This document shows positions 1 through 64,000 of a stretch of 64,000 nt of DNA, piece by piece (the stretch's first letter is position 1; every line of letters starts with the position of its first letter). The translations under genes and the position numbers were made by a program. Source of the DNA: Kappaphycus alvarezii (taxonomy: Eukaryota > Rhodophyta > Florideophyceae > Gigartinales > Solieriaceae). Under the pieces are notes generated by a model. The model had not been told where the DNA came from. It was given only the letters and a program-made list of their open reading frames with translations, and did not search any database. The stretch is taken from contig NADL03000051.1 in NCBI GenBank assembly GCA_002205965.3, forward strand, positions 470,444-534,443, written 5' to 3'.

Positions 1-56
1 CAGTCTTCATGTTGCACCATTCCCATACCAGAAACACATCAATCCAGTTTGACTCG

Positions 57-1757
57 TTAAAGTGGCTTGGTCATGCAATCAGCTAGCATTGATGATGTGG
101 GGATATAGTTGAACTCAATCTTTCCTCTGCTCACATAGTCTCCAGCAGAATGGTAACAAACGTCAATTTGTTTACTTCTTTCCGTAATAGAGGCCTCCTT
201 AGCTAACTTAATGGCCATTTGGTTGTCAGCATATATCGTCATTGACTTGATGTCGATCTCAAAAAAATTTCACAACTTCCTAATCCAGAGTGCTTCTCTT
301 GTTGCTAATGCCTGTCCAATATACTCTGCTTCAGTGCTTGCTGCTGCGACCACATTCTGCAGCTTAGACTTCCAAGTAAAAGCACCACCTGCTAAATAAT
401 ATACGTACCCACTTTTATATTTCCTAGATAGATCTCCTGCCCAGTCGGAGTCGGTATATCCATTGATTACGAGTGCATTACTACCACCATACTTGATAGC
501 GTAACTAATGGTTTTCTTCAAATACCGCAGCACTCTCTTGGCAGCCATCCAATGAGACATTGTAGGATGACTGTAGTGTCTCGACAAGCAGCCAACTACA
601 TACATTATATCAGGTCTAGTTGTGACAGCCAGATACATTAGACAGCCCACTAGTTCTCTATACGGTGCATTACAGGGCGTTTCTTCTCCGTTCTTCATAC
701 TCCCCAATACCATAGGAGTTACTGACTCCTTTGCGCCGTCCATGTTAAACTTCTTCAGTATCTTACTGATGTATCCGTGTTCATGAATGAGTACCACTTT
801 CGATTCCCTGTCTCTTTGTATGTTCACTCCAAGGAAATAATTTGCCTCTTAAGACACCTTACTTCGAGCTTGCCTCGAATCATAGACTTCACAACTTCAA
901 AAGTTTCCTTGCGTTTGGCGGCGATCAATATATCATCAACATAAAAGACCACAAAACAAATGCATCCCTGATGACCTTCTTATATAAAATGGGTCCGCAT
1001 CGGACTGCATAAAACCAATACCCTCCATGAACTTACTAAACTTCACGCTCCATGCACGTGATGCCTGCTTTAACCCGTATAGTGTTTTTAACAATCTCCA
1101 CCCTTTGCCGTGCCATGTCAAAGATTTAAACTCGCTTTGCAAATTCTTTGGTAGTGGTGGTGGTTCAAGGTAGAGCTCCTCCTCCAGCTCTCCATTTAGG
1201 AACGCTGTCTTTATGTCGATTTGCTCTAGTTCGAAGTCACGTGCGGCGACATGCCCCAATAGGAACCTTACTGTAGAGAACTTGGTAACAGGTGCAAACA
1301 CTTCAGTAGTCCACTCCATGAACTTGAGTGAAACCTTTTGCCACCAGTCTGGCTTTGTGCCTTACTATCTTACCATCTGCATCTTTCTTGATACCAAAAA
1401 TCCACTTCGATTTGATAAGCTTCTTTCCCTTAGGAACTTCACTTACTCTGTATACTCCATGTTCTGATATGGATTCAAGCTCTGTCCGTATGGCTTCTGT
1501 CCATTCCTTAGAGTACATGGACGATTCTATTTCTTCTATGGATGTAGGAAAATTTAATTGGACTGATCAGTAAGCTGCTGTACTGTTAAGAATGCCAGCA
1601 TGCTGTCATATGTGTATCTCTCTGGACGCTTGGTGACACGTTTAAGTCTCTCTGGTACATGAGTAAGCAGGTGTTCATTCTGCTTAACAAGCTCTTCCAA
1701 TCCTGGTTGTGTTTCTTCATTCTCTGTACCTGTGGGATCATCTGTATTACTACACAC
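57..1757 (-). pseudogene. Copia reverse transcriptase and RNase H region
   Basis: The RT fingers appear at 1518-1303 (KSKWIFGIKKDADG, RHKARLVAKGFTQ), followed by DIKTAFLNGELEEELY and KTLYGLKQASRAW at 1319-936. The polymerase site FYVDDILI reads at about 952-925. The connection and RNase H follow (RPDIMYVVGCLSRH, GYTDSDWAGDLSRKYKSGY, AASTEAEYIG, ADNQMAIKLA) and end with ADCMTKPL at base 57. These are the standard Copia landmarks. Frameshifts lie near 1300, 930-830 and 270-240, so no single frame spans the region. The enzyme would copy element RNA into DNA in the virus-like particle. This copy is dead. Confidence 0.93.
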
Positions 1758-1847
1758 ATCGTCGACATCATCCTGACTGCTTGTACTAATAGTCTTAGAT
1801 TCAGATACAGGCCGTCCTGGATCTTCTTTGATAAATCTTACGTCCCT

Positions 1848-3042
1848 TTACAATAGAACCTTATGCAGATCAGGAACAAAAATTCTGTACGCATCTGATT
1901 CACTGTATCCCACATGTATGCCGTTCCACGTCAGGGAATCAAATTTTCCTTCTCTGTACTTTGCAGGCTTCTTAACTTGAACTGCAGAACCAAATACTCT
2001 TAGTTTTGAAAGGTCAGGTTTTGTGCCATGTACAACTTCAAAAGGGGTCTTATTCCCATACGACCCATGAGTAGACTTTGTGAGTGTCCTGTTTCTCACA
2101 AAATTCATTGTAGCGACGGCCTCAGCCCATAGAAACTCATAGTCTTCTACGTTGTTAATTGTCCTTAGTTCTGACAGCAAACTCCTTGCCCCTCAACCAG
2201 GGTTCTGTTTAAGCGCTCTGCTCTTCCGTTAGACTCAGGGGAATACGGCGGTGTTACTTGTTGTGAGATCCCTCGCTTTCCGAACTCGTTTTGCAAATCA
2301 TTGGACAAATATTCACTCGCCCCATCAGTCCTGATGCGCCTTACCTTCTTCCCAGTTAGGTTCTCTGTCATATTAATTAATTGCTCAAGTGCCCCTGGAG
2401 CACTTGATTGATCCTTTAAAAATCTGATCCAGGACGCCCCACTAGCGTAGTCTAGAAAACTTAGGACATGCTTTGATCCACTGATCGAAGCCACTCTCAT
2501 AGGTCCTATTATATCTGAGTGTACCAACTCCAGAACGTCACAAGCTTTCTTCGCCCTAGATGGATGTGGTGCGGCAATCTGCTTGCCCCCATTACACTCT
2601 CGACAACTCTTATCAGCCCTTTTGTTCTTTACTGCATCCAGTCCATGTGCTGCATTCGTTCGGATCATTTCTTCCAAAACATCTTTGTTGACATGGCACA
2701 TTCGCCTGTGCATCAACTGCAAGTCATCACACCCACTTTGCTTCCATCAAATATTAATGCACGCATGCCAACCAAATGGCATATACCATGGCCTTCTGTA
2801 TTACCCTTCATGATGATCTCGTCTCTTATGAACGCCTTCATCGCATTGGACTTTGCTGGGTATTCAATCCTTATCCCTACATTTTGTGCCAACGTCTGTG
2901 ACATTAGACTCGTTCGCATGGTCGGGATATGGGCCACTCTTTTAAGCTTAATCGTTCTGCAAGTACTATCTATGTATTGCTTTAACAATACCGAGCCATA
3001 TCCTCTAGTAGGCATTTTTCCATATATAGCGGCCGTATTCAT
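1848..3042 (-). pseudogene. Copia pre-integrase and integrase region
   Basis: The reading starts with a GAG-pre-integrase stretch (MNTAAIYGKMPTRGYGSVLL) and the zinc-binding H-H-C-C domain (MHRRMCH, later CRECNGGK). The DDE core follows: first Asp in LVHSDIIGPM, second in IRTDGASEYLS, Glu in SPESNGRAERLNRT. After a frameshift near 2170 the C-terminal part continues (PFEVVHGTKPDLSKLRVFGS), a common Copia integrase signature. The enzyme would insert element cDNA into the host chromosome. The frameshift separates the core from its tail. Confidence 0.92.
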
Positions 3043-3066
3043 GACCTCGTCATGGATCTCTCTTAG

Positions 3067-4024
3067 TTAATAATCGAATAGTATGTCACGCCGGTTTGTC
3101 ATGTGCAGCGTAGCACAATTATCAAGGAACCACTCAGATTCCATGCCATTCATCCCAGTCGCAAAAGCTATACATGCTGAATCCTTCTTTCTATCCTCAT
3201 TCTTGAACTTACTGTTCAGGTTTTGTATTTTCTCTTTAACTTCGTCAGATACCTTCAACTTAGCATTATACTGTGGCGACTCTGGATTATAGAAACACTG
3301 TAAAAATCTGTGACCGACTTTGCCACACCCGTAACAGCTTCCTTTAAACTTCTTGCTACTTCTACTGTTAGCCTTATGGTTCACCTTCTGACCCATGTAA
3401 AAGGCAGCATTGCTCCTTCTTACATTATGTTTCTGTTGCGATTTGAGTTCCTCCTCCCTTATTTCTAATCTTGACACAATTTCTTCAAACGTCAAGTCAG
3501 CAGTGTTCTGTAGAACCGTTTTAATCATATCATATTCAGGGCCTAGTCCTTATTTTTAGAGCGAAATTCTTATCTTCTTTCTGGAGCACATAATTGCTCA
3601 TCGAGAGGCTATTCTCATTTTGAGATATATCCTCAATAAACGAACGTACTGACTGCCCATCCTTCATCTTCATTTTAAACAATTTACTCCTTAAGCTGTA
3701 CTGACTTGCAGAGGACTTGCTCTTCTGCATGTTCTATAAAGCATCCCACACATCTTTGGGATCGTCTTTCATTGCTAAAGATGGTGGAAATTTAGCATCG
3801 GCATTCAAGAGTATTTAAGCTAAGCACTGCTGCTTCACCCTGTACTCCTTTTCCTTGGCTACAACCTCATCAGAGTCTTCACCTTGAATCTCCATGTCGA
3901 TAGTCGAACGTCCTTCCACAAACCTCCATAGGTCTCTAGCCCTCAGTACGAGCTTCATTTGTAATACTCACGATGCGTAATTACTCTCAGTCAATTTCTC
4001 GATGGTATACCTGATATTATTCAT
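3067..4024 (-). pseudogene. Copia gag and aspartic protease region
   Basis: I start it at 4024, just after the primer-binding site, where the reading opens MNNIRYTIEKLTESNY, as in other Copia gag proteins. In-frame stops interrupt it about 18 residues in, again near 3820, and near 3730. The 3730-3536 part has gag helices. At 3528-3067 there is a CCHC knuckle CYGCGKVGHRFLQC, then the protease site WFLDNCATLHMT. Functional Copia proteases carry D-S/T-G-A there. The change to D-N-C-A should kill the protease, independently of the stops. Confidence 0.88.
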
Positions 4025-4032
4025 GATGTTCT

Positions 4033-4046
4033 CTGGGCCCATAACC
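4033..4046 (-). promoter_or_regulatory. Copia primer-binding site of half-tRNA-iMet type
   Basis: The minus strand reads GGTTATGGGCCCAG, the complement of the anticodon stem-loop of initiator tRNA-Met rather than of its 3' end. Drosophila copia primes this way with a 5' half-tRNA. It lies directly next to the LTR, as expected. Confidence 0.82.
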
Positions 4047-4255
4047 TATTAGATTATTAGATTATAACCCCCCCTTTTTTGTTGTTGGTTCTTAGTCTAG
4101 TAGGTAGCTTATATACTATTCGTAACAACTAATGTTGATGTGATCCAACTCAGTAGATCACGTACAGCTCACTCAGTAAATATACAATAATGCATTGCTT
4201 GTCCACCTCTAGACTTAATCTGATGATCACATACACTTGTATGACTCATCTATCA
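4047..4255 (-). repeat. 5' LTR of the first Copia element
   Basis: About 209 bp lie between the primer-binding site and the right edge of the element. On the minus strand it begins TGATAGATGAG and ends CTAATA, so it is TG...TA rather than the usual TG...CA. The outer edge is placed from the terminal TG and the change to sequence ataggtcgaac. The partner LTR is outside the window, so the limits cannot be checked by self-comparison. Confidence 0.6.
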
Positions 4256-4997
4256 ATAGGTCGAACGTGAAACTATTGATCTCCTGTACTGTAATTTGCA
4301 GTTGAAGAGTGTTGGGGAAAGGTTAGGGTGTTTTTGCTTTTGGTAGATATAATCTATCCATTCAGTTGAAGAGTGTCTGAGCAGAAAGTGGCACTGAGTT
4401 CTAATATTTTGTCGTATTCTGCCGAGCTCCTCTTCAACTGTGGCCACAGAGATGCTACAAAGCTTTTATCAGCTTATTAGAGTCACGAAAGAACTGAAGA
4501 ACAAAGAAACTCAAGCACTCTTTTGATAAGCTTAAAATAAACGTCGTTGAACAAAAGGATAACTGTATAAGTTTGCCTATCTTTTGGTCTCGCATATGTT
4601 TAGACTGCCTATTTGAGAGAATTTACAACTGAAATTTCTCGCTGGGACATCGACGTTGGAATTTCGATGACTTCTGTGTTACATCAGATTTGCCAATGCC
4701 AATTTTTCGCAGCATTTCGGAGGTCTCCGGGAGTGGGTTGATGTCTAAATGGAAAAGGTTAAGGGCGCTCCGCGGTTACCCGAGATCATATGAATCAATC
4801 TAACAAATATTGGAAATCTCCACTACCCTAATAGATTTTATTCACGATTGCACGCCATTACGACTTGCCACTTAAAATTGGCACTATTGGAGCATAACAC
4901 AAGTATAGCTGTGAGTCCTTTTCCCGAGATAATGCTACATTAGATGGCGACAGAGGTAGTAACACCTGAGCGCTATATGTATGTCAAACATACGTGG

Positions 4998-5390
4998 CCA
5001 GTGTGGCCAGCCACGGGCACGCAACTCACTGGCGATGCTTCTGAGTTGAGAGTCGGTAGTCGGATCCTTGATCGGATGCCTTTCTTTATCGAATTGCCTC
5101 ATGTCTGTCTATTAAGTAAACGGAGACAGTGGGGGAGAACGGAAGCATTTCGGTCTCGACTTGAGCCCTAAACTGCTTTGCACAGCAGGTACTACCCAGA
5201 AGCACTAAACTACAGTTAAAAATCGAACGAAAACGGTAGTGTAACCCACAGGGGAGCAGGACAGCCACAACTCAGAAAGTGTCACCCAGAAGGGATCAGC
5301 GGAACCACAATCTGGGTTAACGAACTCATACTATCTATCAGTAAAGCTATCTTACCGAACGGGGCTTGATCACGCCAGCGGACCACACCA
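4998..5390. mobile_element. Copy A-specific 393-bp insertion with imperfect terminal inverted repeats
   Basis: Copy B runs straight from tacgtgg to tggctctgtc at 19850-19870, while copy A carries 393 extra bases. The insert begins ccagtgtggcc and ends ggaccacacca, which are imperfect inverted repeats of each other. It has no credible coding content. A small non-autonomous DNA element is possible; loss from copy B is the alternative. Confidence 0.45.
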
Positions 5391-6056
5391 GTGGCTCTGT
5401 CATAAAATCCGAAGCATTCGGGATTTTCTGGAGGGGAGGTGGTACTGTATCACAACTGTTGCGGTAAACGACAATGGACTGGGAAAAAAGTAGCAGAAAC
5501 GGGCGGTGTGTCGGAACTGGCGGCTTTGCTGGAAGAGGAAAGTGTCAGAGTGTCTATGTTCATTAACGACACGGCCGTTAAAATCCGAACGGAAGCTGTG
5601 TGTTAAGGTTCGATAATCCCGGGCCATGCGGATAAAAGGGGAAATTATGGGTTCTAGTGTGAATGAAGAGATAAGTCGAGCTTTGCAAGAGTGCAATCTA
5701 ACGATATTGGAAGCATAGTTTTACGAACGCCCATGAATTTCAGCTAGATGAAAATGGCTATTCGCCTAGTCAGCCGGCAAGCAGGGTTGGACTTTACCAA
5801 CCACGTGGCGTGCCTCTGATAGAGGATAAGCCTCACCTTTTAATAATGATCTGGAGTATGGTTGGTAAATGACTATGCTGTCGAAGAAGACATGAACCTG
5901 TTGTGGAGCACTCCAAATTGCAAGAACAGGCAAATTTTACAGCAACTGAAATGGATTTAAACCACAGTTTGAATCTGTATTTATGTTTATTACGTACCGT
6001 GTTTATCCTTCAGAACTGAACTTCTCTTTTCTAGCCCTTTTCTGTCCCTTTTCTAG

Positions 6057-6103
6057 GGATAGATAGGATATTTCTTCCAAGAGTAAAACACCCAAACCTT
6101 TTC
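6057..6103 (+). mobile_element. Ultrashort interspersed insertion (subfamily A), 47 bp
   Basis: The insert carries cttccaagagtaaaacaccc and ends aaaccttttcc. It is flanked by cccttttctag (6046-6056) and ccctcttctag (6104-6114), an 11-bp target duplication with one mismatch. Copy B has the same insertion near 20540. Confidence 0.7.
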
Positions 6104-6252
6104 CCCTCTTCTAGCCCTATTGCAGTGTACCCCGGGTTTCATTTTACAACAATCCGGAGAAAGCTAATTTCAATAATTGCGTTTTCCATGAGATTTCCAC
6201 GCTTCAGCCCCTTTGCGTTGTATAGCCGACTAGGGTCTACATTTTTGAATTT

Positions 6253-6293
6253 GGGATATATCTTCCAAGAGTAAAACACCCAAACCTTTCCCC
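6253..6293 (+). mobile_element. Ultrashort interspersed insertion (subfamily A), 41 bp
   Basis: The 41-bp insert starts gggatatatcttcc and ends aaacctttcccc. It is flanked by a perfect 11-bp duplication tttttgaattt at 6242-6252 and 6294-6304. It shares its right end with the insertion at 6057, but its left end stops at a different point of the consensus. Confidence 0.8.
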
Positions 6294-6330
6294 TTTTTGA
6301 ATTTCAAAGGACTGTAAGCACCTACACCGT

Positions 6331-6396
6331 AACGCATTAGCCGCGTGGATATAACCGACCACATCTTCCATGCATTAAAATAACCCAAAAATTCCC
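6331..6396 (+). mobile_element. Ultrashort interspersed insertion (subfamily B), 66 bp, copy A only
   Basis: It is flanked by a 10-bp duplication cctacaccgt at 6321-6330 and 6397-6406. Copy B has the unoccupied site at about 20927-20936, so the insertion post-dates the segmental duplication or differs between its parents. The insert contains taaccgaccacatcttcc and ends caaaaattccc. Confidence 0.85.
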
Positions 6397-7466
6397 CCTA
6401 CACCGTTAGGTAGTTGTGTTATCAGCTATAGAACTTTGCAGCATGGCAATGTAGTAAAGGGTTCCTGGTTCCACCATGCCGACCACTTTGTACCAATTAT
6501 TTGATGCGCTTTGAAACATAGGCTAACCTATTTTTCAATCATTAAAATACCCCAATTTTCCCCCATGTAGCAAAGTATTGCGGAATGGAACTTCGCTTAA
6601 CGCCTGATATGGGCGGCAATAACACTTTGAGATCGCATCGCTGGTTTATCGGTTATTTCTATCCCCGTCATTGTTATATTGTGAACCCGTCCTAGCTTTA
6701 TACTGTACCACGTATTATTCTCGACTTGAAATACTGCTTATACATCGAGTTAGGCAAGTGGGCTAACTATTTGAAAAAAACTCCCCTTTTCCGATCACAC
6801 CGTGAAACTCCGCCGGTTCCTAAGTTGTTGTCGAGAACTGAAGGATGGGTATATTGCACGCTGTATCAAACTTTTCAGCCACAGCATGCCCTTAAGGCAA
6901 AATGAGCCGTACTCTCGTGCAGAGGAGAGTATCTAAAGGGGTTCTGTGTGTGCACAGTATGTTCTTTGAAACGTGATCACATCCGCGTTATGTATTTTCT
7001 CTACTTGCATACCCAGAACTTGCATTTTGACTCATGTTTCGTTAAGCCATACACCACAAATTTTTCATGACAAAAAGATACAACACTGCAAAATTTATGG
7101 ATGCTTCGTAAATTATAAAACACTATTATCTCTGCAGTTACATAGAGGCATCGACCCGGCACCGTCAATCGACTAGTGTCTCTCTTAGGTTCGTCACAAT
7201 CGCCTCACTCGATGAATTCTGGAATAGGCTAGCAAAATTTAGATCTCTCACACGAAGAAAGCTGCGCAACCCGGTCTAGCCCCTAAACGAATCTTTACCA
7301 TCTTCACTTGGGCTCAACGAAAGGTGCAGAACAAGAAGTAGAATTATTTTGAACAGTCGTTCGCGATTCATACTTCATGTAGAGTGCATGCAGTAAGAGG
7401 GACAAGGAGGAAACAATTATGGCACTCTCTGAAATATCCATGTGGTACGAGCATTCATTAAAGCAA

Positions 7467-7510
7467 CCGACCACTTCTTCCATGCACTAAAATAACCCAA
7501 AAATTTCCCC
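7467..7510 (+). mobile_element. Ultrashort interspersed insertion (subfamily B), 44 bp
   Basis: The insert runs from ccgaccacttcttcc to aaaaatttcccc. Flanks are attaaagcaa and tttaaagcaa, a 10-bp duplication with one mismatch. The same insertion is in copy B at 22302-22345, so it predates the duplication. Confidence 0.7.
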
Positions 7511-7779
7511 TTTAAAGCAATCCCACGATATGATTTGCAATATTTTCTTCACCCACGGGCAATCAGGATTCCTTGGTTCTAAACTGATCGCTCTCATCAG
7601 GAAAATAAGGCTCGTTACGATTGTGATCTAGACTTGTATATTATGAAAAGGGGAAAATTTGGGGCATTTTAGTGTGTGGAAGATGTCGTCGGTTCTATCC
7701 ACGCAGCTGGAAGGCGGGTAATACATATTATTTTCTCCTACCCTGATATACGTTGAGTTCCCAATTTTCGAGTGCTGTA

Positions 7780-7830
7780 CAGTACTGTACTGTACTGCAC
7801 TGTACGTAATTAACTGTACAATTAATTGTA
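7780..7830. repeat. GTAC-rich palindromic microsatellite
   Basis: A run of gtactgtact units is followed by mirror-like gtacgtaattaactgtac. It recurs in copy B near 22610 and, inverted and altered, near 31745-31770. Every GTAC is its own complement, so the tract can fold on either strand. Confidence 0.75.
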
Positions 7831-7843
7831 CTATTTTCAGAAG

Positions 7844-7888
7844 AACTGAAATGGGGGGTTAATTTACTGTGGTAGATATGTGGGTTGG
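7844..7888 (+). mobile_element. Ultrashort interspersed insertion (subfamily C), 45 bp
   Basis: It is flanked by a perfect 11-bp duplication attttcagaag at 7833-7843 and 7889-7899. Copy B has it too, but the inverted third copy has a single attttcagaag near 31712-31722, the empty site. The insert includes ggttaatttactgtggtag. Confidence 0.85.
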
Positions 7889-8624
7889 ATTTTCAGAAGA
7901 CAGCAATGCCGCCATTCTTACAAATCCTTTACATTTGTTTACACCTATGCATGAAATTTGGAAAGGTAGCCAATCTTATACAATGCCGTTGAAGAAACTA
8001 CCATTGTAGCAAGCGCCTCTTCGCTCTGCAGGAAGGGATGTCTGAGCTACGGCAAGACAATTGTGATGCACCGATAGTTGCAGTGATGGAACCACAATGT
8101 GCACCAGGCAGACAGAAAATGTAAAGCATACTGCAGTGTAGCTTGACATGGCACGCTTGACATGGTGAAAGCCTGGTGTAGCATCTTCCTTACTAACATT
8201 GAGAAACCGTAGCTATGACCAACCCGACCAGACTTTGATGCACCTGTACAGCCCAAACATTTGCTTTTTTTCTTGCTGCTTCAATCTTATAATTCGGAGG
8301 ATAGTTTTCAGAAATCTCAGTCAGCATGAACCTGCTCCACGAAAATATCCTACAATGCTGTACATACCAATGCTTCTGGTCACACCAACAAGCATACTGG
8401 CGTAGAAGGCGTACGTGGGATTCCTGTTCTGGGAATTCAAATTCTCACGCTCGCCAGCTAACGTAGGTAAAGGGCCCCTTTTAATCCAATGTAAAGTATT
8501 TAACCGAGACATGCCCCCAGCATACCAAACCCTTCGAAGTCACCATCTCACCTTCAGCTACAAAAATCCCCCATTCCCGCAATCTACTCAGACAAAGAGG
8601 TTACTTATTTCTTAAGAGCCGCAA

Positions 8625-9431
8625 ATGCAGTTTATGAAGACTATCCTAGTTGTTGCCCTCCTGGTGACATCTTGCCTTGCTGCCAAAATCCCCTCAGGAC
8701 GAAAGATTGACATCATTCCATGCCAGGAAGATAGCTTGGGGATCCCATGCCACGGCAAGCAACAGAGAAAGCTTGTCCGGATCGAGCAGGATTCACTTGC
8801 TGTCCCCCTCGAACGTCAATCGGAGGACGTAAACTTTGCCGTCAACAGAAGTTCCAGTGGGTTTTCGAGGGTGACTGGCGTAGGCGTGCGAGTGCAGCGC
8901 GGCGTCTCTGCATCTCTGACATACAATATTACGGTCAATGCAATTTCATCGGAAGAGATCTCTAGTCTAACTGAGTCCATCCTGACAAGTCTGAATGAGA
9001 CCGAGTTGGAGATCCTCAGTAGCTTGTTGGCGACCTACAACAACGGGCTCTCAGTCCCCTTCTTGCAGCTTCTTGGCATCAACCTTGGGGGTGTCACGAA
9101 CGCCCAGAGCCAGCTTACCGCTTCTATGTTCATCGAAAGGTACAATGAGCTTTCAGAATCGGTTGAGGAGCTCCTTGAGAGCACGGAAGAGGCCAGAGTT
9201 GCTGTCGCTGGTAGTCTCACTGCCACAGGTGTGTCCTTCACTCCTGTGGAAGGTTTCGTTTTCGTCAGGACTGCCAGAATGTTCTTCAATGATGGAAGTT
9301 CTAGGTTGGTTGTGACATCTGATCCCGCAGAGACGGAGGCGGCAACCCTTGACGGTGATGTCCTTCCGTCCTCAGACAGGAACCTCTTCACAGGTTCTCC
9401 CGGTGACGTACCTCTCACTATTTTTGGTTAA
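8625..9431 (+). CDS. Secreted protein of unknown function, copy A
   Basis: A 268-residue protein with a clear N-terminal signal peptide (basic start, then TILVVALLVTSCLAA, cleavage probably after residue 19-20). The mature part has two cysteines (PCQEDSLGIPC), possible N-glycosylation sites at NRS, NIT and NET, and a Ser/Glu-rich helical middle (about residues 105-190). It has no membrane segment after the signal and no family I recognise. The start at 8625 has context gcaaATGc; a second Met lies three codons on. AATAAA lies 129 bases after the stop. The copy at 23459 differs at two residues. It is the only intact, duplicated, non-transposon gene here. It might also belong to an element, but nothing shows that. 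Confidence 0.85.
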   Translation: MQFMKTILVVALLVTSCLAAKIPSGRKIDIIPCQEDSLGIPCHGKQQRKLVRIEQDSLAVPLERQSEDVNFAVNRSSSGFSRVTGVGVRVQRGVSASLTYNITVNAISSEEISSLTESILTSLNETELEILSSLLATYNNGLSVPFLQLLGINLGGVTNAQSQLTASMFIERYNELSESVEELLESTEEARVAVAGSLTATGVSFTPVEGFVFVRTARMFFNDGSSRLVVTSDPAETEAATLDGDVLPSSDRNLFTGSPGDVPLTIFG

Positions 9432-9559
9432 TCGAATATCTTAATCGCTCTACTCGGATCGCTGTGCCAAACCCTTGCTGATGAAAATCAGCGTTACAAA
9501 AGATCAAATCAGAACTTTCCCAGAATTTAGCTGTCTGACCTGAATATCGTATCAAGTAC

Positions 9560-9565
9560 AATAAA
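9560..9565 (+). terminator. Polyadenylation signal AATAAA of the secreted gene
   Basis: AATAAA lies 129 bases after the stop codon and is conserved at the same spacing in the second copy (24395-24400). It supports a polyadenylated eukaryotic transcript. Confidence 0.55.
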
Positions 9566-10995
9566 TCCTCCTTGACTGCATCACTGAAAACTACCAATGG
9601 GTTTGCTTCAAAGTGAGCTGTACGATCTTAGAGTAACATGGCATAAAAGTAGGCAGTTGACAAATTTCGGCCCCTACAGCCCCTCAAATAGGGGAAAAAA
9701 GGGACAGTATCTTTATTGAAATGTAAGGATTGTCTGGAACCCATTTGGAATCGTAAACTGCATGTCACATCAAACACATCTAGTGACTCATGTCTGAAAG
9801 CAACGATATTTTACTTGACTTAATATAATTCCGTAACATTATGGCAATACGGTATGAAACAAAAATTCTTGGTTTGGAATTTGCTGAGGTTAGGGTTCAA
9901 TTACGAAGCGCGCAGCGAATCAGTTGCAAGACATCCGCTCAGTTCATGAGGCAGTAAAAATCAGCAGCGTGTCGGAACAGAACTAATACTGCAGTTGCTG
10001 CTTACTTCAGCTAAAATATTGAATTCAATGTTCAGGGAAATCATTTCTTCTTTGTCGTTTGTTTGTCAAGTTGTCACAGATTCGGATAGCCCATTGCCAC
10101 CGGGGAAGACTTGGCTTTTCGTAGTACTATGTAGATGAGGAGAGCTGTGGTACGTGGTGGGTCGAGAGTACTCTGATTTTCAGGCATAAGAAAGGCGGGA
10201 CCAAAGAAAGAGCACTTCTTCTGAGAAATGCCTACATGTACCCATGATAGGGTGAAAAGGCGCTAAAATAAAGGATACCACTAACTAACCGAGGTGAGAA
10301 TCATTGCGAGCGACTAAGTGCTACGGTAGACGCTAAGGCGGTGGGAAGTGCTACGGTAGACCTGTCTGCCAGCTTGCTTTATACTCTATCTTGTGTGTGA
10401 CTTAGTTTGGTGAGCGTCCCACTAGGGCTTGCTGGCCCCCCAATTACTCCTATCATTGTATGCGAACAGCCCCTTATATAGAGTTTTCAACCCTCACAAT
10501 TCTTAGCACCTATACAGTACCTATATGCCCTATTGGCACCGCTACAGTACGGTGCAAAGCATCCCTCTAAAAATAATTGAAAATAAAATTGTACTTACAA
10601 GGACAGCGCAACCAGCGCAGCATGCCCAAATTCTCATTTACAACATACCCATTAAAACATTTAGCCGCAGCAGATTTTATTTCCCTCGTGATATAAAAGT
10701 TCTCTCTCTGATATACCAGATCCCCCGAGTCTGCCATCTTTAGCTGTCTATCGGCTTCATAACACATTATAGCCCCTCTGACAAGGAAATGAACAATCGT
10801 TTTATCTTTTTTTCTATGCCAAGCAGTACATTTTCAAAAGTTCTTGGAAGAACCTTCGAATTGGCAAGAGGAAAATTGCGCAGGACACTAACAAAAAAAT
10901 AGGACCAAGAACTTAATCGTAGCTCCAGAGATATAGAATTTATACAATTGGAGGAGAAATAAACGAACACTTACAACTACCAATATTACTGAAAA

Positions 10996-13900
10996 AATTA
11001 CCCGATCGGGCGACTTATTAACAGCCTGGACCAGGTAACCACTCCCATCTTTTTGGTCAACCATTTTTCGCATGAAAAATAGTACCAAATCCGTTTTAAG
11101 TTCACAGCAGAATAAATGACTCTGAAAGAGAAAGATAAGTTCACATTTTAATCCTACGACCAGTTTCCATACTCGTAACTCATTTACTTTAAATTTCATT
11201 ACGATAAAAATGGGTATATCTGAAGGGCTCACCGACCAACAGAAGGATACCCTCCCTAGTCATTTTCCACGAGATGACTCTGAAAGAAATATTCCTGAAT
11301 TTACCAGGAAGTCTAAGACCCATGCACGTATCTTTATTTCATTGCATGGGTGGAAAATGAAGAAAACCTTCGCCAGAACGAAAGAAATAACCGATTCCCA
11401 GCTTCAGCATTTATGCCGTCGCGCTTCTACTCAAAATTAAAGCGCAAAGGAGCCTAAAAGCACTGTGCAAAAATTAATATCTGTACCTCACATTTAGTAG
11501 ATTCTGTTATGTAGCGATCATTTGGTGTAACAAAAGGAGAAAATCCCCCAGCGGCGATGATAATGAACAAAAGGCCAATTTGTAAGTGGATCAAAGAAAT
11601 CTTTCCCTGGTGCGTATCTTAGTGGAAAGATGCTATTTTTACCGTCGAGAAAAAGTTTAAAATTAGATTGCATTGACTTTTTTTCCTTTCATTACACTAC
11701 ATAAGAAGGGAGATCCAATATTTTTCATCTCGTGAGTAGAGGAGGTATACGATGTGGACTGAGCTGAATTACTGTACTAGAGTGGTTCTCATATTGTTTT
11801 ATTTTCTTATAAACTTGATTATTAGCTTTACCGCACGATTATGAAAAGATAATTCTTTCTTTTGCTGAAGAATACCTGGACGGGACCTATGTTGTACAGC
11901 ATGGCAGTTTTGAGATGCATGAGAGCAATTATGCAAGGTATTATTGGAAGGATGTGAATTTGAAAATTAATCATATCGTAATCGGTCTATATCAATCACT
12001 TTCGCCTATTTTGCTTTCATAATTCCATCAAAATGGTCACATTCACGGTTTCACGCACCGCAATCCCTCGTGACAATCATATACGTTTTTCAATCTTTCT
12101 TGTATCTACCACTTTATCTGGTACATGAACTTTTGACTTTGTGTTATGAATGAACTTCAGAGGCACGAAATTCAGTCATCTAGCACCTACAGTTTACCTG
12201 TTTCACCCTCCGTCCCAGATTACGGTAAACTCAACCTTTTTGACGAAGCAACATGCTTAAATTCAAAAAGGAAATGAAATTTATGTACTGCGTTGCCTGC
12301 CAAATCTACATATTTGTGCCTAATTGAAACCTCTGGGACATTGTAGCGTGTGACGTATAGAGCGACAGAAGAAAAGAGTGAGATATAGAAACAATTGGGC
12401 CAAGTTGACCCAACCAATTCAGTACAACTCCTCAAAACCTCCCCCTTTCCCCACATACCATCAATTCTAGACATGGGAAATTATTCTAATTTAATGTAGG
12501 AGCACTTCCAGAAAATTCCTAGGAATATGAGCTGAAAATTACCACTGAAGTTACCGTCGAGCTTAAATACTCTCTCTACCGCAGTACACTGGCCTAACGA
12601 AAAGGTTTGGGCATTTCTCTCTTGGAAGATATATTAAATCTATGTGGAGCCAATAAGAAAAAATGGATCTATGAACTTTCTATAAGGGATATTTTGCAGG
12701 AAAATAATTAATTCGAAATGCTGGTAGAATCTATTAGGATCAAATGAGATATTGGTACCGTCATTTTTGAAATTTGTCGTTCGGTTACAGTGGATGTGCA
12801 GTACAAGCGCAAAAAATAGAGCCCTTGGATGCCACAAATATGCTGGTTCTCGTCACAAGCGCACGTCTTATGCAACTAAAAGCCCTGAAGGCGCTACGGG
12901 GGTATAGAGTAGGTCGATTTAGAGCTTAACGGGATGGTTACACCGTGTCTAGTGTTCCGCAATACCGACCTAGCGTCAAGGAAGGTAAGATTAGCCTTTT
13001 TGTGAGTGGTAAACTGGTCGGTTGTTTGATGTTTACTCTTCATTCATGTCAACTCCCGCCACCCTTAGCTGATATTATCGGTTTACCCTCATAAAGCGGA
13101 TCGATTTAATGCGAGACGGCGCGCATGATTTCAATTTTCTCAATTGATTTTGACTCAATCGTGTAAATAAAATTGAATGCTAGATCCGATTCCCTACTCA
13201 TGACTTCCTCAGTTTGAAATTTCTACCCAATTTTACAACCATGATACAAGCTTGTTTACAAAAGCTTGCATAATCTTTTTCTTAAATTAGACACGCTCTC
13301 TCAATTTCTGAGATATTTTCGAAAAAATTATAGCTATAATTCAATAATTGTAGAAGTTACATATGAAACGCAATTTGGGGGAAAACTATCCAGACCAAAC
13401 AGGTTCTTTCAATTTGGGGCAAATGATGGTGACGTCGTCGTGTGCTACTTCAAAAGGGGGAATCTAAACGAAGGTTGCAGAAAAGCAAAGGAGATAACAG
13501 AAAAATATCTGCGCCTCCATGACCCTGTGACTACATCAAAGGGTCCAGGCAGGCAACTCTGAATAGATTCTCGTTTCCTTTCAAATTTGTTTGAACATAA
13601 TAATTCTATTTTTATTCACAATTATGGGGATATATGAGGAGGAGCAGATCTTTGTTACAGAGAACGAAGACTCTAAGATTTTTCCCTTCACACAAAAGGC
13701 CACATACTGGACAACTAGACATATAAGAGGAGCTAAGAGCCGGTCACACTCGGTTGCAAGAGCTGTACTGCGCTTATTGGAAAGAAATTCAGAGAATTGC
13801 TCCACTCCACTTCGAAAGTTCGCCTGGATGCAGCTGTATGTATCTATTACTATGGCATAAATATAAATACTACGTTGTTCGCAAAGTTATCAGTAGTAAG

Positions 13901-14021
13901 TGTAGTTTTCACGTTCCTAAATGGTGAAATAGGGGCCGATGGAAGGTTTTTTTAACTGAACAGAAGTCCTGGGCGTAATTTTCATCATGGGTACCATCCT
14001 TGCTAATATTTTTGAGAATCT
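10996..14021. other. AT-rich spacer with no recognised gene
   Basis: The window's largest stretch with no assignable content. Short ORFs at 11210-11440, 13266-13562 and 13591-13860 lack recognisable motifs and agree with nothing elsewhere in the window. A degraded subfamily-A motif (ggtttgggcatttctctctt) lies near 12604. I see no RNA gene. Confidence 0.6.
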
Positions 14022-14700
14022 TGATTGGATTAAATCGTCAGTGGAAAAAATCTTCAGAACAAATTACCCGATAAATGAGTTGTTGCAAGCGAAAAAGTGC
14101 TATCGTGGTATTGTTGAGCGGACACAAAGAGTTTGGCAAGTACAACAGTTCAAGAGGCTATAAGTGAGTATAAAAGGGGCAGTGTCTACTACTTCTGCTC
14201 TGTTACCAGCGTAAAAACAGTTCTTTGGTCTGAGGTTGACCCTCAACTTCCCAATTATTTGGGACTGATTTGAAGCTGCCTCCCAACTTGCTTGACCTCC
14301 AGAAGAGAAAGAAGTTTACTTATCTTTTATGTACCTTGGGGGTAACCAAAAGTTTCAAACAAACATACTAAGCATCAATAAATACATTAAACGGAATCAT
14401 GTAAACGAGAGAGACTAACAATAGACACTATAAGAATGAATATCTATATTTCCTCTTCTACATCTTCCTCTGCCTCCCCGAAGCAGTACCGGCAGACCAA
14501 CTCCCGAACGAGTTCCCGGTCCATTTTCCTACAATAATCATCGTAGTCAGTTATTCCATTGGCCATCAAGGCCAGGGCGTTGGGGGGGCAGCTGGCCCTT
14601 GATGACTTGGAGATAGTGAGGGACAGGCGTAGTTGGTCACGATAAGGGAAAAAGGGGTGTGAGCCGATGGAGTTGTTGATGGTGTTTTTGCTTCAAAGAA
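14022..14700 (-). repeat. Old, diverged Gypsy LTR fragment
   Basis: The stretch aligns with the 5' part, in plus orientation, of the LTRs at 34885 and 42323. Shared landmarks in order are tgattggattaaatcgtc, ttgcaagcgaaaaagtgct, gagtataaaaggggcag, the inverted repeat around gaggttgaccctcaacttcc, and the acidic-protein ORF on the minus strand. Nucleotide similarity is patchy, so it is much older. The right edge is not clear; I stop at about 14700. Confidence 0.75.
14444..14566 (-). pseudogene. Diverged LTR-encoded acidic protein, N-terminal part
   Basis: The minus strand reads MANGITDYDDYCRKMDRE and continues LVRELVCRYCFGEAEEDVEE before a stop. The intact version at 17772 has MNNGPTDYDDYFRRMDRE at the same place. 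Residue-level similarity survives despite strong nucleotide divergence. The frame also stays open upstream of this Met. The acidic middle and C-terminus are absent, so this is a truncated relative. Confidence 0.65.
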
Positions 14701-15386
14701 GTTGATATCGAACTTTAAATAGGGCGACGTCTTCGAAAAGTTTCACGGCCTTAGGCGAAATAAAAAATTAGAGGCAATGCGGCAGCTTTAAATTTGAACA
14801 CAACCGGGGCTATAATGAAAAAATCTGCTTGATAAAATATCGGATATGGTTTTGGATGATGAAGCGGATCACGAGTCGAAAGATTTATTTTTTGAAAAAG
14901 GAGGATCAAAATCCTCAAACATAAACTGTAAAATGGAAGTGTACAGGAAATTTGGTTTCGTAGGGAAGAAGTCGTTTCAGGATCTCGTTTTTGAAAAAAA
15001 GAGTGGGAAGAGTTGTTTTGAAAAAATCAGAGCTCAGGGATGAAAAAGACAGAAGTTTGTTGAGAGAACTGCTTTCCTACAGAAAGGACCGGGTTTCTAA
15101 CAACAAATATACTTTAATAAATACTGATAACAATCATTGTTAGCTTTGGAGACCTTCCGGCGAGTATGATCTGTACTAAGGCAAAGAAAATTTGCAGCGA
15201 CGGTTTAGTCCAGTGCAGAATTTCTTACGGTTTCTTCCATGCTATTCTTGGGAGGCGCCTACTTGATTCTCTCTGTAGGACACAAAACTGCCCATTCCCT
15301 TATCGGGAAGTAACAGTGTACCATTTGTAATAATGAGACAATTTGGGTGTTTTCATGATTGAAAAATAGGCTTGCCTTGTAATAAG

Positions 15387-15449
15387 GTGGAAAGGTTTGG
15401 GTGTTTTACTCTTGGAAGACATATCCGATCTATCCCATGGGTTTCCAGT
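15387..15449 (-). mobile_element. Ultrashort interspersed insertion (subfamily A), 63 bp
   Basis: It is flanked by a perfect 11-bp duplication cttgtaataag at 15376-15386 and 15450-15460. The insert reads gtggaaaggtttgggtg at its fixed end and stops at catgggtttccagt, further along the consensus than the 41-bp copy at 6253. Confidence 0.85.
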
Positions 15450-16094
15450 CTTGTAATAAGTAAAGCACCAAAATACCCCCTTTGTCATGATCTGATTCGA
15501 ACTGTTCAAAATGAAATCATATGTCATGTGGGTGTAGAAGTAGGACTTCTTAAACGTGCAACCCCTTTTTTAAAAGGCTTGAAATCAGCTTTCATTACAT
15601 GACATTGGAGAATGTAAGTTTAATTAGCAAAACGTTCGCCAATCGTCTTGTCCCTTCCTATGCCAAAGAGAAGAGCCTTATCCCACTCACAGGTCTCAAA
15701 GCAGCCCACGCGGAGAAGAACTGCAAATATCAAGGATTTCTTGCTGAATTGCGGGGAAAGGTCAACTCCCGTCCCCATCTCAACCCTCAGAGGCTGGCGT
15801 CCGGCGACGTTCGCCGTAGTAAAGGGACTTGTTAGAACTGCCGCCAGCCGTGCGATGGAACAGTTTGCGAAGATGCAAGGTATTCTTTTACAGCGACACT
15901 CCGCATTAGCAGTAACATGCAATGGGTTTTGTTTGCTTGCTGGCCTCCCCGCTATTTGCTGATAGAGTGAAGTGTCATTACAGCCTAGCGCAACCTTTCC
16001 CGTGCATGCTCGCTACCACCATACGACTTGACTGGGTATCAGCCAGATTATCTGTTACAGTGAACAGACCTCCTGTGCCCTCCTCTCCATTTTC

Positions 16095-17058
16095 GTGGTT
16101 TATGCTCTTGTGTCAGTATCACTACCATACTCTGATCCTTGTACGACATATGCACAAGTTTGTATTCCTACGGAATCTTTCTACCAAAAGGGTAAGGATA
16201 GGTCGAACGTAAAATTATTGTCCTTGATATCCTCCGGCTTCGTGCTAGTGTCTGGTCATGTGCTTGCCGCGGTACGTACATGTCCTCCTCTTCGTGGAAA
16301 GCCGCTCTGGCTTTCCGTTTCGGCAGCGCGAAATTCACTGGATCTAATCGCTGGTCGGTCTGCTCCCCGGCGCTCGGCCGACATCTCACCAGTCTTAGAT
16401 CTAAGCGGCCAACACGTGTTAACCTGCAAATACGAAGACGATATGACTCGTCGACATCATGTCCTCCGCAACGTTCTTTTCCGCTTCTGTAAGGAAGTTG
16501 GGATTGTCGCCCTCGTCGAGCATCCGCTCCTCTTCCAGGTTCCCAACTCGTCTGGGCATTCGGGGTTCCCCGCGTTACGAATGGACATTTACCTTCCCGC
16601 GGCATATGGGCTTCACAGTAGTGATATCGCCGTCGACGTTACTGTTGCCCACCCCTCCGCACGCCGCTACATCTCGCCAAGTACGGTCACCGCAGGCGCT
16701 GCCGCGACACTCGCCGAGCGCGAGAAAAATCGTCGTTACGGAACTTACTGCAAACAAAACGATATCCTCCTCTCCCACGTCGGGATTGATATCTATGGCG
16801 CCTTGGGCGACGACGGCAAGGGTTTTTTCAGCCGCCTTGCTTCCTTCGCTGCTTCCCGTCGGTTCCTCCCCTCAACAGGAGCTCCGCGACTTCGTTACCC
16901 GTTTTGCGTTTAGTCTCCAAGTGATGCAGGCGCGACAGGTTTCCACCAGCCGCCCGCATTCGTATTTAATTTCTGAATACCCTCCGAACGCTTCTGTGCA
17001 ACACTTTACAGCTCGTAAAGATTTACCACCACGTGCTGACCGCTCCGTTCGCGGTTAA
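16095..17058 (+). pseudogene. Retroelement C-terminal Cys/His motif and endonuclease-like domain, copy 1
   Basis: In frame, residues around 16400-16450 read GQHVLTCKYEDDMTRRHHVL, resembling the G-D-H-x-L-x-C...RH motif found after the RT domain in some non-LTR-like elements. After it come a conserved Glu (VEHPLL), RMDIYLP, AVDVTVAHP and LAEREKNRRYGTYC. This E...D...DVTV...K pattern suggests a PD-(D/E)XK restriction-like endonuclease. It ends with GIDIYGALGDDGKGFFSRLA, and the C-terminus continues in another frame (QELRDFVTRFAFSLQVMQAR) to 17058. The RT itself is not found upstream. I read it as a 5'-truncated retroelement remnant; the clade is uncertain. Confidence 0.6.
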
Positions 17059-17307
17059 AATCTGCTCCGCGATCGTATTTTTTCTGAGCGCACTACTGTT
17101 GTTGGGTTTGCAAGACGATCAGATGACCCTCTCATCGGTTCCAACTTCCATTAACTGCTTTCGCCATCTCTCTCCGACCCGGACGACAATGGGAATTTCC
17201 TCAGGATGCCGCTCTCTCTTCTTCCCTTCGTTGTCGCCTAGATCTCTTCAATGACGACCCTTAGTTCAATCCCCGCCTACAGGGATATGATATTACTGTG
17301 ATCAGCC

Positions 17308-17480
17308 TGTAATACAGGAAATGGTCCTCCCTCCATGTAATACAGGAAATGGTCCTCCCTCCATGTAATACAGGAAATGGTCCTCCCTCCATGTAATACA
17401 GGAAATGTATGTAATACAGGAAATGGTCCTCCCTCATGTAATACAGGAAATGGTCCTCCCTTCATGTAATCAGGAATCCT
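17308..17480 (+). repeat. 28-bp minisatellite at the LTR edge
   Basis: The unit tgtaatacaggaaatggtcc plus tccctcca is repeated about six times with shortened units near 17400-17480. Equivalent arrays lie at the same edge of the LTRs at 36170-36278 and 43620-43733, with different unit numbers and deletions. Confidence 0.9.
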
Positions 17481-17742
17481 TCGTGTAATCCAGCAACCTG
17501 CAACGATCCCGCCCCTAACTTCTCCCACCGTCATTTCCAAATTTACTTCCATTTTATCTAGATATTTTTATACTGTATTTAGGCCTCTGAATCGACCTCG
17601 AATCAAGTTCCTTTTCCCTTTTAGCTTACTTCCTCCTCCAAATTCACCTTTTTTTGAGAAGAAGGGCGCAAATGCACTACTGCAAAATCCCTTGCAGATT
17701 TATTTTACCTATTCCTAATCTATAGAACCTGCCCCGGGAGCC

Positions 17743-17750
17743 TATTTAAA
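17743..17750 (+). promoter_or_regulatory. TATA-like box upstream of the LTR ORF
   Basis: tatttaaa lies 22 bases before the first ATG of the acidic-protein ORF and is conserved, reversed, in the other two full LTRs (gtttaaataggctcc near 35920 and 43355). It is probably the core promoter of the LTR and so also of the ORF. The short distance to the ATG suggests either a very short leader or use of the Met at 17850. Confidence 0.5.
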
Positions 17751-17771
17751 CCCCTTTATTCCAAGTTCCAA

Positions 17772-18320
17772 ATGTCCCCGATCATTTTACTCATCACCCC
17801 TCCCCCCAAAACACCCTACATTGCCTCCCATTCCCCAACGTCTATCAGAATGAACAACCTTCGCCCCATCAACGGCCTAGCCCTAATGAATAATGGGCCA
17901 ACAGACTACGACGACTACTTCAGGAGGATGGACCGTGAGCGTGTTCGGGAGTGGGTTCGTCGGCACTTCTTGGAGGAGGCGGAGGAGGAGGAGTCAGAGG
18001 GGACTGAGTCGGACGTGGAGGGATCCGAGGATGAGGAAGACTTTGTAGCTCCGTGGGAACCGATGGTGTATAATCGTGGGGAAGTTGCTGTGGGGGATGG
18101 AGGGGATAGTGAGGGCGTGATCGTCATCTCGGATTCTTCGGATGGGGTTGGCGCGGAGGCTGAGGGTCGCGAGGAAGGGTTGGAGGATCTTGATATGTCT
18201 GATGAAGCCATTTATCATTCTGAGCCGTTCGAGGGAATTTGTAGGGATTGCATTGAGAGTATGGATATTTTGGAGGAGTTATTTGGTTCTGATCTTGAGG
18301 ATAACGATTGTGAGGAGTAG
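17772..18320 (+). CDS. LTR-encoded acidic protein (intact copy)
   Basis: A 182-residue ORF wholly inside an LTR, in the sense direction of the Gypsy element. A Met at 17850 would give 156 residues. After a Pro-rich start it has a charged amphipathic segment (DYDDYFRRMDRERVREWVRR), a Glu/Asp/Ser-rich middle with VIVISDSSDG, which resembles a SUMO-interacting motif beside acidic residues, and a conserved end (FEGICRDCIESMDILEELFG). It has no membrane segment. The LTRs at 34885 and 42323 have the same ORF with indels. Diverged relatives at 14444 and 33213 keep N- and C-terminal residues respectively. I recognise no family. Transcriptional or nuclear roles are guesses. Confidence 0.6.
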   Translation: MSPIILLITPPPKTPYIASHSPTSIRMNNLRPINGLALMNNGPTDYDDYFRRMDRERVREWVRRHFLEEAEEEESEGTESDVEGSEDEEDFVAPWEPMVYNRGEVAVGDGGDSEGVIVISDSSDGVGAEAEGREEGLEDLDMSDEAIYHSEPFEGICRDCIESMDILEELFGSDLEDNDCEE

Positions 18321-20650
18321 ATACAGATATTTTCCTTGATAATATCTTCCCTCTGGCCAATCACATCCACAAGATGCCCTTTTATGCCTTTTATGGTATT
18401 TAGTATGTTTGATTGAGACTTTAGGATTAGCCGAAAAGTCTATATAAGCTGAGTAAAGTGCTTCCTCCTTGAGAGGTCAAGCAAGTTGGCAGACAACTTC
18501 AGGTCAAGCTCCGAGTAGTAGGAAGTTGAGAGTCAACTTCAGACCCAAGAAAACTTTTTCCTAAGCTGGTCGCAGAGCATCAGTGGTAGACCCTGCCCCT
18601 TTTATACTTGCTTGTAGCCCTCTCAAAATCTCTCCCATATACACACCTTTTTATTTGTTCAACTATACCACGGTAGCACTTTTGTCGCTTGCAACACCTC
18701 CTTCTTGGGGTGGTTGGTTCTGAATATCTCTTCTCCCGACGATTTACCCATACTACAGCCCCCATTCCGCGCGCTACAATCGTTCCGCAGTCTTCGGTGT
18801 CACCGCTATTCTTTCTCAAGCTGAAGCTGCCAAGAACGATATATCCACGCCATTTGCGATGACCTTGACATGGATTTCTACCCGATGGGTTTCGATATCT
18901 ACGGCTCTGTAGGTCCTGGGATCGAGGCTGGGTTGCATGGCATTTCGCAGTATATCGACTCCCGGAAAGGAACGAGTTCTGTTGCCGAACGCCAACGCCT
19001 GTTACTCGTTCTCAGTTCCTTGGCCCGACAACGTACTGCGATTGCTATCAATCGCAGGAAGCTACACCGTCCTAATCCGTTATTCTTTAGTCCTGATATG
19101 TTGATGCGTTAGTGAAAGTGTCTCTCCCTCTCTCTTGATCTCCTGTACTGTACTTTGCAGTTGAAGAGTGGTGGGGAAAGGTTAGGGTGTTTTTGCTTTT
19201 GGTAGATATAATCTATCCATTCAGTTGAAGAGTGTCTGAGCAGAAAGTGGCACTGAGTTTTAATATTTTGTCGTGTTCTGCCGAGCTCCTCTTCAACTGT
19301 GGCCACAGAGATGCTACAAAGCTTTTATCAGCTTATTAGAGTCACGAAAGAACTGAAGAACAAAGAAACTCAAGCACTCTTTTGATAAGCTTAAAATAAA
19401 CGTCGTTGAACAAAAGGATAACTATATATGTTTGCCTATCTTTTGGTCTCGCATATGTTTAGACTGCCTATTTGAGAGAATTTCCAACTGGAATTTCTCG
19501 CTGGGACATCGACGTTGGAATTTCGATTACTTCTGTGTTACATCGGATTTGCCAATGCCAATTTTTCTCAGCATTTCGGTGATCTCCAGGAGTGGGTTGA
19601 TGTCTAAATGGATAAGGTAAAAGGGCGCTCCGCGGATACCCGAGATCATATGAATCAATCTAACACATATTGGAAATATCCGGTACAGTAATACATTTTT
19701 TTCACGATTGCACACCATTACGACTTGCCACTTAAAATTGGCACTATTGGAGCATAACACAAGTATAGCTGTGAGTCCTGCTCCCGTGATGCTGCTATAT
19801 TAGATAGTCACAGAGGTAGTAACACTTGAGCGCAATATGCATGTCAAACATACGTGGACGTGGCCAATGGCTCTGTCATAAAATCCGAAGCATTGGGGAT
19901 TTTCTGGAGGGGAGGTGGTACTGTATCACAACTGTTGCGGTAAACGACAATGGACTGGGAAAAAGTAGCAGAAACGGGCGGTGTTTCGGAACTGGCGGCT
20001 TTGCTGGAAGAGGAAAGTGTCAGAGTGTCTATGTTCATTAACGACACGGCCGTTAAAATCCGAACGGAAGCCGTGTGTTAAGGTTCGATAATCCCGGGCC
20101 ATGTGGATAAAAGAAGAAATTCTGGGTTCCAGTGCGAATGAAGAGATAAGTCGAGCTTTGCAAGAGTGCAATCTAACGATATTGGAAACATAGTTTTACG
20201 ACCGCCCATGAATTTCAGCTAGATGAAAATGGCTATTCGCCTAGTCAGCCGGCAAGCAGGGTTGGACTTTACCAACCACGTGGCGTGCCTCTGATAGAGG
20301 ATAAGCCTCACCTTTTAATAATGATCTGGAGCATGGTTGGTAAATGACTATGCTGTCGAAGAAGACATGAACCTGTTGTGGAGCACTCCAAATTGCAAGA
20401 ACAGGCAAATTTTACAGCAACTGAAATGGATTTAAACCACAGTTTGAATCTGTATTTATGTTTATTACGTACCGTGTTTATCCTTCAGAACTGAACTTCT
20501 CTTTTCTAGCCCTTTTCTATCCCTTTTCTAGGGATAGATCGGATATATCTTCCAAGAGTAAAACATCCAAACCTTTTCCCCTCTTCTAGCCCTATTGCAT
20601 TGTACCCCAGGTTTCATTTTACAGCAATACGGAGAAAGCTAATTTCAATA

Positions 20651-20764
20651 TTGTGAAATTGGGGTTAATTTACTGTGGTAGATATGTAGGTTGGTACCCA
20701 GTAAATTTGTACCGGAGCGTAGATACCGTATATTGGCCAAGCCATTTGCGAAACCGTACAACGC
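20651..20764 (+). mobile_element. Ultrashort interspersed insertion (subfamily C), 114 bp, copy B only
   Basis: It is flanked by a perfect 10-bp duplication aatttcaata at 20641-20650 and 20765-20774; copy A has the single, empty site at 6166-6175. The insert starts ttgtgaaattggggtt and shares ttactgtggtagatatgt with the 45-bp insertion at 7844. Confidence 0.85.
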
Positions 20765-21600
20765 AATTTCAATAATTGCTAATTGCGTTTTCCATGAGAT
20801 TTCCACGCTTCAGCCCCTTTGCGTTGTATAACTGACTAGGGTCTACATTTTTGAATTTGGGATATATCTTCCAAGAGAAAAAAACCCAAACCTTTCCCCT
20901 TTTTGAATTTCAAAGGACTGTAAGCACCTACACCGTTAGGTAGTTGTGTTATCAGCTATAGAACTTTACAGCATGCAATGTAGTAAAGGGTTCCTGGTTC
21001 CACCATGCCGACCACTTTGTACCAATTATTTGATGCGCTTTGAAACATTGGCTAACCTATTTTTCAATCATTAAAATACCCCAATTTTCCCCCATGTAGT
21101 AAAGATTTGCCGAATGGAACTTCGCTCAACGCTTGATATGGGCGGCAATAACACTTTGAGATCGCATCGCTGGTTTATCGGTTATTTCTATCCCCGTCAT
21201 TGTTATATTGTGAACCCGTCCTGGCCTTATACTGTACCACGTATTATTCTCGACTTGAAATACTGCTTATACATCGCGGTAGGCAAGTGGGCTAACTATT
21301 TGAAAAAAAACTCCCCTTTTCCGATAACATCGTGTAACTCCGCCGGTTCCTAAGTTATTGTCGAAAACTGAAGGATGGGTACCTATATTGCATGCTGTAT
21401 CAAACGTTTCAGCCACAGCATGCCCTTGAGGCAAAATGAGTCGTACTCTCGTGCAGAGGAGAGTGTCTAAAGGGGTTCTGTGTGTGCACAGTACGTTCTT
21501 TCAAACGTGACCACATCCGCGTTATGTATTTTCTCTACTTGCATACCCAGAACTTGCATTTTGACTCATGTTTCGTTAAGCCATACACCACAAATTTTTC

Positions 21601-21656
21601 CGCGTGGATATAACCGACCACATCTTCCATGCATTAAAATAACCCAAAAATTCCCC
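21601..21656 (+). mobile_element. Ultrashort interspersed insertion (subfamily B), 56 bp, copy B only
   Basis: It is flanked by a perfect 10-bp duplication caaatttttc at 21591-21600 and 21657-21666. Copy A has the empty site at 7057-7066. The sequence is nearly the same as the last 56 bp of the insertion at 6331, but the left end is shorter. Confidence 0.87.
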
Positions 21657-21917
21657 CAAATTTTTCATGACAAAAAGATACAACACTGCAAAATTTATGG
21701 ATGCTTCGGAAATTATAAAACACTATTATCTCTGCAGTTACATAGAGGCATCGACCCGGCACCTTCAATCGACTAGTGTCTCTCTTAGGTTCGTCACGCC
21801 TCACTCGATGAGTTCTGGAATAGGCTAGCAAAATTTAGATCTCTCACACGAAGAAAACTGCGCATCCTGGTTTAGCCCCTGAACGAATCTTTACCATCTT
21901 CACTTGGGCTCAACAAA

Positions 21918-22144
21918 AGGGGGAATTTTTGGGTTATTTTAATGCATGGAAGATGTGGTCGGTTATATCCACGCGGCTAATGCGTAATGTGGGATAAGTC
22001 GTCGCTGATGGGTAACACTACAGTACAGTACATGACCTTCCTTACAGAGCCGGCTCAATGCCGGCGAGCAGGCATGCCGCGTTGGACATGACGGCCGCAG
22101 CAGCGTGCCTTTGGGTAAGCACCGCTCTAACCATCCCATAGGTC
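21918..22144 (-). mobile_element. Long copy of the ultrashort-insertion family, copy B only
   Basis: Copy A passes directly from ggctcaac to gaaaggtgcag near 7315. Copy B carries about 227 extra bases beginning ggggaatttttgggtt, the fixed end of subfamily B. It continues past the truncation points of the short copies into ccgcgttggacatgacggcc and a cagcagcgtgcc box, shared with 51270-51330 and 52260-52310. It is probably close to a full-length member. A clear target duplication is not visible. Confidence 0.65.
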
Positions 22145-22301
22145 TCCATCAACGAAAGGTGCAGAACAAGAAGTAGAATTATTTTGAACAGTCGTTCGCG
22201 ATTCATACTTCATGTAGAGTGCATGCAGTAAGAGGGACAAGGAGGAAACAATTATGGCACTCTCTGAAATATCCATGTGGTACGAGCATTTATTAAAGCA
22301 A

Positions 22302-22345
22302 CCGACCATATCTTCCATGCACTAAAATAACCCAAAAATTTCCCC
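22302..22345 (+). mobile_element. Ultrashort interspersed insertion (subfamily B), 44 bp
   Basis: Copy B counterpart of the insertion at 7467-7510, with flanks attaaagcaa and tttaaagcaa. The shared position shows it predates the segmental duplication. Confidence 0.7.
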
Positions 22346-23458
22346 TTTAAAGCAATCCCACGATATGATTTGCAATATTTTCTTCACCCACGGGCAATCA
22401 GGATTCCTTGGTTCTAAACTGATCGCTCTCATCAGGAAAATAAGGCTCGTTACGATTGTGATCTAGACTTGTATATTATGAAAAGGGGAAAATTTGGGGC
22501 ATTTTAGTGTGTGGAAGATGTCGTCGGTTCTATCCACGCAGCTGGAAGGCGGGTAATACATATTATTTTCTCCTACCCTGATATACGTTGAGTTCCCAAT
22601 TTTCGAGTGCTGTACAGTACTGTACTGTACTGCACTGTACGTAATTAACTGTACAATTAATTGTACTATTTTCAGAAGAACTGAAATGGGGGGTTAATTT
22701 ACTGTGGTAGATATGTGGGTTGGATTTTCAGAAGACAGCAATGCCGCCATTCTTACAAATCCTTTACATTTGTTACACCTATGCATGAAATTTGGAAAGG
22801 TAGCCAATCTTATACAATGCCGTTGAAGGAACTACCATTGTAGCAAGCGCCTCTTCGCTCTGCAGGAAGGGATGTCTGAGCTACGGCAAGACAATTGTGA
22901 TGCACCGATAGTTGCAGTGATGGAACCACAATGTGCACCAGGCAGACAGAAAATGTAAAGCATACTGCAGTGTAGCTTGACATGGCACGCTTGACATGGT
23001 GAAAGCCTGGTGTAGCATCTTCCTTACTAACATTGAGAAACCGTAGCTATGACCAACCCGACCAGACTTTGATGCACCTGTACAGCCCAAACATTTGCTT
23101 TTTCCTTGCTGCTTCAATCTTATAATTCGAAGGATAGTTTTCAGAAAGCTCAGTCAGCATGAACCTGCTCCACGAAAATATCCTACAATGCTGTACATAC
23201 CAATGCTTCTGGTCACACCAACAAGCATACTGACGTAGAAGGCGTACGTGGGATTCCTGATCTGGGAATTCAAATTCTCACGCTCGCCAGCTAACGTAGG
23301 TAAAGGGCCCCTTTATTAATTAATATGTAATATTTAACCGAGTCATGCCCCCAGCATACCGAACCCTTCGAAGTCACCACCTCACCTTCAGCTACAAAAA
23401 TTCCCCATTCCCGCAATCTACTCAGACAAAGAAGTTACTCATTTCTTAACAGCCGAAA

Positions 23459-24265
23459 ATGCATTTTATGAAGACTATCCTAGTTGTTGCCCTCCTGGTG
23501 ACATCTTGCCTTGCTGCCAAAATCCCCTCAGGAGGAAAGATTGACATCATTCCATGCCAGGAAGATAGCTTGGGGATCCCATGCCACGGCAAGCAACAGA
23601 GAAAGCTTGTCCGGATCGAGCAGGATTCACTTGCTGTCCCCCTCGAACGTCAGTCGGAGGACGTAAACTTTGCCGTCAACAGAAGTTCCAGTGGGTTTTC
23701 GAGGGTGACTGGCGTAGGCGTGCGAGTGCAGCGCGGCGTCTCTGCATCTCTGACATACAATATTACGGTCAATGCAATTTCATCGGAAGAGATCTCTAGT
23801 CTAACTGAGTCCATCCTGACAAGTCTGAACGAGACCGAGTTGGAGATCCTCAGTAGCTTGTTGGCGACCTACAACAACGGGCTCTCAGTCCCCTTCTTGC
23901 AGCTTCTTGGCATCAACCTTGGGGGTGTCACGAACGCCCAGAGCCAGCTCACCGCTTCTATGTTCATCGAAAGGTACAATGAGCTTTCAGAATCGGTTGA
24001 GGAGCTCCTTGAGAGCACGGAAGAGGCCAGAGTTGCTGTCGCTGGTAGTCTCACTGCCACAGGTGTGTCCTTCACTCCTGTGGAAGGTTTCGTTTTCGTC
24101 AGGACTGCCAGAATGTTCTTCAATGATGGAAGTTCTAGGTTGGTTGTGACATCTGATCCCGCAGAGACGGAGGCGGCAACCCTTGACGGTGATGTCCTTC
24201 CGTCCTCAGACAGGAACCTCTTCACAGGTTCTCCCGGTGACGTACCTCTCACTATTTTTGGTTAA
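23459..24265 (+). CDS. Secreted protein of unknown function, copy B
   Basis: A 268-residue protein identical to the product at 8625 except for residues 2 (Gln to His) and 26 (Arg to Gly). At nucleotide level I count five differences in 807 bases: two changing an amino acid and three silent. It has the same signal peptide, cysteine pair and glycosylation sites, and AATAAA at 24395-24400. The flanks show more changes, including several insertions, so the coding frame is better preserved than its surroundings. That fits either recent duplication with selection or gene conversion. Function is unknown. Confidence 0.85.
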   Translation: MHFMKTILVVALLVTSCLAAKIPSGGKIDIIPCQEDSLGIPCHGKQQRKLVRIEQDSLAVPLERQSEDVNFAVNRSSSGFSRVTGVGVRVQRGVSASLTYNITVNAISSEEISSLTESILTSLNETELEILSSLLATYNNGLSVPFLQLLGINLGGVTNAQSQLTASMFIERYNELSESVEELLESTEEARVAVAGSLTATGVSFTPVEGFVFVRTARMFFNDGSSRLVVTSDPAETEAATLDGDVLPSSDRNLFTGSPGDVPLTIFG

Positions 24266-24820
24266 TCGAATATCTTAATCGCTCTACTCGGATCGCTGTG
24301 CCAAACCCTTGCTGATGAAAATCAGCGTTACAAAGAGATCAAGTCAGAACTTTCCCAGAATTTAGCTGTCTGACCTGAATATCGTATCAAGTACAATAAA
24401 TCCTCCTTGACTGCATCACTGAAAGCTACCAATGGATTTGGTTCAAAGTGAGCTGTACGATATTAGAGTAACATGGCATCAAAGTAGGCAGTTGACAAAT
24501 TTCGGCCCCTACAGCCCCTCAAATAGGGGAAAAATGGGACGGTATCTTTATTCTCCTTATAATAATGATTGGATCAGGTATTAGTTTTAGAGGGGGTAGT
24601 ACGAGGGCTGTATTAGGGAAAATGTTGAAAAAGTAGACAAAATCGCAGGTAGCGCACCAAATTATGCAGGTTGCAGTGCACAGTAAATGTACGAGAAAGT
24701 ACCCAAAATCGCACATTCTGTATTATGCCCTGCAACTCCCGCCAACTTTGAGCCCTTTTGAGTACGACCAGCCAGAAAAACTGTCAAAAATCCACAAAAT
24801 GAGAGCCAATAGAAAAATTC

Positions 24821-24854
24821 AGCATCATCATCATCATCAGCAGCAGCAGCAGCA
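24821..24854. repeat. (CAT)n(CAG)n compound microsatellite
   Basis: Four CAT units followed by five or six CAG units. The flanks have no supported ORF. Confidence 0.9.
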
Positions 24855-25332
24855 AAGCTGAATTCTCATTGGCTGCTGAATTTTCAAAATTAGCGAATTC
24901 AAAATTTTTTCGACCAATGCGCACCAAGTTTACACGTGCACTGTGCTGCAATTCGCTATTAAACCATTTTTATACTTTACTCTCGTTGGCTGTAAGGCTA
25001 TCTATTTGGACCAATGTCCTGGTGCCAAGCTGGAATCGCACTGCGCCCGTTGGCCGCGATTCCAAGGTATGCCTGACTTTATTGTTCAGTCAGTAGGCTA
25101 CAGTTGTGGGTAGAACGTATTTACGTCTGACACTTGTTGATTTGTTGATTAGTTGAGGTTTGATTGATGAGTTGAATGATTGGTTGATTGAGAAAGGATG
25201 GCTAGTCTAGCAGAGATAGCTATCTTAAATACTAATTTGTAAACAACCCTCCCATAAATGCTTAGTCAAGCTATGACTACCGAATATGCAATCGGGTATT
25301 GCAGAGGGTATTGCAGAAAAAATATTTGTAAC

Positions 25333-25640
25333 CAGAGCTGGCCCAGTATGCGGTAGTGCGGATAGGTCCGAGTCATTGATTTGCCCTTCGCCGCAACAGT
25401 TGGGGCCGGTAGGATGAGCAAAGACTTTTGGTTATCAACAGACTTGCATCTATGTTAGGTAGAGCCGGCCCAGTGTAGTATACACTAAATAGGTCCGAGC
25501 TATGATTCGCCTTCGAAGCAACAGTCGGGGCCGGTAGGATAGGCAAAGACTGTTGCCTATCGATTGTCGTGTGTCTACGATAGGTAGGGCCGTCCCAGTG
25601 GTGCATGAACTGGATAGTTCCAACTTTGTACTGCTTCAAG
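25333..25640. repeat. Tandem repeat, about 125-bp unit, three copies
   Basis: Units begin at about 25333, 25462 and 25585. Each contains agccggcccagtg or a variant, ataggtccgag, a ttcgccttcgaagcaacag box, ggggccggtaggat and a gcaaagactgttg box. A weak fourth piece (cgacttcgaagaaacagc) lies near 25750. Confidence 0.85.
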
Positions 25641-25964
25641 AAAACAGTTGCGAGCCAGTGGATGGATACCGATGGTTGTTTGCAACTTATAAATGTAATA
25701 CAGAAGGCCCCTTATAGGATACCAAAGAAAGGAAAATGTATGATATCCGACTTCGAAGAAACAGCTGGAAGATGGTAAGAAATATAACGACTACTGGTTG
25801 GAACGAGTCGTTTCTCCACAACATTACCTAATTTCTGAATGAAGCTCCATAGCGCCACCTGACGCCCCCCCCAATGGACTCGTTGGCCCCCGAAATGACA
25901 AATTAGGGTAGCGTAATGGAATGCCTGAGGCCTCGCAACCTCCCTACCATCCTGTTATGTGGCT

Positions 25965-26120
25965 CATAGTGGTCGGTGTCCTCTGGTCACAAATTATGGT
26001 CCCGGGAGCCATGTTCAGTACTGTACATGGCCACAAATTTGGGATACGAGAGCCATGTACTGTACAGTACTGTGCATGACTGTGAGCCACAAATGGCGTT
26101 CACTGCACAACAGTACAGCA
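25965..26120. repeat. GTAC palindromes and ccacaaat repeats
   Basis: gtactgtacagtac near 26057 is a perfect 14-bp palindrome. gagccatgt, tcacaaat/ccacaaat and cagtactgtacatgg recur three or more times within 150 bases. No ORF crosses the region convincingly. Confidence 0.7.
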
Positions 26121-26460
26121 GAGACGCCTCAAAACAGGCGAACAGGGGGGTCTAAGGGCTACTTTTTATGTTTTACCAGGAATTTAGTAGCAATTGGTGC
26201 GTTTTAGTAATTTGGGAATCTCTATATAAAGGCTGGTCGACCGGGGTGTGAGCCTCGACCGACAACTATCAGCCAGCACCAAAAACCCCCAAGCCAAAAG
26301 CACCAAAACCCCCACAGCCAAAGCCAAACCCCCACACCCCAAACCCAAAAGCCAAACCGCCCCAAACCCAAACCCAAAAGCCAAACCACCCCAGAGCCCC
26401 AATACCAAAACCACCACCGACAAACGTTACTGTCCACCTCCTTGTTGTACTTTAGGCAGT

Positions 26461-26590
26461 GGTGTCCCTCGTGTCCTTGGACTTTCGGTGTGCATACCGA
26501 AGTTCAAGGGGAAAATACCCATTATACTGCAGGTGTCCCTTGTCCCTTTGGACTTTCGGTGCTCAGCTCGAAGTTCAAGGGGGCAATACC
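26461..26590 (+). repeat. Two tandem hairpin units
   Basis: Each unit has gtgtccct(c/t)gtccctt(t)ggac, then ctttcggt, a 4-8 base loop, accgaag or ctcgaag, and gttcaagg. Outer arms ccttggac/gttcaagg and inner arms ctttcggt/accgaag pair, giving a 14-16 bp stem. It lies just upstream of the LINE coding remains and of an (aaaaag)n tract, so it may belong to the element's 5' untranslated region. Confidence 0.7.
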
Positions 26591-26624
26591 CTCAGTGACT
26601 GCTAAAACTTAAACCCTGAGCTAA

Positions 26625-26656
26625 AGAAAAAGAAAAAGAAAAAGAAAAAGAAAAAA
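26625..26656. repeat. (AAAAAG)n microsatellite
   Basis: Five units of aaaaag between the hairpin pair and the LINE remains. Confidence 0.9.
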
Positions 26657-26676
26657 TTAGAAGCCCTCAAATAGAG

Positions 26677-28830
26677 GTGCGAATGAAAAAACAGAACCCC
26701 TTCCAGTGCTTAACAGAAAAGAGCACTATTAAATCCATTCACAATCTCCTCACCACCACCAACCCAGGCATCCAAAACGTCACAGAGACCCGTACCGACG
26801 CAGCGCTTTTATTGTGCCGAGTCTGGCCTCAGACAACCGTCTCACAGATCCCCCTACGCCACACAAGCATAAACTCACCCCCTCCGCGGCGGCGTTGCAG
26901 TCGCCGTAAGGCCTGGGCTCCGTGATATCACCCATCATATCTGCAACACCTACCATCCACCTACCAATTCAATCCCACAAATCCTCACACTCAAACTGAA
27001 CCCATCAACCCATGTCTCTGCAGCCTACGTCAGCCCGAAATTACCAGCACAATCGTTCGGGGCATTACTCAACGACTTCGTCCGCCATTCCCCACCGCAT
27101 GCAATCCTAAGCAGGAGACTTGAACGCTCGATCCCCCCTCTGGGATACGATAGCCAACCCAAGGGGACGCCCACTTGCGAGAGCAGTCCAGGACACACGA
27201 TTCAAGATATTCGCGTCTACCCAACCCTCATTCCACCCACGAGGGGCTCTAGGCTCAAGCAACCCAGATATCTTCGTTTTCTTTGACCACCTACACTGCG
27301 CCACCTACACAGACAGCTGGACCAGCTGCTCACATCACCAACCTGCAATAACGACGTCCACCAGCACCCTCCTGACCAACACTAAGACGACCCCAAGGAG
27401 GATAACGGAATCAATGCTCATCACCCCTACGATCCAGCAGGAAGCAGCGGAAACCTACAAACGCTCCCTGCCATTACTTATAGAAGCGCTCTCCAACTGC
27501 ACTGCGATAACCACCCCTGCCATGTACGATCGTGTCACACGAGCCATCACTGAACCGTGGCAAGAGATCGCAAACCGCCGACCGCGCCGATTCAAACCGT
27601 TCTGGACCCACTCATTGGATGGGCTAGCGGCTAAACGCAACAAGTCATATAAGAAACCAAAACGTACTGGAACATATGCGGGCTACCTCGAGTTCAACAG
27701 AATCCAGACCGTCGTCCGACAACAACTCCGAAGAGACAAACGATGGTTCCAAAAGCGAACCCTGCTCCGCCTCACAGACCTCCTCGACGAACAATTCACA
27801 AGGGCAGTAGCAACTGATCGACGGCGCGGACCGCCAGGAGGAAAGCAGACCAACAACGCAACGGACGCCAGCTCTCCCCTCGTGACTTCACTACCTACAT
27901 GGGCACCGCCCATTATCAGGAAAAACCCCCGATACAAATACAGAGCTTCACTCCCCCACCGGCGCTTGAACAACATTACTGTGTCGGTATACCCTTTTTG
28001 AGTTGATTGCGGTTGTCTGGAAAACCATGGGATAGACCGGATATATCTTCCAAGAGTAAAACACCTAAACCTTTTTCCTTGAACAACATATCCTCAACTA
28101 CATTTGCACCGCGCCACGTGGTAAAGCAGTAGGCAATGATGGGATACACATTGAGATGATGAAGACTGAGCCCGTTCTCCCTCGCTACGCTGCTGTACAC
28201 ATGGTGGACGACAATAGGCCGAACATTCCACTACCCCCAGAACTGGCCCACAGGCGCCCTGATTCCGGTCCACAAACGCGGGGACCAACAACCAGCGAAT
28301 TACCATACACTTTGCCTCTTATCGCACTGCCGGAAAGCCATCGAAGGTCTCGCCTCTTTCCTAGCCGACCACACAGACCTCCGCCTAATGCAATTTGGCT
28401 TCAAAGAAAAATAGGCCCCCTTCACGCCCTCATAGCCAAGGAAGCAGCCATAAGACAAGGGGACCGCTGGCTCCCTGCCCTGGATATGCTCAAGTCCTAT
28501 GACAGGGTCAACCGTCAACTGCTCTTATACGACTGCTGACGCATGCTCCCCTACAGGCTACGGACTCATGCTCCCCTACAGGGCTTCCGTACTGGGCTTG
28601 AGGGCTCCAAAGAGTGAGTATACTGTGCGCCATGCCCCGGACTACAAACGCACATCGAGGCCCGACAATTTTCGCTGTGGCTCCGATATCACTGCCAAGT
28701 CCCGCTGTTTGCTCTTAGCACACCATGCCAAAGAGCAAATTGCCCTCACACGCGGGACGTCCATGGTGACCACCTCCTCCACTGCCTGCACGGCCCACAC
28801 AGGAGCGTCCGTTACGATCGGCAAGTGAAT
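26677..28830 (+). pseudogene. LINE ORF2 remains: AP endonuclease, reverse transcriptase, Cys/His tail
   Basis: Three frames must be followed. The endonuclease shows ETRTDAALLL near 26790, GGVAVAVRPGLRD near 26890, and GDLNARSPLWDT near 27117, a typical APE-type motif, then SNPDIFVF. A middle part (27430-27960) lacks signature motifs. RT begins after a 101-bp insertion at 27977: PRGKAVGNDGIH, TGALIPVHKRGDQQPANYHT, SHCRKAIEGL, ALDMLKSYDRVN. The catalytic F/YADD box is missing, so an internal deletion is likely. Near 28770, DVHGDHLLHCLHGPHRSVRYD matches the Cys/His motif of the element at 16400. Frameshifts lie near 26885, 27115 and 28300. It is dead. Confidence 0.8.
27977..28077 (+). mobile_element. 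Ultrashort-family insertion (subfamily A), 101 bp, inside the LINE
   Basis: It is flanked by the 12-bp duplication cttgaacaacat at 27965-27976 and 28078-28089. It starts at tactgtgtcggtatacc and ends aaacctttttc. It is longer than the 41-63 bp copies but shares their fixed end, and matches 51143-51240 and 52330-52445. Confidence 0.87.
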
Positions 28831-28839
28831 TTTTTGGTC

Positions 28840-29806
28840 ATGGACCTGGGTTAGTACGATAACTCCGGAACTTCAGCCGAACGTACCTTTCAAATTTGAA
28901 ATGTAAATTTAATATCCATTTAGTGTAAACCACCCAAAAATGACTTACATTTAATGTAAAATACCCAAACATGGTTTACATTTAATGTAAAATACCCAAC
29001 CATTTCCGCCCTACGAATTTTTCGTGGTGAAATTTTGTACAGCATGACAGTGTAGTATGTGCACAAATGTGGGACACATAAAATCTGTTTGGCTACAGCA
29101 CTGTCGACGGCACAGAGAAGAATTGTCCAATTTGGTACTATAAGGGCAACTTGTTAAAGGAAACATTTAATTTCAGTATTCTTTGATAATGTTTGGATAA
29201 TTCGGGCAGTCTACATAAACCCTGGTATTAGCCTTCTGTCTGCTCACTGGAGGAGACCAACAACAGTTCAACAAGCGACTACCTGTTGTGCGCCTAAACC
29301 CCCACTCCCGGTATATCGACAAAAGTTTGTCCGTGCTGCGAGTTATCCCAATCCGACAGAGGCCAAAATATCTATTAGATCTTCCCTTCTGTCCGATTGC
29401 GAGCTGATTATAACATCCTCTTATGCTCTGATCCCTCTGGATAGCGCCCAGTGACGACAAAAGAATACCCCTAGGAATCAACTCTCGCGTATCAACTACA
29501 GTCAACGACGTCATCCACCGGGAAAGGAAAATGGTGATCAAGGTCCGTTTCGCATCTAGAGGAAGATATCTCCGAATTCCTGAAATCTATCTCGACTAGA
29601 CACGAGACACATGCCCATGATGGATAGTTTGCTTCCTTACTCATATCTCTGGCCAAAGAAACATATGCGCCACGTGACATTAAGGTAGAACACAAATATA
29701 AAGGGAAAAAATGTAGTTCCCGCTGATATTTACTCCACGCTGAAGCGTTTCTCTCGCATAGAAAAGTAAGACTCAGCGAAGCGTGTCGAGATTTTCGGGT
29801 CTTTTT
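28840..29806. other. Unassigned stretch with a 31-bp triple repeat
   Basis: At 28917-29008 the unit catttaatgtaaaatacccaa plus a short variable end is repeated three times at 31-bp spacing. Minus-strand ORFs at 29173-29541 and 29492-29851 give no recognisable motif, and the second crosses the insertion boundary into copy B, so it is not a natural gene. Confidence 0.6.
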
Positions 29807-31095
29807 GAAATGTAAGGATTGTCTGGAACCCATTTGGATCGTAAACTGCATGTCACATCAAACGCATGTAGTGACTCATATCTGAAAGCAACTATATTTC
29901 AATTGACTTAATCTAATTCCGTAGCATTATGACAATAAGGTATGAAACAAAACCCTTGGTTTGGAATTTGCTGAGGGTAGGGTTCAATTACGAAGCGCGC
30001 AACAAATCAGTTGCAAGACATCCGCTCATTTAATGAGGCAGTAAAAATCAGCAGAGTGTCGGAACAGAACTAATACTCCAGTTGCTGCTTATTTCAGCTA
30101 AAATATTGAATTCAATGTTCAGGTAAATCATTACTTCTGTGTCGTTTGTTTGTCAAATTGTCAGAGCTTCTGATAGCCCATTGCTACCGGGGAAGACTTG
30201 ACTTCTTGTAGTACTATGTAGATGAGGAGCGCTGTGGTGCGGGATGGGTCAAGAGTACTCTGATTTTCAGGCGCAATAAAGGCGGGAGCAAAGAAGGAGC
30301 ATTTCTTGGAGAAATGTCTACATGTACCCATGATAGGGTGAAAATGGCGCTAAAGGAAAAGGAAACCACTAACTAACCGAGGTTAGAGTCGTTGCGAGCG
30401 ACTGAAGTGCTACAGTTGACGCTAGGGCGGTGGGGAGTGCTACGGTAGACCTGTCTGCTAACTTGCTTTATACTCTATGTTGTGTGTGACTTAGTTTGGT
30501 GAGCGTCCCACTAGGGCTTGCTGGCCCCACAACTACTCCTATCATTGTATGCAAACAGCCCCTTATATAGAGTTTTCAACCCTCACAATTCGTAGCATCT
30601 ATACAGCACCTGTGTGCTCTTTTGGCACCGCTACAGTACGGTGCAAATCATCCATCTAAAATTAATTGAAAATAAAATTGTAATTATAGTGTTGGCGCAG
30701 CCAGCGCAGCCACCTCAGCATGCCCAAATTTTTACTTACAAAATACTCATCAAAACATTTAGCCGCAGCAGAGTTTATCTCCTTAGTGATATAAAAAGTT
30801 CTCTCTCTGATTTACCAGATCCCCCATGTCTGCCATCTTTAGCTATCTATCGGCTTCATAACATATTATAGCCCCTCTGACAAGAAAACGAACAATCGTT
30901 TTATCTTTTTTCTATACCAAGCAGCACATTTTCAAAAGTTCTTCGAAGAACTTTTGAATTGGCAAGAGGAAAATTGCGTAGGACACTACTCAAAAAAAAT
31001 AGGACCAAGAACTTAATCGTGGCTCGAAAGATATAGAATTTATGCACTTGGAGGAGAAATAAACGAACACTTAAAACTACCAATATTATTGAGAA
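29807..31095. repeat. Segmental duplication, copy B (remaining part)
   Basis: It resumes homology with copy A from gaaatgtaaggattgtctgg (9718) to caatattact (about 10990). The divergence is higher than around the secreted gene, with many single-base changes. No gene was recognised. Confidence 0.88.
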
Positions 31096-31096
31096 C

Positions 31097-31806
31097 CTGA
31101 CTCGGTTAAGGTATTTAAACATTGGATTAAAAGGGGCTCTTTACGTACATTAGCTGGCGAGCGTGAGAATTTGAATTCCCAGATCAGGAATCCCACGTAC
31201 GCCTTCTACGCCAGTGTGCTTGTTGGTGTGACCAGAAGCATTAGTATGTACAGCATTGTAGGATATTTTCGTGGAGCAGGTTCATGCTGACTGAGATTTC
31301 TGAAAACTATCCTCCGAATTATAAGATTGAAGCAGCAAGAAAAAAAGCAAATGTTTGGGCTGTACAGGTGCATCAAAGTCTGGTCGGGTTGGTCATAGCG
31401 ACGGTTTCTCAATGTTAGTAAGGAAGGTGCTACACCAGGCTTTCACTATGTCAAGCGTGCCATGTCAAGCTACCCTGCAGAATGCTTTACATTTTCTGTC
31501 TGCCTGGTGCACATTGTGGTTCCATCACTGCAACTATCGGTGCATCACAATTGTCTTGCCGTAGCTCAGACATCCCTTCCTGCAGAGCGAAGAGGCGCTT
31601 GCTACAATGGTAGTTCCTTCAACGGCATTGTATAAGATTGGCTACCTTTCCCAATTTCATGCATAGGTGTAAACAAATGTAAAGGATTTGTAAGGATGGC
31701 GGCATTGCTGTCTTCTGAAAATAGTAAAGTTAATTGTACTGTTAATTACGTACAGTACAGTACAGTACAGCATTGGAAAATTGGGAACTCCACGTATATC
31801 AGGGCA
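31097..31806 (-). repeat. Inverted third copy (C) of the region upstream of the secreted gene
   Basis: The reverse complement matches 7741-8503 and 22575-23343. It stops at the ttaaccgagtcag point, before the coding region, so the gene itself is absent. It lacks the 45-bp insertion found at 7844 and 22680. Confidence 0.9.
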
Positions 31807-31878
31807 GTTCCATGCCCGTAAGGTGACGTTTTTTAGTCATCTTAAATAAAAGTGACCTAGGGTGAAAAAGACTCACAA

Positions 31879-32089
31879 ATCACCGTAGAAGTACATCATA
31901 TCACCACGCTGGGTGATTTAATCACCATTTTACTGGAGATTTCACCATGTAAGGTAGCCAATCACGCTAAAAGTAGACGATCACCCCCGTGCGCGGTGAT
32001 TTACCTCCGTGAGCGTTGATTCAGATGTTGCAAATCACCAAGGGTACCCGTACACTGCCGTAGACTCGCCTCAAGGTCAACATATCACC
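31879..32089. promoter_or_regulatory. Cluster of ATCACC/GGTGAT motifs, candidate transposase-binding sites
   Basis: Exact ATCACC occurs at 31879, 31900, 31921, 31980, 32034 and 32084, and the inverted GGTGAT at 31912 and 31995, with near matches (ttcacc, atcacg) between. The first three are spaced 21 bp apart, two helical turns. The cluster lies immediately upstream of the transposase-like reading, as subterminal binding sites do in several DNA transposons. Confidence 0.55.
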
Positions 32090-32162
32090 TGCCAAAAAAC
32101 ATCTTGTCCTGCTCTCAACTACCATAGACCAGGCTTAAATCGCCGTTTTTCTCTCCACAACC

Positions 32163-32752
32163 ATGAAACCCCTCGTAGAGGCTCATATTATGACCCCGCA
32201 AAATCGGAAGTCTCAAAGATCACCACGACGGAGAACACCCTCCTCGCAGCCTACTCTTTCTGCATTCCAGCCGTCTCCCAAAAGAGATTCATCCTGTATA
32301 CCACTGGGTCAACAAGAATCAACTTTATCTGAGGACGCTGCTGACTCGTCCCGCCCCGCTTCACAGGACCCTCCTGATCATACTACTCCACTTAATCTTC
32401 GTCATTCTGCGGCTGAAATATTACAGGAATCTATGGCACGAAAGTTGAATTTTGAATCTGAGAGTACTTCACAGTTATCTGACGACAGTGATAGACCCTT
32501 CTCGAAAGAACTACAAGCAGATTTGCTCGGAATGAAAAGGGACACAGGCGAGTAGGAAAGAGATATGGTGGATGTTGAGGACGGACAAAACTAGATATCT
32601 AATAGTGAGATCGAATGGCTGCGGAATCCCACAAGAGACTTTACACACGCTGTACAGGACTCCTCCCGACTCAACTGTGACAAAACAGTCGCAGAGGATC
32701 AGTGGTCGGCCCTCTTTGCTGACCCCATTCATTATTTTTCATATCAAGACCC
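32163..32752 (+). pseudogene. N-terminal part of a piggyBac-like transposase gene (tentative)
   Basis: An ORF of 130 residues (32163-32555) has a basic, Ser/Pro-rich start and an acidic Ser-rich stretch (STSQLSDDSDRPFSKELQ), a common look for disordered transposase N-termini. Past its stop, another frame reads SEIEWLRNPTRDFTHAV and ends SYQDPD exactly where an old LTR begins at 32753. The downstream part of the gene resumes at about 33640. The link between the two pieces is inferred from their position on either side of the inserted material. Confidence 0.45.
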
Positions 32753-33379
32753 TGATAGGGGTAAATCGTCGGGAGAAGAGATATTCAGAACCAACTACCC
32801 CAAGAAGGAGGTGTTGCAAGCGAAAAAAGTGCTACCGTGGTATAGTTGAACGAACAAAAAGGATTGTTTATGAAAGAGAGTTGAGAGGGCTACAAGCAAG
32901 TATGAAAGGGGCAGGGTCTACCACTGATGCTCTGGGAGCAGCGTAAGAAAACGTTTTCTTGGGTCTGAAGTTGACTCTCAACTCCCTACTATTCAGGACT
33001 TGGTTTGAAGTTGTCTGCCAACTTGCTTGACCTCCACAAGAGGAAGCAGTTTACTCAGCTTATATAGAATTTTTGGGTATCCTTAAAGTCTCAAAGAAAC
33101 ATACTAAGAACCATAAAATGCATCAAATGGAATCGTGTGAACAAGAATGACTAACAGCAGATACTGTCAGGATAATATCTAGATTTTTTCCTTAATATCT
33201 TAGTCCTCTATATCAGATCGAGGACTGTTCCCCCAAAATATCCATTCCGCCCAGGCAGTCCACATAAATATCCGCGAACGACTTAGAATTCTCCATTGCC
33301 TCCTGCGAAATATTTAAACCACTGAGGACGCCCCCATCCAGTTCCAGAATCGGGAACACCTGGTCCATATTTTCCGGTT
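32753..33379 (-). repeat. Diverged, truncated Gypsy LTR inside the transposase gene
   Basis: It begins tgataggggtaaatcgtcgg, the terminal sequence of this LTR family, and follows the full LTRs through the tataaaag-like box and hairpins (gaagttgactctcaac) to the 3' part of the acidic ORF. It ends abruptly at cttatatagag, where another repeat family starts. It lacks the TATA box, minisatellite and half of the ORF. Confidence 0.82.
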
Positions 33380-33398
33380 CCTTATATAGAGTTTTCAA
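33213..33398 (-). pseudogene. Diverged LTR acidic protein, C-terminal part
   Basis: The minus strand reads SQEAMENSKSFADIYVDCLG then GMDILGEQSSI. The intact protein has SDEAIYHSEPFEGICRDCIE then SMDILEELFG at its end. Residue similarity exceeds nucleotide similarity, suggesting a separate, older LTR lineage that also encoded the protein. The apparent N-terminal residues (33379-33398) come from the neighbouring repeat. Confidence 0.6.
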
Positions 33399-33640
33399 CC
33401 CTCACAATCCGTAGCACCAATACAGTACCTATATGCTCTATTTGCACCGCTACAGCACGGCGCAAAGCCCCCATCTAAAAATAATTGAGAATAAAACTGT
33501 AACTACAGTGACAGCGCAGCCAGCGCAGCATGCCAGCGCAGCCAGTGCAGCATACCAGCGCAGCCAGCGCAGAGTGCCAGCGCAGCCAGCACAGAATGCC
33601 AAATAATATCTACAATTTTCATTATATCAGACCCCTTAGA
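33380..33640. repeat. Interspersed repeat shared with 10470 and 30550, with expanded 22-bp minisatellite
   Basis: cttatatagagttttcaacc through the ctgtaactacag region matches 10474-10640 and 30565-30720. At 33514-33600 the unit agcgcagccagcgcagcatgcc is present about four times; the other two copies have about one. The minisatellite has therefore expanded here. Confidence 0.8.
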
Positions 33641-34884
33641 AGACCACCACGTAGGTTAAGATGCTACAGAGTCCGCCAGCGGAGCTGAAGAAGATCAATC
33701 TGCACGAATTCAACGTGGTGGGCTGTCTAAATGGGAATACTCTGGCCTCTTTGAGCTTGTTTCAAGAGAGATAGACACTGTGGACAAGCACCTTGCAGAG
33801 AGCTTTATCAATGAGGCAAACAAGCTTCTTGAATCGGTTGTGGAAGAGGCCTCCGTGAAATCCGAATCGGCTGTGACGGCCACCAGTTTAACGCAAATGG
33901 ACGCTTTTAACGTGTTTCTACCTGATCACGTTCTTGGGAAAATCACCTCGACCATTAATCGAGTCCTGCAGCTGCGCAACCAAAAAATGACAGACATATC
34001 GGAGCTAAGAGGTGTTATTGCCATGCACATACTTGCGGCTTCTTATCATTCTAACGTGGCAACTATAGCTAACCCTCGTAATAAGTACTTCTTTTTCAAT
34101 CTCGGTATCTCTGCTAAACGGTAAAGCGAGGTTTGGTCCTCGTTCTGCTGCCCGAGGGATCGACGGCAGATGGCGGAAGCAAGTGGGACTGGCTGGTCAA
34201 ACAGACCGACAAGGGGGAACGCTTTAATCACTGAACTAGAGCAAGCGCTGGCCGCCATCAACCGCGTCATTTGTTACGTCCCTGGTGCCACGATATTCAG
34301 CCTCGACGACGATCACCAGCGCCTTCGCTCGAGGGCAGTGACACAATTTACCCACCTAAGCCATGTCAGCAACCCACAGAAGGCGCTGGGACCAGTCAAC
34401 AACGCCCTCTGTTCCGCACTCAACCCCACCTTTATTGCAAGTCACTACTCGCGTCCGGGTGAGCAGGTTCTCGATACCTGGCAGCGAGTTATACAACTCG
34501 TGCAGGGAGTACCGACCAATGGATCCATCTGTCCCATGGTCGGCGCTATCTTCGCATCCGACCGTGGTTACAACTCCCAGAGCAAAATCGCGTTTATTAA
34601 CAAAACATTGGGGGCCACTGGCCTGGGGACACAGAAAAGGTCCCTAGATTTTCCCTTTGTGTTCGGTGACGGCGCCATCACTAAGCGCCACAAGGGAAGG
34701 AGGATCGGGGAGAAAGAGGTCCGCGCGGTGTACAGTGCGAAGCGAAAAATGAGCGGCAATCGAGGGAGACCCGTACACGCAGGCGTCTATCGGGAATCGT
34801 TCAGCGGACGCATTGGAGCAATCTACCACAACCACCAAACCATGTTCGATATGCACAAATTTACGCTGGTCCCTAAACACAACT
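33640..34884 (+). pseudogene. piggyBac-like DDE transposase, central part
   Basis: One frame runs through 33663-34884 with a single stop at 34122-34124. It shows KWEYSGLFELVSREIDTVDK, then MTDISELRGVIAMHILAASY, like the helix before the catalytic domain. A first acidic site is IFSLDDDHQRLRSRAV, and a second is FASDRGYNSQSKIAFINKTL followed by GTQKRSLDFPFVFGD. The spacing and the D-D-D / D-R-G-Y pattern fit piggyBac-like transposases, which use three Asp residues. The third Asp and the C-terminus are lost where the Gypsy LTR starts at 34885. Similarity is judged by eye, so another DDE family remains possible. Confidence 0.55.
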
Positions 34885-36278
34885 TGATAGGGGTAAATCG
34901 TCGGGAGAAGAGATACTCAGAACCAACCACCCCAAGAAGGAGGTGTTGCAAGCGACAAAAGTGCTACCTTGGTATAGTTGAGCAAATAAAAAGGAGTGTA
35001 TATGGGAGAGAGTTGAGAGGGCTACAAGCAAGTATAAAAGGGGCAGGGTCTACCACTGATGCTCTGCGACCAGCTTAGGAAAAAAGTTTTCTTGGGTCTG
35101 AAGTTGACTCCCAACTTCCTACTACTCGGAGCTTGACCTGAAGTTGTCTGCCAGCTTGCTTGACCTCTCAAGGAGGAAGCACTTTACTCAGCTTATATAG
35201 ACTTTTCGGCTAATCCTAAAGTCTCAATCAAACATACTAAATACCATAAAAGGCATAAAAGGGCATCTTGTGGATGTGATTGGCCAGAGGGAAGATATTA
35301 TCAAGGAAAATATCTGTATTTACTCCTCACAATCGTTATCCTCGAGATCAGAACCAAATAACTCCTCCAAAATATCCATACTCTCAATGCAATCCCTACA
35401 AATTCCCTCGAACGGCTCAGAATGATAAATGGCTTCATCAGACATATCAAGATCCTCCAACCCTCGCGACCCTCAGCCTCCGCGCCAACCCCATCCGAAG
35501 AATCCGAGATGACGATCACGCCCTCACTATCCCCTCCATCCCCCACAGCAACTTCCCCACGATTATACACCATCGGTTCCCACGGAGCTACAAAGTCTTC
35601 CTCATCCTCGGATCCCTCCACGTCCGACTCAGTCCCCTCTGACTCCTCCTCCTCCGCTCCTCCAAGAAGTGCCGACGAACCCACTCCCGAACACGCTCAC
35701 GGTCCATCCTCCTGAAGTAGTCGTCGTAGTCTGTTGGCCCATTATTCATTAGGGCTAGGCCGTTGATGGGGCGAGAGGGCGGCTTTTGGTGATGGGGCGG
35801 AGGGGCGAAGGTTGTTCATTCTGATAGACGTTGGGGAATGGGAGGCAATGTAGGGTGTTTTGGGGGAGGGTGATGAGTAAAATGATCGGGGACATTTGGA
35901 ACTTGGAATAAAGGGGTTTAAATAGGCTCCCGGGGCAGGTTCTATAGATTAGGAATAGGTAAAATAAATCTGCAAGGGATTTTGCAGTAGTGCATTTGCG
36001 CCCTTCTTCTCAAAAAAGGAATTTGGAGGAGGAGTAAGCTAAAAGGGAAAAGGACTTGATTCGGGGTCGATTCAGAGGGCTAAATACAGTATAAAAATAT
36101 CTAGATAAAATGGAAGTAAATTTGGAAATGACGGTGGGAAGTTAGGGGCGGGATCGTTGTAGGTTGCTGGATTACACGAAGGGAGGACCATTTCCTGTAT
36201 TACATGAAGGGAGGACCATTTCGTATTACTGAGGGAGGACCATTTCCTGTATTATGAGGGAGGACCATTTGTATTACA
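34885..36278 (-). repeat. 3' LTR of the Gypsy element
   Basis: 1394 bp. In plus orientation it starts tgataggggtaaatcg and ends tttgtattaca. It contains the acidic ORF on the minus strand (about 35301-35860), shifted by a 4-base deletion near 35460, TATA-like gtttaaatagg near 35920, and a shortened minisatellite. Confidence 0.93.
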
Positions 36279-36292
36279 CGCCCCCTTTCTCA
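36279..36292 (-). promoter_or_regulatory. Polypurine tract of the Gypsy element
   Basis: The minus strand reads TGAGAAAGGGGGCG directly before the 3' LTR, the expected site of plus-strand primer formation. Confidence 0.8.
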
Positions 36293-36430
36293 AGGCGAAC
36301 GTCCCGGGTCGTCACTGCTCTTCTTCTGCTTCCGTTAGTGTTCGCTGTCTTATTGATAAAATGTATGGTCTCTCAAACGGGTATGGATGCAACTGATTAC
36401 CAATATGATGCTCTAAAAAGTAGGTTCGCA

Positions 36431-37450
36431 TTACTGGTACCTCACTTTGTAGCATAGCCTCATATATTGGTTTGATACATCGAGGTGGGGTTGAATACAT
36501 TCTTCTTCCGTGACTCTTCCGAATCTTCCAAGAGTGAAAAAATATATGTGATATGCAAACTCTTCTGGAAGATGCCGGAGGAATGGATGCCGATAAGAAA
36601 AGAAGACGCGCATCATCAAGAACGAATCTTCGTAAGATAAGTGCGGTCCATGTAGCGCCCTAAAACATAAACAGATGCTTATCATGAAATAAGAAATGAC
36701 CTGCGCATCGTTCGCATCCTCGGAGATATTGCGCAGCCAAAAAGATAATCTTCTTCTTCCGACTGTATGCTGTGCATGGTTGTGAAGGAGAGCTAGAGAT
36801 GAAGTTGTGGTGGACGGTCCCGATGAATGGCCGCGACCAGCTCCTGACGTACTGGGACCTGCACGAGGTCCTCTCGGGGGACGACCGGAACCTCTTCTGG
36901 GCGGGTTGTTGTCTCCTGAAGGTCCTCCTCTGGTCATCATCACTGCTTCAGGAGGATCCTCGCCGCCTCCAACGTTCCCAATTTGTGGCGGAGAAACGTA
37001 AGGTTCCCATAGAGGATACGGGACCAGTCTGTATTCCATATCCGGGGGTAAGGCGTAACCTCTCAGTCGCACATCTTGGTTGTTCTTGAGAAATACGTAA
37101 ATTGGACGGATAATATTCAGATACGTTTGCGACAAGTCTCCGACAGCTACCATTCCATATCTTCCTATAGAGTAATGATATATTACCTCCACAAACTCTG
37201 GACCTGCTTCCGTGAACCTTCCGTTTTGGAATGAAAATAGAACTCTTATTAATAGTCGGAAATCTTCTTCAGGTAGCAATGGTCCGTTCAACGTACGAAA
37301 CATAGGCATATATTAATGTAGAAATGGATGATTACGTGGAGTTCGTAGTAGTCCCGCGTAATCGAGATGATCCATTCCCAGGCCCTTTTTCCTCCCATAG
37401 GAATCATTCTATAGTTAAAGATGAGTATGCCCCGTGGTTGCGCATAGTCC
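36431..37450 (-). pseudogene. Duplicated-domain tail of the Gypsy polyprotein
   Basis: Downstream of integrase the frame continues into two copies of a domain of about 80-100 residues separated by a Pro/Gly/Arg-rich linker (SGRPPRGPRAGPSTSG). Copy 1 reads HVIIHFYINICLCF, a 1-base shift near 37305, then RTLNGPLLPEEDF...RVLFSF...GPEFVEVIYHYSIGRYG. Copy 2 reads QVISYFMISICLCFRALHGP...EDSF...RVFFSY...PEEFAYHIYFFTLGRFG. The stop is at 36431. A relic of the same domain (GLPMAGPEFVEAVYHSSERA) sits beside an old LTR at 52938-53183, so it is a lasting part of this element family. I recognise no known domain. Envelope is unlikely: there is no signal peptide. Confidence 0.7.
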
Positions 37451-38673
37451 TGTGTGAGAAGGAATTCTTCAGGCCTCTGATGGTAAGGGACCAGACGACG
37501 TGCATGGATGGCCCTCCTTGATCTCTTCCCTGAGCTTGAACAGAGCTGATAGTGCGGGTGTCTTTCCTCCGTGACGATGCAAGGGTTCGAGTACTTGGTT
37601 TGGAAGGCCGGCCACTTCACAGCCTGCTGCATTGCTTTTCCATGTACTACAAGTACTTTAGAGCCAACTGAAAAGGTTCTGACTGCAGGTTCTGCATCCT
37701 TATTTCTTGTCTGTGTTAGCGCGCGTGTGATCTCCAGCCTTCGGTGGCCAGTAGTTCAACTTCCCTACTCTCTTCATCGATAATATTTGTTTCCATGTCT
37801 CTCTGTAACATTCTAGGAGCCCTTCCGTACATTAGCTCGAATGGTGAGCGTCCATTTCTTCCTCTTCTTCGACGATAGCCGTATAACACTTTTGGTAAGG
37901 CATCTTCCCACTGGATTTCATTCTCCGACATAGTTTTCGATATTGCTCGTTTGATGGTTCCAACCATCCTCTCCGCTTTCCCGTTGGACATAGGAGCGTA
38001 TGCGAGAACGGTCTTCAGCTGAATCCCTTTCTCTTCCAAAAACGAAGCAGTGAAGTTGCAGTAAAACAAAGGGCGTTATCCGAGATGATCCTTTTTGGAA
38101 GACCAAACGGTTCAATTATTTCTTTTTCGATGAATCTCAGGACCACCTCAGCATTTGCCTCCTCAACTGCAACTGCTATTGGCCATCCAGTAAGATGTTC
38201 CACCCCTATAAGGAGATATTTGTTTCCGGAAGATTTCCTTGAACGGGCCCGCAAGTCAATTGAGAAGGTTTCAAAGAGACCGGAAACTGGAAAACTTAGA
38301 GTTGTCTTATACTTCCGTATTGGAGTGAATTTTTGGCAGTTGTCGCAGCTTTTCACGAAATTATAGACGTCCTTATGGATACCGGGCCACCAGAATCTCT
38401 CAGTTACGAATTTTTGGTTGTTTCGAGATCCCAATGCCCTAGCTCATCATGGAAAGTCCTCAAGATCTTCATTCTTTCTTTCAAAGGGGCCACTAGTCGG
38501 GGACCGGCTTTAGTGTGCCGGAAGAGTTTCCCATTCCACAATGTAAAAGCCTTTTGATTCCTGCGTACCCAATTTCTGTGTTCAAGATCAACCTTTCTCA
38601 TTTCTAGTCCATCGAGGAATTTGATCAGTCCGTGAATATTAGCTTCGTACTCGTTATCGTTCGGCAACTGCAA
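37450..38673 (-). pseudogene. Gypsy integrase
   Basis: The zinc domain is spread over a frameshift near 38430 (FHDELGHWDLETTK, then CDNCQKF). The core reads FETFSIDLRARSRKSSG (first Asp), KRIISDNALCFTATS (second Asp), and after a frameshift near 38050 APMSNGKAERMVGTIKRAI (Glu). RSPFELMYGRAPRML follows. The C-terminal part (GSKVLVVHGKAMQQAVKWPA, RRAIHARRLVPYHQRPEEF) matches the Gypsy integrase C-terminal domain and leads into the duplicated-domain tail. A second copy lies at 56324-57000. Confidence 0.93.
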
Positions 38674-38716
38674 CTCGGCACTCCGACGATGTCCTCCGAA
38701 GCTTTTTCATTTGGAA

Positions 38717-39214
38717 TCAGTGGTCCCTCAAGCGGGATAGGTAATCGGCAGGCTGATTATTGCGTCCGGGTCTATACACAATTTCAAACCGATATTCTGC
38801 GAAAATGTCGAGCCATCGGGCCAAGCGGTGATGTACATCCTTCTTTTGGAATGCTGTCTTAAGTGCCTGGTGATCAGTTATCAAGACAAATTTCTCGAGT
38901 GATAAAAGGTATACGCGAAACTTTTTCAGCGCGAAGACGACAGCTAGCGCTTCTTTCTCGCAGACTGAGTATCTCTTTTCCGCATCATTCAGAGTTCGGC
39001 TTGCGAATTGAACAGGGTGTAGTCTTCCGTTTTCATCTTTTTGGGACAAAACGGCACCCAAAGACCGTTCTGAGGCATCTGTCTCCACAACGAATGGTCT
39101 CTTGAAATCTGGGTACATGAGAACTGGGGGGACATAGCTTATCTTTAAGCTCCTGAAATGCAGTTTCCATTTCCTTGTTCCAGTAAAATTTTCCGTTCTT
39201 CGTAGTGCTGGCAT
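38717..39214 (-). pseudogene. Gypsy RNase H
   Basis: FVVETDASERSLGAVLSQKD carries the first catalytic Asp, ALAVVFALKKFRVYLL the Glu, and FVLITDHQALKT the next Asp; the C-terminus reads YRPGRNNQPADYLSRL. This is the Ty3-type RNase H. A one-base shift near 39120 separates it from RT. Confidence 0.94.
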
Positions 39215-40131
39215 GTAACGGTGCTGCAGTCTTGGCGAAATCTTTGATAAATCTTCTGTAATATGAGGCCAGTCCTAAGAAGCTTCGGACCTCCGTCTTT
39301 GAAGCGGGCCTTGGTGCCAACTTTATTTTTTTCGTTTTCTCTGGATCCACTCTAATTCCCTCTTGGTCGACGATATGACCGAGTAATTGGATAGAAGTTT
39401 TCGCAAAGAAGCATTTGCTCAACTTAATTTTCAAGCTATACTCCGATATCCTCTCCACAACTGTCTTGACGTGCGAGATGTGCTGATCCAATGTTTCTGA
39501 GAATATGACGACATCATCGATATAGACTCTTGCGAATGGAAGTCCTTTCAAAACCTCGTTCATCATTCTTTGGAATGTAGCTGGTGCATTCATGAGACCA
39601 AAAGGCATCACTTCGAACCTGAACGTACCGGCTTTGCTGGTAAAGGTTGTTTTTTCCTTACATTTTTCATCCAATGGAATCTGCCAATAGCCAGTGTAAA
39701 GGTCAATTGAGGTGAAATATCTCCCCCTTCAGGTCCTCGAGGATCTCCTCCATGTTCGGAATCGGAAATCGATCGGGTATCATTCTCTGGTTCAGTTGTC
39801 GGTAATCGACGAAAAAAGCGTTTCCATACTTCTTTGGTGCGACCACAACTGGAAACGACCATGGGGATGAAACTGGTCGAATAATATCATTTTTCAGCAT
39901 ACTTGTAACATTTTCTGAGATAAATTGGTCATATTTTGGCGGTTGACGTCTAGGCTTGTGGTAAATCGGTTGAGTGTCGGTAAGTTCGAACGAGTGAGTA
40001 ACCGGTACACTTGCTTGTCTTAATCTGAAACGCTCCATGCAATTACTTCGGAAGATGTTAGTTAACATGTCGGATATTTTCAGTGAGGCGGGGGCGGGAA
40101 GGTGCTGCACTTTTCCTTGGATTTCTGCCAT
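39033..40131 (-). pseudogene. Gypsy reverse transcriptase
   Basis: Fingers and palm: MLKNDIIRPVSSPWSFPVVV, FVDYRQLNQRMIPDRFPIPN, a frameshift near 39700, then TGYWQIPLDEKCKEKTTFTS, FRFEVMPFGLMNAPATFQRM and the catalytic ARVYIDDVVIFSETLDQH at about 39530-39490. The thumb and connection read IQLLGHIVDQEGIRVDPEKT and RSFLGLASYYRRFIKDFAKT. All core motifs are preserved although the frame is broken, suggesting fairly recent decay. Confidence 0.95.
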
Positions 40132-40454
40132 TTGGCGCCCTTTTTCTTCTTGATCCTCTCCCTCAATATTTTGAAGGACCTCTTCCGGTGCTCACATCTT
40201 CATATATGGAATTCGATTATTCTTTTTCTTGCAATAATCTTCTTTCATGCTCCGAATTCTGTCCTTTGATTCGATATCATCGCAAAAAGAAACACATTCG
40301 GTTTCAAACTATCCTAGAATTCCAGTCGTCATCTGTTTCAAACCCAGAATCATAATCGTCCCATGCCATGTTCATTACCCCCGAGGTACCCTTTTCCACT
40401 TCCGAAAGTGTTAGTTGGTTCGAATCTTCGCTGTCATAGCTAGAAGTGAAATCT

Positions 40455-41288
40455 TCACTGTCCGTTTCTTTTAAATCTAGGATGTGTGCTTTTGTCGAAA
40501 TCCAGGGGCATCTTCACGGTTCTGCCGTCAATATTAACTGAAACCATTTGGTTGCCCAAGTCAATGCATGTCCCTAGTCTTTCCATGGTAGGGCAGCCAA
40601 TGATTGCATCGAAAGGGAGATCAGGCATGACAAGAAAGTCTACATCAACTTTAGAGTCCCCAAAGAACACGGAAACCTTGTCAACAGTGCCCATGCATTT
40701 TGAGACGGTTCCATCCGCTACAGTTATTTTTCGAGTCGTTGGAGTAATTTCGAGACCTAGATCTGTCACCAAAGTTTCTGAAATGAGGTTTGGAACAGCA
40801 CCCGAATCGAAAGAGCTTGGGTTTTCATACCCAATACTTTGACTGGTACCAGCTTAAGACGTCTTGGTGCTGTCGAGGCCGATTGAAGAAACAGTTTCTT
40901 ACCCTTAGCGGACTTATTAGACCTGATAATTTTTTTGAGTTCTTTTCTCGCATCCTCTGCGTCGCCCCTCAAAAGTTGACCAAACGTTATCCCAGTTGGG
41001 GCCGATGCAAGCTCAGCCACCAAATTGTACTCTTCACATATCTAGTACGTCCTTAGAGATACTCTTAACTTTCTTACTCTTTTTCGTCTTCTTGGCCGGA
41101 GTGACTCCCACTCCTGGAACAACTTGATCAGACCTCTTGGTTCGAGGAGGTACAGGTGCTGGGATATGCTCCAGCATTCCATAATCTAGCCTAGGTTTCT
41201 TCGATAAAATGTTCCCTTCCCCATCCCTTTTTGTCACATTGACTTGACTAATCTCTTCAGCGATGGATACGTTACCGGCATCCGTCAA
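40455..41288 (-). pseudogene. Gypsy protease and gag-protease linker
   Basis: The linker is Lys/Pro-rich (TPAKKTKKSKKVKSISKD). The protease site SFDSGAVPNLISETL reads across a frameshift near 40800, then ITVADGTVSKCMGT and DLPFDAIIGCPTMERLG, the second half of a retropepsin. The catalytic D-S-G-A is intact. A spacer of about 320 bases with several stops separates it from RT (40131-40455). Confidence 0.88.
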
Positions 41289-41316
41289 CCTTTGATCCTT
41301 CTATTTTGTAAGATTT

Positions 41317-42235
41317 TCACCTCTGGTCCTGACTCACTCCTTGCTTCCGATAAATTTGCTCTTCTGTTGTCTTTAGACCAGCAGTTACTTTCATGATGCC
41401 CATATCGACCGCACTTTCCACAACGAGTGTTTCTATGTGGATTATCAGGACACCTGTTTGCAAAGTGTCCAGGCTTGTGACAGTAAGAACAGACTTCTGC
41501 GGCCTTGGGGCCCCAGACTGGTTCTTCTTAATGGTAAGAGTAAGGCTTTCCAACTGCGAGGTTATCATGTCAAGTCGATTATCGAATCGGGTTTCCAACC
41601 TTTCTTCCAAGTTTTTGACATCGCTCCTGACAGATTCTAATGCCGCTGCACTAGTAGCCGGCCTTTGATAATTCTTTTCAGGATGTACGATAGACATCGA
41701 TGTGCGGGTTTTCGGTACCTCACTCAGTGACTGAAACGTCTCCGAATTTTTGACAAATTCTACTATGGTACCCTTCAGTTCATCAAAAGTGTGAGGGCCC
41801 TTGATGAGGAGGAAATCGGAGAGCCGCTTATCCCCCATAGCCGCCTTACGCAGCATTCCGTACTTGGCTTGGGCGTTGAACCCAGCCTTTTCATAGATCA
41901 CACAAGTACACCAATGAGCTTAACAAATCGTCGAAGTTGAGCCGGGCCTCTATGGCGGTACGAATCATCTCATCTGGTTCTACCTCCTTAGCATACTCTT
42001 TCACAAGCCACTCACATACCTCACCGAAGTTACGCCCATTCCCGTTAAGAGACCACCCGTCGATAAACTTGGACTTATATTTGTGCTTTGCGTCACCATG
42101 AAGATAGGCGAAGATACTTGCGGCCTTCTCTTCATCGCTCTTCTCACGCATCACAACGTTGACATATGTAGAAGAAACTCCTCAACGTCTTCATCTTGCC
42201 CCTGTGAACGTTATACGAGCAGCGTTGAGATCCAT
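41317..42235 (-). pseudogene. Gypsy gag with two CCHC knuckles
   Basis: The likely start is the ATG at 42235 (MDLNAARITFTGAR), 87 bases inside the 5' LTR edge. After a shift near 42160 come SDEEKAASIFAYLHGDAKHK and FGEVCEWLVKEYAKEVEPDE, a Gypsy gag capsid pattern, then a coiled stretch (VRSDVKNLEERLETRFDNRL). In another frame near 41500-41390 there are two knuckles, CSYCHKPGHFANRC and CGKCGRYGHHESNC. Frameshifts lie near 42160, 41895 and 41510. Confidence 0.9.
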
Positions 42236-42303
42236 GATTACAGAAAAGAAATCCCCCGAATGTTCCCTAAGACTGCTCAACTCGAATACCTCGGGTGCAA
42301 CCC

Positions 42304-42320
42304 CCTCCACAAGAGTACCA
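42304..42320 (-). promoter_or_regulatory. Primer-binding site of the Gypsy element
   Basis: Two bases after the 5' LTR the minus strand reads TGGTACTCTTGTGGAGG. It starts with TGG, the complement of the tRNA CCA end. I cannot name the tRNA. Confidence 0.6.
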
Positions 42321-42322
42321 AA

Positions 42323-43733
42323 TGATAGGGGTAAATCGTCGGGAGAAGAGATATTCAGAACCAACCACCCCAAGAAGGAGGTGTTGCAGCGACAAAAGTG
42401 CTACCGTGGTATAGTTGAACAAATAAAAAGGGTGTATATGGGAGAGTTGAGAGGGCTACAAGCAAGTATAAAAGGGGCAGGGTCTACCACTGATGCTCTG
42501 CGACCAGCTTAGGAAAAAGTTTTCTTGGGTCTGAAGTTGACTCTCAACTTCCTACTACTCGGAGCTTGACCTGAAGTTGTCTGCCAACTTGCTTGACCTC
42601 TCAAGGAGGAAGCACTTTACTCAGCTTATATAGACTTTTCGGCTAATCCTAAAGTCTCAATCAAACATACTAAATACCATAAAACGCATAAAAGGGCATC
42701 TTGTGGATGTGATTGGCCAGAGGGAAGATATTATCAAGGAAAATATCTGTATCTACTCCTCACAATCGTTATCCTCAAGATCAGAACCAAATAACTCCTC
42801 CAAAATATCCATACTCTCAATGCAATCCCTACAAATTCCCTCGAACGGCTCAGAATGATAAATGGCTTCATCAGACATATCAAGATCCTCCAACCCTTCC
42901 CGCGACCCTCAGCCTCCGCGCCAACCCCATCCGAAGAATCCGAGATGACGATCACGCCCTCACTATCCCTCCATCCCCCACAGCAACTTCCCCACGATTA
43001 TACACCATCGGTTCCCACGGAGCTACAAAGTCTTCCTCATCCTCGGATCCCTCCACGTCCGACTCAGTCCCCTCTGACTCCTCCTCCTCCGCCTCCTCCA
43101 AGAAGTGCCGACGAACCCACTCCCGAACACGCTCACGGTCCATCCTCCTGAAGTAGTCGTCGTAGTCTGTTGGCCCATTATTCATTAGGGCTAGGCCGTT
43201 GATGGGGCGAGAGGGGCGGCTTTTGGTGATGGGGCGGAGGGGCGAAGGTTGTTCATTCTGATAGACGTTGGGGAATGGGAGGCAATGTAGGGTGTTTTGG
43301 GGGGAGGGGTGATGAGTAAAATGATCGGGGACATTTGGAACTTGGAATAAAGGGGTTTAAATAGGCTCCCGGGGCAGGTTCTATAGATTAGGAATAGGTA
43401 AAATAAATCTGCAAGGGATTTTGCAGTAGTGCATTTGCGCCCTTCTTCTCAAAAAAGGTGAATTTGGAGGAGGAAGTAAGCTAAAAGGGAAAAGGAACTT
43501 GATTCAGGGTCGATTCAGAGGGCTAAATACAGTATAAAAATATCTAGATAAAATGGAAGTAAATTTGGAAATGACGGTGGGAGAAGTTAGGGGCGGGATC
43601 GTTGTAGGTTGCTGGATTACACGAAGGGAGGACCATTTCCTGTATTACATGGAGGGAGGACCATTTCCTGTATTACATGGAGGGAGGGCCATTTTCTGTA
43701 TTACATGGAGGGAGGACCATTTTCTGTATTACA
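42323..43733 (-). repeat. 5' LTR of the Gypsy element
   Basis: 1411 bp, the partner of 34885-36278. In plus orientation it starts tgataggggtaaatcg and ends ttctgtattaca. A four-unit 28-bp minisatellite lies at 43620-43733. The acidic ORF is on the minus strand (about 42734-43300) with one-base deletions near 42899 and 42968. A conserved tataaaagg at 42467-42475 points in the antisense direction. The right edge abuts PPK1 coding sequence. Confidence 0.93.
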
Positions 43734-44208
43734 GGAGGTGAGGGTGGTCGTTGAGTTGAAGGCATCACTGGATGAAGAGCAAAACTCGGACTACGCACGC
43801 ACACTGCAGCTCGCCGCGTGCAACGTTACGTACGGCGTATTGGGGGCTAAAGGTGCATAGTAAGATTATGCTGGTAACCCGTCAAGAGGCAGATGGCAGG
43901 TTGATGCAATACGTGAACGTGTTGACGGGGAACTTTAACCCGAAAACAGCCAAATTTTATACGGACTTGTCTCTGTTCTCTTAAAGAAAGGAGATCTGCT
44001 GCGATGTGTGGGACTTGTTCAACTCGCTGACGGGTTACTCATGGAAGCCGGAGTTCAGTACCCTCCTCGTCTCACCTGTGAACATGCTCAGCCGCTTCGT
44101 AGAGCTTATCCGGGCAGAAGCTGCCAATGCCAGAGCTGGAAAGCCGGCGCGGATTGCTGCTCAGATGAATGGTCTGACAGACAAGCAAATCACGAAGGAG
44201 CTGTATGA
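43734..44208 (+). pseudogene. PPK1: Polyphosphate kinase 1 fragment between two retrotransposons
   Basis: It reads [20 protein letters not shown] in frame, then breaks where tattgggggcta replaces ttatggggcta. It continues in other frames through [20 protein letters not shown], the region of the phosphorylated His, [19 protein letters not shown] with a stop (ctcttaaag versus ctcttgcag in the copy at 63400), LTGYSWKPEFSTLLVSPVNM, and NGLTDKQITKELYD. Everything upstream is replaced by the Gypsy LTR. At 44208 the Copia element starts; coding resumes at 49751. The copy at 63150-63620 gives the uninterrupted order. Confidence 0.92.
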
Positions 44209-44761
44209 TGTGAAAATTGACCAAATATTTTAATCTCTATCCCGGTGTCCTACATTGATGCTGAATTGTGGAGCAATATTTTTATTGAGGCCCATAATTT
44301 ATATTTATTATGAATCATCAAGGAATAATTTTATCTATTTTACACTGGCACTATTTTATGCTGAATTCAGTGTGAAATAATTTTTATGTCCTACAGTTGG
44401 GTTTTTATATTATACAGGCTATAATTACTACATTTATGCTACCAACAAATTATTATCTGGATGATTGCTTACCTGGAAAATACTGCAATAATTATTGCTG
44501 AGCCTAAATTATGTCTACCAAAATTATTGAACGGCTCACCTGATTTTTGTAGCAGGTTCACCTGGCGTAGAGTATAAGTAGTCTAGGTTGTTAGAAATAT
44601 TTTTACATCCTCGGGCTATCGAAATATCCCCCTCGATCAGATATTATTAGATTTGTTTTTCTATTCATTATTCATTCTAAGTCCAATTGTGGCATTTATT
44701 TATTTATTCAAGTTGGAACTATTTATTATTATTTGGATCTACCTTTCCCAATTATTTTGCA
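44209..44761 (+). repeat. 5' LTR of the second Copia element
   Basis: 553 bp, TG...CA, matching 49197-49750. It is strongly AT-rich, with tattattt runs near its 3' end. Confidence 0.95.
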
Positions 44762-44774
44762 GTTATGGGCCCAG
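44762..44774 (+). promoter_or_regulatory. Copia primer-binding site of half-tRNA-iMet type
   Basis: GTTATGGGCCCAG directly follows the LTR. It is the same anticodon-loop complement seen in the first Copia element at 4033, although the two elements are otherwise very different. Confidence 0.85.
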
Positions 44775-44814
44775 ATCGCCCCGAAATTCCTTCAAGGCCG
44801 AAATTTTCATGGGA

Positions 44815-46258
44815 TCTTCGCACGGCTCCTTGACGGATGGTAAAGGACCTCAAGAAAAATATTTTGATGTTGTTCAAAAATGGAAATCTGTTCATGATTT
44901 ACTACCAGCATCAAATTCTAATTAGGTTCCTAAGGTAGTACAAGGTCTTGTCTTACAATCACAATTACTTAGACGAGCTCTTGATATTTGTAAGAAAATT
45001 CCAGACACAGAAATTCAGTCTGAAAATGGTGCATTAGCGATTGCTAACGCTATTCATAAGGTGGATCATCTATATCAGATACATTTCAAAAATTCTTATA
45101 TCTATTGCACACTACTCGTGGTGATAGTGAGTCTTTCAAAAATTTTGAATCACGGTTTGATGCTCAAATTGCCCGATTTCATTCATCTACTGGTACTTCG
45201 AAATTACCTGAAGCACTGGTATCATTTTTGCTCCTGGCTAATTCCAAAATTGATTCAAACCAGCGAGCATCTATTTTGGCTGCTGCTTCTCCGAAGCATG
45301 AAGAAGCCGATTTGGAAAAAGGAAAAATCCTAGAATTAATCAAATATTCAGAAATATCATCTATTATTCGTGCATGTGATAAACCAAAAAATACAAATCA
45401 AATATATGGAAATATTCAAAAATATATCTCTTCAAATCAATCAAATATTTCATACGGAGAAAAGAAAAATTTCAAGAAAAAATAAATAAGCAAAGATTAT
45501 CTCCTGAAGACTTTGCTGCGCTCAAGGCAAAATCAACTTGTGACCGATGTGGAGAAATTGGCCATTGGGCCTATGAAAAAGATAAATGCAAGAGTGCTAA
45601 AAATTATCATAAAGGTTCATCATCTAGAATGGGAAATGCAGAAAATATCAAAGACAAAAATGATTCTGGTTCCGTAACATTTCATATGGTAAAAACGGTG
45701 CTTGATTCTCCGTCAAATACGTTATACCCAGGTCCGTTACTTGATGATGGAGCACCGTATAGTGGAATGGGTATTGTTGAATTACGAGAACTTTCGAAAT
45801 TTATTTTACCGAAATGGAATGGAATTCTTAATGAACTTCCTGAATGTATCAAGGACACGCCCTTCTGGCAATACGGAAATGGCGACCACTCAAGCGAAAA
45901 AAAGAAAAATGATCGGTTCAATATTTTTTCAGCTATTTCAGACAATGAAAATCAGGTTAAAATAAGGCATCTAATAATCAGTGGATCATCTCAATGGGTT
46001 CTTGGAAGAAATATCACAAGAAAATCAAATATTATTCATATAACGGACAATCGCATCGAGTTCGAGTCCGCAAATAATTCAATCGATTCTATAACATTGG
46101 TGGATCATGGTCATCATTGTTATGTACCTGGAAATATATTTATACAATCATCCGAACCTATTGAAAACTCATTTCTATCAGCAATTTGTTCTAACAATAT
46201 CAATACATCAAAAAATATATCTTGGGCTGAAAAGAAGAAAATAATTAATAAAGGTTAA
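44815..46258 (+). pseudogene. Gag and protease of the second Copia element
   Basis: Gag runs in pieces: EKYFDVVQKWKSVHDLL, a stop at 44923, QGLVLQSQLLRRALDICKKI, a frameshift near 45080, then SKLPEALVSFLLLANSKIDS. A Cys/His knuckle with unusual spacing (CDRCGEIGHWAYEKDKC, seven residues before the last Cys instead of four) reads near 45540. The protease-like site PLLDDGAPYSGMG lies near 45735; it has D-D-G-A where most retropepsins have D-S/T-G-A. LIISGSSQWVLGRNI follows. Confidence 0.8.
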
Positions 46259-46975
46259 CAAACATGTATGTGGTCACTCAAATTATGATGATATAAAACT
46301 ATGTTACAAAGAATTTATAAGGGACGATGAATGCAAAAAGTGTTTATCAAGAATAATTGACTCCTGCAAATTTTGTGATGTCACGAAAAAACCATCTCAT
46401 CCTCGTGCAGTATCTTTAAGCTCTATATCTCGCGGATTTAATGAATTGGTTTGTGTGGATCATTTTTTGTGGAAATTTGGATATTTTTCACATTATGGAC
46501 TCAGTTACCAGGTATTCAACTGGTTCAATAGTGCCCTCTTAAGGATGGAAAATTGCGTTGATTGTATTGAGACTCTCTGGTTAACACCATTTGGGACCCC
46601 TAACTATTTAATGGGAGATCAGGCGTTTGACAATGATAATTTTAGAAGCTATCTTGAGGAAAGAGGAATTTCGTTTTGTCCTATTGGTTCCCGCCGCCAT
46701 AACAAAAATTATATTGAGTCAAAACATAAAATATTGAGAGACATTTATATCCGTTTAAAAATATCCGATTCTTCTCAAGTTAATACGGTTCGTATTGCTC
46801 GAATGTTTCAAATATGAATGATTTTATATGGAAATGATGTTGTTTCTTCATACGAGCTTGCCACTGGTCACACTCGACCCATCGATAATTCTGGTCCTCG
46901 AAGTCTACCAAATGATTTAAGAGAAGCTCATAATGAGCTAATAGCCAAGAGGAAATTAAATCTTATTCTAAAATA
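46258..46975 (+). pseudogene. Integrase of the second Copia element
   Basis: A His/Cys-rich N-terminal stretch (CKKCLSRIIDSCKFCDVTKK) precedes the core: LVCVDHFLWKF (first Asp), YLMGDQAFDNDNFRSYLEER (second Asp) and NKNYIESKHKILRDIYIRL (Glu). The part after 46816 needs a frame change. The residues around the acidic triad are far from those of the first Copia element. Confidence 0.82.
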
Positions 46976-47499
46976 AAAGTCTGTGACCGATATCCCAATC
47001 AATATTGGCGATATTGTGGAAATTTTTATTCATTTACCAAATCAGAAAAGAGGATCTTGGTCATCGCCCAAACCAGTATTGAAATTCGACAAAAATTATC
47101 TTATCGTCACAGTACCTGGATCCAATGGAAAATTTATACATGCTGCAATTGAAGATGTCCGACATTCCGTTCATCTAATGAACTAGCATACCAAATTCAA
47201 AAGGCAAATGATTTATTGAATCAGTCTATTGAATATTCTGTGGAAGATATTTCTGATGAAACAAATATTACCGAAGTGAAGAATGTGGGCGAAACAATTT
47301 TGACGATCATTCTGATGATGGTTTTTAACCCAAATATGAATACTGATGTCGAAAAATATAATGAATCAGAAATTGATGGAAATTTATCAGAATCTAAAAA
47401 CATTATCTCGAACATGTTCCGATTGAATCTGAACTTAGTTCCCTGCACCCTGAAAATTTAATTCATATCCCTATTGATGAAAACGATGGAATTGATGCG

Positions 47500-48345
47500 C
47501 ATGAAATTGAGTTGTTACCTGGAACGGAATTGAAATCATCTGAACAAAAAGATCTGAGTTTTTATCATAAAAGGTTTGGATCTAAAGAATTTTTACTTCA
47601 TCAAGCATCTGGACTTCCATCTCATATTATTTCAAATGCGTACAATACGGAAGAAAATAATTTTCTCACTACGTGTTCAAAAATTCATGTTTCAAAAATT
47701 CCTCCCGACTCGAATGTAATATCCAGTCACGTTTTATACAAAATAAAAATTTTGGATGATGGAAAATATTATTGCAAGGCTCGAATTGCTCCGCATGGAA
47801 ATGAGGATAAGGAGAAAAATAATTTGAGAACTGATTCGGAATCTTGTTCTCCGATGGCAATTAGAATTCTCTTATCAATTGCTACAATTTTTAAATGGAA
47901 TTTATCAAAGGTTGATGTGAAGTCTGCATTTTTACAATCTGGATCAGCATTACGAGATGTTTATGTGAGACCTCCTCGGGAATGCTCCGAAAAATCCTTC
48001 TATTGGTTATTACTGTCTGCTTCATATGGGTTAGTCAACGCGAATGCAAAATGGCAAATACACTCTGATAATACTTTCTTTGACCTCGGATTGAAATCAG
48101 TCGTTTATATACCCCAATTATTTTTCATGAGTTTAAAAGGATCCTTAATTCTGCTTGTTGTTAAATTGGTCGATGATATACTTATTACTGGACAAAAAAA
48201 ATTAAGAAGCAATTTATCCAAGATCTTGGGAAAGTATATAAGCTTGGTACAATCGTACATAGTCCTGGATCTTTTTATTTCAATGGAGTTAAAATCATGC
48301 AGTTTGATGACTATAAAATTAATGTCTCAGCTGATGATAAGCTAA
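47500..48345 (+). pseudogene. Reverse transcriptase of the second Copia element
   Basis: One frame of 277 residues (47512-48345). It shows SHVLYKIKILDDGKYYCKAR, then KVDVKSAFLQSGSALRDVYV, SASYGLVNANAKWQIHSDN and the catalytic VKLVDDILITGQ. The usual Copia box is YVDDIL; here the first residue is Leu. LYGLKQ of ordinary Copia is replaced by SYGLVNA. After 48230 the frame shifts into the next ORF. Confidence 0.88.
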
Positions 48346-49166
48346 ATGGACTGGAACCCCATTCAATATCAAGAAATCGTCGAAAACAACCTGATGAAGA
48401 AATGAACTCATTTGAAAACTTTGCTTTTAATTCGTTAAACGGATCAATTGTCTATTTGGGTATGGTTGCATCTCCAGTGTCTGCCTTTACAGCAAGTTAT
48501 TTACAACAGAAAAGGTCAAATCCGTTGGTTCGTGATTTATCTATCCAATCTTCTATGCTTCGGAATTTAAAATCTTTTGGTTCTACAAGCACGTATCGGC
48601 GCCCGGAAGTTTCTGGAAATTTCAATTTATCAGTTGTTGTTTTTTCTGATGCAGGAAAACCAGCCGGATCGACAAATGCTCAACTTGGATGTATTGGTGG
48701 GTTGCTAATTGGCTCCTTAAATTGTAATTCAATATTTCATACAATTTATTGGCATTCACATCTATCTCGGCGTCCTGTTAAATCTATTGCATCTGGTGAA
48801 ATATTGGCTGCTGGTGAAGCTATCGAGGAAGGAAAAATTATTGCAGCAGCATACAGTACACTTCTAAATATCAATATTCCTCTTCATGTTGCTGTTGATT
48901 CAAAAGATCTATTCAGCTCTCTATCTACTTGTCGTGTGCCTGAAGATAAATCTATTAGAGCGGATGTTCAATTAATTCGATATAATTTCGAAACGAACAA
49001 AATCAAGAAAATGCTATGGATACCTGGTTCAATTAATCCTTCCGACCCGCTCACAAAAAAGGACAGTCCTGTATCTGACATGCTCAAGCTCCTTTTATTT
49101 GATGGATCTATACCTATGGATATGAGTAATATTTTATCTCGGGATTCATCTCAGTCAACAGGATAA
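48297..49166 (+). pseudogene. Connection and RNase H of the second Copia element
   Basis: 289 residues ending at 49166, 30 bases before the 3' LTR. It has VYLGMVASPVSAFTASYLQQ where ordinary Copia reads LMYLAVTTRPDI, then VVFSDAGKPAG (first Asp), SIASGEILAAGEAIEEGK (Glu), VAVDSKDLFSSLST (Asp) and LWIPGSINPSDPLTKKDS at the end. The RNase H acidic residues are present. It overlaps the RT frame by about 50 bases. Confidence 0.85.
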
Positions 49167-49183
49167 ATTTAATTCAATATTTC

Positions 49184-49196
49184 AAAGGGATAGTAG
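49184..49196 (+). promoter_or_regulatory. Polypurine tract of the second Copia element
   Basis: aaagggatagtag lies directly before the 3' LTR. Confidence 0.65.
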
Positions 49197-49750
49197 TGTG
49201 AAAATTGACCAAATATTTTAATCTCTATCCCGGTGTCCTACATTGATGCTGAATTGTGGAGCAATATTTTTATTGAGGCCCACAATTTATATTTATTATG
49301 AATCATCAAGGAATAATTTTATCTATTTTACACTGGCACTATTTTATGCTGAATTCAGTGTGAAATAATTTTTATGTCCTACAGTTGGGTTTTTATATTA
49401 TACAGGCTATAATTACTACATTTATGCTACCAACAAATTATTATCTGGATGATTGCTTACCTGGAAAATACTGCAATAATTATTGCTGAGCCTAAATTAT
49501 GTCTACCAAAATTATTGAACGGCTCACCTGATTTTTGTAGCAGGTTCACCCTGGCGTAGAGTATAAGTAGTCTAGGTTGTTAGAAATATTTTTACATCCT
49601 CGGGCTATCGAAATATCCCCCTCGATCAGATATTATTAAATTTGGTTTTCTATTCATTATTCATTCTAAGTCCGATTGTGGCATTTATTTATTTATTCAA
49701 GTTGGAACTATTTATTATTATTTGGATCTACCTATCCCAATTATTTTGCA
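49197..49750 (+). repeat. 3' LTR of the second Copia element
   Basis: 554 bp, nearly identical to 44209-44761. It is followed at once by the target duplication tatga and PPK1 coding sequence. Confidence 0.95.
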
Positions 49751-50920
49751 TATGACGCATCAAAGGCGGGGGTTCGTATCGACTTGATCATTCGTGGTCC
49801 TTGCCGGATAAGGCCCGGGATCAAGGGGATGAGCGACAACATCCGGGTGTATTCGTGGGTAGGTCAAATACTGCAGCACCAGCGCATTTACTATTTCCAT
49901 GCCGGGGGTGCGGGCAAGTACTTGATCGGCAGCGCAGATTGGAGGGCGCGGAACCTCACGGCTCGAGTAGAGGTTGTGGTGCCGATTGAGGATCGCAAGA
50001 TTCGCAAGCGGCTGGCCAAAGCGTTTGACTTGATCAACGACGGAAACTGGGTTTGGCGAATGGCCCCTGACGGACGGTACTACAAGGGGGTTCCATCTCA
50101 GTCGCCCCCGGTGTCAGCGAGCATTGCGCCAAGTGGGGCGCAAAGCGCGGCAAGTCTGAAAGCTGCGCACAAAGAGCGCGAGAACAGACGCAAGGTGAAG
50201 ATAGGCCGGCAACGCCGATCGAGCCCGCATCAGGCATTGCTAAATGTGATGTTAAGGAACCAGCAAGACCAGACTGATTCATCAACAAGCGGAGAGTTGA
50301 ATTCGTTGGCAAACGCAATTTCTGCAGACTCAATTGATGAGGGTGCGATGGCTGGGAAAAGAAACAAGCCAAAATTCCAGGTTGATGTGAAGGGACACAA
50401 AAGATTGGTGGACAAGGTGGCGGTAGGTGCTGTCCCTATTCGTCTTGTCGAAGACGAGGATGGACAAATGGTGGAGGTGTTGATGGTTGCTCGAGGGGAT
50501 AGCGACCAGTGGGCGGTACCCCAGGGGAGTAAGAACGGAGGAGAGAGCGGACAATCGGCGACTGTGCGGATTGCGCGAGAAAAGGCTGGGGTGGTTGGAT
50601 GTGAAGAGATCGCAAACTTGGGGTGGATCGTGGTGACAAAGAAGTCGAAGCAAGTGGCTGTGCAAATGACCGTGCTTCTGGCAAAGGATGTAGGCACGTT
50701 TGCTGGCGCTCGGCGGAATCGCCGACGCAAATGGGTGGGGATTCTGGATGCCATGAAGCGGTTGAAAGATGAAAAGCATGCGTTTTCCTTACATGCTTTG
50801 GAACGGGCAGCGGATGTGTGTCGGTACTTGTTTGGGGCATGTGCTCTAAGAAGTGCAATTATGACGACGCCCGTGACTGGCACCTCGGAAACGCCCTCTC
50901 CGGAAAGGGGCGAAGGTTAG
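49751..50920 (+). pseudogene. PPK1: PPK1 C-terminal domains fused to a Nudix domain
   Basis: In frame from tatgacgca: SKAGVRIDLIIRGPCRIRPG, SDNIRVYSWVGQILQHQRIY with the second catalytic-site His, and KYLIGSADWRARNLTARVEV, the PPK1 C-terminal phospholipase-D-like half. A linker of about 110 residues follows, basic then Ser-rich. A Nudix domain starts near 50395 (GHKRLVDKVAVGAVPIRLVE, EVLMVARGDSDQWAVPQGSK). Its Nudix box G-x5-E-x7-RIAREKAGV lacks the first Glu of the REUXEEXGU core and has Lys for the second Glu of the pair. The stop is at 50918-50920. PPK1 makes polyphosphate from ATP; related Nudix enzymes cut inositol pyrophosphates and polyphosphate. This half is open but cut off from its 5' part by the Copia insertion. 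Confidence 0.88.
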
Positions 50921-51142
50921 AAGCAAGATATGCGCCCCTAGAGGAAGAAACGCCGGTGATGGGGAGATTGCATGAAAGTGGGATCCGCAATCCGACGAAC
51001 GTCAGTGCTAAGGGTACACTAAGGGAGCCTAGGTAGTGCCACTGTGCCTGTGGCTATAGTTTATATCAGGATCGCCACAGCTTCGGGACAGGGAACATGT
51101 GCTCTTGCACTCTTGACAACATTGTAATTAAATCGGGGGAAC

Positions 51143-51345
51143 GTTTGGGTGTTTTACTGTTGGAAGATATTTCCGACCTATCCCATGGTTTTCCAGACAA
51201 CCGCAATCGACTCAAAAAGGGTATACCTACAGCGTAATGGGGAAGGAACTACGCTTCCTAAAATGCTACCTTCAGGCCAGCCATCAAGCAGGCCGCATTG
51301 GACATGACGGCTGCTGCAGCGTGCCTTTGCATCAAAACCCCCCGA
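51143..51345 (-). mobile_element. Long copy of the ultrashort-insertion family (subfamily A)
   Basis: It starts at its fixed end gaacgtttgggtgttttact, runs through ccatggttttccagacaacc and gggtatacc, then gtaatggggaaggaactacg and the box cattggacatgacggctgct. The plus strand can be read QAALDMTAAAACLCIKTPRT, and a matching reading (HAALDMTAAAACLWVSTALT) is at about 22075-22130. Confidence 0.7.
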
Positions 51346-52254
51346 ACCTTTCCGTACGTGTCCAGTGCCAGTGTAATTAAATCTGACTGGAATAGATGCA
51401 AGGCTTCAAATTCAAGTCCACTCACAAAAACATGATAGTGAGAGTCAGTACAGTATGATGTTGCGCATTAAGAGACGGAGCACTCAAATTACTCTTGGGG
51501 CCAGTCCTTTACCCGGAAAATTCTGGGTGTCTTTACTGCTGCAAGGTATATTCGATGTATCCTACAGTAAAGTTTCCCAGACAGCCACAATTAGTCCCTT
51601 AACGTGTACAGCGATTCTGATACTTTGGATGGGGACGAAGCGTTTAAGAAAAGCGCCTGTGGTATCCGCCCTATGAATTTGAGCATCATGGTTAGGGGTT
51701 TCCTGGGATTGTGGAGCAGGACGGAGGGTGGCTGAAAAGGCGACGGAGCAGCAGGAACGATCTAAGGAGTAACTCAAGTGCTCCCTATGCGCTCAGCTCG
51801 ACGCACACAGTTGTTCAAGTGCGGCGAACGAATACTGATCCGGCGCCAGTATCTCCGACATCTGCTTCTCAGATGTTTCATCCAATCTTCATTGACTGCG
51901 GTTTCAGAACGTCATCGAGTCCTCCTCGTTCTTAGCTCTCTGGTGCAGCAACGGACGGCGGTTGCTATTAGTCGCCCAAGTTGCATCGCGATGTTTCTTG
52001 ATATTGTGTTCATCACAGGTTTTCAAATAGTCAAGTAAAGTCTCTCTTCTCTCTCTCTCTTGACTGCTGTGACCTTGCTATTTACCCGTTGGCATCGGCA
52101 ACGATAGGGGCAACCAGTCACCCATCACCACTTTGAGTACACAACGGCTGCCTCAAAATCTCTTTTAGCCATAAGTCTTCCGAGCTCTCAGGGTAAACAC
52201 CCCCACTTTCCCCTCTTTAAATACAGTAGTACAGTATTCGTACAGAAAGCAAGC

Positions 52255-52445
52255 ACGCCACAGCAGCCGTCATGTCCAATGCGGCCTGCTTGATGGCCGA
52301 CCTGAAGGTAGCATATTAGGGAGCGTAGTTCCTTCCCCATTACTGTGCCGGTATACCCTTTTTGAGTTGATTGTGGTTGTCTGGAAAACCATGGGGATGG
52401 ATCGGATATATCTTCCAACAGTGAAACACCCAAACCTTTTCCTTC
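52255..52445 (+). mobile_element. Long copy of the ultrashort-insertion family (subfamily A), inverted
   Basis: Reverse-orientation relative of 51143-51345: gtcatgtccaatgcggcctg, then ttccttccccattactgtgc, ggtataccctttttgagttg and the fixed end caaaccttttcc. Target duplication not clear. Confidence 0.7.
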
Positions 52446-52494
52446 AAGCAAGTACACGCCTTCCGTTTAACGATTGTTTGACATTACCTCGAGT

Positions 52495-53240
52495 TTGGTG
52501 ATAGGGTAAAAATGGCGTCATCAGGAAAAGGGAACTGCCAACTACCCGAGATGAGAATTTTTGCGGTAGACTAAATTGCTACGGTAGACATTAACGGGCA
52601 ACGGCGATAGGTGGTAGTGAAAGAATGTTTCTCGCTGTAGTGGTCAATTTTAAAGGAACAGGCTCTACCACTTCGCTTAAAGGCTACAGAGCTGATCGAG
52701 GGTTTTTTTTCGTACTTGACTCCCAACTCGCTTGCCCTCTCCCAGAGGAATCAGTTTATCCAACTTATTTTGACTTGTCAGCTATCCTTAAAGTCACAAA
52801 GAAACAAACCAAATTCCGCAAAATGCGTTCAAGTGAAATTTGTAGACGGTAATAACAGGAGGGAAGATGTAATCATGCTGAATATCTAGGAGTCCCCGTA
52901 ACTGCTCCATGCCACCGAGTTAGAACTACATTGAGACTTATGTAGTGTCTGACAATTGAGCGTGGTATCTTCGGATACCCTTTCCTCTACTGTCATCAAT
53001 TATTTTGAGCTCATCAAAAAAAGAATCGTGCCATGAATTTGCGACACTGAAATAACCAAAAAATAAGAGAAGCTCATATATAGTACCTAAGTGACGTGCC
53101 CTTTCTGAGGAATGGTATACGGCCTCTACAAATTCTGGACCAGCCATCGGCAAACCTTCCGCTCTAAATCGAAAAAATAGCAATAATAATAAACTATGAT
53201 CATGTCCAGAGATGTTTCCCTGATCGTCTCCCGCCAGCTC
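52495..53240 (-). mobile_element. Relic of a related Gypsy element: LTR fragment and tail domain
   Basis: 52495-52860 follows the LTR family loosely (ggctctaccactt, gactcccaactcgcttgccc, cttaaagtcacaaagaaaca). 53183-52938 on the minus strand reads GLPMAGPEFVEAVYHSSERA, matching RFTEAGPEFVEVIYHYSIGR in the tail of the element at 36431. The tail beside the 3' LTR is the same arrangement as in the full element. Confidence 0.65.
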
Positions 53241-53258
53241 TGAAAATCCTGTAGTTAT

Positions 53259-53530
53259 GGTGGAATGATTGGAAAATTATGGGTGAATATGATAAGGGGG
53301 CTTCGACGTGGCTGTGATCCACAACTGGAAGCAAGTCACGCTGTCACGTCTGCATCTCGGTTGCATTTGCATCCGCCGGACTGTAAGCCACTCAAGATAT
53401 GGCCACGTTGGCAGCTTACCGTTGCGCAAGGACTTGATGTGCGATCACAACCCGTCGAGCAGGTCTATATAACCGACAACTTGGAAACCTTTGGCACAAC
53501 TTCTGGTCCCTCAAGTCGTCGCTTGTTCTC
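53259..53530 (+). repeat. 272-bp direct repeat, left copy
   Basis: Identical to 55046-55317 except one base (cgagcagg versus cgagaagg). It ends at cgcttgttctc, where the two sequences diverge. Confidence 0.97.
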
Positions 53531-53606
53531 ATCCCTGGAACCAGCTCCGAACAACCGAATCACGTCAGGCCGACCTTCACAACACAACACAACATTCTCC
53601 CACGCA

Positions 53607-54476
53607 ATGTCGCATGCCGAATCTTCCTCTTCTGCACAATCCGACGCTTCCAGGCTCGTTACACTGGAAAACAAAGTTGCCGGTATCGAAGGCAAGCTTT
53701 CTGAAATTTTCAATCTCCTTACGCCTGGATCTGGATCTGGTGCCCCCGCCGCTGCCGCCGCTTCCGCCGCTGCTGCCGCCGGGCCGTCTGGTGCCGCAGA
53801 GCCTACGTCCAATCTTCCGGACAGGCCCTCAGCCGCCGCTGAGGCCTTCAAAGTGGGACAGCTCCAGTTTACACTGCCGTTACCTACCGCTGAACACTTC
53901 GGCGAAGCCTTCGCCGCCCGACGAGCTTACGCCGCCACCGGCAAGCTCAACAAGTTCGAGAAGCCTTCGACTGTCGCGCCGTTTCCCGCAAATCGGTTCA
54001 TACCGGAACCGGAGGGACTTTTCGGAAGGATCAAGTCTGCCGATCAGAGGGACGGGTGGGAAGCCGAGGTCCTTTGGAATATCGGGAACAACTGCGAGAA
54101 CGCCCTCGCCTGTGCCCATCAAGTTACGGAAGCCCTGGTTGCTAAAGACATCGACGCTGCTACTGAAGCCTTCTCCGTGCTGCATCATTTCCTTTCGGCT
54201 TCTTACAATCGTGTCCTCGAACGTGTCGACTTCTTCGCCGAATCCCTCGAATCTGGAAAATCTGAAGCGATCCTGCTTCAGAAGTATTTGCGCGAGGACG
54301 ACTTCCCGTATTCGTCCGAGCTCTACCGCTCAACGAAGCAAAAATTTGCCGAGCTCCGCTCCCAAGCCTACGCCAAGGAATTCAATAAGCAGCAAGCTGC
54401 TTCTGGGAATCGTCGTCAAAACAACCGAGGAGCCCAAAGGAACCCAGCCGCCGCTGACAAGCCGAACCGCAAGTAA
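53607..54476 (+). CDS. Gag-like protein of the tyrosine-recombinase element
   Basis: 290 residues from the ATG at 53607; the frame is open upstream through the direct repeat, so a longer form is possible. The N-terminus is Ser-rich, then a short coiled coil (LVTLENKVAGIEGKLSEIFN), a Gly/Ala-rich linker, and a helical domain (FGRIKSADQRDGWEAEVLWN; VLHHFLSASYNRVLERVDFF). The end is basic and Asn/Arg/Gln-rich (GNRRQNNRGAQRN), fit for nucleic-acid binding. There is no zinc knuckle. The layout resembles gag proteins of DIRS-like elements. The GC content is clearly above that of the flanks. Confidence 0.65.
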   Translation: MSHAESSSSAQSDASRLVTLENKVAGIEGKLSEIFNLLTPGSGSGAPAAAAASAAAAAGPSGAAEPTSNLPDRPSAAAEAFKVGQLQFTLPLPTAEHFGEAFAARRAYAATGKLNKFEKPSTVAPFPANRFIPEPEGLFGRIKSADQRDGWEAEVLWNIGNNCENALACAHQVTEALVAKDIDAATEAFSVLHHFLSASYNRVLERVDFFAESLESGKSEAILLQKYLREDDFPYSSELYRSTKQKFAELRSQAYAKEFNKQQAASGNRRQNNRGAQRNPAAADKPNRK

Positions 54477-54479
54477 AGT

Positions 54480-54987
54480 GACCGCCGTTGCGGTCTTTTG
54501 TCTGTGGTATGACTCACGTCCTATGGCGCAACACTCAACGCGCAGCTCCTTTCTGGTCCAAAACCCTTCATTCCTCCAACTTCCTTTTACGTGCGCTTCG
54601 TTTCGGAGTGTACGAAATTCCAATTTCGACTCAAGTGTCATTGATTTGGTGCAACGGTATGATGCAATTCGCCGCAATAATCGCTCGGGTAGCAAATACT
54701 ATTGGGCCTTACCGGGAACGCGCTTGTCCACTAGCGCACGGACAATGACATTATGGCTCAAGTTCTGTCTCACACGTATTCAAGTTTCTCCGCCTCCACA
54801 GGTCGCATGGACCTCTCATTCGCTCAGAATGGGCGCTGCTTCCGAATGCGCGGCCATTGGAGTTCAAGAATATCGTATCTTGATTTGGGGTGACTGGTCG
54901 GCTGGACAGACGTTTCGACAGTCATATTTGGATGCACGGGTGTTGCAATGTGATGATTCGTACTTCTTCTTCGGTCACTTGCTGTGA
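54480..54987 (+). pseudogene. Tyrosine recombinase, C-terminal part
   Basis: The frame ending at 54987 reads VAWTSHSLRMGAASECAAIG then VQEYRILIWGDWSAGQTFRQ, SYLDARV. This is the H-x-x-R...W...Y pattern of tyrosine recombinases, with the likely nucleophile Tyr in QSYLD. A conserved first Arg may lie in another frame (LLRALRFGVYEIP near 54590), so a frameshift is probable. The domain is about 170 residues, short for a full enzyme. It would cut and rejoin circular element DNA. Confidence 0.68.
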
Positions 54988-55045
54988 CCTCACTCTCGTT
55001 AGCACGTACCCCTGGTACATTTGGTTTTCTCTATTGTTTTAATTC

Positions 55046-56094
55046 GGTGGAATGATTGGAAAATTATGGGTGAATATGATAAGGGGGCTTCGACGTGGCT
55101 GTGATCCACAACTGGAAGCAAGTCACGCTGTCACGTCTGCATCTCGGTTGCATTTGCATCCGCCGGACTGTAAGCCACTCAAGATATGGCCACGTTGGCA
55201 GCTTACCGTTGCGCAAGGACTTGATGTGCGATCACAACCCGTCGAGAAGGTCTATATAACCGACAACTTGGAAACCTTTGGCACAACTTCTGGTCCCTCA
55301 AGTCGTCGCTTGTTCTCGCCTCCCTCCATTCATCCTTCATGGCCCAATCACAAGCCGTCTTTTGTTCTTGATTTATGATGATTTTATGATGATTTTATGT
55401 TACGATTTATGATGATGCAAGTGTCACGCAAACGCAGCAACCGGTGGAATTATTGATTTGGTTCTGGTCAGAGGATCAACGCGCATAGTGGTCACGGGCG
55501 TATGACCGCGCTACTCTCCTTACAACTCCTGCGACGCGAACACACCAAATCTAAAGAGTTTACCCAAGCGTACGCATGATGGAACGAATGGAACCGGACA
55601 AGGATCTCAGCGTCTGGGGAGACACGCCGACCACCTCATCCAATTCCACCATTCCATTACTCCCGGTCATTTACCTCGGTCCTGGCAACTCACTCACCCT
55701 TTCGCTGGAACATCCTCTCCCCTTCGTGTGCCTCCCCAGGCCGGCCATTGCTGGCAGCGTACGTTCACTCAAGACAAGTAAGGTTGGCACCAAACGGAAG
55801 CTGTCACACTACACCCCTTTGGGGTACCATCCCCGGAAGAAGCGCCCCGCGCCCATAGCCGCTGTACAGCAGCATCCGGAGATTCGAGTGATCAAGCATT
55901 TTTAACCCTGCCTTCACCAGTTCTGTCTCGAGCAAACGTCCAACACAAAGGCTCAAATCAGTCCCCAACTACTGGAGCAAGTAAGCTGCATAAGTTATCC
56001 CTGTTTGCTGTAATGCGTACTTTTTTAGTTATCCCTGTTGCTGTTAGCTATTTGCTTTGGTAAAGTGTTATGTGTTTCTCTATTGTTTTAATTC
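55046..56094 (+). mobile_element. Tyrosine-recombinase element, unit 2 (non-autonomous)
   Basis: 1049 bp. It starts with the same 272 bp as unit 1, abuts unit 1 without a gap, and ends with the same 20 bp. The interior is unrelated. It has an (atgattttatg)n microsatellite at 55375-55410 and a 109-residue ORF (55576-55905) with a basic end (KVGTKRKLSHYTPLGYHPRK), no known motif. It lacks a recombinase and would depend on one elsewhere. Confidence 0.65.
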
Positions 56095-56323
56095 ACACCA
56101 CTACAGTCCTTGGGACACTTTATATTTAAAATGTACAAAGATATTCTGGTCTCTCATGATACATAATTAGACGTCGCGCACAGATAGGCCTTCCCAATCT
56201 CTTTCTAGAGCAAAGCAAAACCTCCCAATGTGTGTGCATTACTTTGGTTATAACGCACGGATTGTAATAGTTCGTACGTATCGAGAGCCAAATATAACGG
56301 ACTGCTGTAAAGCCTTACCGTGA

Positions 56324-57000
56324 ATGACTAATACCTTCGTCCCGACAGCTAATTTCCACTGTGGTTCAGATGAACCTTTTTCTTGGTCCCACAAGCTGGT
56401 TTGGTTAATGTACAGTTTCCAGAAGTTTGGGGCTCCGTCTATTGTCTCCTATTTCGTATTAGTACTGTATACTAGACATCTTCTTGCACCACTCTGGGGC
56501 CTTTCCATACACCATCTTGGACTTCGGTGACTTTTTTGCGCCTAGCCCGTACAAAACCTTTGTTGCGGTGTCTTCCCACGCAATTTCGCGTTCCCATGTA
56601 GTCCTTTATGTGGACCTTTTAACTGATCCAAACATCTTCTCTGCCTTCCCATTAGACATTGGGGAATAAGCCAGAACCGTTTTGCACATAATTTGGTTTT
56701 ATCTCATGAATTTGATAAGAGATGTAGCAGTAAAGGAAAGTGCATCGACTGAAATGATTCTTCTGGGAAGGCAGATCGGACCGATTATATCATTTATCAC
56801 AAATTCAATGACCACATCGTCAGTAACGTCCTTATCCGCCACTGGATATGGCTGTCCCGTCCAGTGTTCAACCCTTATGAGAAGATACATGTTCCCAGAA
56901 GGAGTCTCCTTGAAGGGACCGGTGAAGTCCAGAGAGAATGTATCAAGTAGCCCAGTAATAGGAATACCGTGCTACATATCAGACATCTTCTACCAGGTGT
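56324..57000 (-). pseudogene. Gypsy integrase relic
   Basis: The minus strand reads MYLLIRVEHWTGQPYPVADK, VIEFVINDIIGPICLPRRII and SVDALSFTATSLIKF at 56890-56699, matching YLLIGVEHLTGWPIAVAV...GLPKRIISDNALCFTATSLL in the element at 38100. Further down, VGTKVLVIHGKALQQSV near 56340 matches the integrase C-terminal domain (VLVVHGKAMQQAV). The second Asp region reads SVDA instead of SDNA. Stops and shifts are frequent; it is an old copy of a related element. Confidence 0.82.
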
Positions 57001-59640
57001 AGTAAATATAACATAAACTTACTAAAGTTCTTACAAGTACATTCGCTATACTAATATTTTCCGTATAGGTAGTCCTTTGCCAACTATTTTTGGAAACAGC
57101 CCTACTAAATTTTATAGTATCTCCGCTAGCTTACGAAATCAGACTAACGGTTAAGTCCTCTGCAGTATGGAGAGTATGTAATGTATGGAAAGGCAATATA
57201 AATGTATGGTACCGCCAATTTGGATTGAAATATATGTGTAAGATAGTACAAATATCCGATAAACCCCTCATTTGAGCTAGTCGTAAACGGAATAATTCAA
57301 CGGTCTAATAACCGTTGCACGTTATCGATGAGCTTTGCTTCGGTAATTTGTGCACGTTTTGAGGTTTGGAATGGTCAATTAGGCCTTTCTTTAGTAAAGC
57401 ACACCAGTTTCATGCGTACTGGCAAAAATATTTTCAAAATAAGCACCCTTTGGTAGAAATTCAAGATTTTATCGGATATTGCCTAAGATCCCTCACAGGG
57501 TGTACATTCTTCTGAGGATCTTAAAAGTATGTGGACTCAGATGGAAGCTTCTCGTCATCAGCGATCCCTTACCGCTTGTTTGTGAAGGGAGATTTTCCCT
57601 GGAAGTCATTTTCCGACAAAGGAGAACTCCGAAAAAGGAGAATTCCATCAACATACAATATGAATAGACCGTGCAAAAAGTTTCGGTAAGCTGGCAATAA
57701 AGTGATGTGTCTAATCCGAATGGATTCATTCCCATCCAACCCTTATGTTGTATATGCAAGGTTTTATACCATAGATCTCCACCAACACGGAGGTTATAAA
57801 ACAGACGAATTAGGTTAAAGCAACGGTTTGGGCCAAGCTCAAGTTTAGGGACGAGTTTCTCTGTAGAAATATCCCTGTCAAGCGTTTTTGATAGTACATA
57901 GTATGCCTGCCTAGTTTATGCAGTCAAAAAGTCAGATTCAAAGATGACAGCTACCAATACTTATAATTACTCTACATATTACGGATGAAATGTCCAAGAT
58001 ATGTGTACGAGCATGTTCTTGAGTTTATCTAGATTGCCTGACATGTGGTGCTTTGTGCTTCATTTCCTCATCAAAAGCATATTTCATGGCCAGAAAATGC
58101 ATGGAGAAACGTTTTAGTCTTGATTTATACCACCCCAGAGGATTAATTTGAATTCCCCACGTTCCAGTCTCCCTTTTATATGTTTTGTTTCAGCTCCTTT
58201 TTAGACCCGCTTTCCGACTACGCTTCCATCCTTGAAGTCGACGATGTTGATCGCCGGTAATAGAACATCATGATGCAATTATAATATCTTCAGGCTCTCT
58301 TCCAGATGTGACTGAATCATATGGAGCACGAGCTGAGGAGCTAGCCAAATTTTCATTAGCGATAAGTTAACGGGGCATGCCGGACTACTTGTAGTGTCTT
58401 CAACGGATATCAACGTTTTGACATACTCAATGGCGGAAAAACCAGACAGAAAAATCATTTTTCCTTTTATAGTACAAAATATCTTTTTTTTCCACAACTC
58501 AAAACCTTATAATTGGGCCTGACTCTATCAATATCAGGTAGAACAGCATAACTGTGGACTCAGTTGACATTTATGGCAGTCATTTAGGATCCAATCTCCC
58601 TTTAGACACTATTGACGGTAGCCGCTCGTTCTGAGAGGGCCTCTATAGTTTTTTGTGGCTCGAACCTTGTTGATGTTTGAGGTCGTTCGCCAAATTTCGA
58701 CGCAGAGGGAACGATAGCCTCTGGTACAAGAGTTATGTTCATTTCCTTTATTGGCCTCGCGAGTGATAGATGTCCGTCCTAGTTGGGCTGTAATACCTCA
58801 ATCTTACTTTCGTTGGCTCTCAGTGAATCTTGGCATTTGTGAATCATGCTAGGACTTTAGTGGGACTCAATTTCTGTGTTTCCGACCTCTACGTCGCATA
58901 GCTTCGCATTATGGATAAACGGTCACCAGGTTGAAATCTTTGATACTAAGTGATACCTTGGAGAGATCCGTATAAACTGAGGGCCAACATTTCATTAGCG
59001 TTTACCGTATTGCTTCCGTATAGATAGTTGGCACGAACCGAGCTTCTTATAAATAATTACCGTAATCTTTGATGTGGAGGACCGAAATACAGTCGAGGTA
59101 CATAACATCGTGTATCATCTTCATATCAAACTAAAAAATACTCAGCCCCTAGCGTGACGTTGTACCGTCTTGGGTTTTATGTAATGCTTTGATATAAATA
59201 TCATCTCTTGTAAAAACTCTTACAACTTCCGAAGAGTCCCTGGCATGGGTTTCTTAGGACATTCCCAGCAATGTTTTGCATGAAATTAAACCATTTCCAT
59301 GCTTTCTAGAACTGGGGTGTAGTTTTGTGAATATCATTTGGAAAACTGGGATATGCTAGAATAAATATCCATGGGTAATTGAATCACGGTGTAGACTTGA
59401 CTCGGTTAATATCGTGGCAGTGGTACAAAGCCCTCATCCTAGTACGCAGTACAGTATTTTCGTTTCGATCAGTTTTCAATAACAGGCTTACCTACCCAAT
59501 TAAACAATTTGAAAGCCGTCATAGTTCCCTTATCAAGCCCATCAAATCCAAAAACGCATACACACATGAAAAAAAGATGTCCAGATCTACACAGATCTGT
59601 GTAGTCCCTTAAGAATTAACAAGCGTAGTCATACTTAGAT
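57000..59640. other. AT-rich decayed sequence, no gene assigned
   Basis: No ORF above about 90 residues has a recognisable motif. If the integrase relic at 56324-57000 was part of a whole element, this is where its RNase H and RT would lie, but I could not confirm any of their motifs. Confidence 0.5.
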
Positions 59641-60900
59641 CAAGAGAATTATATATATTTCATCTGCGAATCCAAACCCAGTCTTAACACGGAATCGCCT
59701 TCGTTCTTTAACATCTAGGGTGTCAGGAATACTGTCAAGTTCCGTCTGACAGAACAAAGCCTTTGGGCACGCACATTACAAGAGAATACGGGTGTCCGTC
59801 CATCCCATGTCTTTGAGACTATCTTTTGCGCACAAGGCTGGGTTAACATGACCTCAACCTGATGAAATTTGCCTTTTTGAGTGTCTGCTGACATGCGGAC
59901 TTCGGGTGATGACTTGGATATTTAAAACGATTCGTCGTCTTTACGAAAAATAAGACTTGAATCACTGAGCCTTTCATTATTTTACTCCATTGAACACTCA
60001 ATCTGCATCAAAATTATATATCCTCAGAGTGTTTCTGTGATTTATTTCTTAAGGAATTTTAAGGAATCTTTCGTTCTTTCATGTATCACAGAGTTGTGCT
60101 ACTTCCCCGTCCTCTATTTGGAACCCATTAAGCGAGTAAAAGTTTGCAACATCATGAGGTATACTAGCTTCAAGCATAGCGATCTTGAAGAAGAAGTGAG
60201 GCGTAATTATCTTGGATGCAGAGGGAAGGGAGTCCAACAGGTACTTATGTGCGTCTGCACCACTCGAAAATCCACGCAGCAAATTCGAGGGAATATCATT
60301 CTTTTGCGCTTCTCAAAGGAGCTTGATTGATGCAATAGCTGCAGACAGCATCAGCACATGTATTTTATCTCGAAATGACGTTGTACTAATTTCATTCAGT
60401 ATCATATCAAGTTGCACTTTGAACTGGGAACGATAAGTCAGCACTTGTTTCCTTGAATGGTTCAAATCTTCTCACTCGGATTGACTCAACAACACGAACG
60501 GGTCTCAAATCTAGATTGCTTGACACCGTCCTGTTGAGTCTCTCTTTATTAACTCTTACAATCAAAACTAATAGCGTCAAAGGAATAAAAAGCTGTTTTA
60601 GAAACGATTTAAAGAAGGGCCAGCGCTGCCACGACGGCAAATACTTTGAATCAGGACAACGCATACCGCAGTGTGCCCTTTTCAAAAGAAATTGTTCCCC
60701 TGGAAGAAAAAATGTTGTGCCCTTGGGATGACAAGGTAAGTTCTGCATTGTTAATTTCTGCATTGTGAACTCGATGAGATAATCCGACTGTGAATTCGGC
60801 TCAGGGATTTCAAATACAAAGATCGCTGTGAACAGCTTACTGTATAGGATGTAATGTAATATAGTTTTATCCTTGATGCTTGGACCAAATGACACTGGAC
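59640..60900 (-). pseudogene. Possible decayed protein gene of unknown family
   Basis: Successive minus-strand readings look protein-like: a 162-residue ORF (60895-60407) with a possible membrane helix (FLKQLFIPLTLLVLIVRV), then in another frame VQLDMILNEISTTSFRDKIH and SGADAHKYLLDSLPSASKII to 60079, and further on GKFHQVEVMLTQPCAQKIVS and PDTLDVKERRRFRVKTGFGF near 59690. Stops and shifts separate the pieces. I do not recognise a family, and introns are an alternative to frameshifts. Confidence 0.3.
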
Positions 60901-61463
60901 AGTTTTTGATGTCAACACTTCACTCTGAAGAGTATCAGTCGGCATCACAAAATTATTACTGTGCTGCGTAGTTAATTTTCTCTCAATACTGGGAAATAAG
61001 AACCATTTGCATAAGATTCAATGTGTAAACATTCATAGAGAAATTACATGCAATGTTTAACTGCGCTGAGGTGTTGGGAGGGGAGCATAGATTTTTTGTC
61101 GCTTTCGCAATGCATCCCGAAACCGCAATGTTGGTATTGCTCAATGATTTAGAGCTTGATAGTCGACCGAACCTCTCGTGGCCTCTCCCCACCGCTGCCC
61201 AGCCAACAGTCATACCCGTCAAACAACTTCGAAGCTTGCTTGCAGGTCCTGCCATTGCTTCTCTCCAACAGTATTTAAACTTAACCACAGCATCAAACTC
61301 TATCCCTGCTACACCTCTCTTCAACAAATTTACCACCACTACCAAGCTCCCGCCGCAATCTCTGAGAAACGTAATACCCTCACTTAACACTCGCCCGCAC
61401 CTCTCTCGAAACCTATTGTTCGAATCATCTACGCTTCCTTAGCTTCCCCCTACACAACCCGCA

Positions 61464-64000
61464 ATGCAGAAATATCCGCAAGACCCCTCTAACTCCTTTG
61501 GCAGCGATCTTAGTAGCCAAGCCTCAAGCCCCAACTCTTCCTTGGAGAACAATCTCGTCCGTCATCATACATCCCAGCCTCTTCCTCCTTCTACTGGCTC
61601 CTACCCCCTCGCAGCTAAGCATTTCTCCATTCCGGAGGTTTCTTCCGCTGGCAATGGTATCGATTCTTACTTTGCCGCCCTCTCTGAGGTCGTTATCTCA
61701 AAGCCGACCCCGCCCGTCGAAGACCCCTCTCACCCGCACACTCCCCACTCCATCATCTCTCATCCTGCTACCACTTTCCCCTTGAGTGATATGCCGTCGT
61801 TGGCTAGCTCTCTCGATCCTGAAGAAGACCTCAATCGCAAGGTTCGCGTCACCTCACCCAATGGGGATGTATTTGCGAGCGTCGCCTGTCCATTTGACGA
61901 TCGCGTCCACTACAACCCGCAAATGCCCTTGGGGGAGTATACTTCCGACCAATTGGCCGAAAGCGACATTTTCTTCTCGAAAGAGTTCGCCCAGCTCAGT
62001 GTCATCTGCCGCGTCCTCTCAATGGCCATGGATCCCGTCCCCCTTCTGGACCGGTTTAAATTCCTCTGTCTCGTCTCACTGTATCTCGACGAGCACTTCT
62101 CCAAATGTTTGGGACATGTTCCCAAGCTCGACCCCCGCGATGTAGAATCCGTGACCATTCACCTCCGTCGTCAGGTCCATCCACCCTCCAAGTATGAGGA
62201 GGATCTCACGGACGCACTTCGGGCTATTGTTGAAATGCAGCACAAATGTTTGACCTCCCAGCTGCTTCCCAAGCTAGCGGAGCACGGTGTCATATTGTAC
62301 GCGGTTCTGACCTCACCAAGCCCGAGATCAACCGTATGACTGCCTATTTCACAGAAAATTTGCTTCCGCTATTAACTCCATTCACCTTGGACCAGACTCA
62401 CCCCTTTCCTTTGCTCCAGTCCCACGAGATATACCTGTACGTCTCTTTGTTCAACCCGCGTCAGAAATGCAAGAAACGCATGGTCTTTCGCGTCCCAGCC
62501 CATGAGAGGTTGATCCCATTGGATGACAAGCAATTGAGATTTGTCACAGCGGAGGATGTGTGTCTCGCGAACCTCAATTTGCTATGTCAGTCCATGGTCG
62601 TTCTCAGCGCCCATGTGTTCCGTATTACTCGCAATACGAACATCTCCATTGATGATGCAGCCGTTGGAGAAGACGAGAACCTGCTTGACTTTGTTATTGA
62701 GGAGGTTCACCGTCGTCGGCAGGCACCTACCACGAGACTGGAGGTGTTGCGCTCTGCCCCAAAGAAAATGGTTAACTTTTTGATGGGGCAGTTGCATCTG
62801 GACGAGTCGGATGTGTATGTCATCGAATCACCCATCCTTGACCTGTCTACTTGCATGCCCTTGGCGTCTCTGAACCTACCTTGGTTGCGGCAGATAATGC
62901 GCGACGCAGTTGTGCCTCCGGCGTTCAAGGCTGACGGACCGATTGCGGAATGACCCGGGAGCGATCTTCGACGTGTTGCGGAAGCGGGACGTTCTGGTCG
63001 AGTACCCAAAGGAGAATTTCGAAAACTCAGCCATTCTCTTTCTTCATGCAGCGGCACGCGATCCAGCTGTCCGCTCAATCAAGACGGTCGTTTATCGCGG
63101 AGGCAGTGACTCACCTATCATTGCTGCGCTCGTAAGGGCGGCCAAAAATGGAAAGGAGGTGAGCGTGGTCGTTGAGTTGAAGGCATCACTGGATGAAGTG
63201 CAAAACTCGGACTACGCACGCGCACTGCAGCTCGCCGGGTGCAACGTTACGTACGGCGTTATGGGGCTAAAGGTGCATAGTAAGATTATGCTGGTAACCC
63301 GTCAAGAGGCAGATGGCAGGTTGATGCAATACGTGAACGTGTCGACGGGGAACTTTAACCCGAAAACAGCCAAACTGTATACGGACTTGTCTCTGTTCTC
63401 TTGCAGAAAGGAGATCTGCTGCGATGTGTTGGACGTGTTCAACTCGCTGACGGGTTACTCATGGAAGCCGGAGTTCAGCACCCTCCTCGTCTCACCTGTG
63501 AACATGCTCAGCGCTTCGTAGAGCTTATCCGGGCAGAAGCTGCCAATGCCAGAGCTGGAAAGCCGGCGCGGATTGCTGCTCAGATGAATGGTCTGACAGA
63601 CAACAAATCACGAAGGAGCTGTATGACGCATCAAAGGCGGGTTCGTATCGACTTGATCATTCGTGGTCCTTGCCGGATAAGGCCCGGGATCAAGGGGATG
63701 AGCGACAACATCCGGGTGTATTCGTGGGTAGGTCAACTACTGCAGCACCAGCGCATTTACTATTTCCATGCCGGGGGTGCGGGCAAGTACTTGATCGGCA
63801 GCGATTGGAGGGCGCGGAACCTCACGGCCCGAGTAGAGGTTGTGGTGCCGATTGAGGATCGCAAGATTCGCAAGCGGCTGGCCAAAGCGTTTGACTTGAT
63901 CAACGACGGAAACTGGGTTTGGCGAATGGCCCCTGACGGACGGTACTACAAGGGGGTTCCATCTCAGTCGACCCCGGTGTCGGCGAGCATTGCGCCAAGT
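61464..64000 (+). pseudogene. PPK1: Polyphosphate kinase 1, second copy, frameshifted, runs off the window
   Basis: The start at 61464 gives a Ser/Pro-rich extension of about 150 residues, then the PPK1 N domain (SVICRVLSMAMDPVPLLDRF, SLYLDEHFSKCLG). After a shift near 62300 come TENLLPLLTPFTLDQTHPFP and PAHERLIPLDDKQLRFVTAE (head domain). After a shift near 62950 come DVLVEYPKENFENSAILFLH, VVYRGGSDSPI with a conserved Arg, [20 protein letters not shown], and [11 protein letters not shown] with the phosphorylated His. Against the copy at 43734-50000, single-base losses lie near 63512 and 63606, two bases are missing near 63640, and three near 63800 remove the Ala of SADW. The Arg of KARFDE is Ser here. 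No intron signals were seen at the shifts. Confidence 0.85.

Follow-up and report, generated by a model that had tools for sequence, protein, structure and literature searches.

The window, a 64,000-nt stretch of the Kappaphycus alvarezii genome (contig NADL03000051.1), carries very short insertions with a common tail alongside remnants of LINEs (non-LTR retrotransposons), listed in Table 1. When 21 window copies were used to build a tail profile, 22 matches in the window passed the inclusion threshold, almost all being the seed copies; four weaker matches were also kept, giving 26 window copies in all. With both members of duplicated pairs counted, flanking repeats scored ≥9 in 18 of the 26 copies, compared with 3.4% of 3000 random positions, and ≥7 in 23, compared with 20% of random positions; no usable flanking repeat was found at three copies (12599, 28987-29007, and 51515). 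Alignment of the duplicated segments at 4.2-9.8 kb and 19.0-24.6 kb revealed four tail-bearing insertions present in just one copy (6321-6396, 20649, 21591, and 21910-22148), which bears out the empty sites that a first-pass annotation had claimed for four insertions. The difference at 20649 measured 131 bp and is read as an insertion of 114 bp, a duplication of 10 bp, and 7 bp extra; a further long difference, 384 bp at 4996, had no tail match. All seven duplications listed in that annotation were recovered where it had placed them, the one at 7833/7889 growing to 12 bp (TCTTCTGAAAAT, minus strand). The interval that it gave, 6057..28077, does hold insertions and fails only as a limit, the motif also occurring at 4.3, 51.1, and 52.4 kb, while its size range of 40-115 bp was wrong: the window has copies of 228 and 237 bp, and copies elsewhere in the genome reach at least 1.8 kb.

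Table 1. Tail-bearing insertions and LINE remnants in the window
Feature	Position	Strand	Flanking duplication	Remarks
Family A-like, 50 bp	4313..4362	-	ACACTCTTCAACTG	Second copy 19171-19221
Old copy E	5638..5850	-	None found	C-terminus VRLILYQRHATWLVKSNPACRL, tail ATAATTTCCCC; 5' limit approximate
Family A, about 50 bp match	6056..6106	+	Uncertain, TTCTAGCCCT (6029/6109)	Second copy 20531-20581
Family A, 41 bp	6253..6293	+	TTTTTGAATTT	Second copy 20859-20899
Family B LINE 3' end, 66 bp	6331..6396	+	CCTACACCGT (6321-6330/6397-6406)	Empty site near 20927
Family B, 45 bp	7467..7511	+	TTAAAGCAA	Second copy 22302-22346
Diverged family B, about 80 bp	7645..7724	-	Weak, 7 bp	Second copy 22480-22559
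Family C, 44 bp	7845..7888	-	TCTTCTGAAAAT	Second copy 22680-22723
Family D, 43 bp	15334..15376	-	TTATTACAA	Adjoins family A insertion 15387..15449
Family A, 63 bp	15387..15449	-	CTTATTACAAG	Family D insertion at same site next to it
LINE C-terminus fragment	15624..15962	+		49% identity over 67 aa to family B LINE ORF
Probable C-terminal module of another LINE	16032..16913	+		One protein-database relative, P0001, E 3.9e-4
Family C, 114 bp	20651..20764	-	TATTGAAATT	Empty site near 6174
Family D, 105 bp	20989..21093	+	ATGTAGTAAAG	Second copy 6460-6564
Family B, 56 bp	21601..21656	+	CAAATTTTTC (21591-21600/21657-21666)	Empty site near 7057
Family B, 228 bp	21921..22148	-	CCTTTYGTTGA (1 mismatch)	LINE ORF C-terminus ETYGMVRAVLTQRHAAAAVMSNAACLLAGIEPAL; empty site near 7314
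LINE relic	26620..29007	+		Endonuclease, putative RT-like N-terminal half, C-terminal zinc module, tandem TTTACATTTAATGTAAAATACCCAAAC repeats at 3' end; middle missing
Family A, 101 bp	27977..28077	+	CTTGAACAACAT	Within LINE relic 26620..29007
Family A, 237 bp	51135..51371	-	GATTTAATTACA	ORF C-terminus LALDTYGKVRGVLMQRHAAAAVMSNAACLMAGLKVAF (frame is our own reading; last 24 residues computed)
Family A, about 192 bp	52254..52445	+	Weak, 7 bp, AAGCAAG	

Family B is firmly identified from its sequence as a LINE 3' end, its 228-bp window copy consisting of the final codons and the 3' UTR of a LINE ORF that also occurs outside the window. In the long B copy L031, a 567-aa open frame spans the RT palm through the C-terminus seen in the 228-bp B insertion, to which it is identical at 35 of 35 residues, and terminates 119 nt short of the fixed end, counting the stop codon; another B copy has 1814 bp in common with L031, and longer B copies likewise continue into the LINE ORF. 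The B ORF matched RVT_1 at E 0.0019, under the Pfam cut-off; two of the five members of its alignment matched RVT_1, the best at E 2.8e-14. A phmmer search of the PDB with the single B ORF gave nothing significant (best R2 chain E 0.51); a profile of the ORF and four relatives matched R2 chains 9nl3 and 9dou (E 0.0015 and 0.002) and a third R2 chain, 8gh6, at E 0.23 only. The C-terminus of the B LINE is an R2-like module of zinc finger and restriction-like endonuclease (RLE). Protein searches gave three matches for the B ORF and none for the PPK N-piece, and the predicted structure of the homolog P0002 (mean pLDDT 31) was left unused. No intact full-length LINE was present among five long B copies traced upstream (L031, L032, and L124-L126), which cover a small part of the genome; assignment to the LINEs does not depend on such a copy. 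The C-terminus of family A is homologous to that of the family B LINE. Families C and D have only the tail in common with the other families, no ORF having been found for either, and that tail suggests that they may originate from LINEs of the same group.

In the window relic at 26620..29007, the endonuclease matched PF14529 at E 1.3e-4, under its cut-off, and phmmer found no match to this piece in the PDB. The RT-like N-terminal half is a candidate assignment from motifs, and Pfam recorded no RT in that stretch. The ORF at 16032..16913 had no Pfam match, and the relative in Table 1 was its single match in the protein-database search. Both the window relic and L127 combine an endonuclease of apurinic type with the zinc portion of the RLE module, and both lack the RLE core. 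The parent LINE may have carried an N-terminal apurinic-type endonuclease together with a C-terminal R2-type restriction-like endonuclease.

Across the 336-Mb genome, the 32-nt B tail had 474 exact matches (240 + 234), compared with none for the reversed control. We sampled 100 of these in contig order and removed two duplicates by right flank, leaving 98 independent copies, among which old copies are under-counted because an exact tail was required. Their 5' ends were ragged, with lengths from 32 nt up to 1500 nt, the length limit of the reference (median 75.5 nt, 63% below 100 nt); L070, L086, and L102 ran to the end of the fetched stretch, making their 482 nt a lower bound. The longest B copy measures at least 1.8 kb, and the copies are nested within one another between about 43 nt and that length, with one end in common; ragged lengths with one fixed end were the outcome that the first-pass annotation had proposed as support for reverse transcription. 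In length bins picked after the data were seen, 55 of the 98 copies fell at 43-80 nt, and the 5' ends clustered unexpectedly at 43-49 nt (22/98) and 137-146 nt (10/98), with gaps in between. Three copies were shorter than 43 nt (32, 35, and 35 nt), none with a duplication ≥7 bp. That annotation had seen neither this clustering nor the origin of the insertions as LINE 3' ends. A 30-kb sample elsewhere in the genome contained one tail, already known, so B-tail copies are probably unevenly spread. No match was found in a tail scan of a viral-contig collection, which may leave out this genome.

Clusters of similar length would also be predicted if a few truncated master copies had been transcribed and copied, with no need for stops during copying. 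We regard this as improbable, as ends in the 43-49 nt cluster are not identical but occupy seven positions (2, 5, 3, 5, 3, 3, and 1 copies), and insertions of 41-46 bp are also found in families A, C, and D.

Removing L070, L086, and L102 left 95 testable B copies, L024 being kept despite reaching the 1500-nt limit of the reference. Exact duplications ≥8 bp flanked 45 of these, compared with 0.37% for the shuffled-flank null; 50 had none of this length, and 36 had no exact repeat ≥6 bp. Copies without duplications, which the first-pass annotation would have counted against its reading, thus account for part of the sample, and age, deletions, or other joins may be the cause. Chance repeats as the source of the duplications were ruled out by random positions and shuffled flanks. 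Duplication lengths were 9-14 bp, centred on 10-11 bp, in 30 insertions chosen for having duplications ≥9 bp, and 7-16 bp in the wider B set; the 10-12 bp first proposed describes the seven listed cases and is too narrow as a range. The dinucleotide CA lay directly 5' of the duplication in 20 of the 30 chosen insertions (counted from the listing), in 11 of 16 loci looked at afterwards, and in 27 of 40 B copies with duplications ≥8 bp, a set that contains the 16 loci and some of the 30, against a background of 6.8% throughout. Insertion flanks were varied, with just a short CA|CTTT-like preference and no one specific target gene.

The tiny insertions are almost certainly 5'-truncated LINE copies made by target-primed reverse transcription, the mechanism preferred in the first-pass annotation and supported by the fixed 3' end, nested 5' truncation, variable duplication lengths, and continuation of B copies into the LINE ORF. 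The longest window copies, at 228 and 237 bp, looked full-length when the window was taken alone, and this and a tail common to several families would suit SINEs, whose Pol III promoter and 5' end are their own and whose tail is borrowed from a LINE. SINEs are very unlikely: the longer B copies are a nested set reaching the LINE ORF, the 5' parts of families A and B are LINE-type coding sequence rather than a Pol III-type 5' end, and the window contained no tRNA and no Rfam match at gathering scores. Families C and D, for which no ORF turned up, might still be SINEs. A tRNA-like SINE head considered for the 228-bp B copy was dropped, the stretch being LINE ORF. Miniature two-ended DNA transposons mobilised by a DDE enzyme with a constant 10-11 bp stagger, the other mechanism raised earlier, would suit the centre of the duplication lengths in the 30 chosen insertions but are scarcely credible, with one end ragged over at least 1.8 kb where two fixed ends would be expected and duplication lengths that vary in both sets.

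By target-primed reverse transcription, an endonuclease would nick a favoured bottom-strand site that reads CA|CTTT-like on the top strand, and the exposed 3' end would prime cDNA synthesis from the LINE RNA's 3' terminus (..TTAAAATAACCCAAAAATTCCCC in family B), so that this terminus becomes the fixed end of the insertions. Copying would stop early, often after 43-80 nt, and joining of the cDNA to the other side of the staggered cut would create the duplication. We infer both the order of nick and priming and which endonuclease acts. Rather than random drop-off, we tentatively propose, as a possibility with the odds against it, that this LINE often integrates a discrete piece of roughly 45 nt from the 3' end of its RNA, the part recognised and shielded by its protein, and that the parent belongs to a new lineage of LINEs with two endonucleases. 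Trimming might already have shortened the RNA template to the protein footprint and to a hairpin's 5' base; alternatively, copying might stall where the enzyme must release its own recognition sequence. When 261 nt at the 3' end of B were folded, a hairpin formed with its 5' base at 140 nt, from a single sequence and without covariation; among terminal strings of 41-43 nt, five representatives showed weak folding or none.

LINEs are a known kind of element, and the interest here lies in the stereotyped ultra-short truncation and the possible dual-endonuclease parent. With their identical tail and sharp truncation hot spots, hundreds of very short insertions make a natural collection for learning at which points target-primed reverse transcription stops, and for what reason, something difficult to discern in elements whose truncations range over kilobases. 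A minimum length of about 43 nt, if true, would reveal how small an RNA is enough for this LINE, and an apurinic-type and an R2-type endonuclease in one LINE, if true, would bear on endonuclease exchange among LINEs. Insertions this short likely escape repeat annotation and pass as ordinary indels.

As in LINEs in general, the elements described here combine an RT-type ORF, a fixed 3' end, 5' truncation, and variable target-site duplications. Truncated LINE members are placed in the 100-1,000 bp range in excerpts of a 2013 review (PMC3747384), whereas here the median is near 75 nt, most sampled copies fall below that range, and truncation points are clustered. As with the SINE/LINE pairs of stringent 3' recognition in the same excerpts, the 3' tail conserved here across divergent families fits sequence-specific RNA recognition; unlike those pairs, A and B are LINE pieces and not SINEs, and in contrast to the stem-loops of SINE/LINE tails in these excerpts, the five terminal strings scarcely fold. 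In common with R2 and other RLE LINEs, a C-terminal zinc finger and a PD-(D/E)xK-like module are indicated by the profile matches to 9nl3 and 9dou; however, insertion sites are dispersed with a short preferred motif, while R2-type elements use one specific target gene. Dualen, as portrayed in PMC4640811, encodes both endonucleases, and the window relic and L127 are reminiscent of it in pairing an apurinic-type endonuclease with the C-terminal module's zinc part, although the two catalytic domains were never seen together in one copy.

The short insertions of the window, grouped into families A to D with related C-rich 3' tails, had a common TAAAAYAMCCCAAA..CCCC-type 3' end, with direct repeats on both sides. 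A tail profile seeded with 21 window copies returned 22 window matches over the inclusion threshold, and 4 weaker ones were kept. Flanking repeats scored at least 9 in 18 of these 26 matches versus 3.4% of 3000 random positions, a count that includes both members of each duplicated pair, since the segments at 4.2-9.8 kb and 19.0-24.6 kb are mutual copies. Alignment of these two segments revealed four tail-bearing insertions unique to one copy. The enrichment and the four one-copy insertions bear out the observation, made in the first-pass annotation, of short insertions with target-site duplications.

Features of the window by coordinate
Coordinates	Strand	Feature	Remarks
270-2722, 39033-41901, 45629-49166		LTR-retrotransposon-like pol pieces (our own reading)	Sole firm Pfam match at 39033-39674 (RVT_1, E 1.8e-22); weak one at 270-827
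4200-9800, 19000-24600		Segmental duplication	Spacing about 14.5-14.8 kb; identity 93-99.7% (300-bp blocks, edges excluded)
8625, 23459		268-aa ORF, twice in the segmental duplication	Pfam search of the ORF at 8625 without match
15325-15460		One insertion site used by two families, adjoining each other	
17308-17480		Tandem repeat	28-bp unit TGTAATACAGGAAATGGTCCTCCCTCCA
17772-18320, 35301-36009	both	Repeated acidic-protein ORF	MSPIILLIT..EEAEEEESEGTESDVEGSEDEEDF; possibly another repeat family
26620-29007	+	LINE relic related to the family B LINE, middle missing	Endonuclease, RT-like stretch, zinc module
28900-29007		Tandem repeats of TTTACATTTAATGTAAAATACCCAAAC at the relic's 3' end	Similar to the tail of the short insertions; two units have a predicted hairpin fold
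49676-50920, 61464-64000		Polyphosphate kinase gene pieces	ORF at 49676: PP_kinase C-terminal domain fused to a NUDIX domain; its PP_kinase C-terminal stretch found again near 63.5 kb

The 237-bp family A copy and the 228-bp family B copy had homologous coding sequence in their 5' parts (LDTYGKVRGVLMQRHAAAAVMSNAACLMAGLKVAF and ETYGMVRAVLTQRHAAAAVMSNAACLLAGIEPAL respectively), each followed by a stop codon, and the long window copies were accordingly rejected as SINEs. In the genome (336,021,096 bases in 884 contigs; the window itself is of eukaryotic appearance), scoring of 40 of the 1757 candidates for the 66-bp B insertion gave at least 40 matches over its full length at 100%, plus 3 partial matches. 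The 30 B loci listed, some of them mutual duplicates, were nested in extent, the shortest being 66 bp and the longest about 1.3 kb. Read upstream, a long B copy elsewhere in the assembly (L031) contained a 567-aa open frame with the same C-terminus as the B insertion, ending 119 nt (including the stop) upstream of the fixed end. The short insertions of family B are firmly identified as LINE 3' ends and the case for family A is strong, while families C and D are putative members by tail similarity only.

An RVT_1 match under the cut-off (E 0.0019) marked an RT palm segment in the L031 ORF, and reading by eye added a zinc-finger-like stretch (CPRPNC..HGDHLMHC..RRHD) and the motif RPDI..DFFDVTF. 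Three relatives were found in the protein database. When the ORF was combined with four relatives in a profile, two R2 retrotransposon chains matched (E 0.0015 and 0.002) across the region of the zinc and restriction-like endonuclease parts; for a third, 8gh6, E was only 0.23.

The exact 32-nt B tail matched the whole genome 240 + 234 times, versus 0 for the reversed control. Examination of 100 of these 474 matches, 3 of them within the window, left 98 independent copies after removal of 2 duplicates. Homology length ranged from 32 nt to the 1500-nt limit of the reference (median 75.5), with 63% of copies shorter than 100 nt. Exact duplications of at least 8 bp flanked 45 of 95 testable copies versus 0.37% with right flanks shuffled, and those of at least 6 bp flanked 59 versus 5.1%. 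Together with the nested copies and their fixed end, these duplications support target-primed reverse transcription, the mechanism initially preferred. CA stood immediately 5' of the duplication in 20 of 30 cases in the first set (hand count), 11 of 16 loci examined later and 27 of 40 in a B set that takes in those 16 and some of the first 30, against a background of 6.8%; C at duplication position 1 is partly ambiguous with the C run of the tail. Microhomology of 1-6 nt occurred at 10 of 24 A and B 5' junctions reported, which is indicative only, because the reference differs at several others, scored as extra bases.

The raggedness of the 98 5' ends was uneven, with 3 copies at 32-42 nt, 22 at 43-49, 3 at 50-60, 30 at 61-80, 5 at 81-104, 8 at 105-125, none at 126-136, 10 at 137-146, none at 147-188 and 17 from 189 nt upwards. 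Compared with an even distribution, the 32-42 deficit (P 3.6e-4), 43-49 excess (P 1.6e-4), 50-60 gap (P 1.4e-5) and 137-146 excess (P 1e-5) stood out, these values being guides and not tests because bins were set after data inspection. Twelve of the 40 B copies with a duplication of at least 8 bp were 41-50 nt long, and insertions of 41-46 bp with duplications were likewise present in families A, C and D. The 140-nt cluster coincided with the 5' base of a GCCGGC hairpin predicted from 140 to 124; at such a position a halt would be expected of an RNA decay enzyme working 5' to 3', not of a reverse transcriptase arriving from the 3' side. This coincidence with one predicted structure hints that the template RNA may have been trimmed prior to copying.

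The endonuclease of the LINE relic was apurinic-type (PF14529, E 1.3e-4, under the cut-off) and had no match in the PDB, and a Pfam search of the RT-like stretch gave no recognised domain. The relic's zinc module was that of the B ORF (65% identity over 92 aa). Genome-wide, the relic endonuclease had at least 146 matches, with 132 of 307 candidates scored and pieces of a single copy counted separately. The one endonuclease locus examined, L127:1-5301, seemingly had the same internal deletion, which makes the relic probably a multicopy deletion derivative; a parent LINE with both endonucleases is inferred. The long endonuclease frame of this derivative is open.

LINEs truncated at the 5' end are textbook. 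Truncated members are put at 100-1,000 bp in one review (PMC3747384), and LINEs with both endonucleases are described as Dualen (PMC4640811). The kind of insertion is therefore already known. Literature searches found no description of these particular insertions, which does not prove their absence from print. What is unusual here is that the insertions are typically very short, have a lower limit near 43 nt and show clustered 5' ends.
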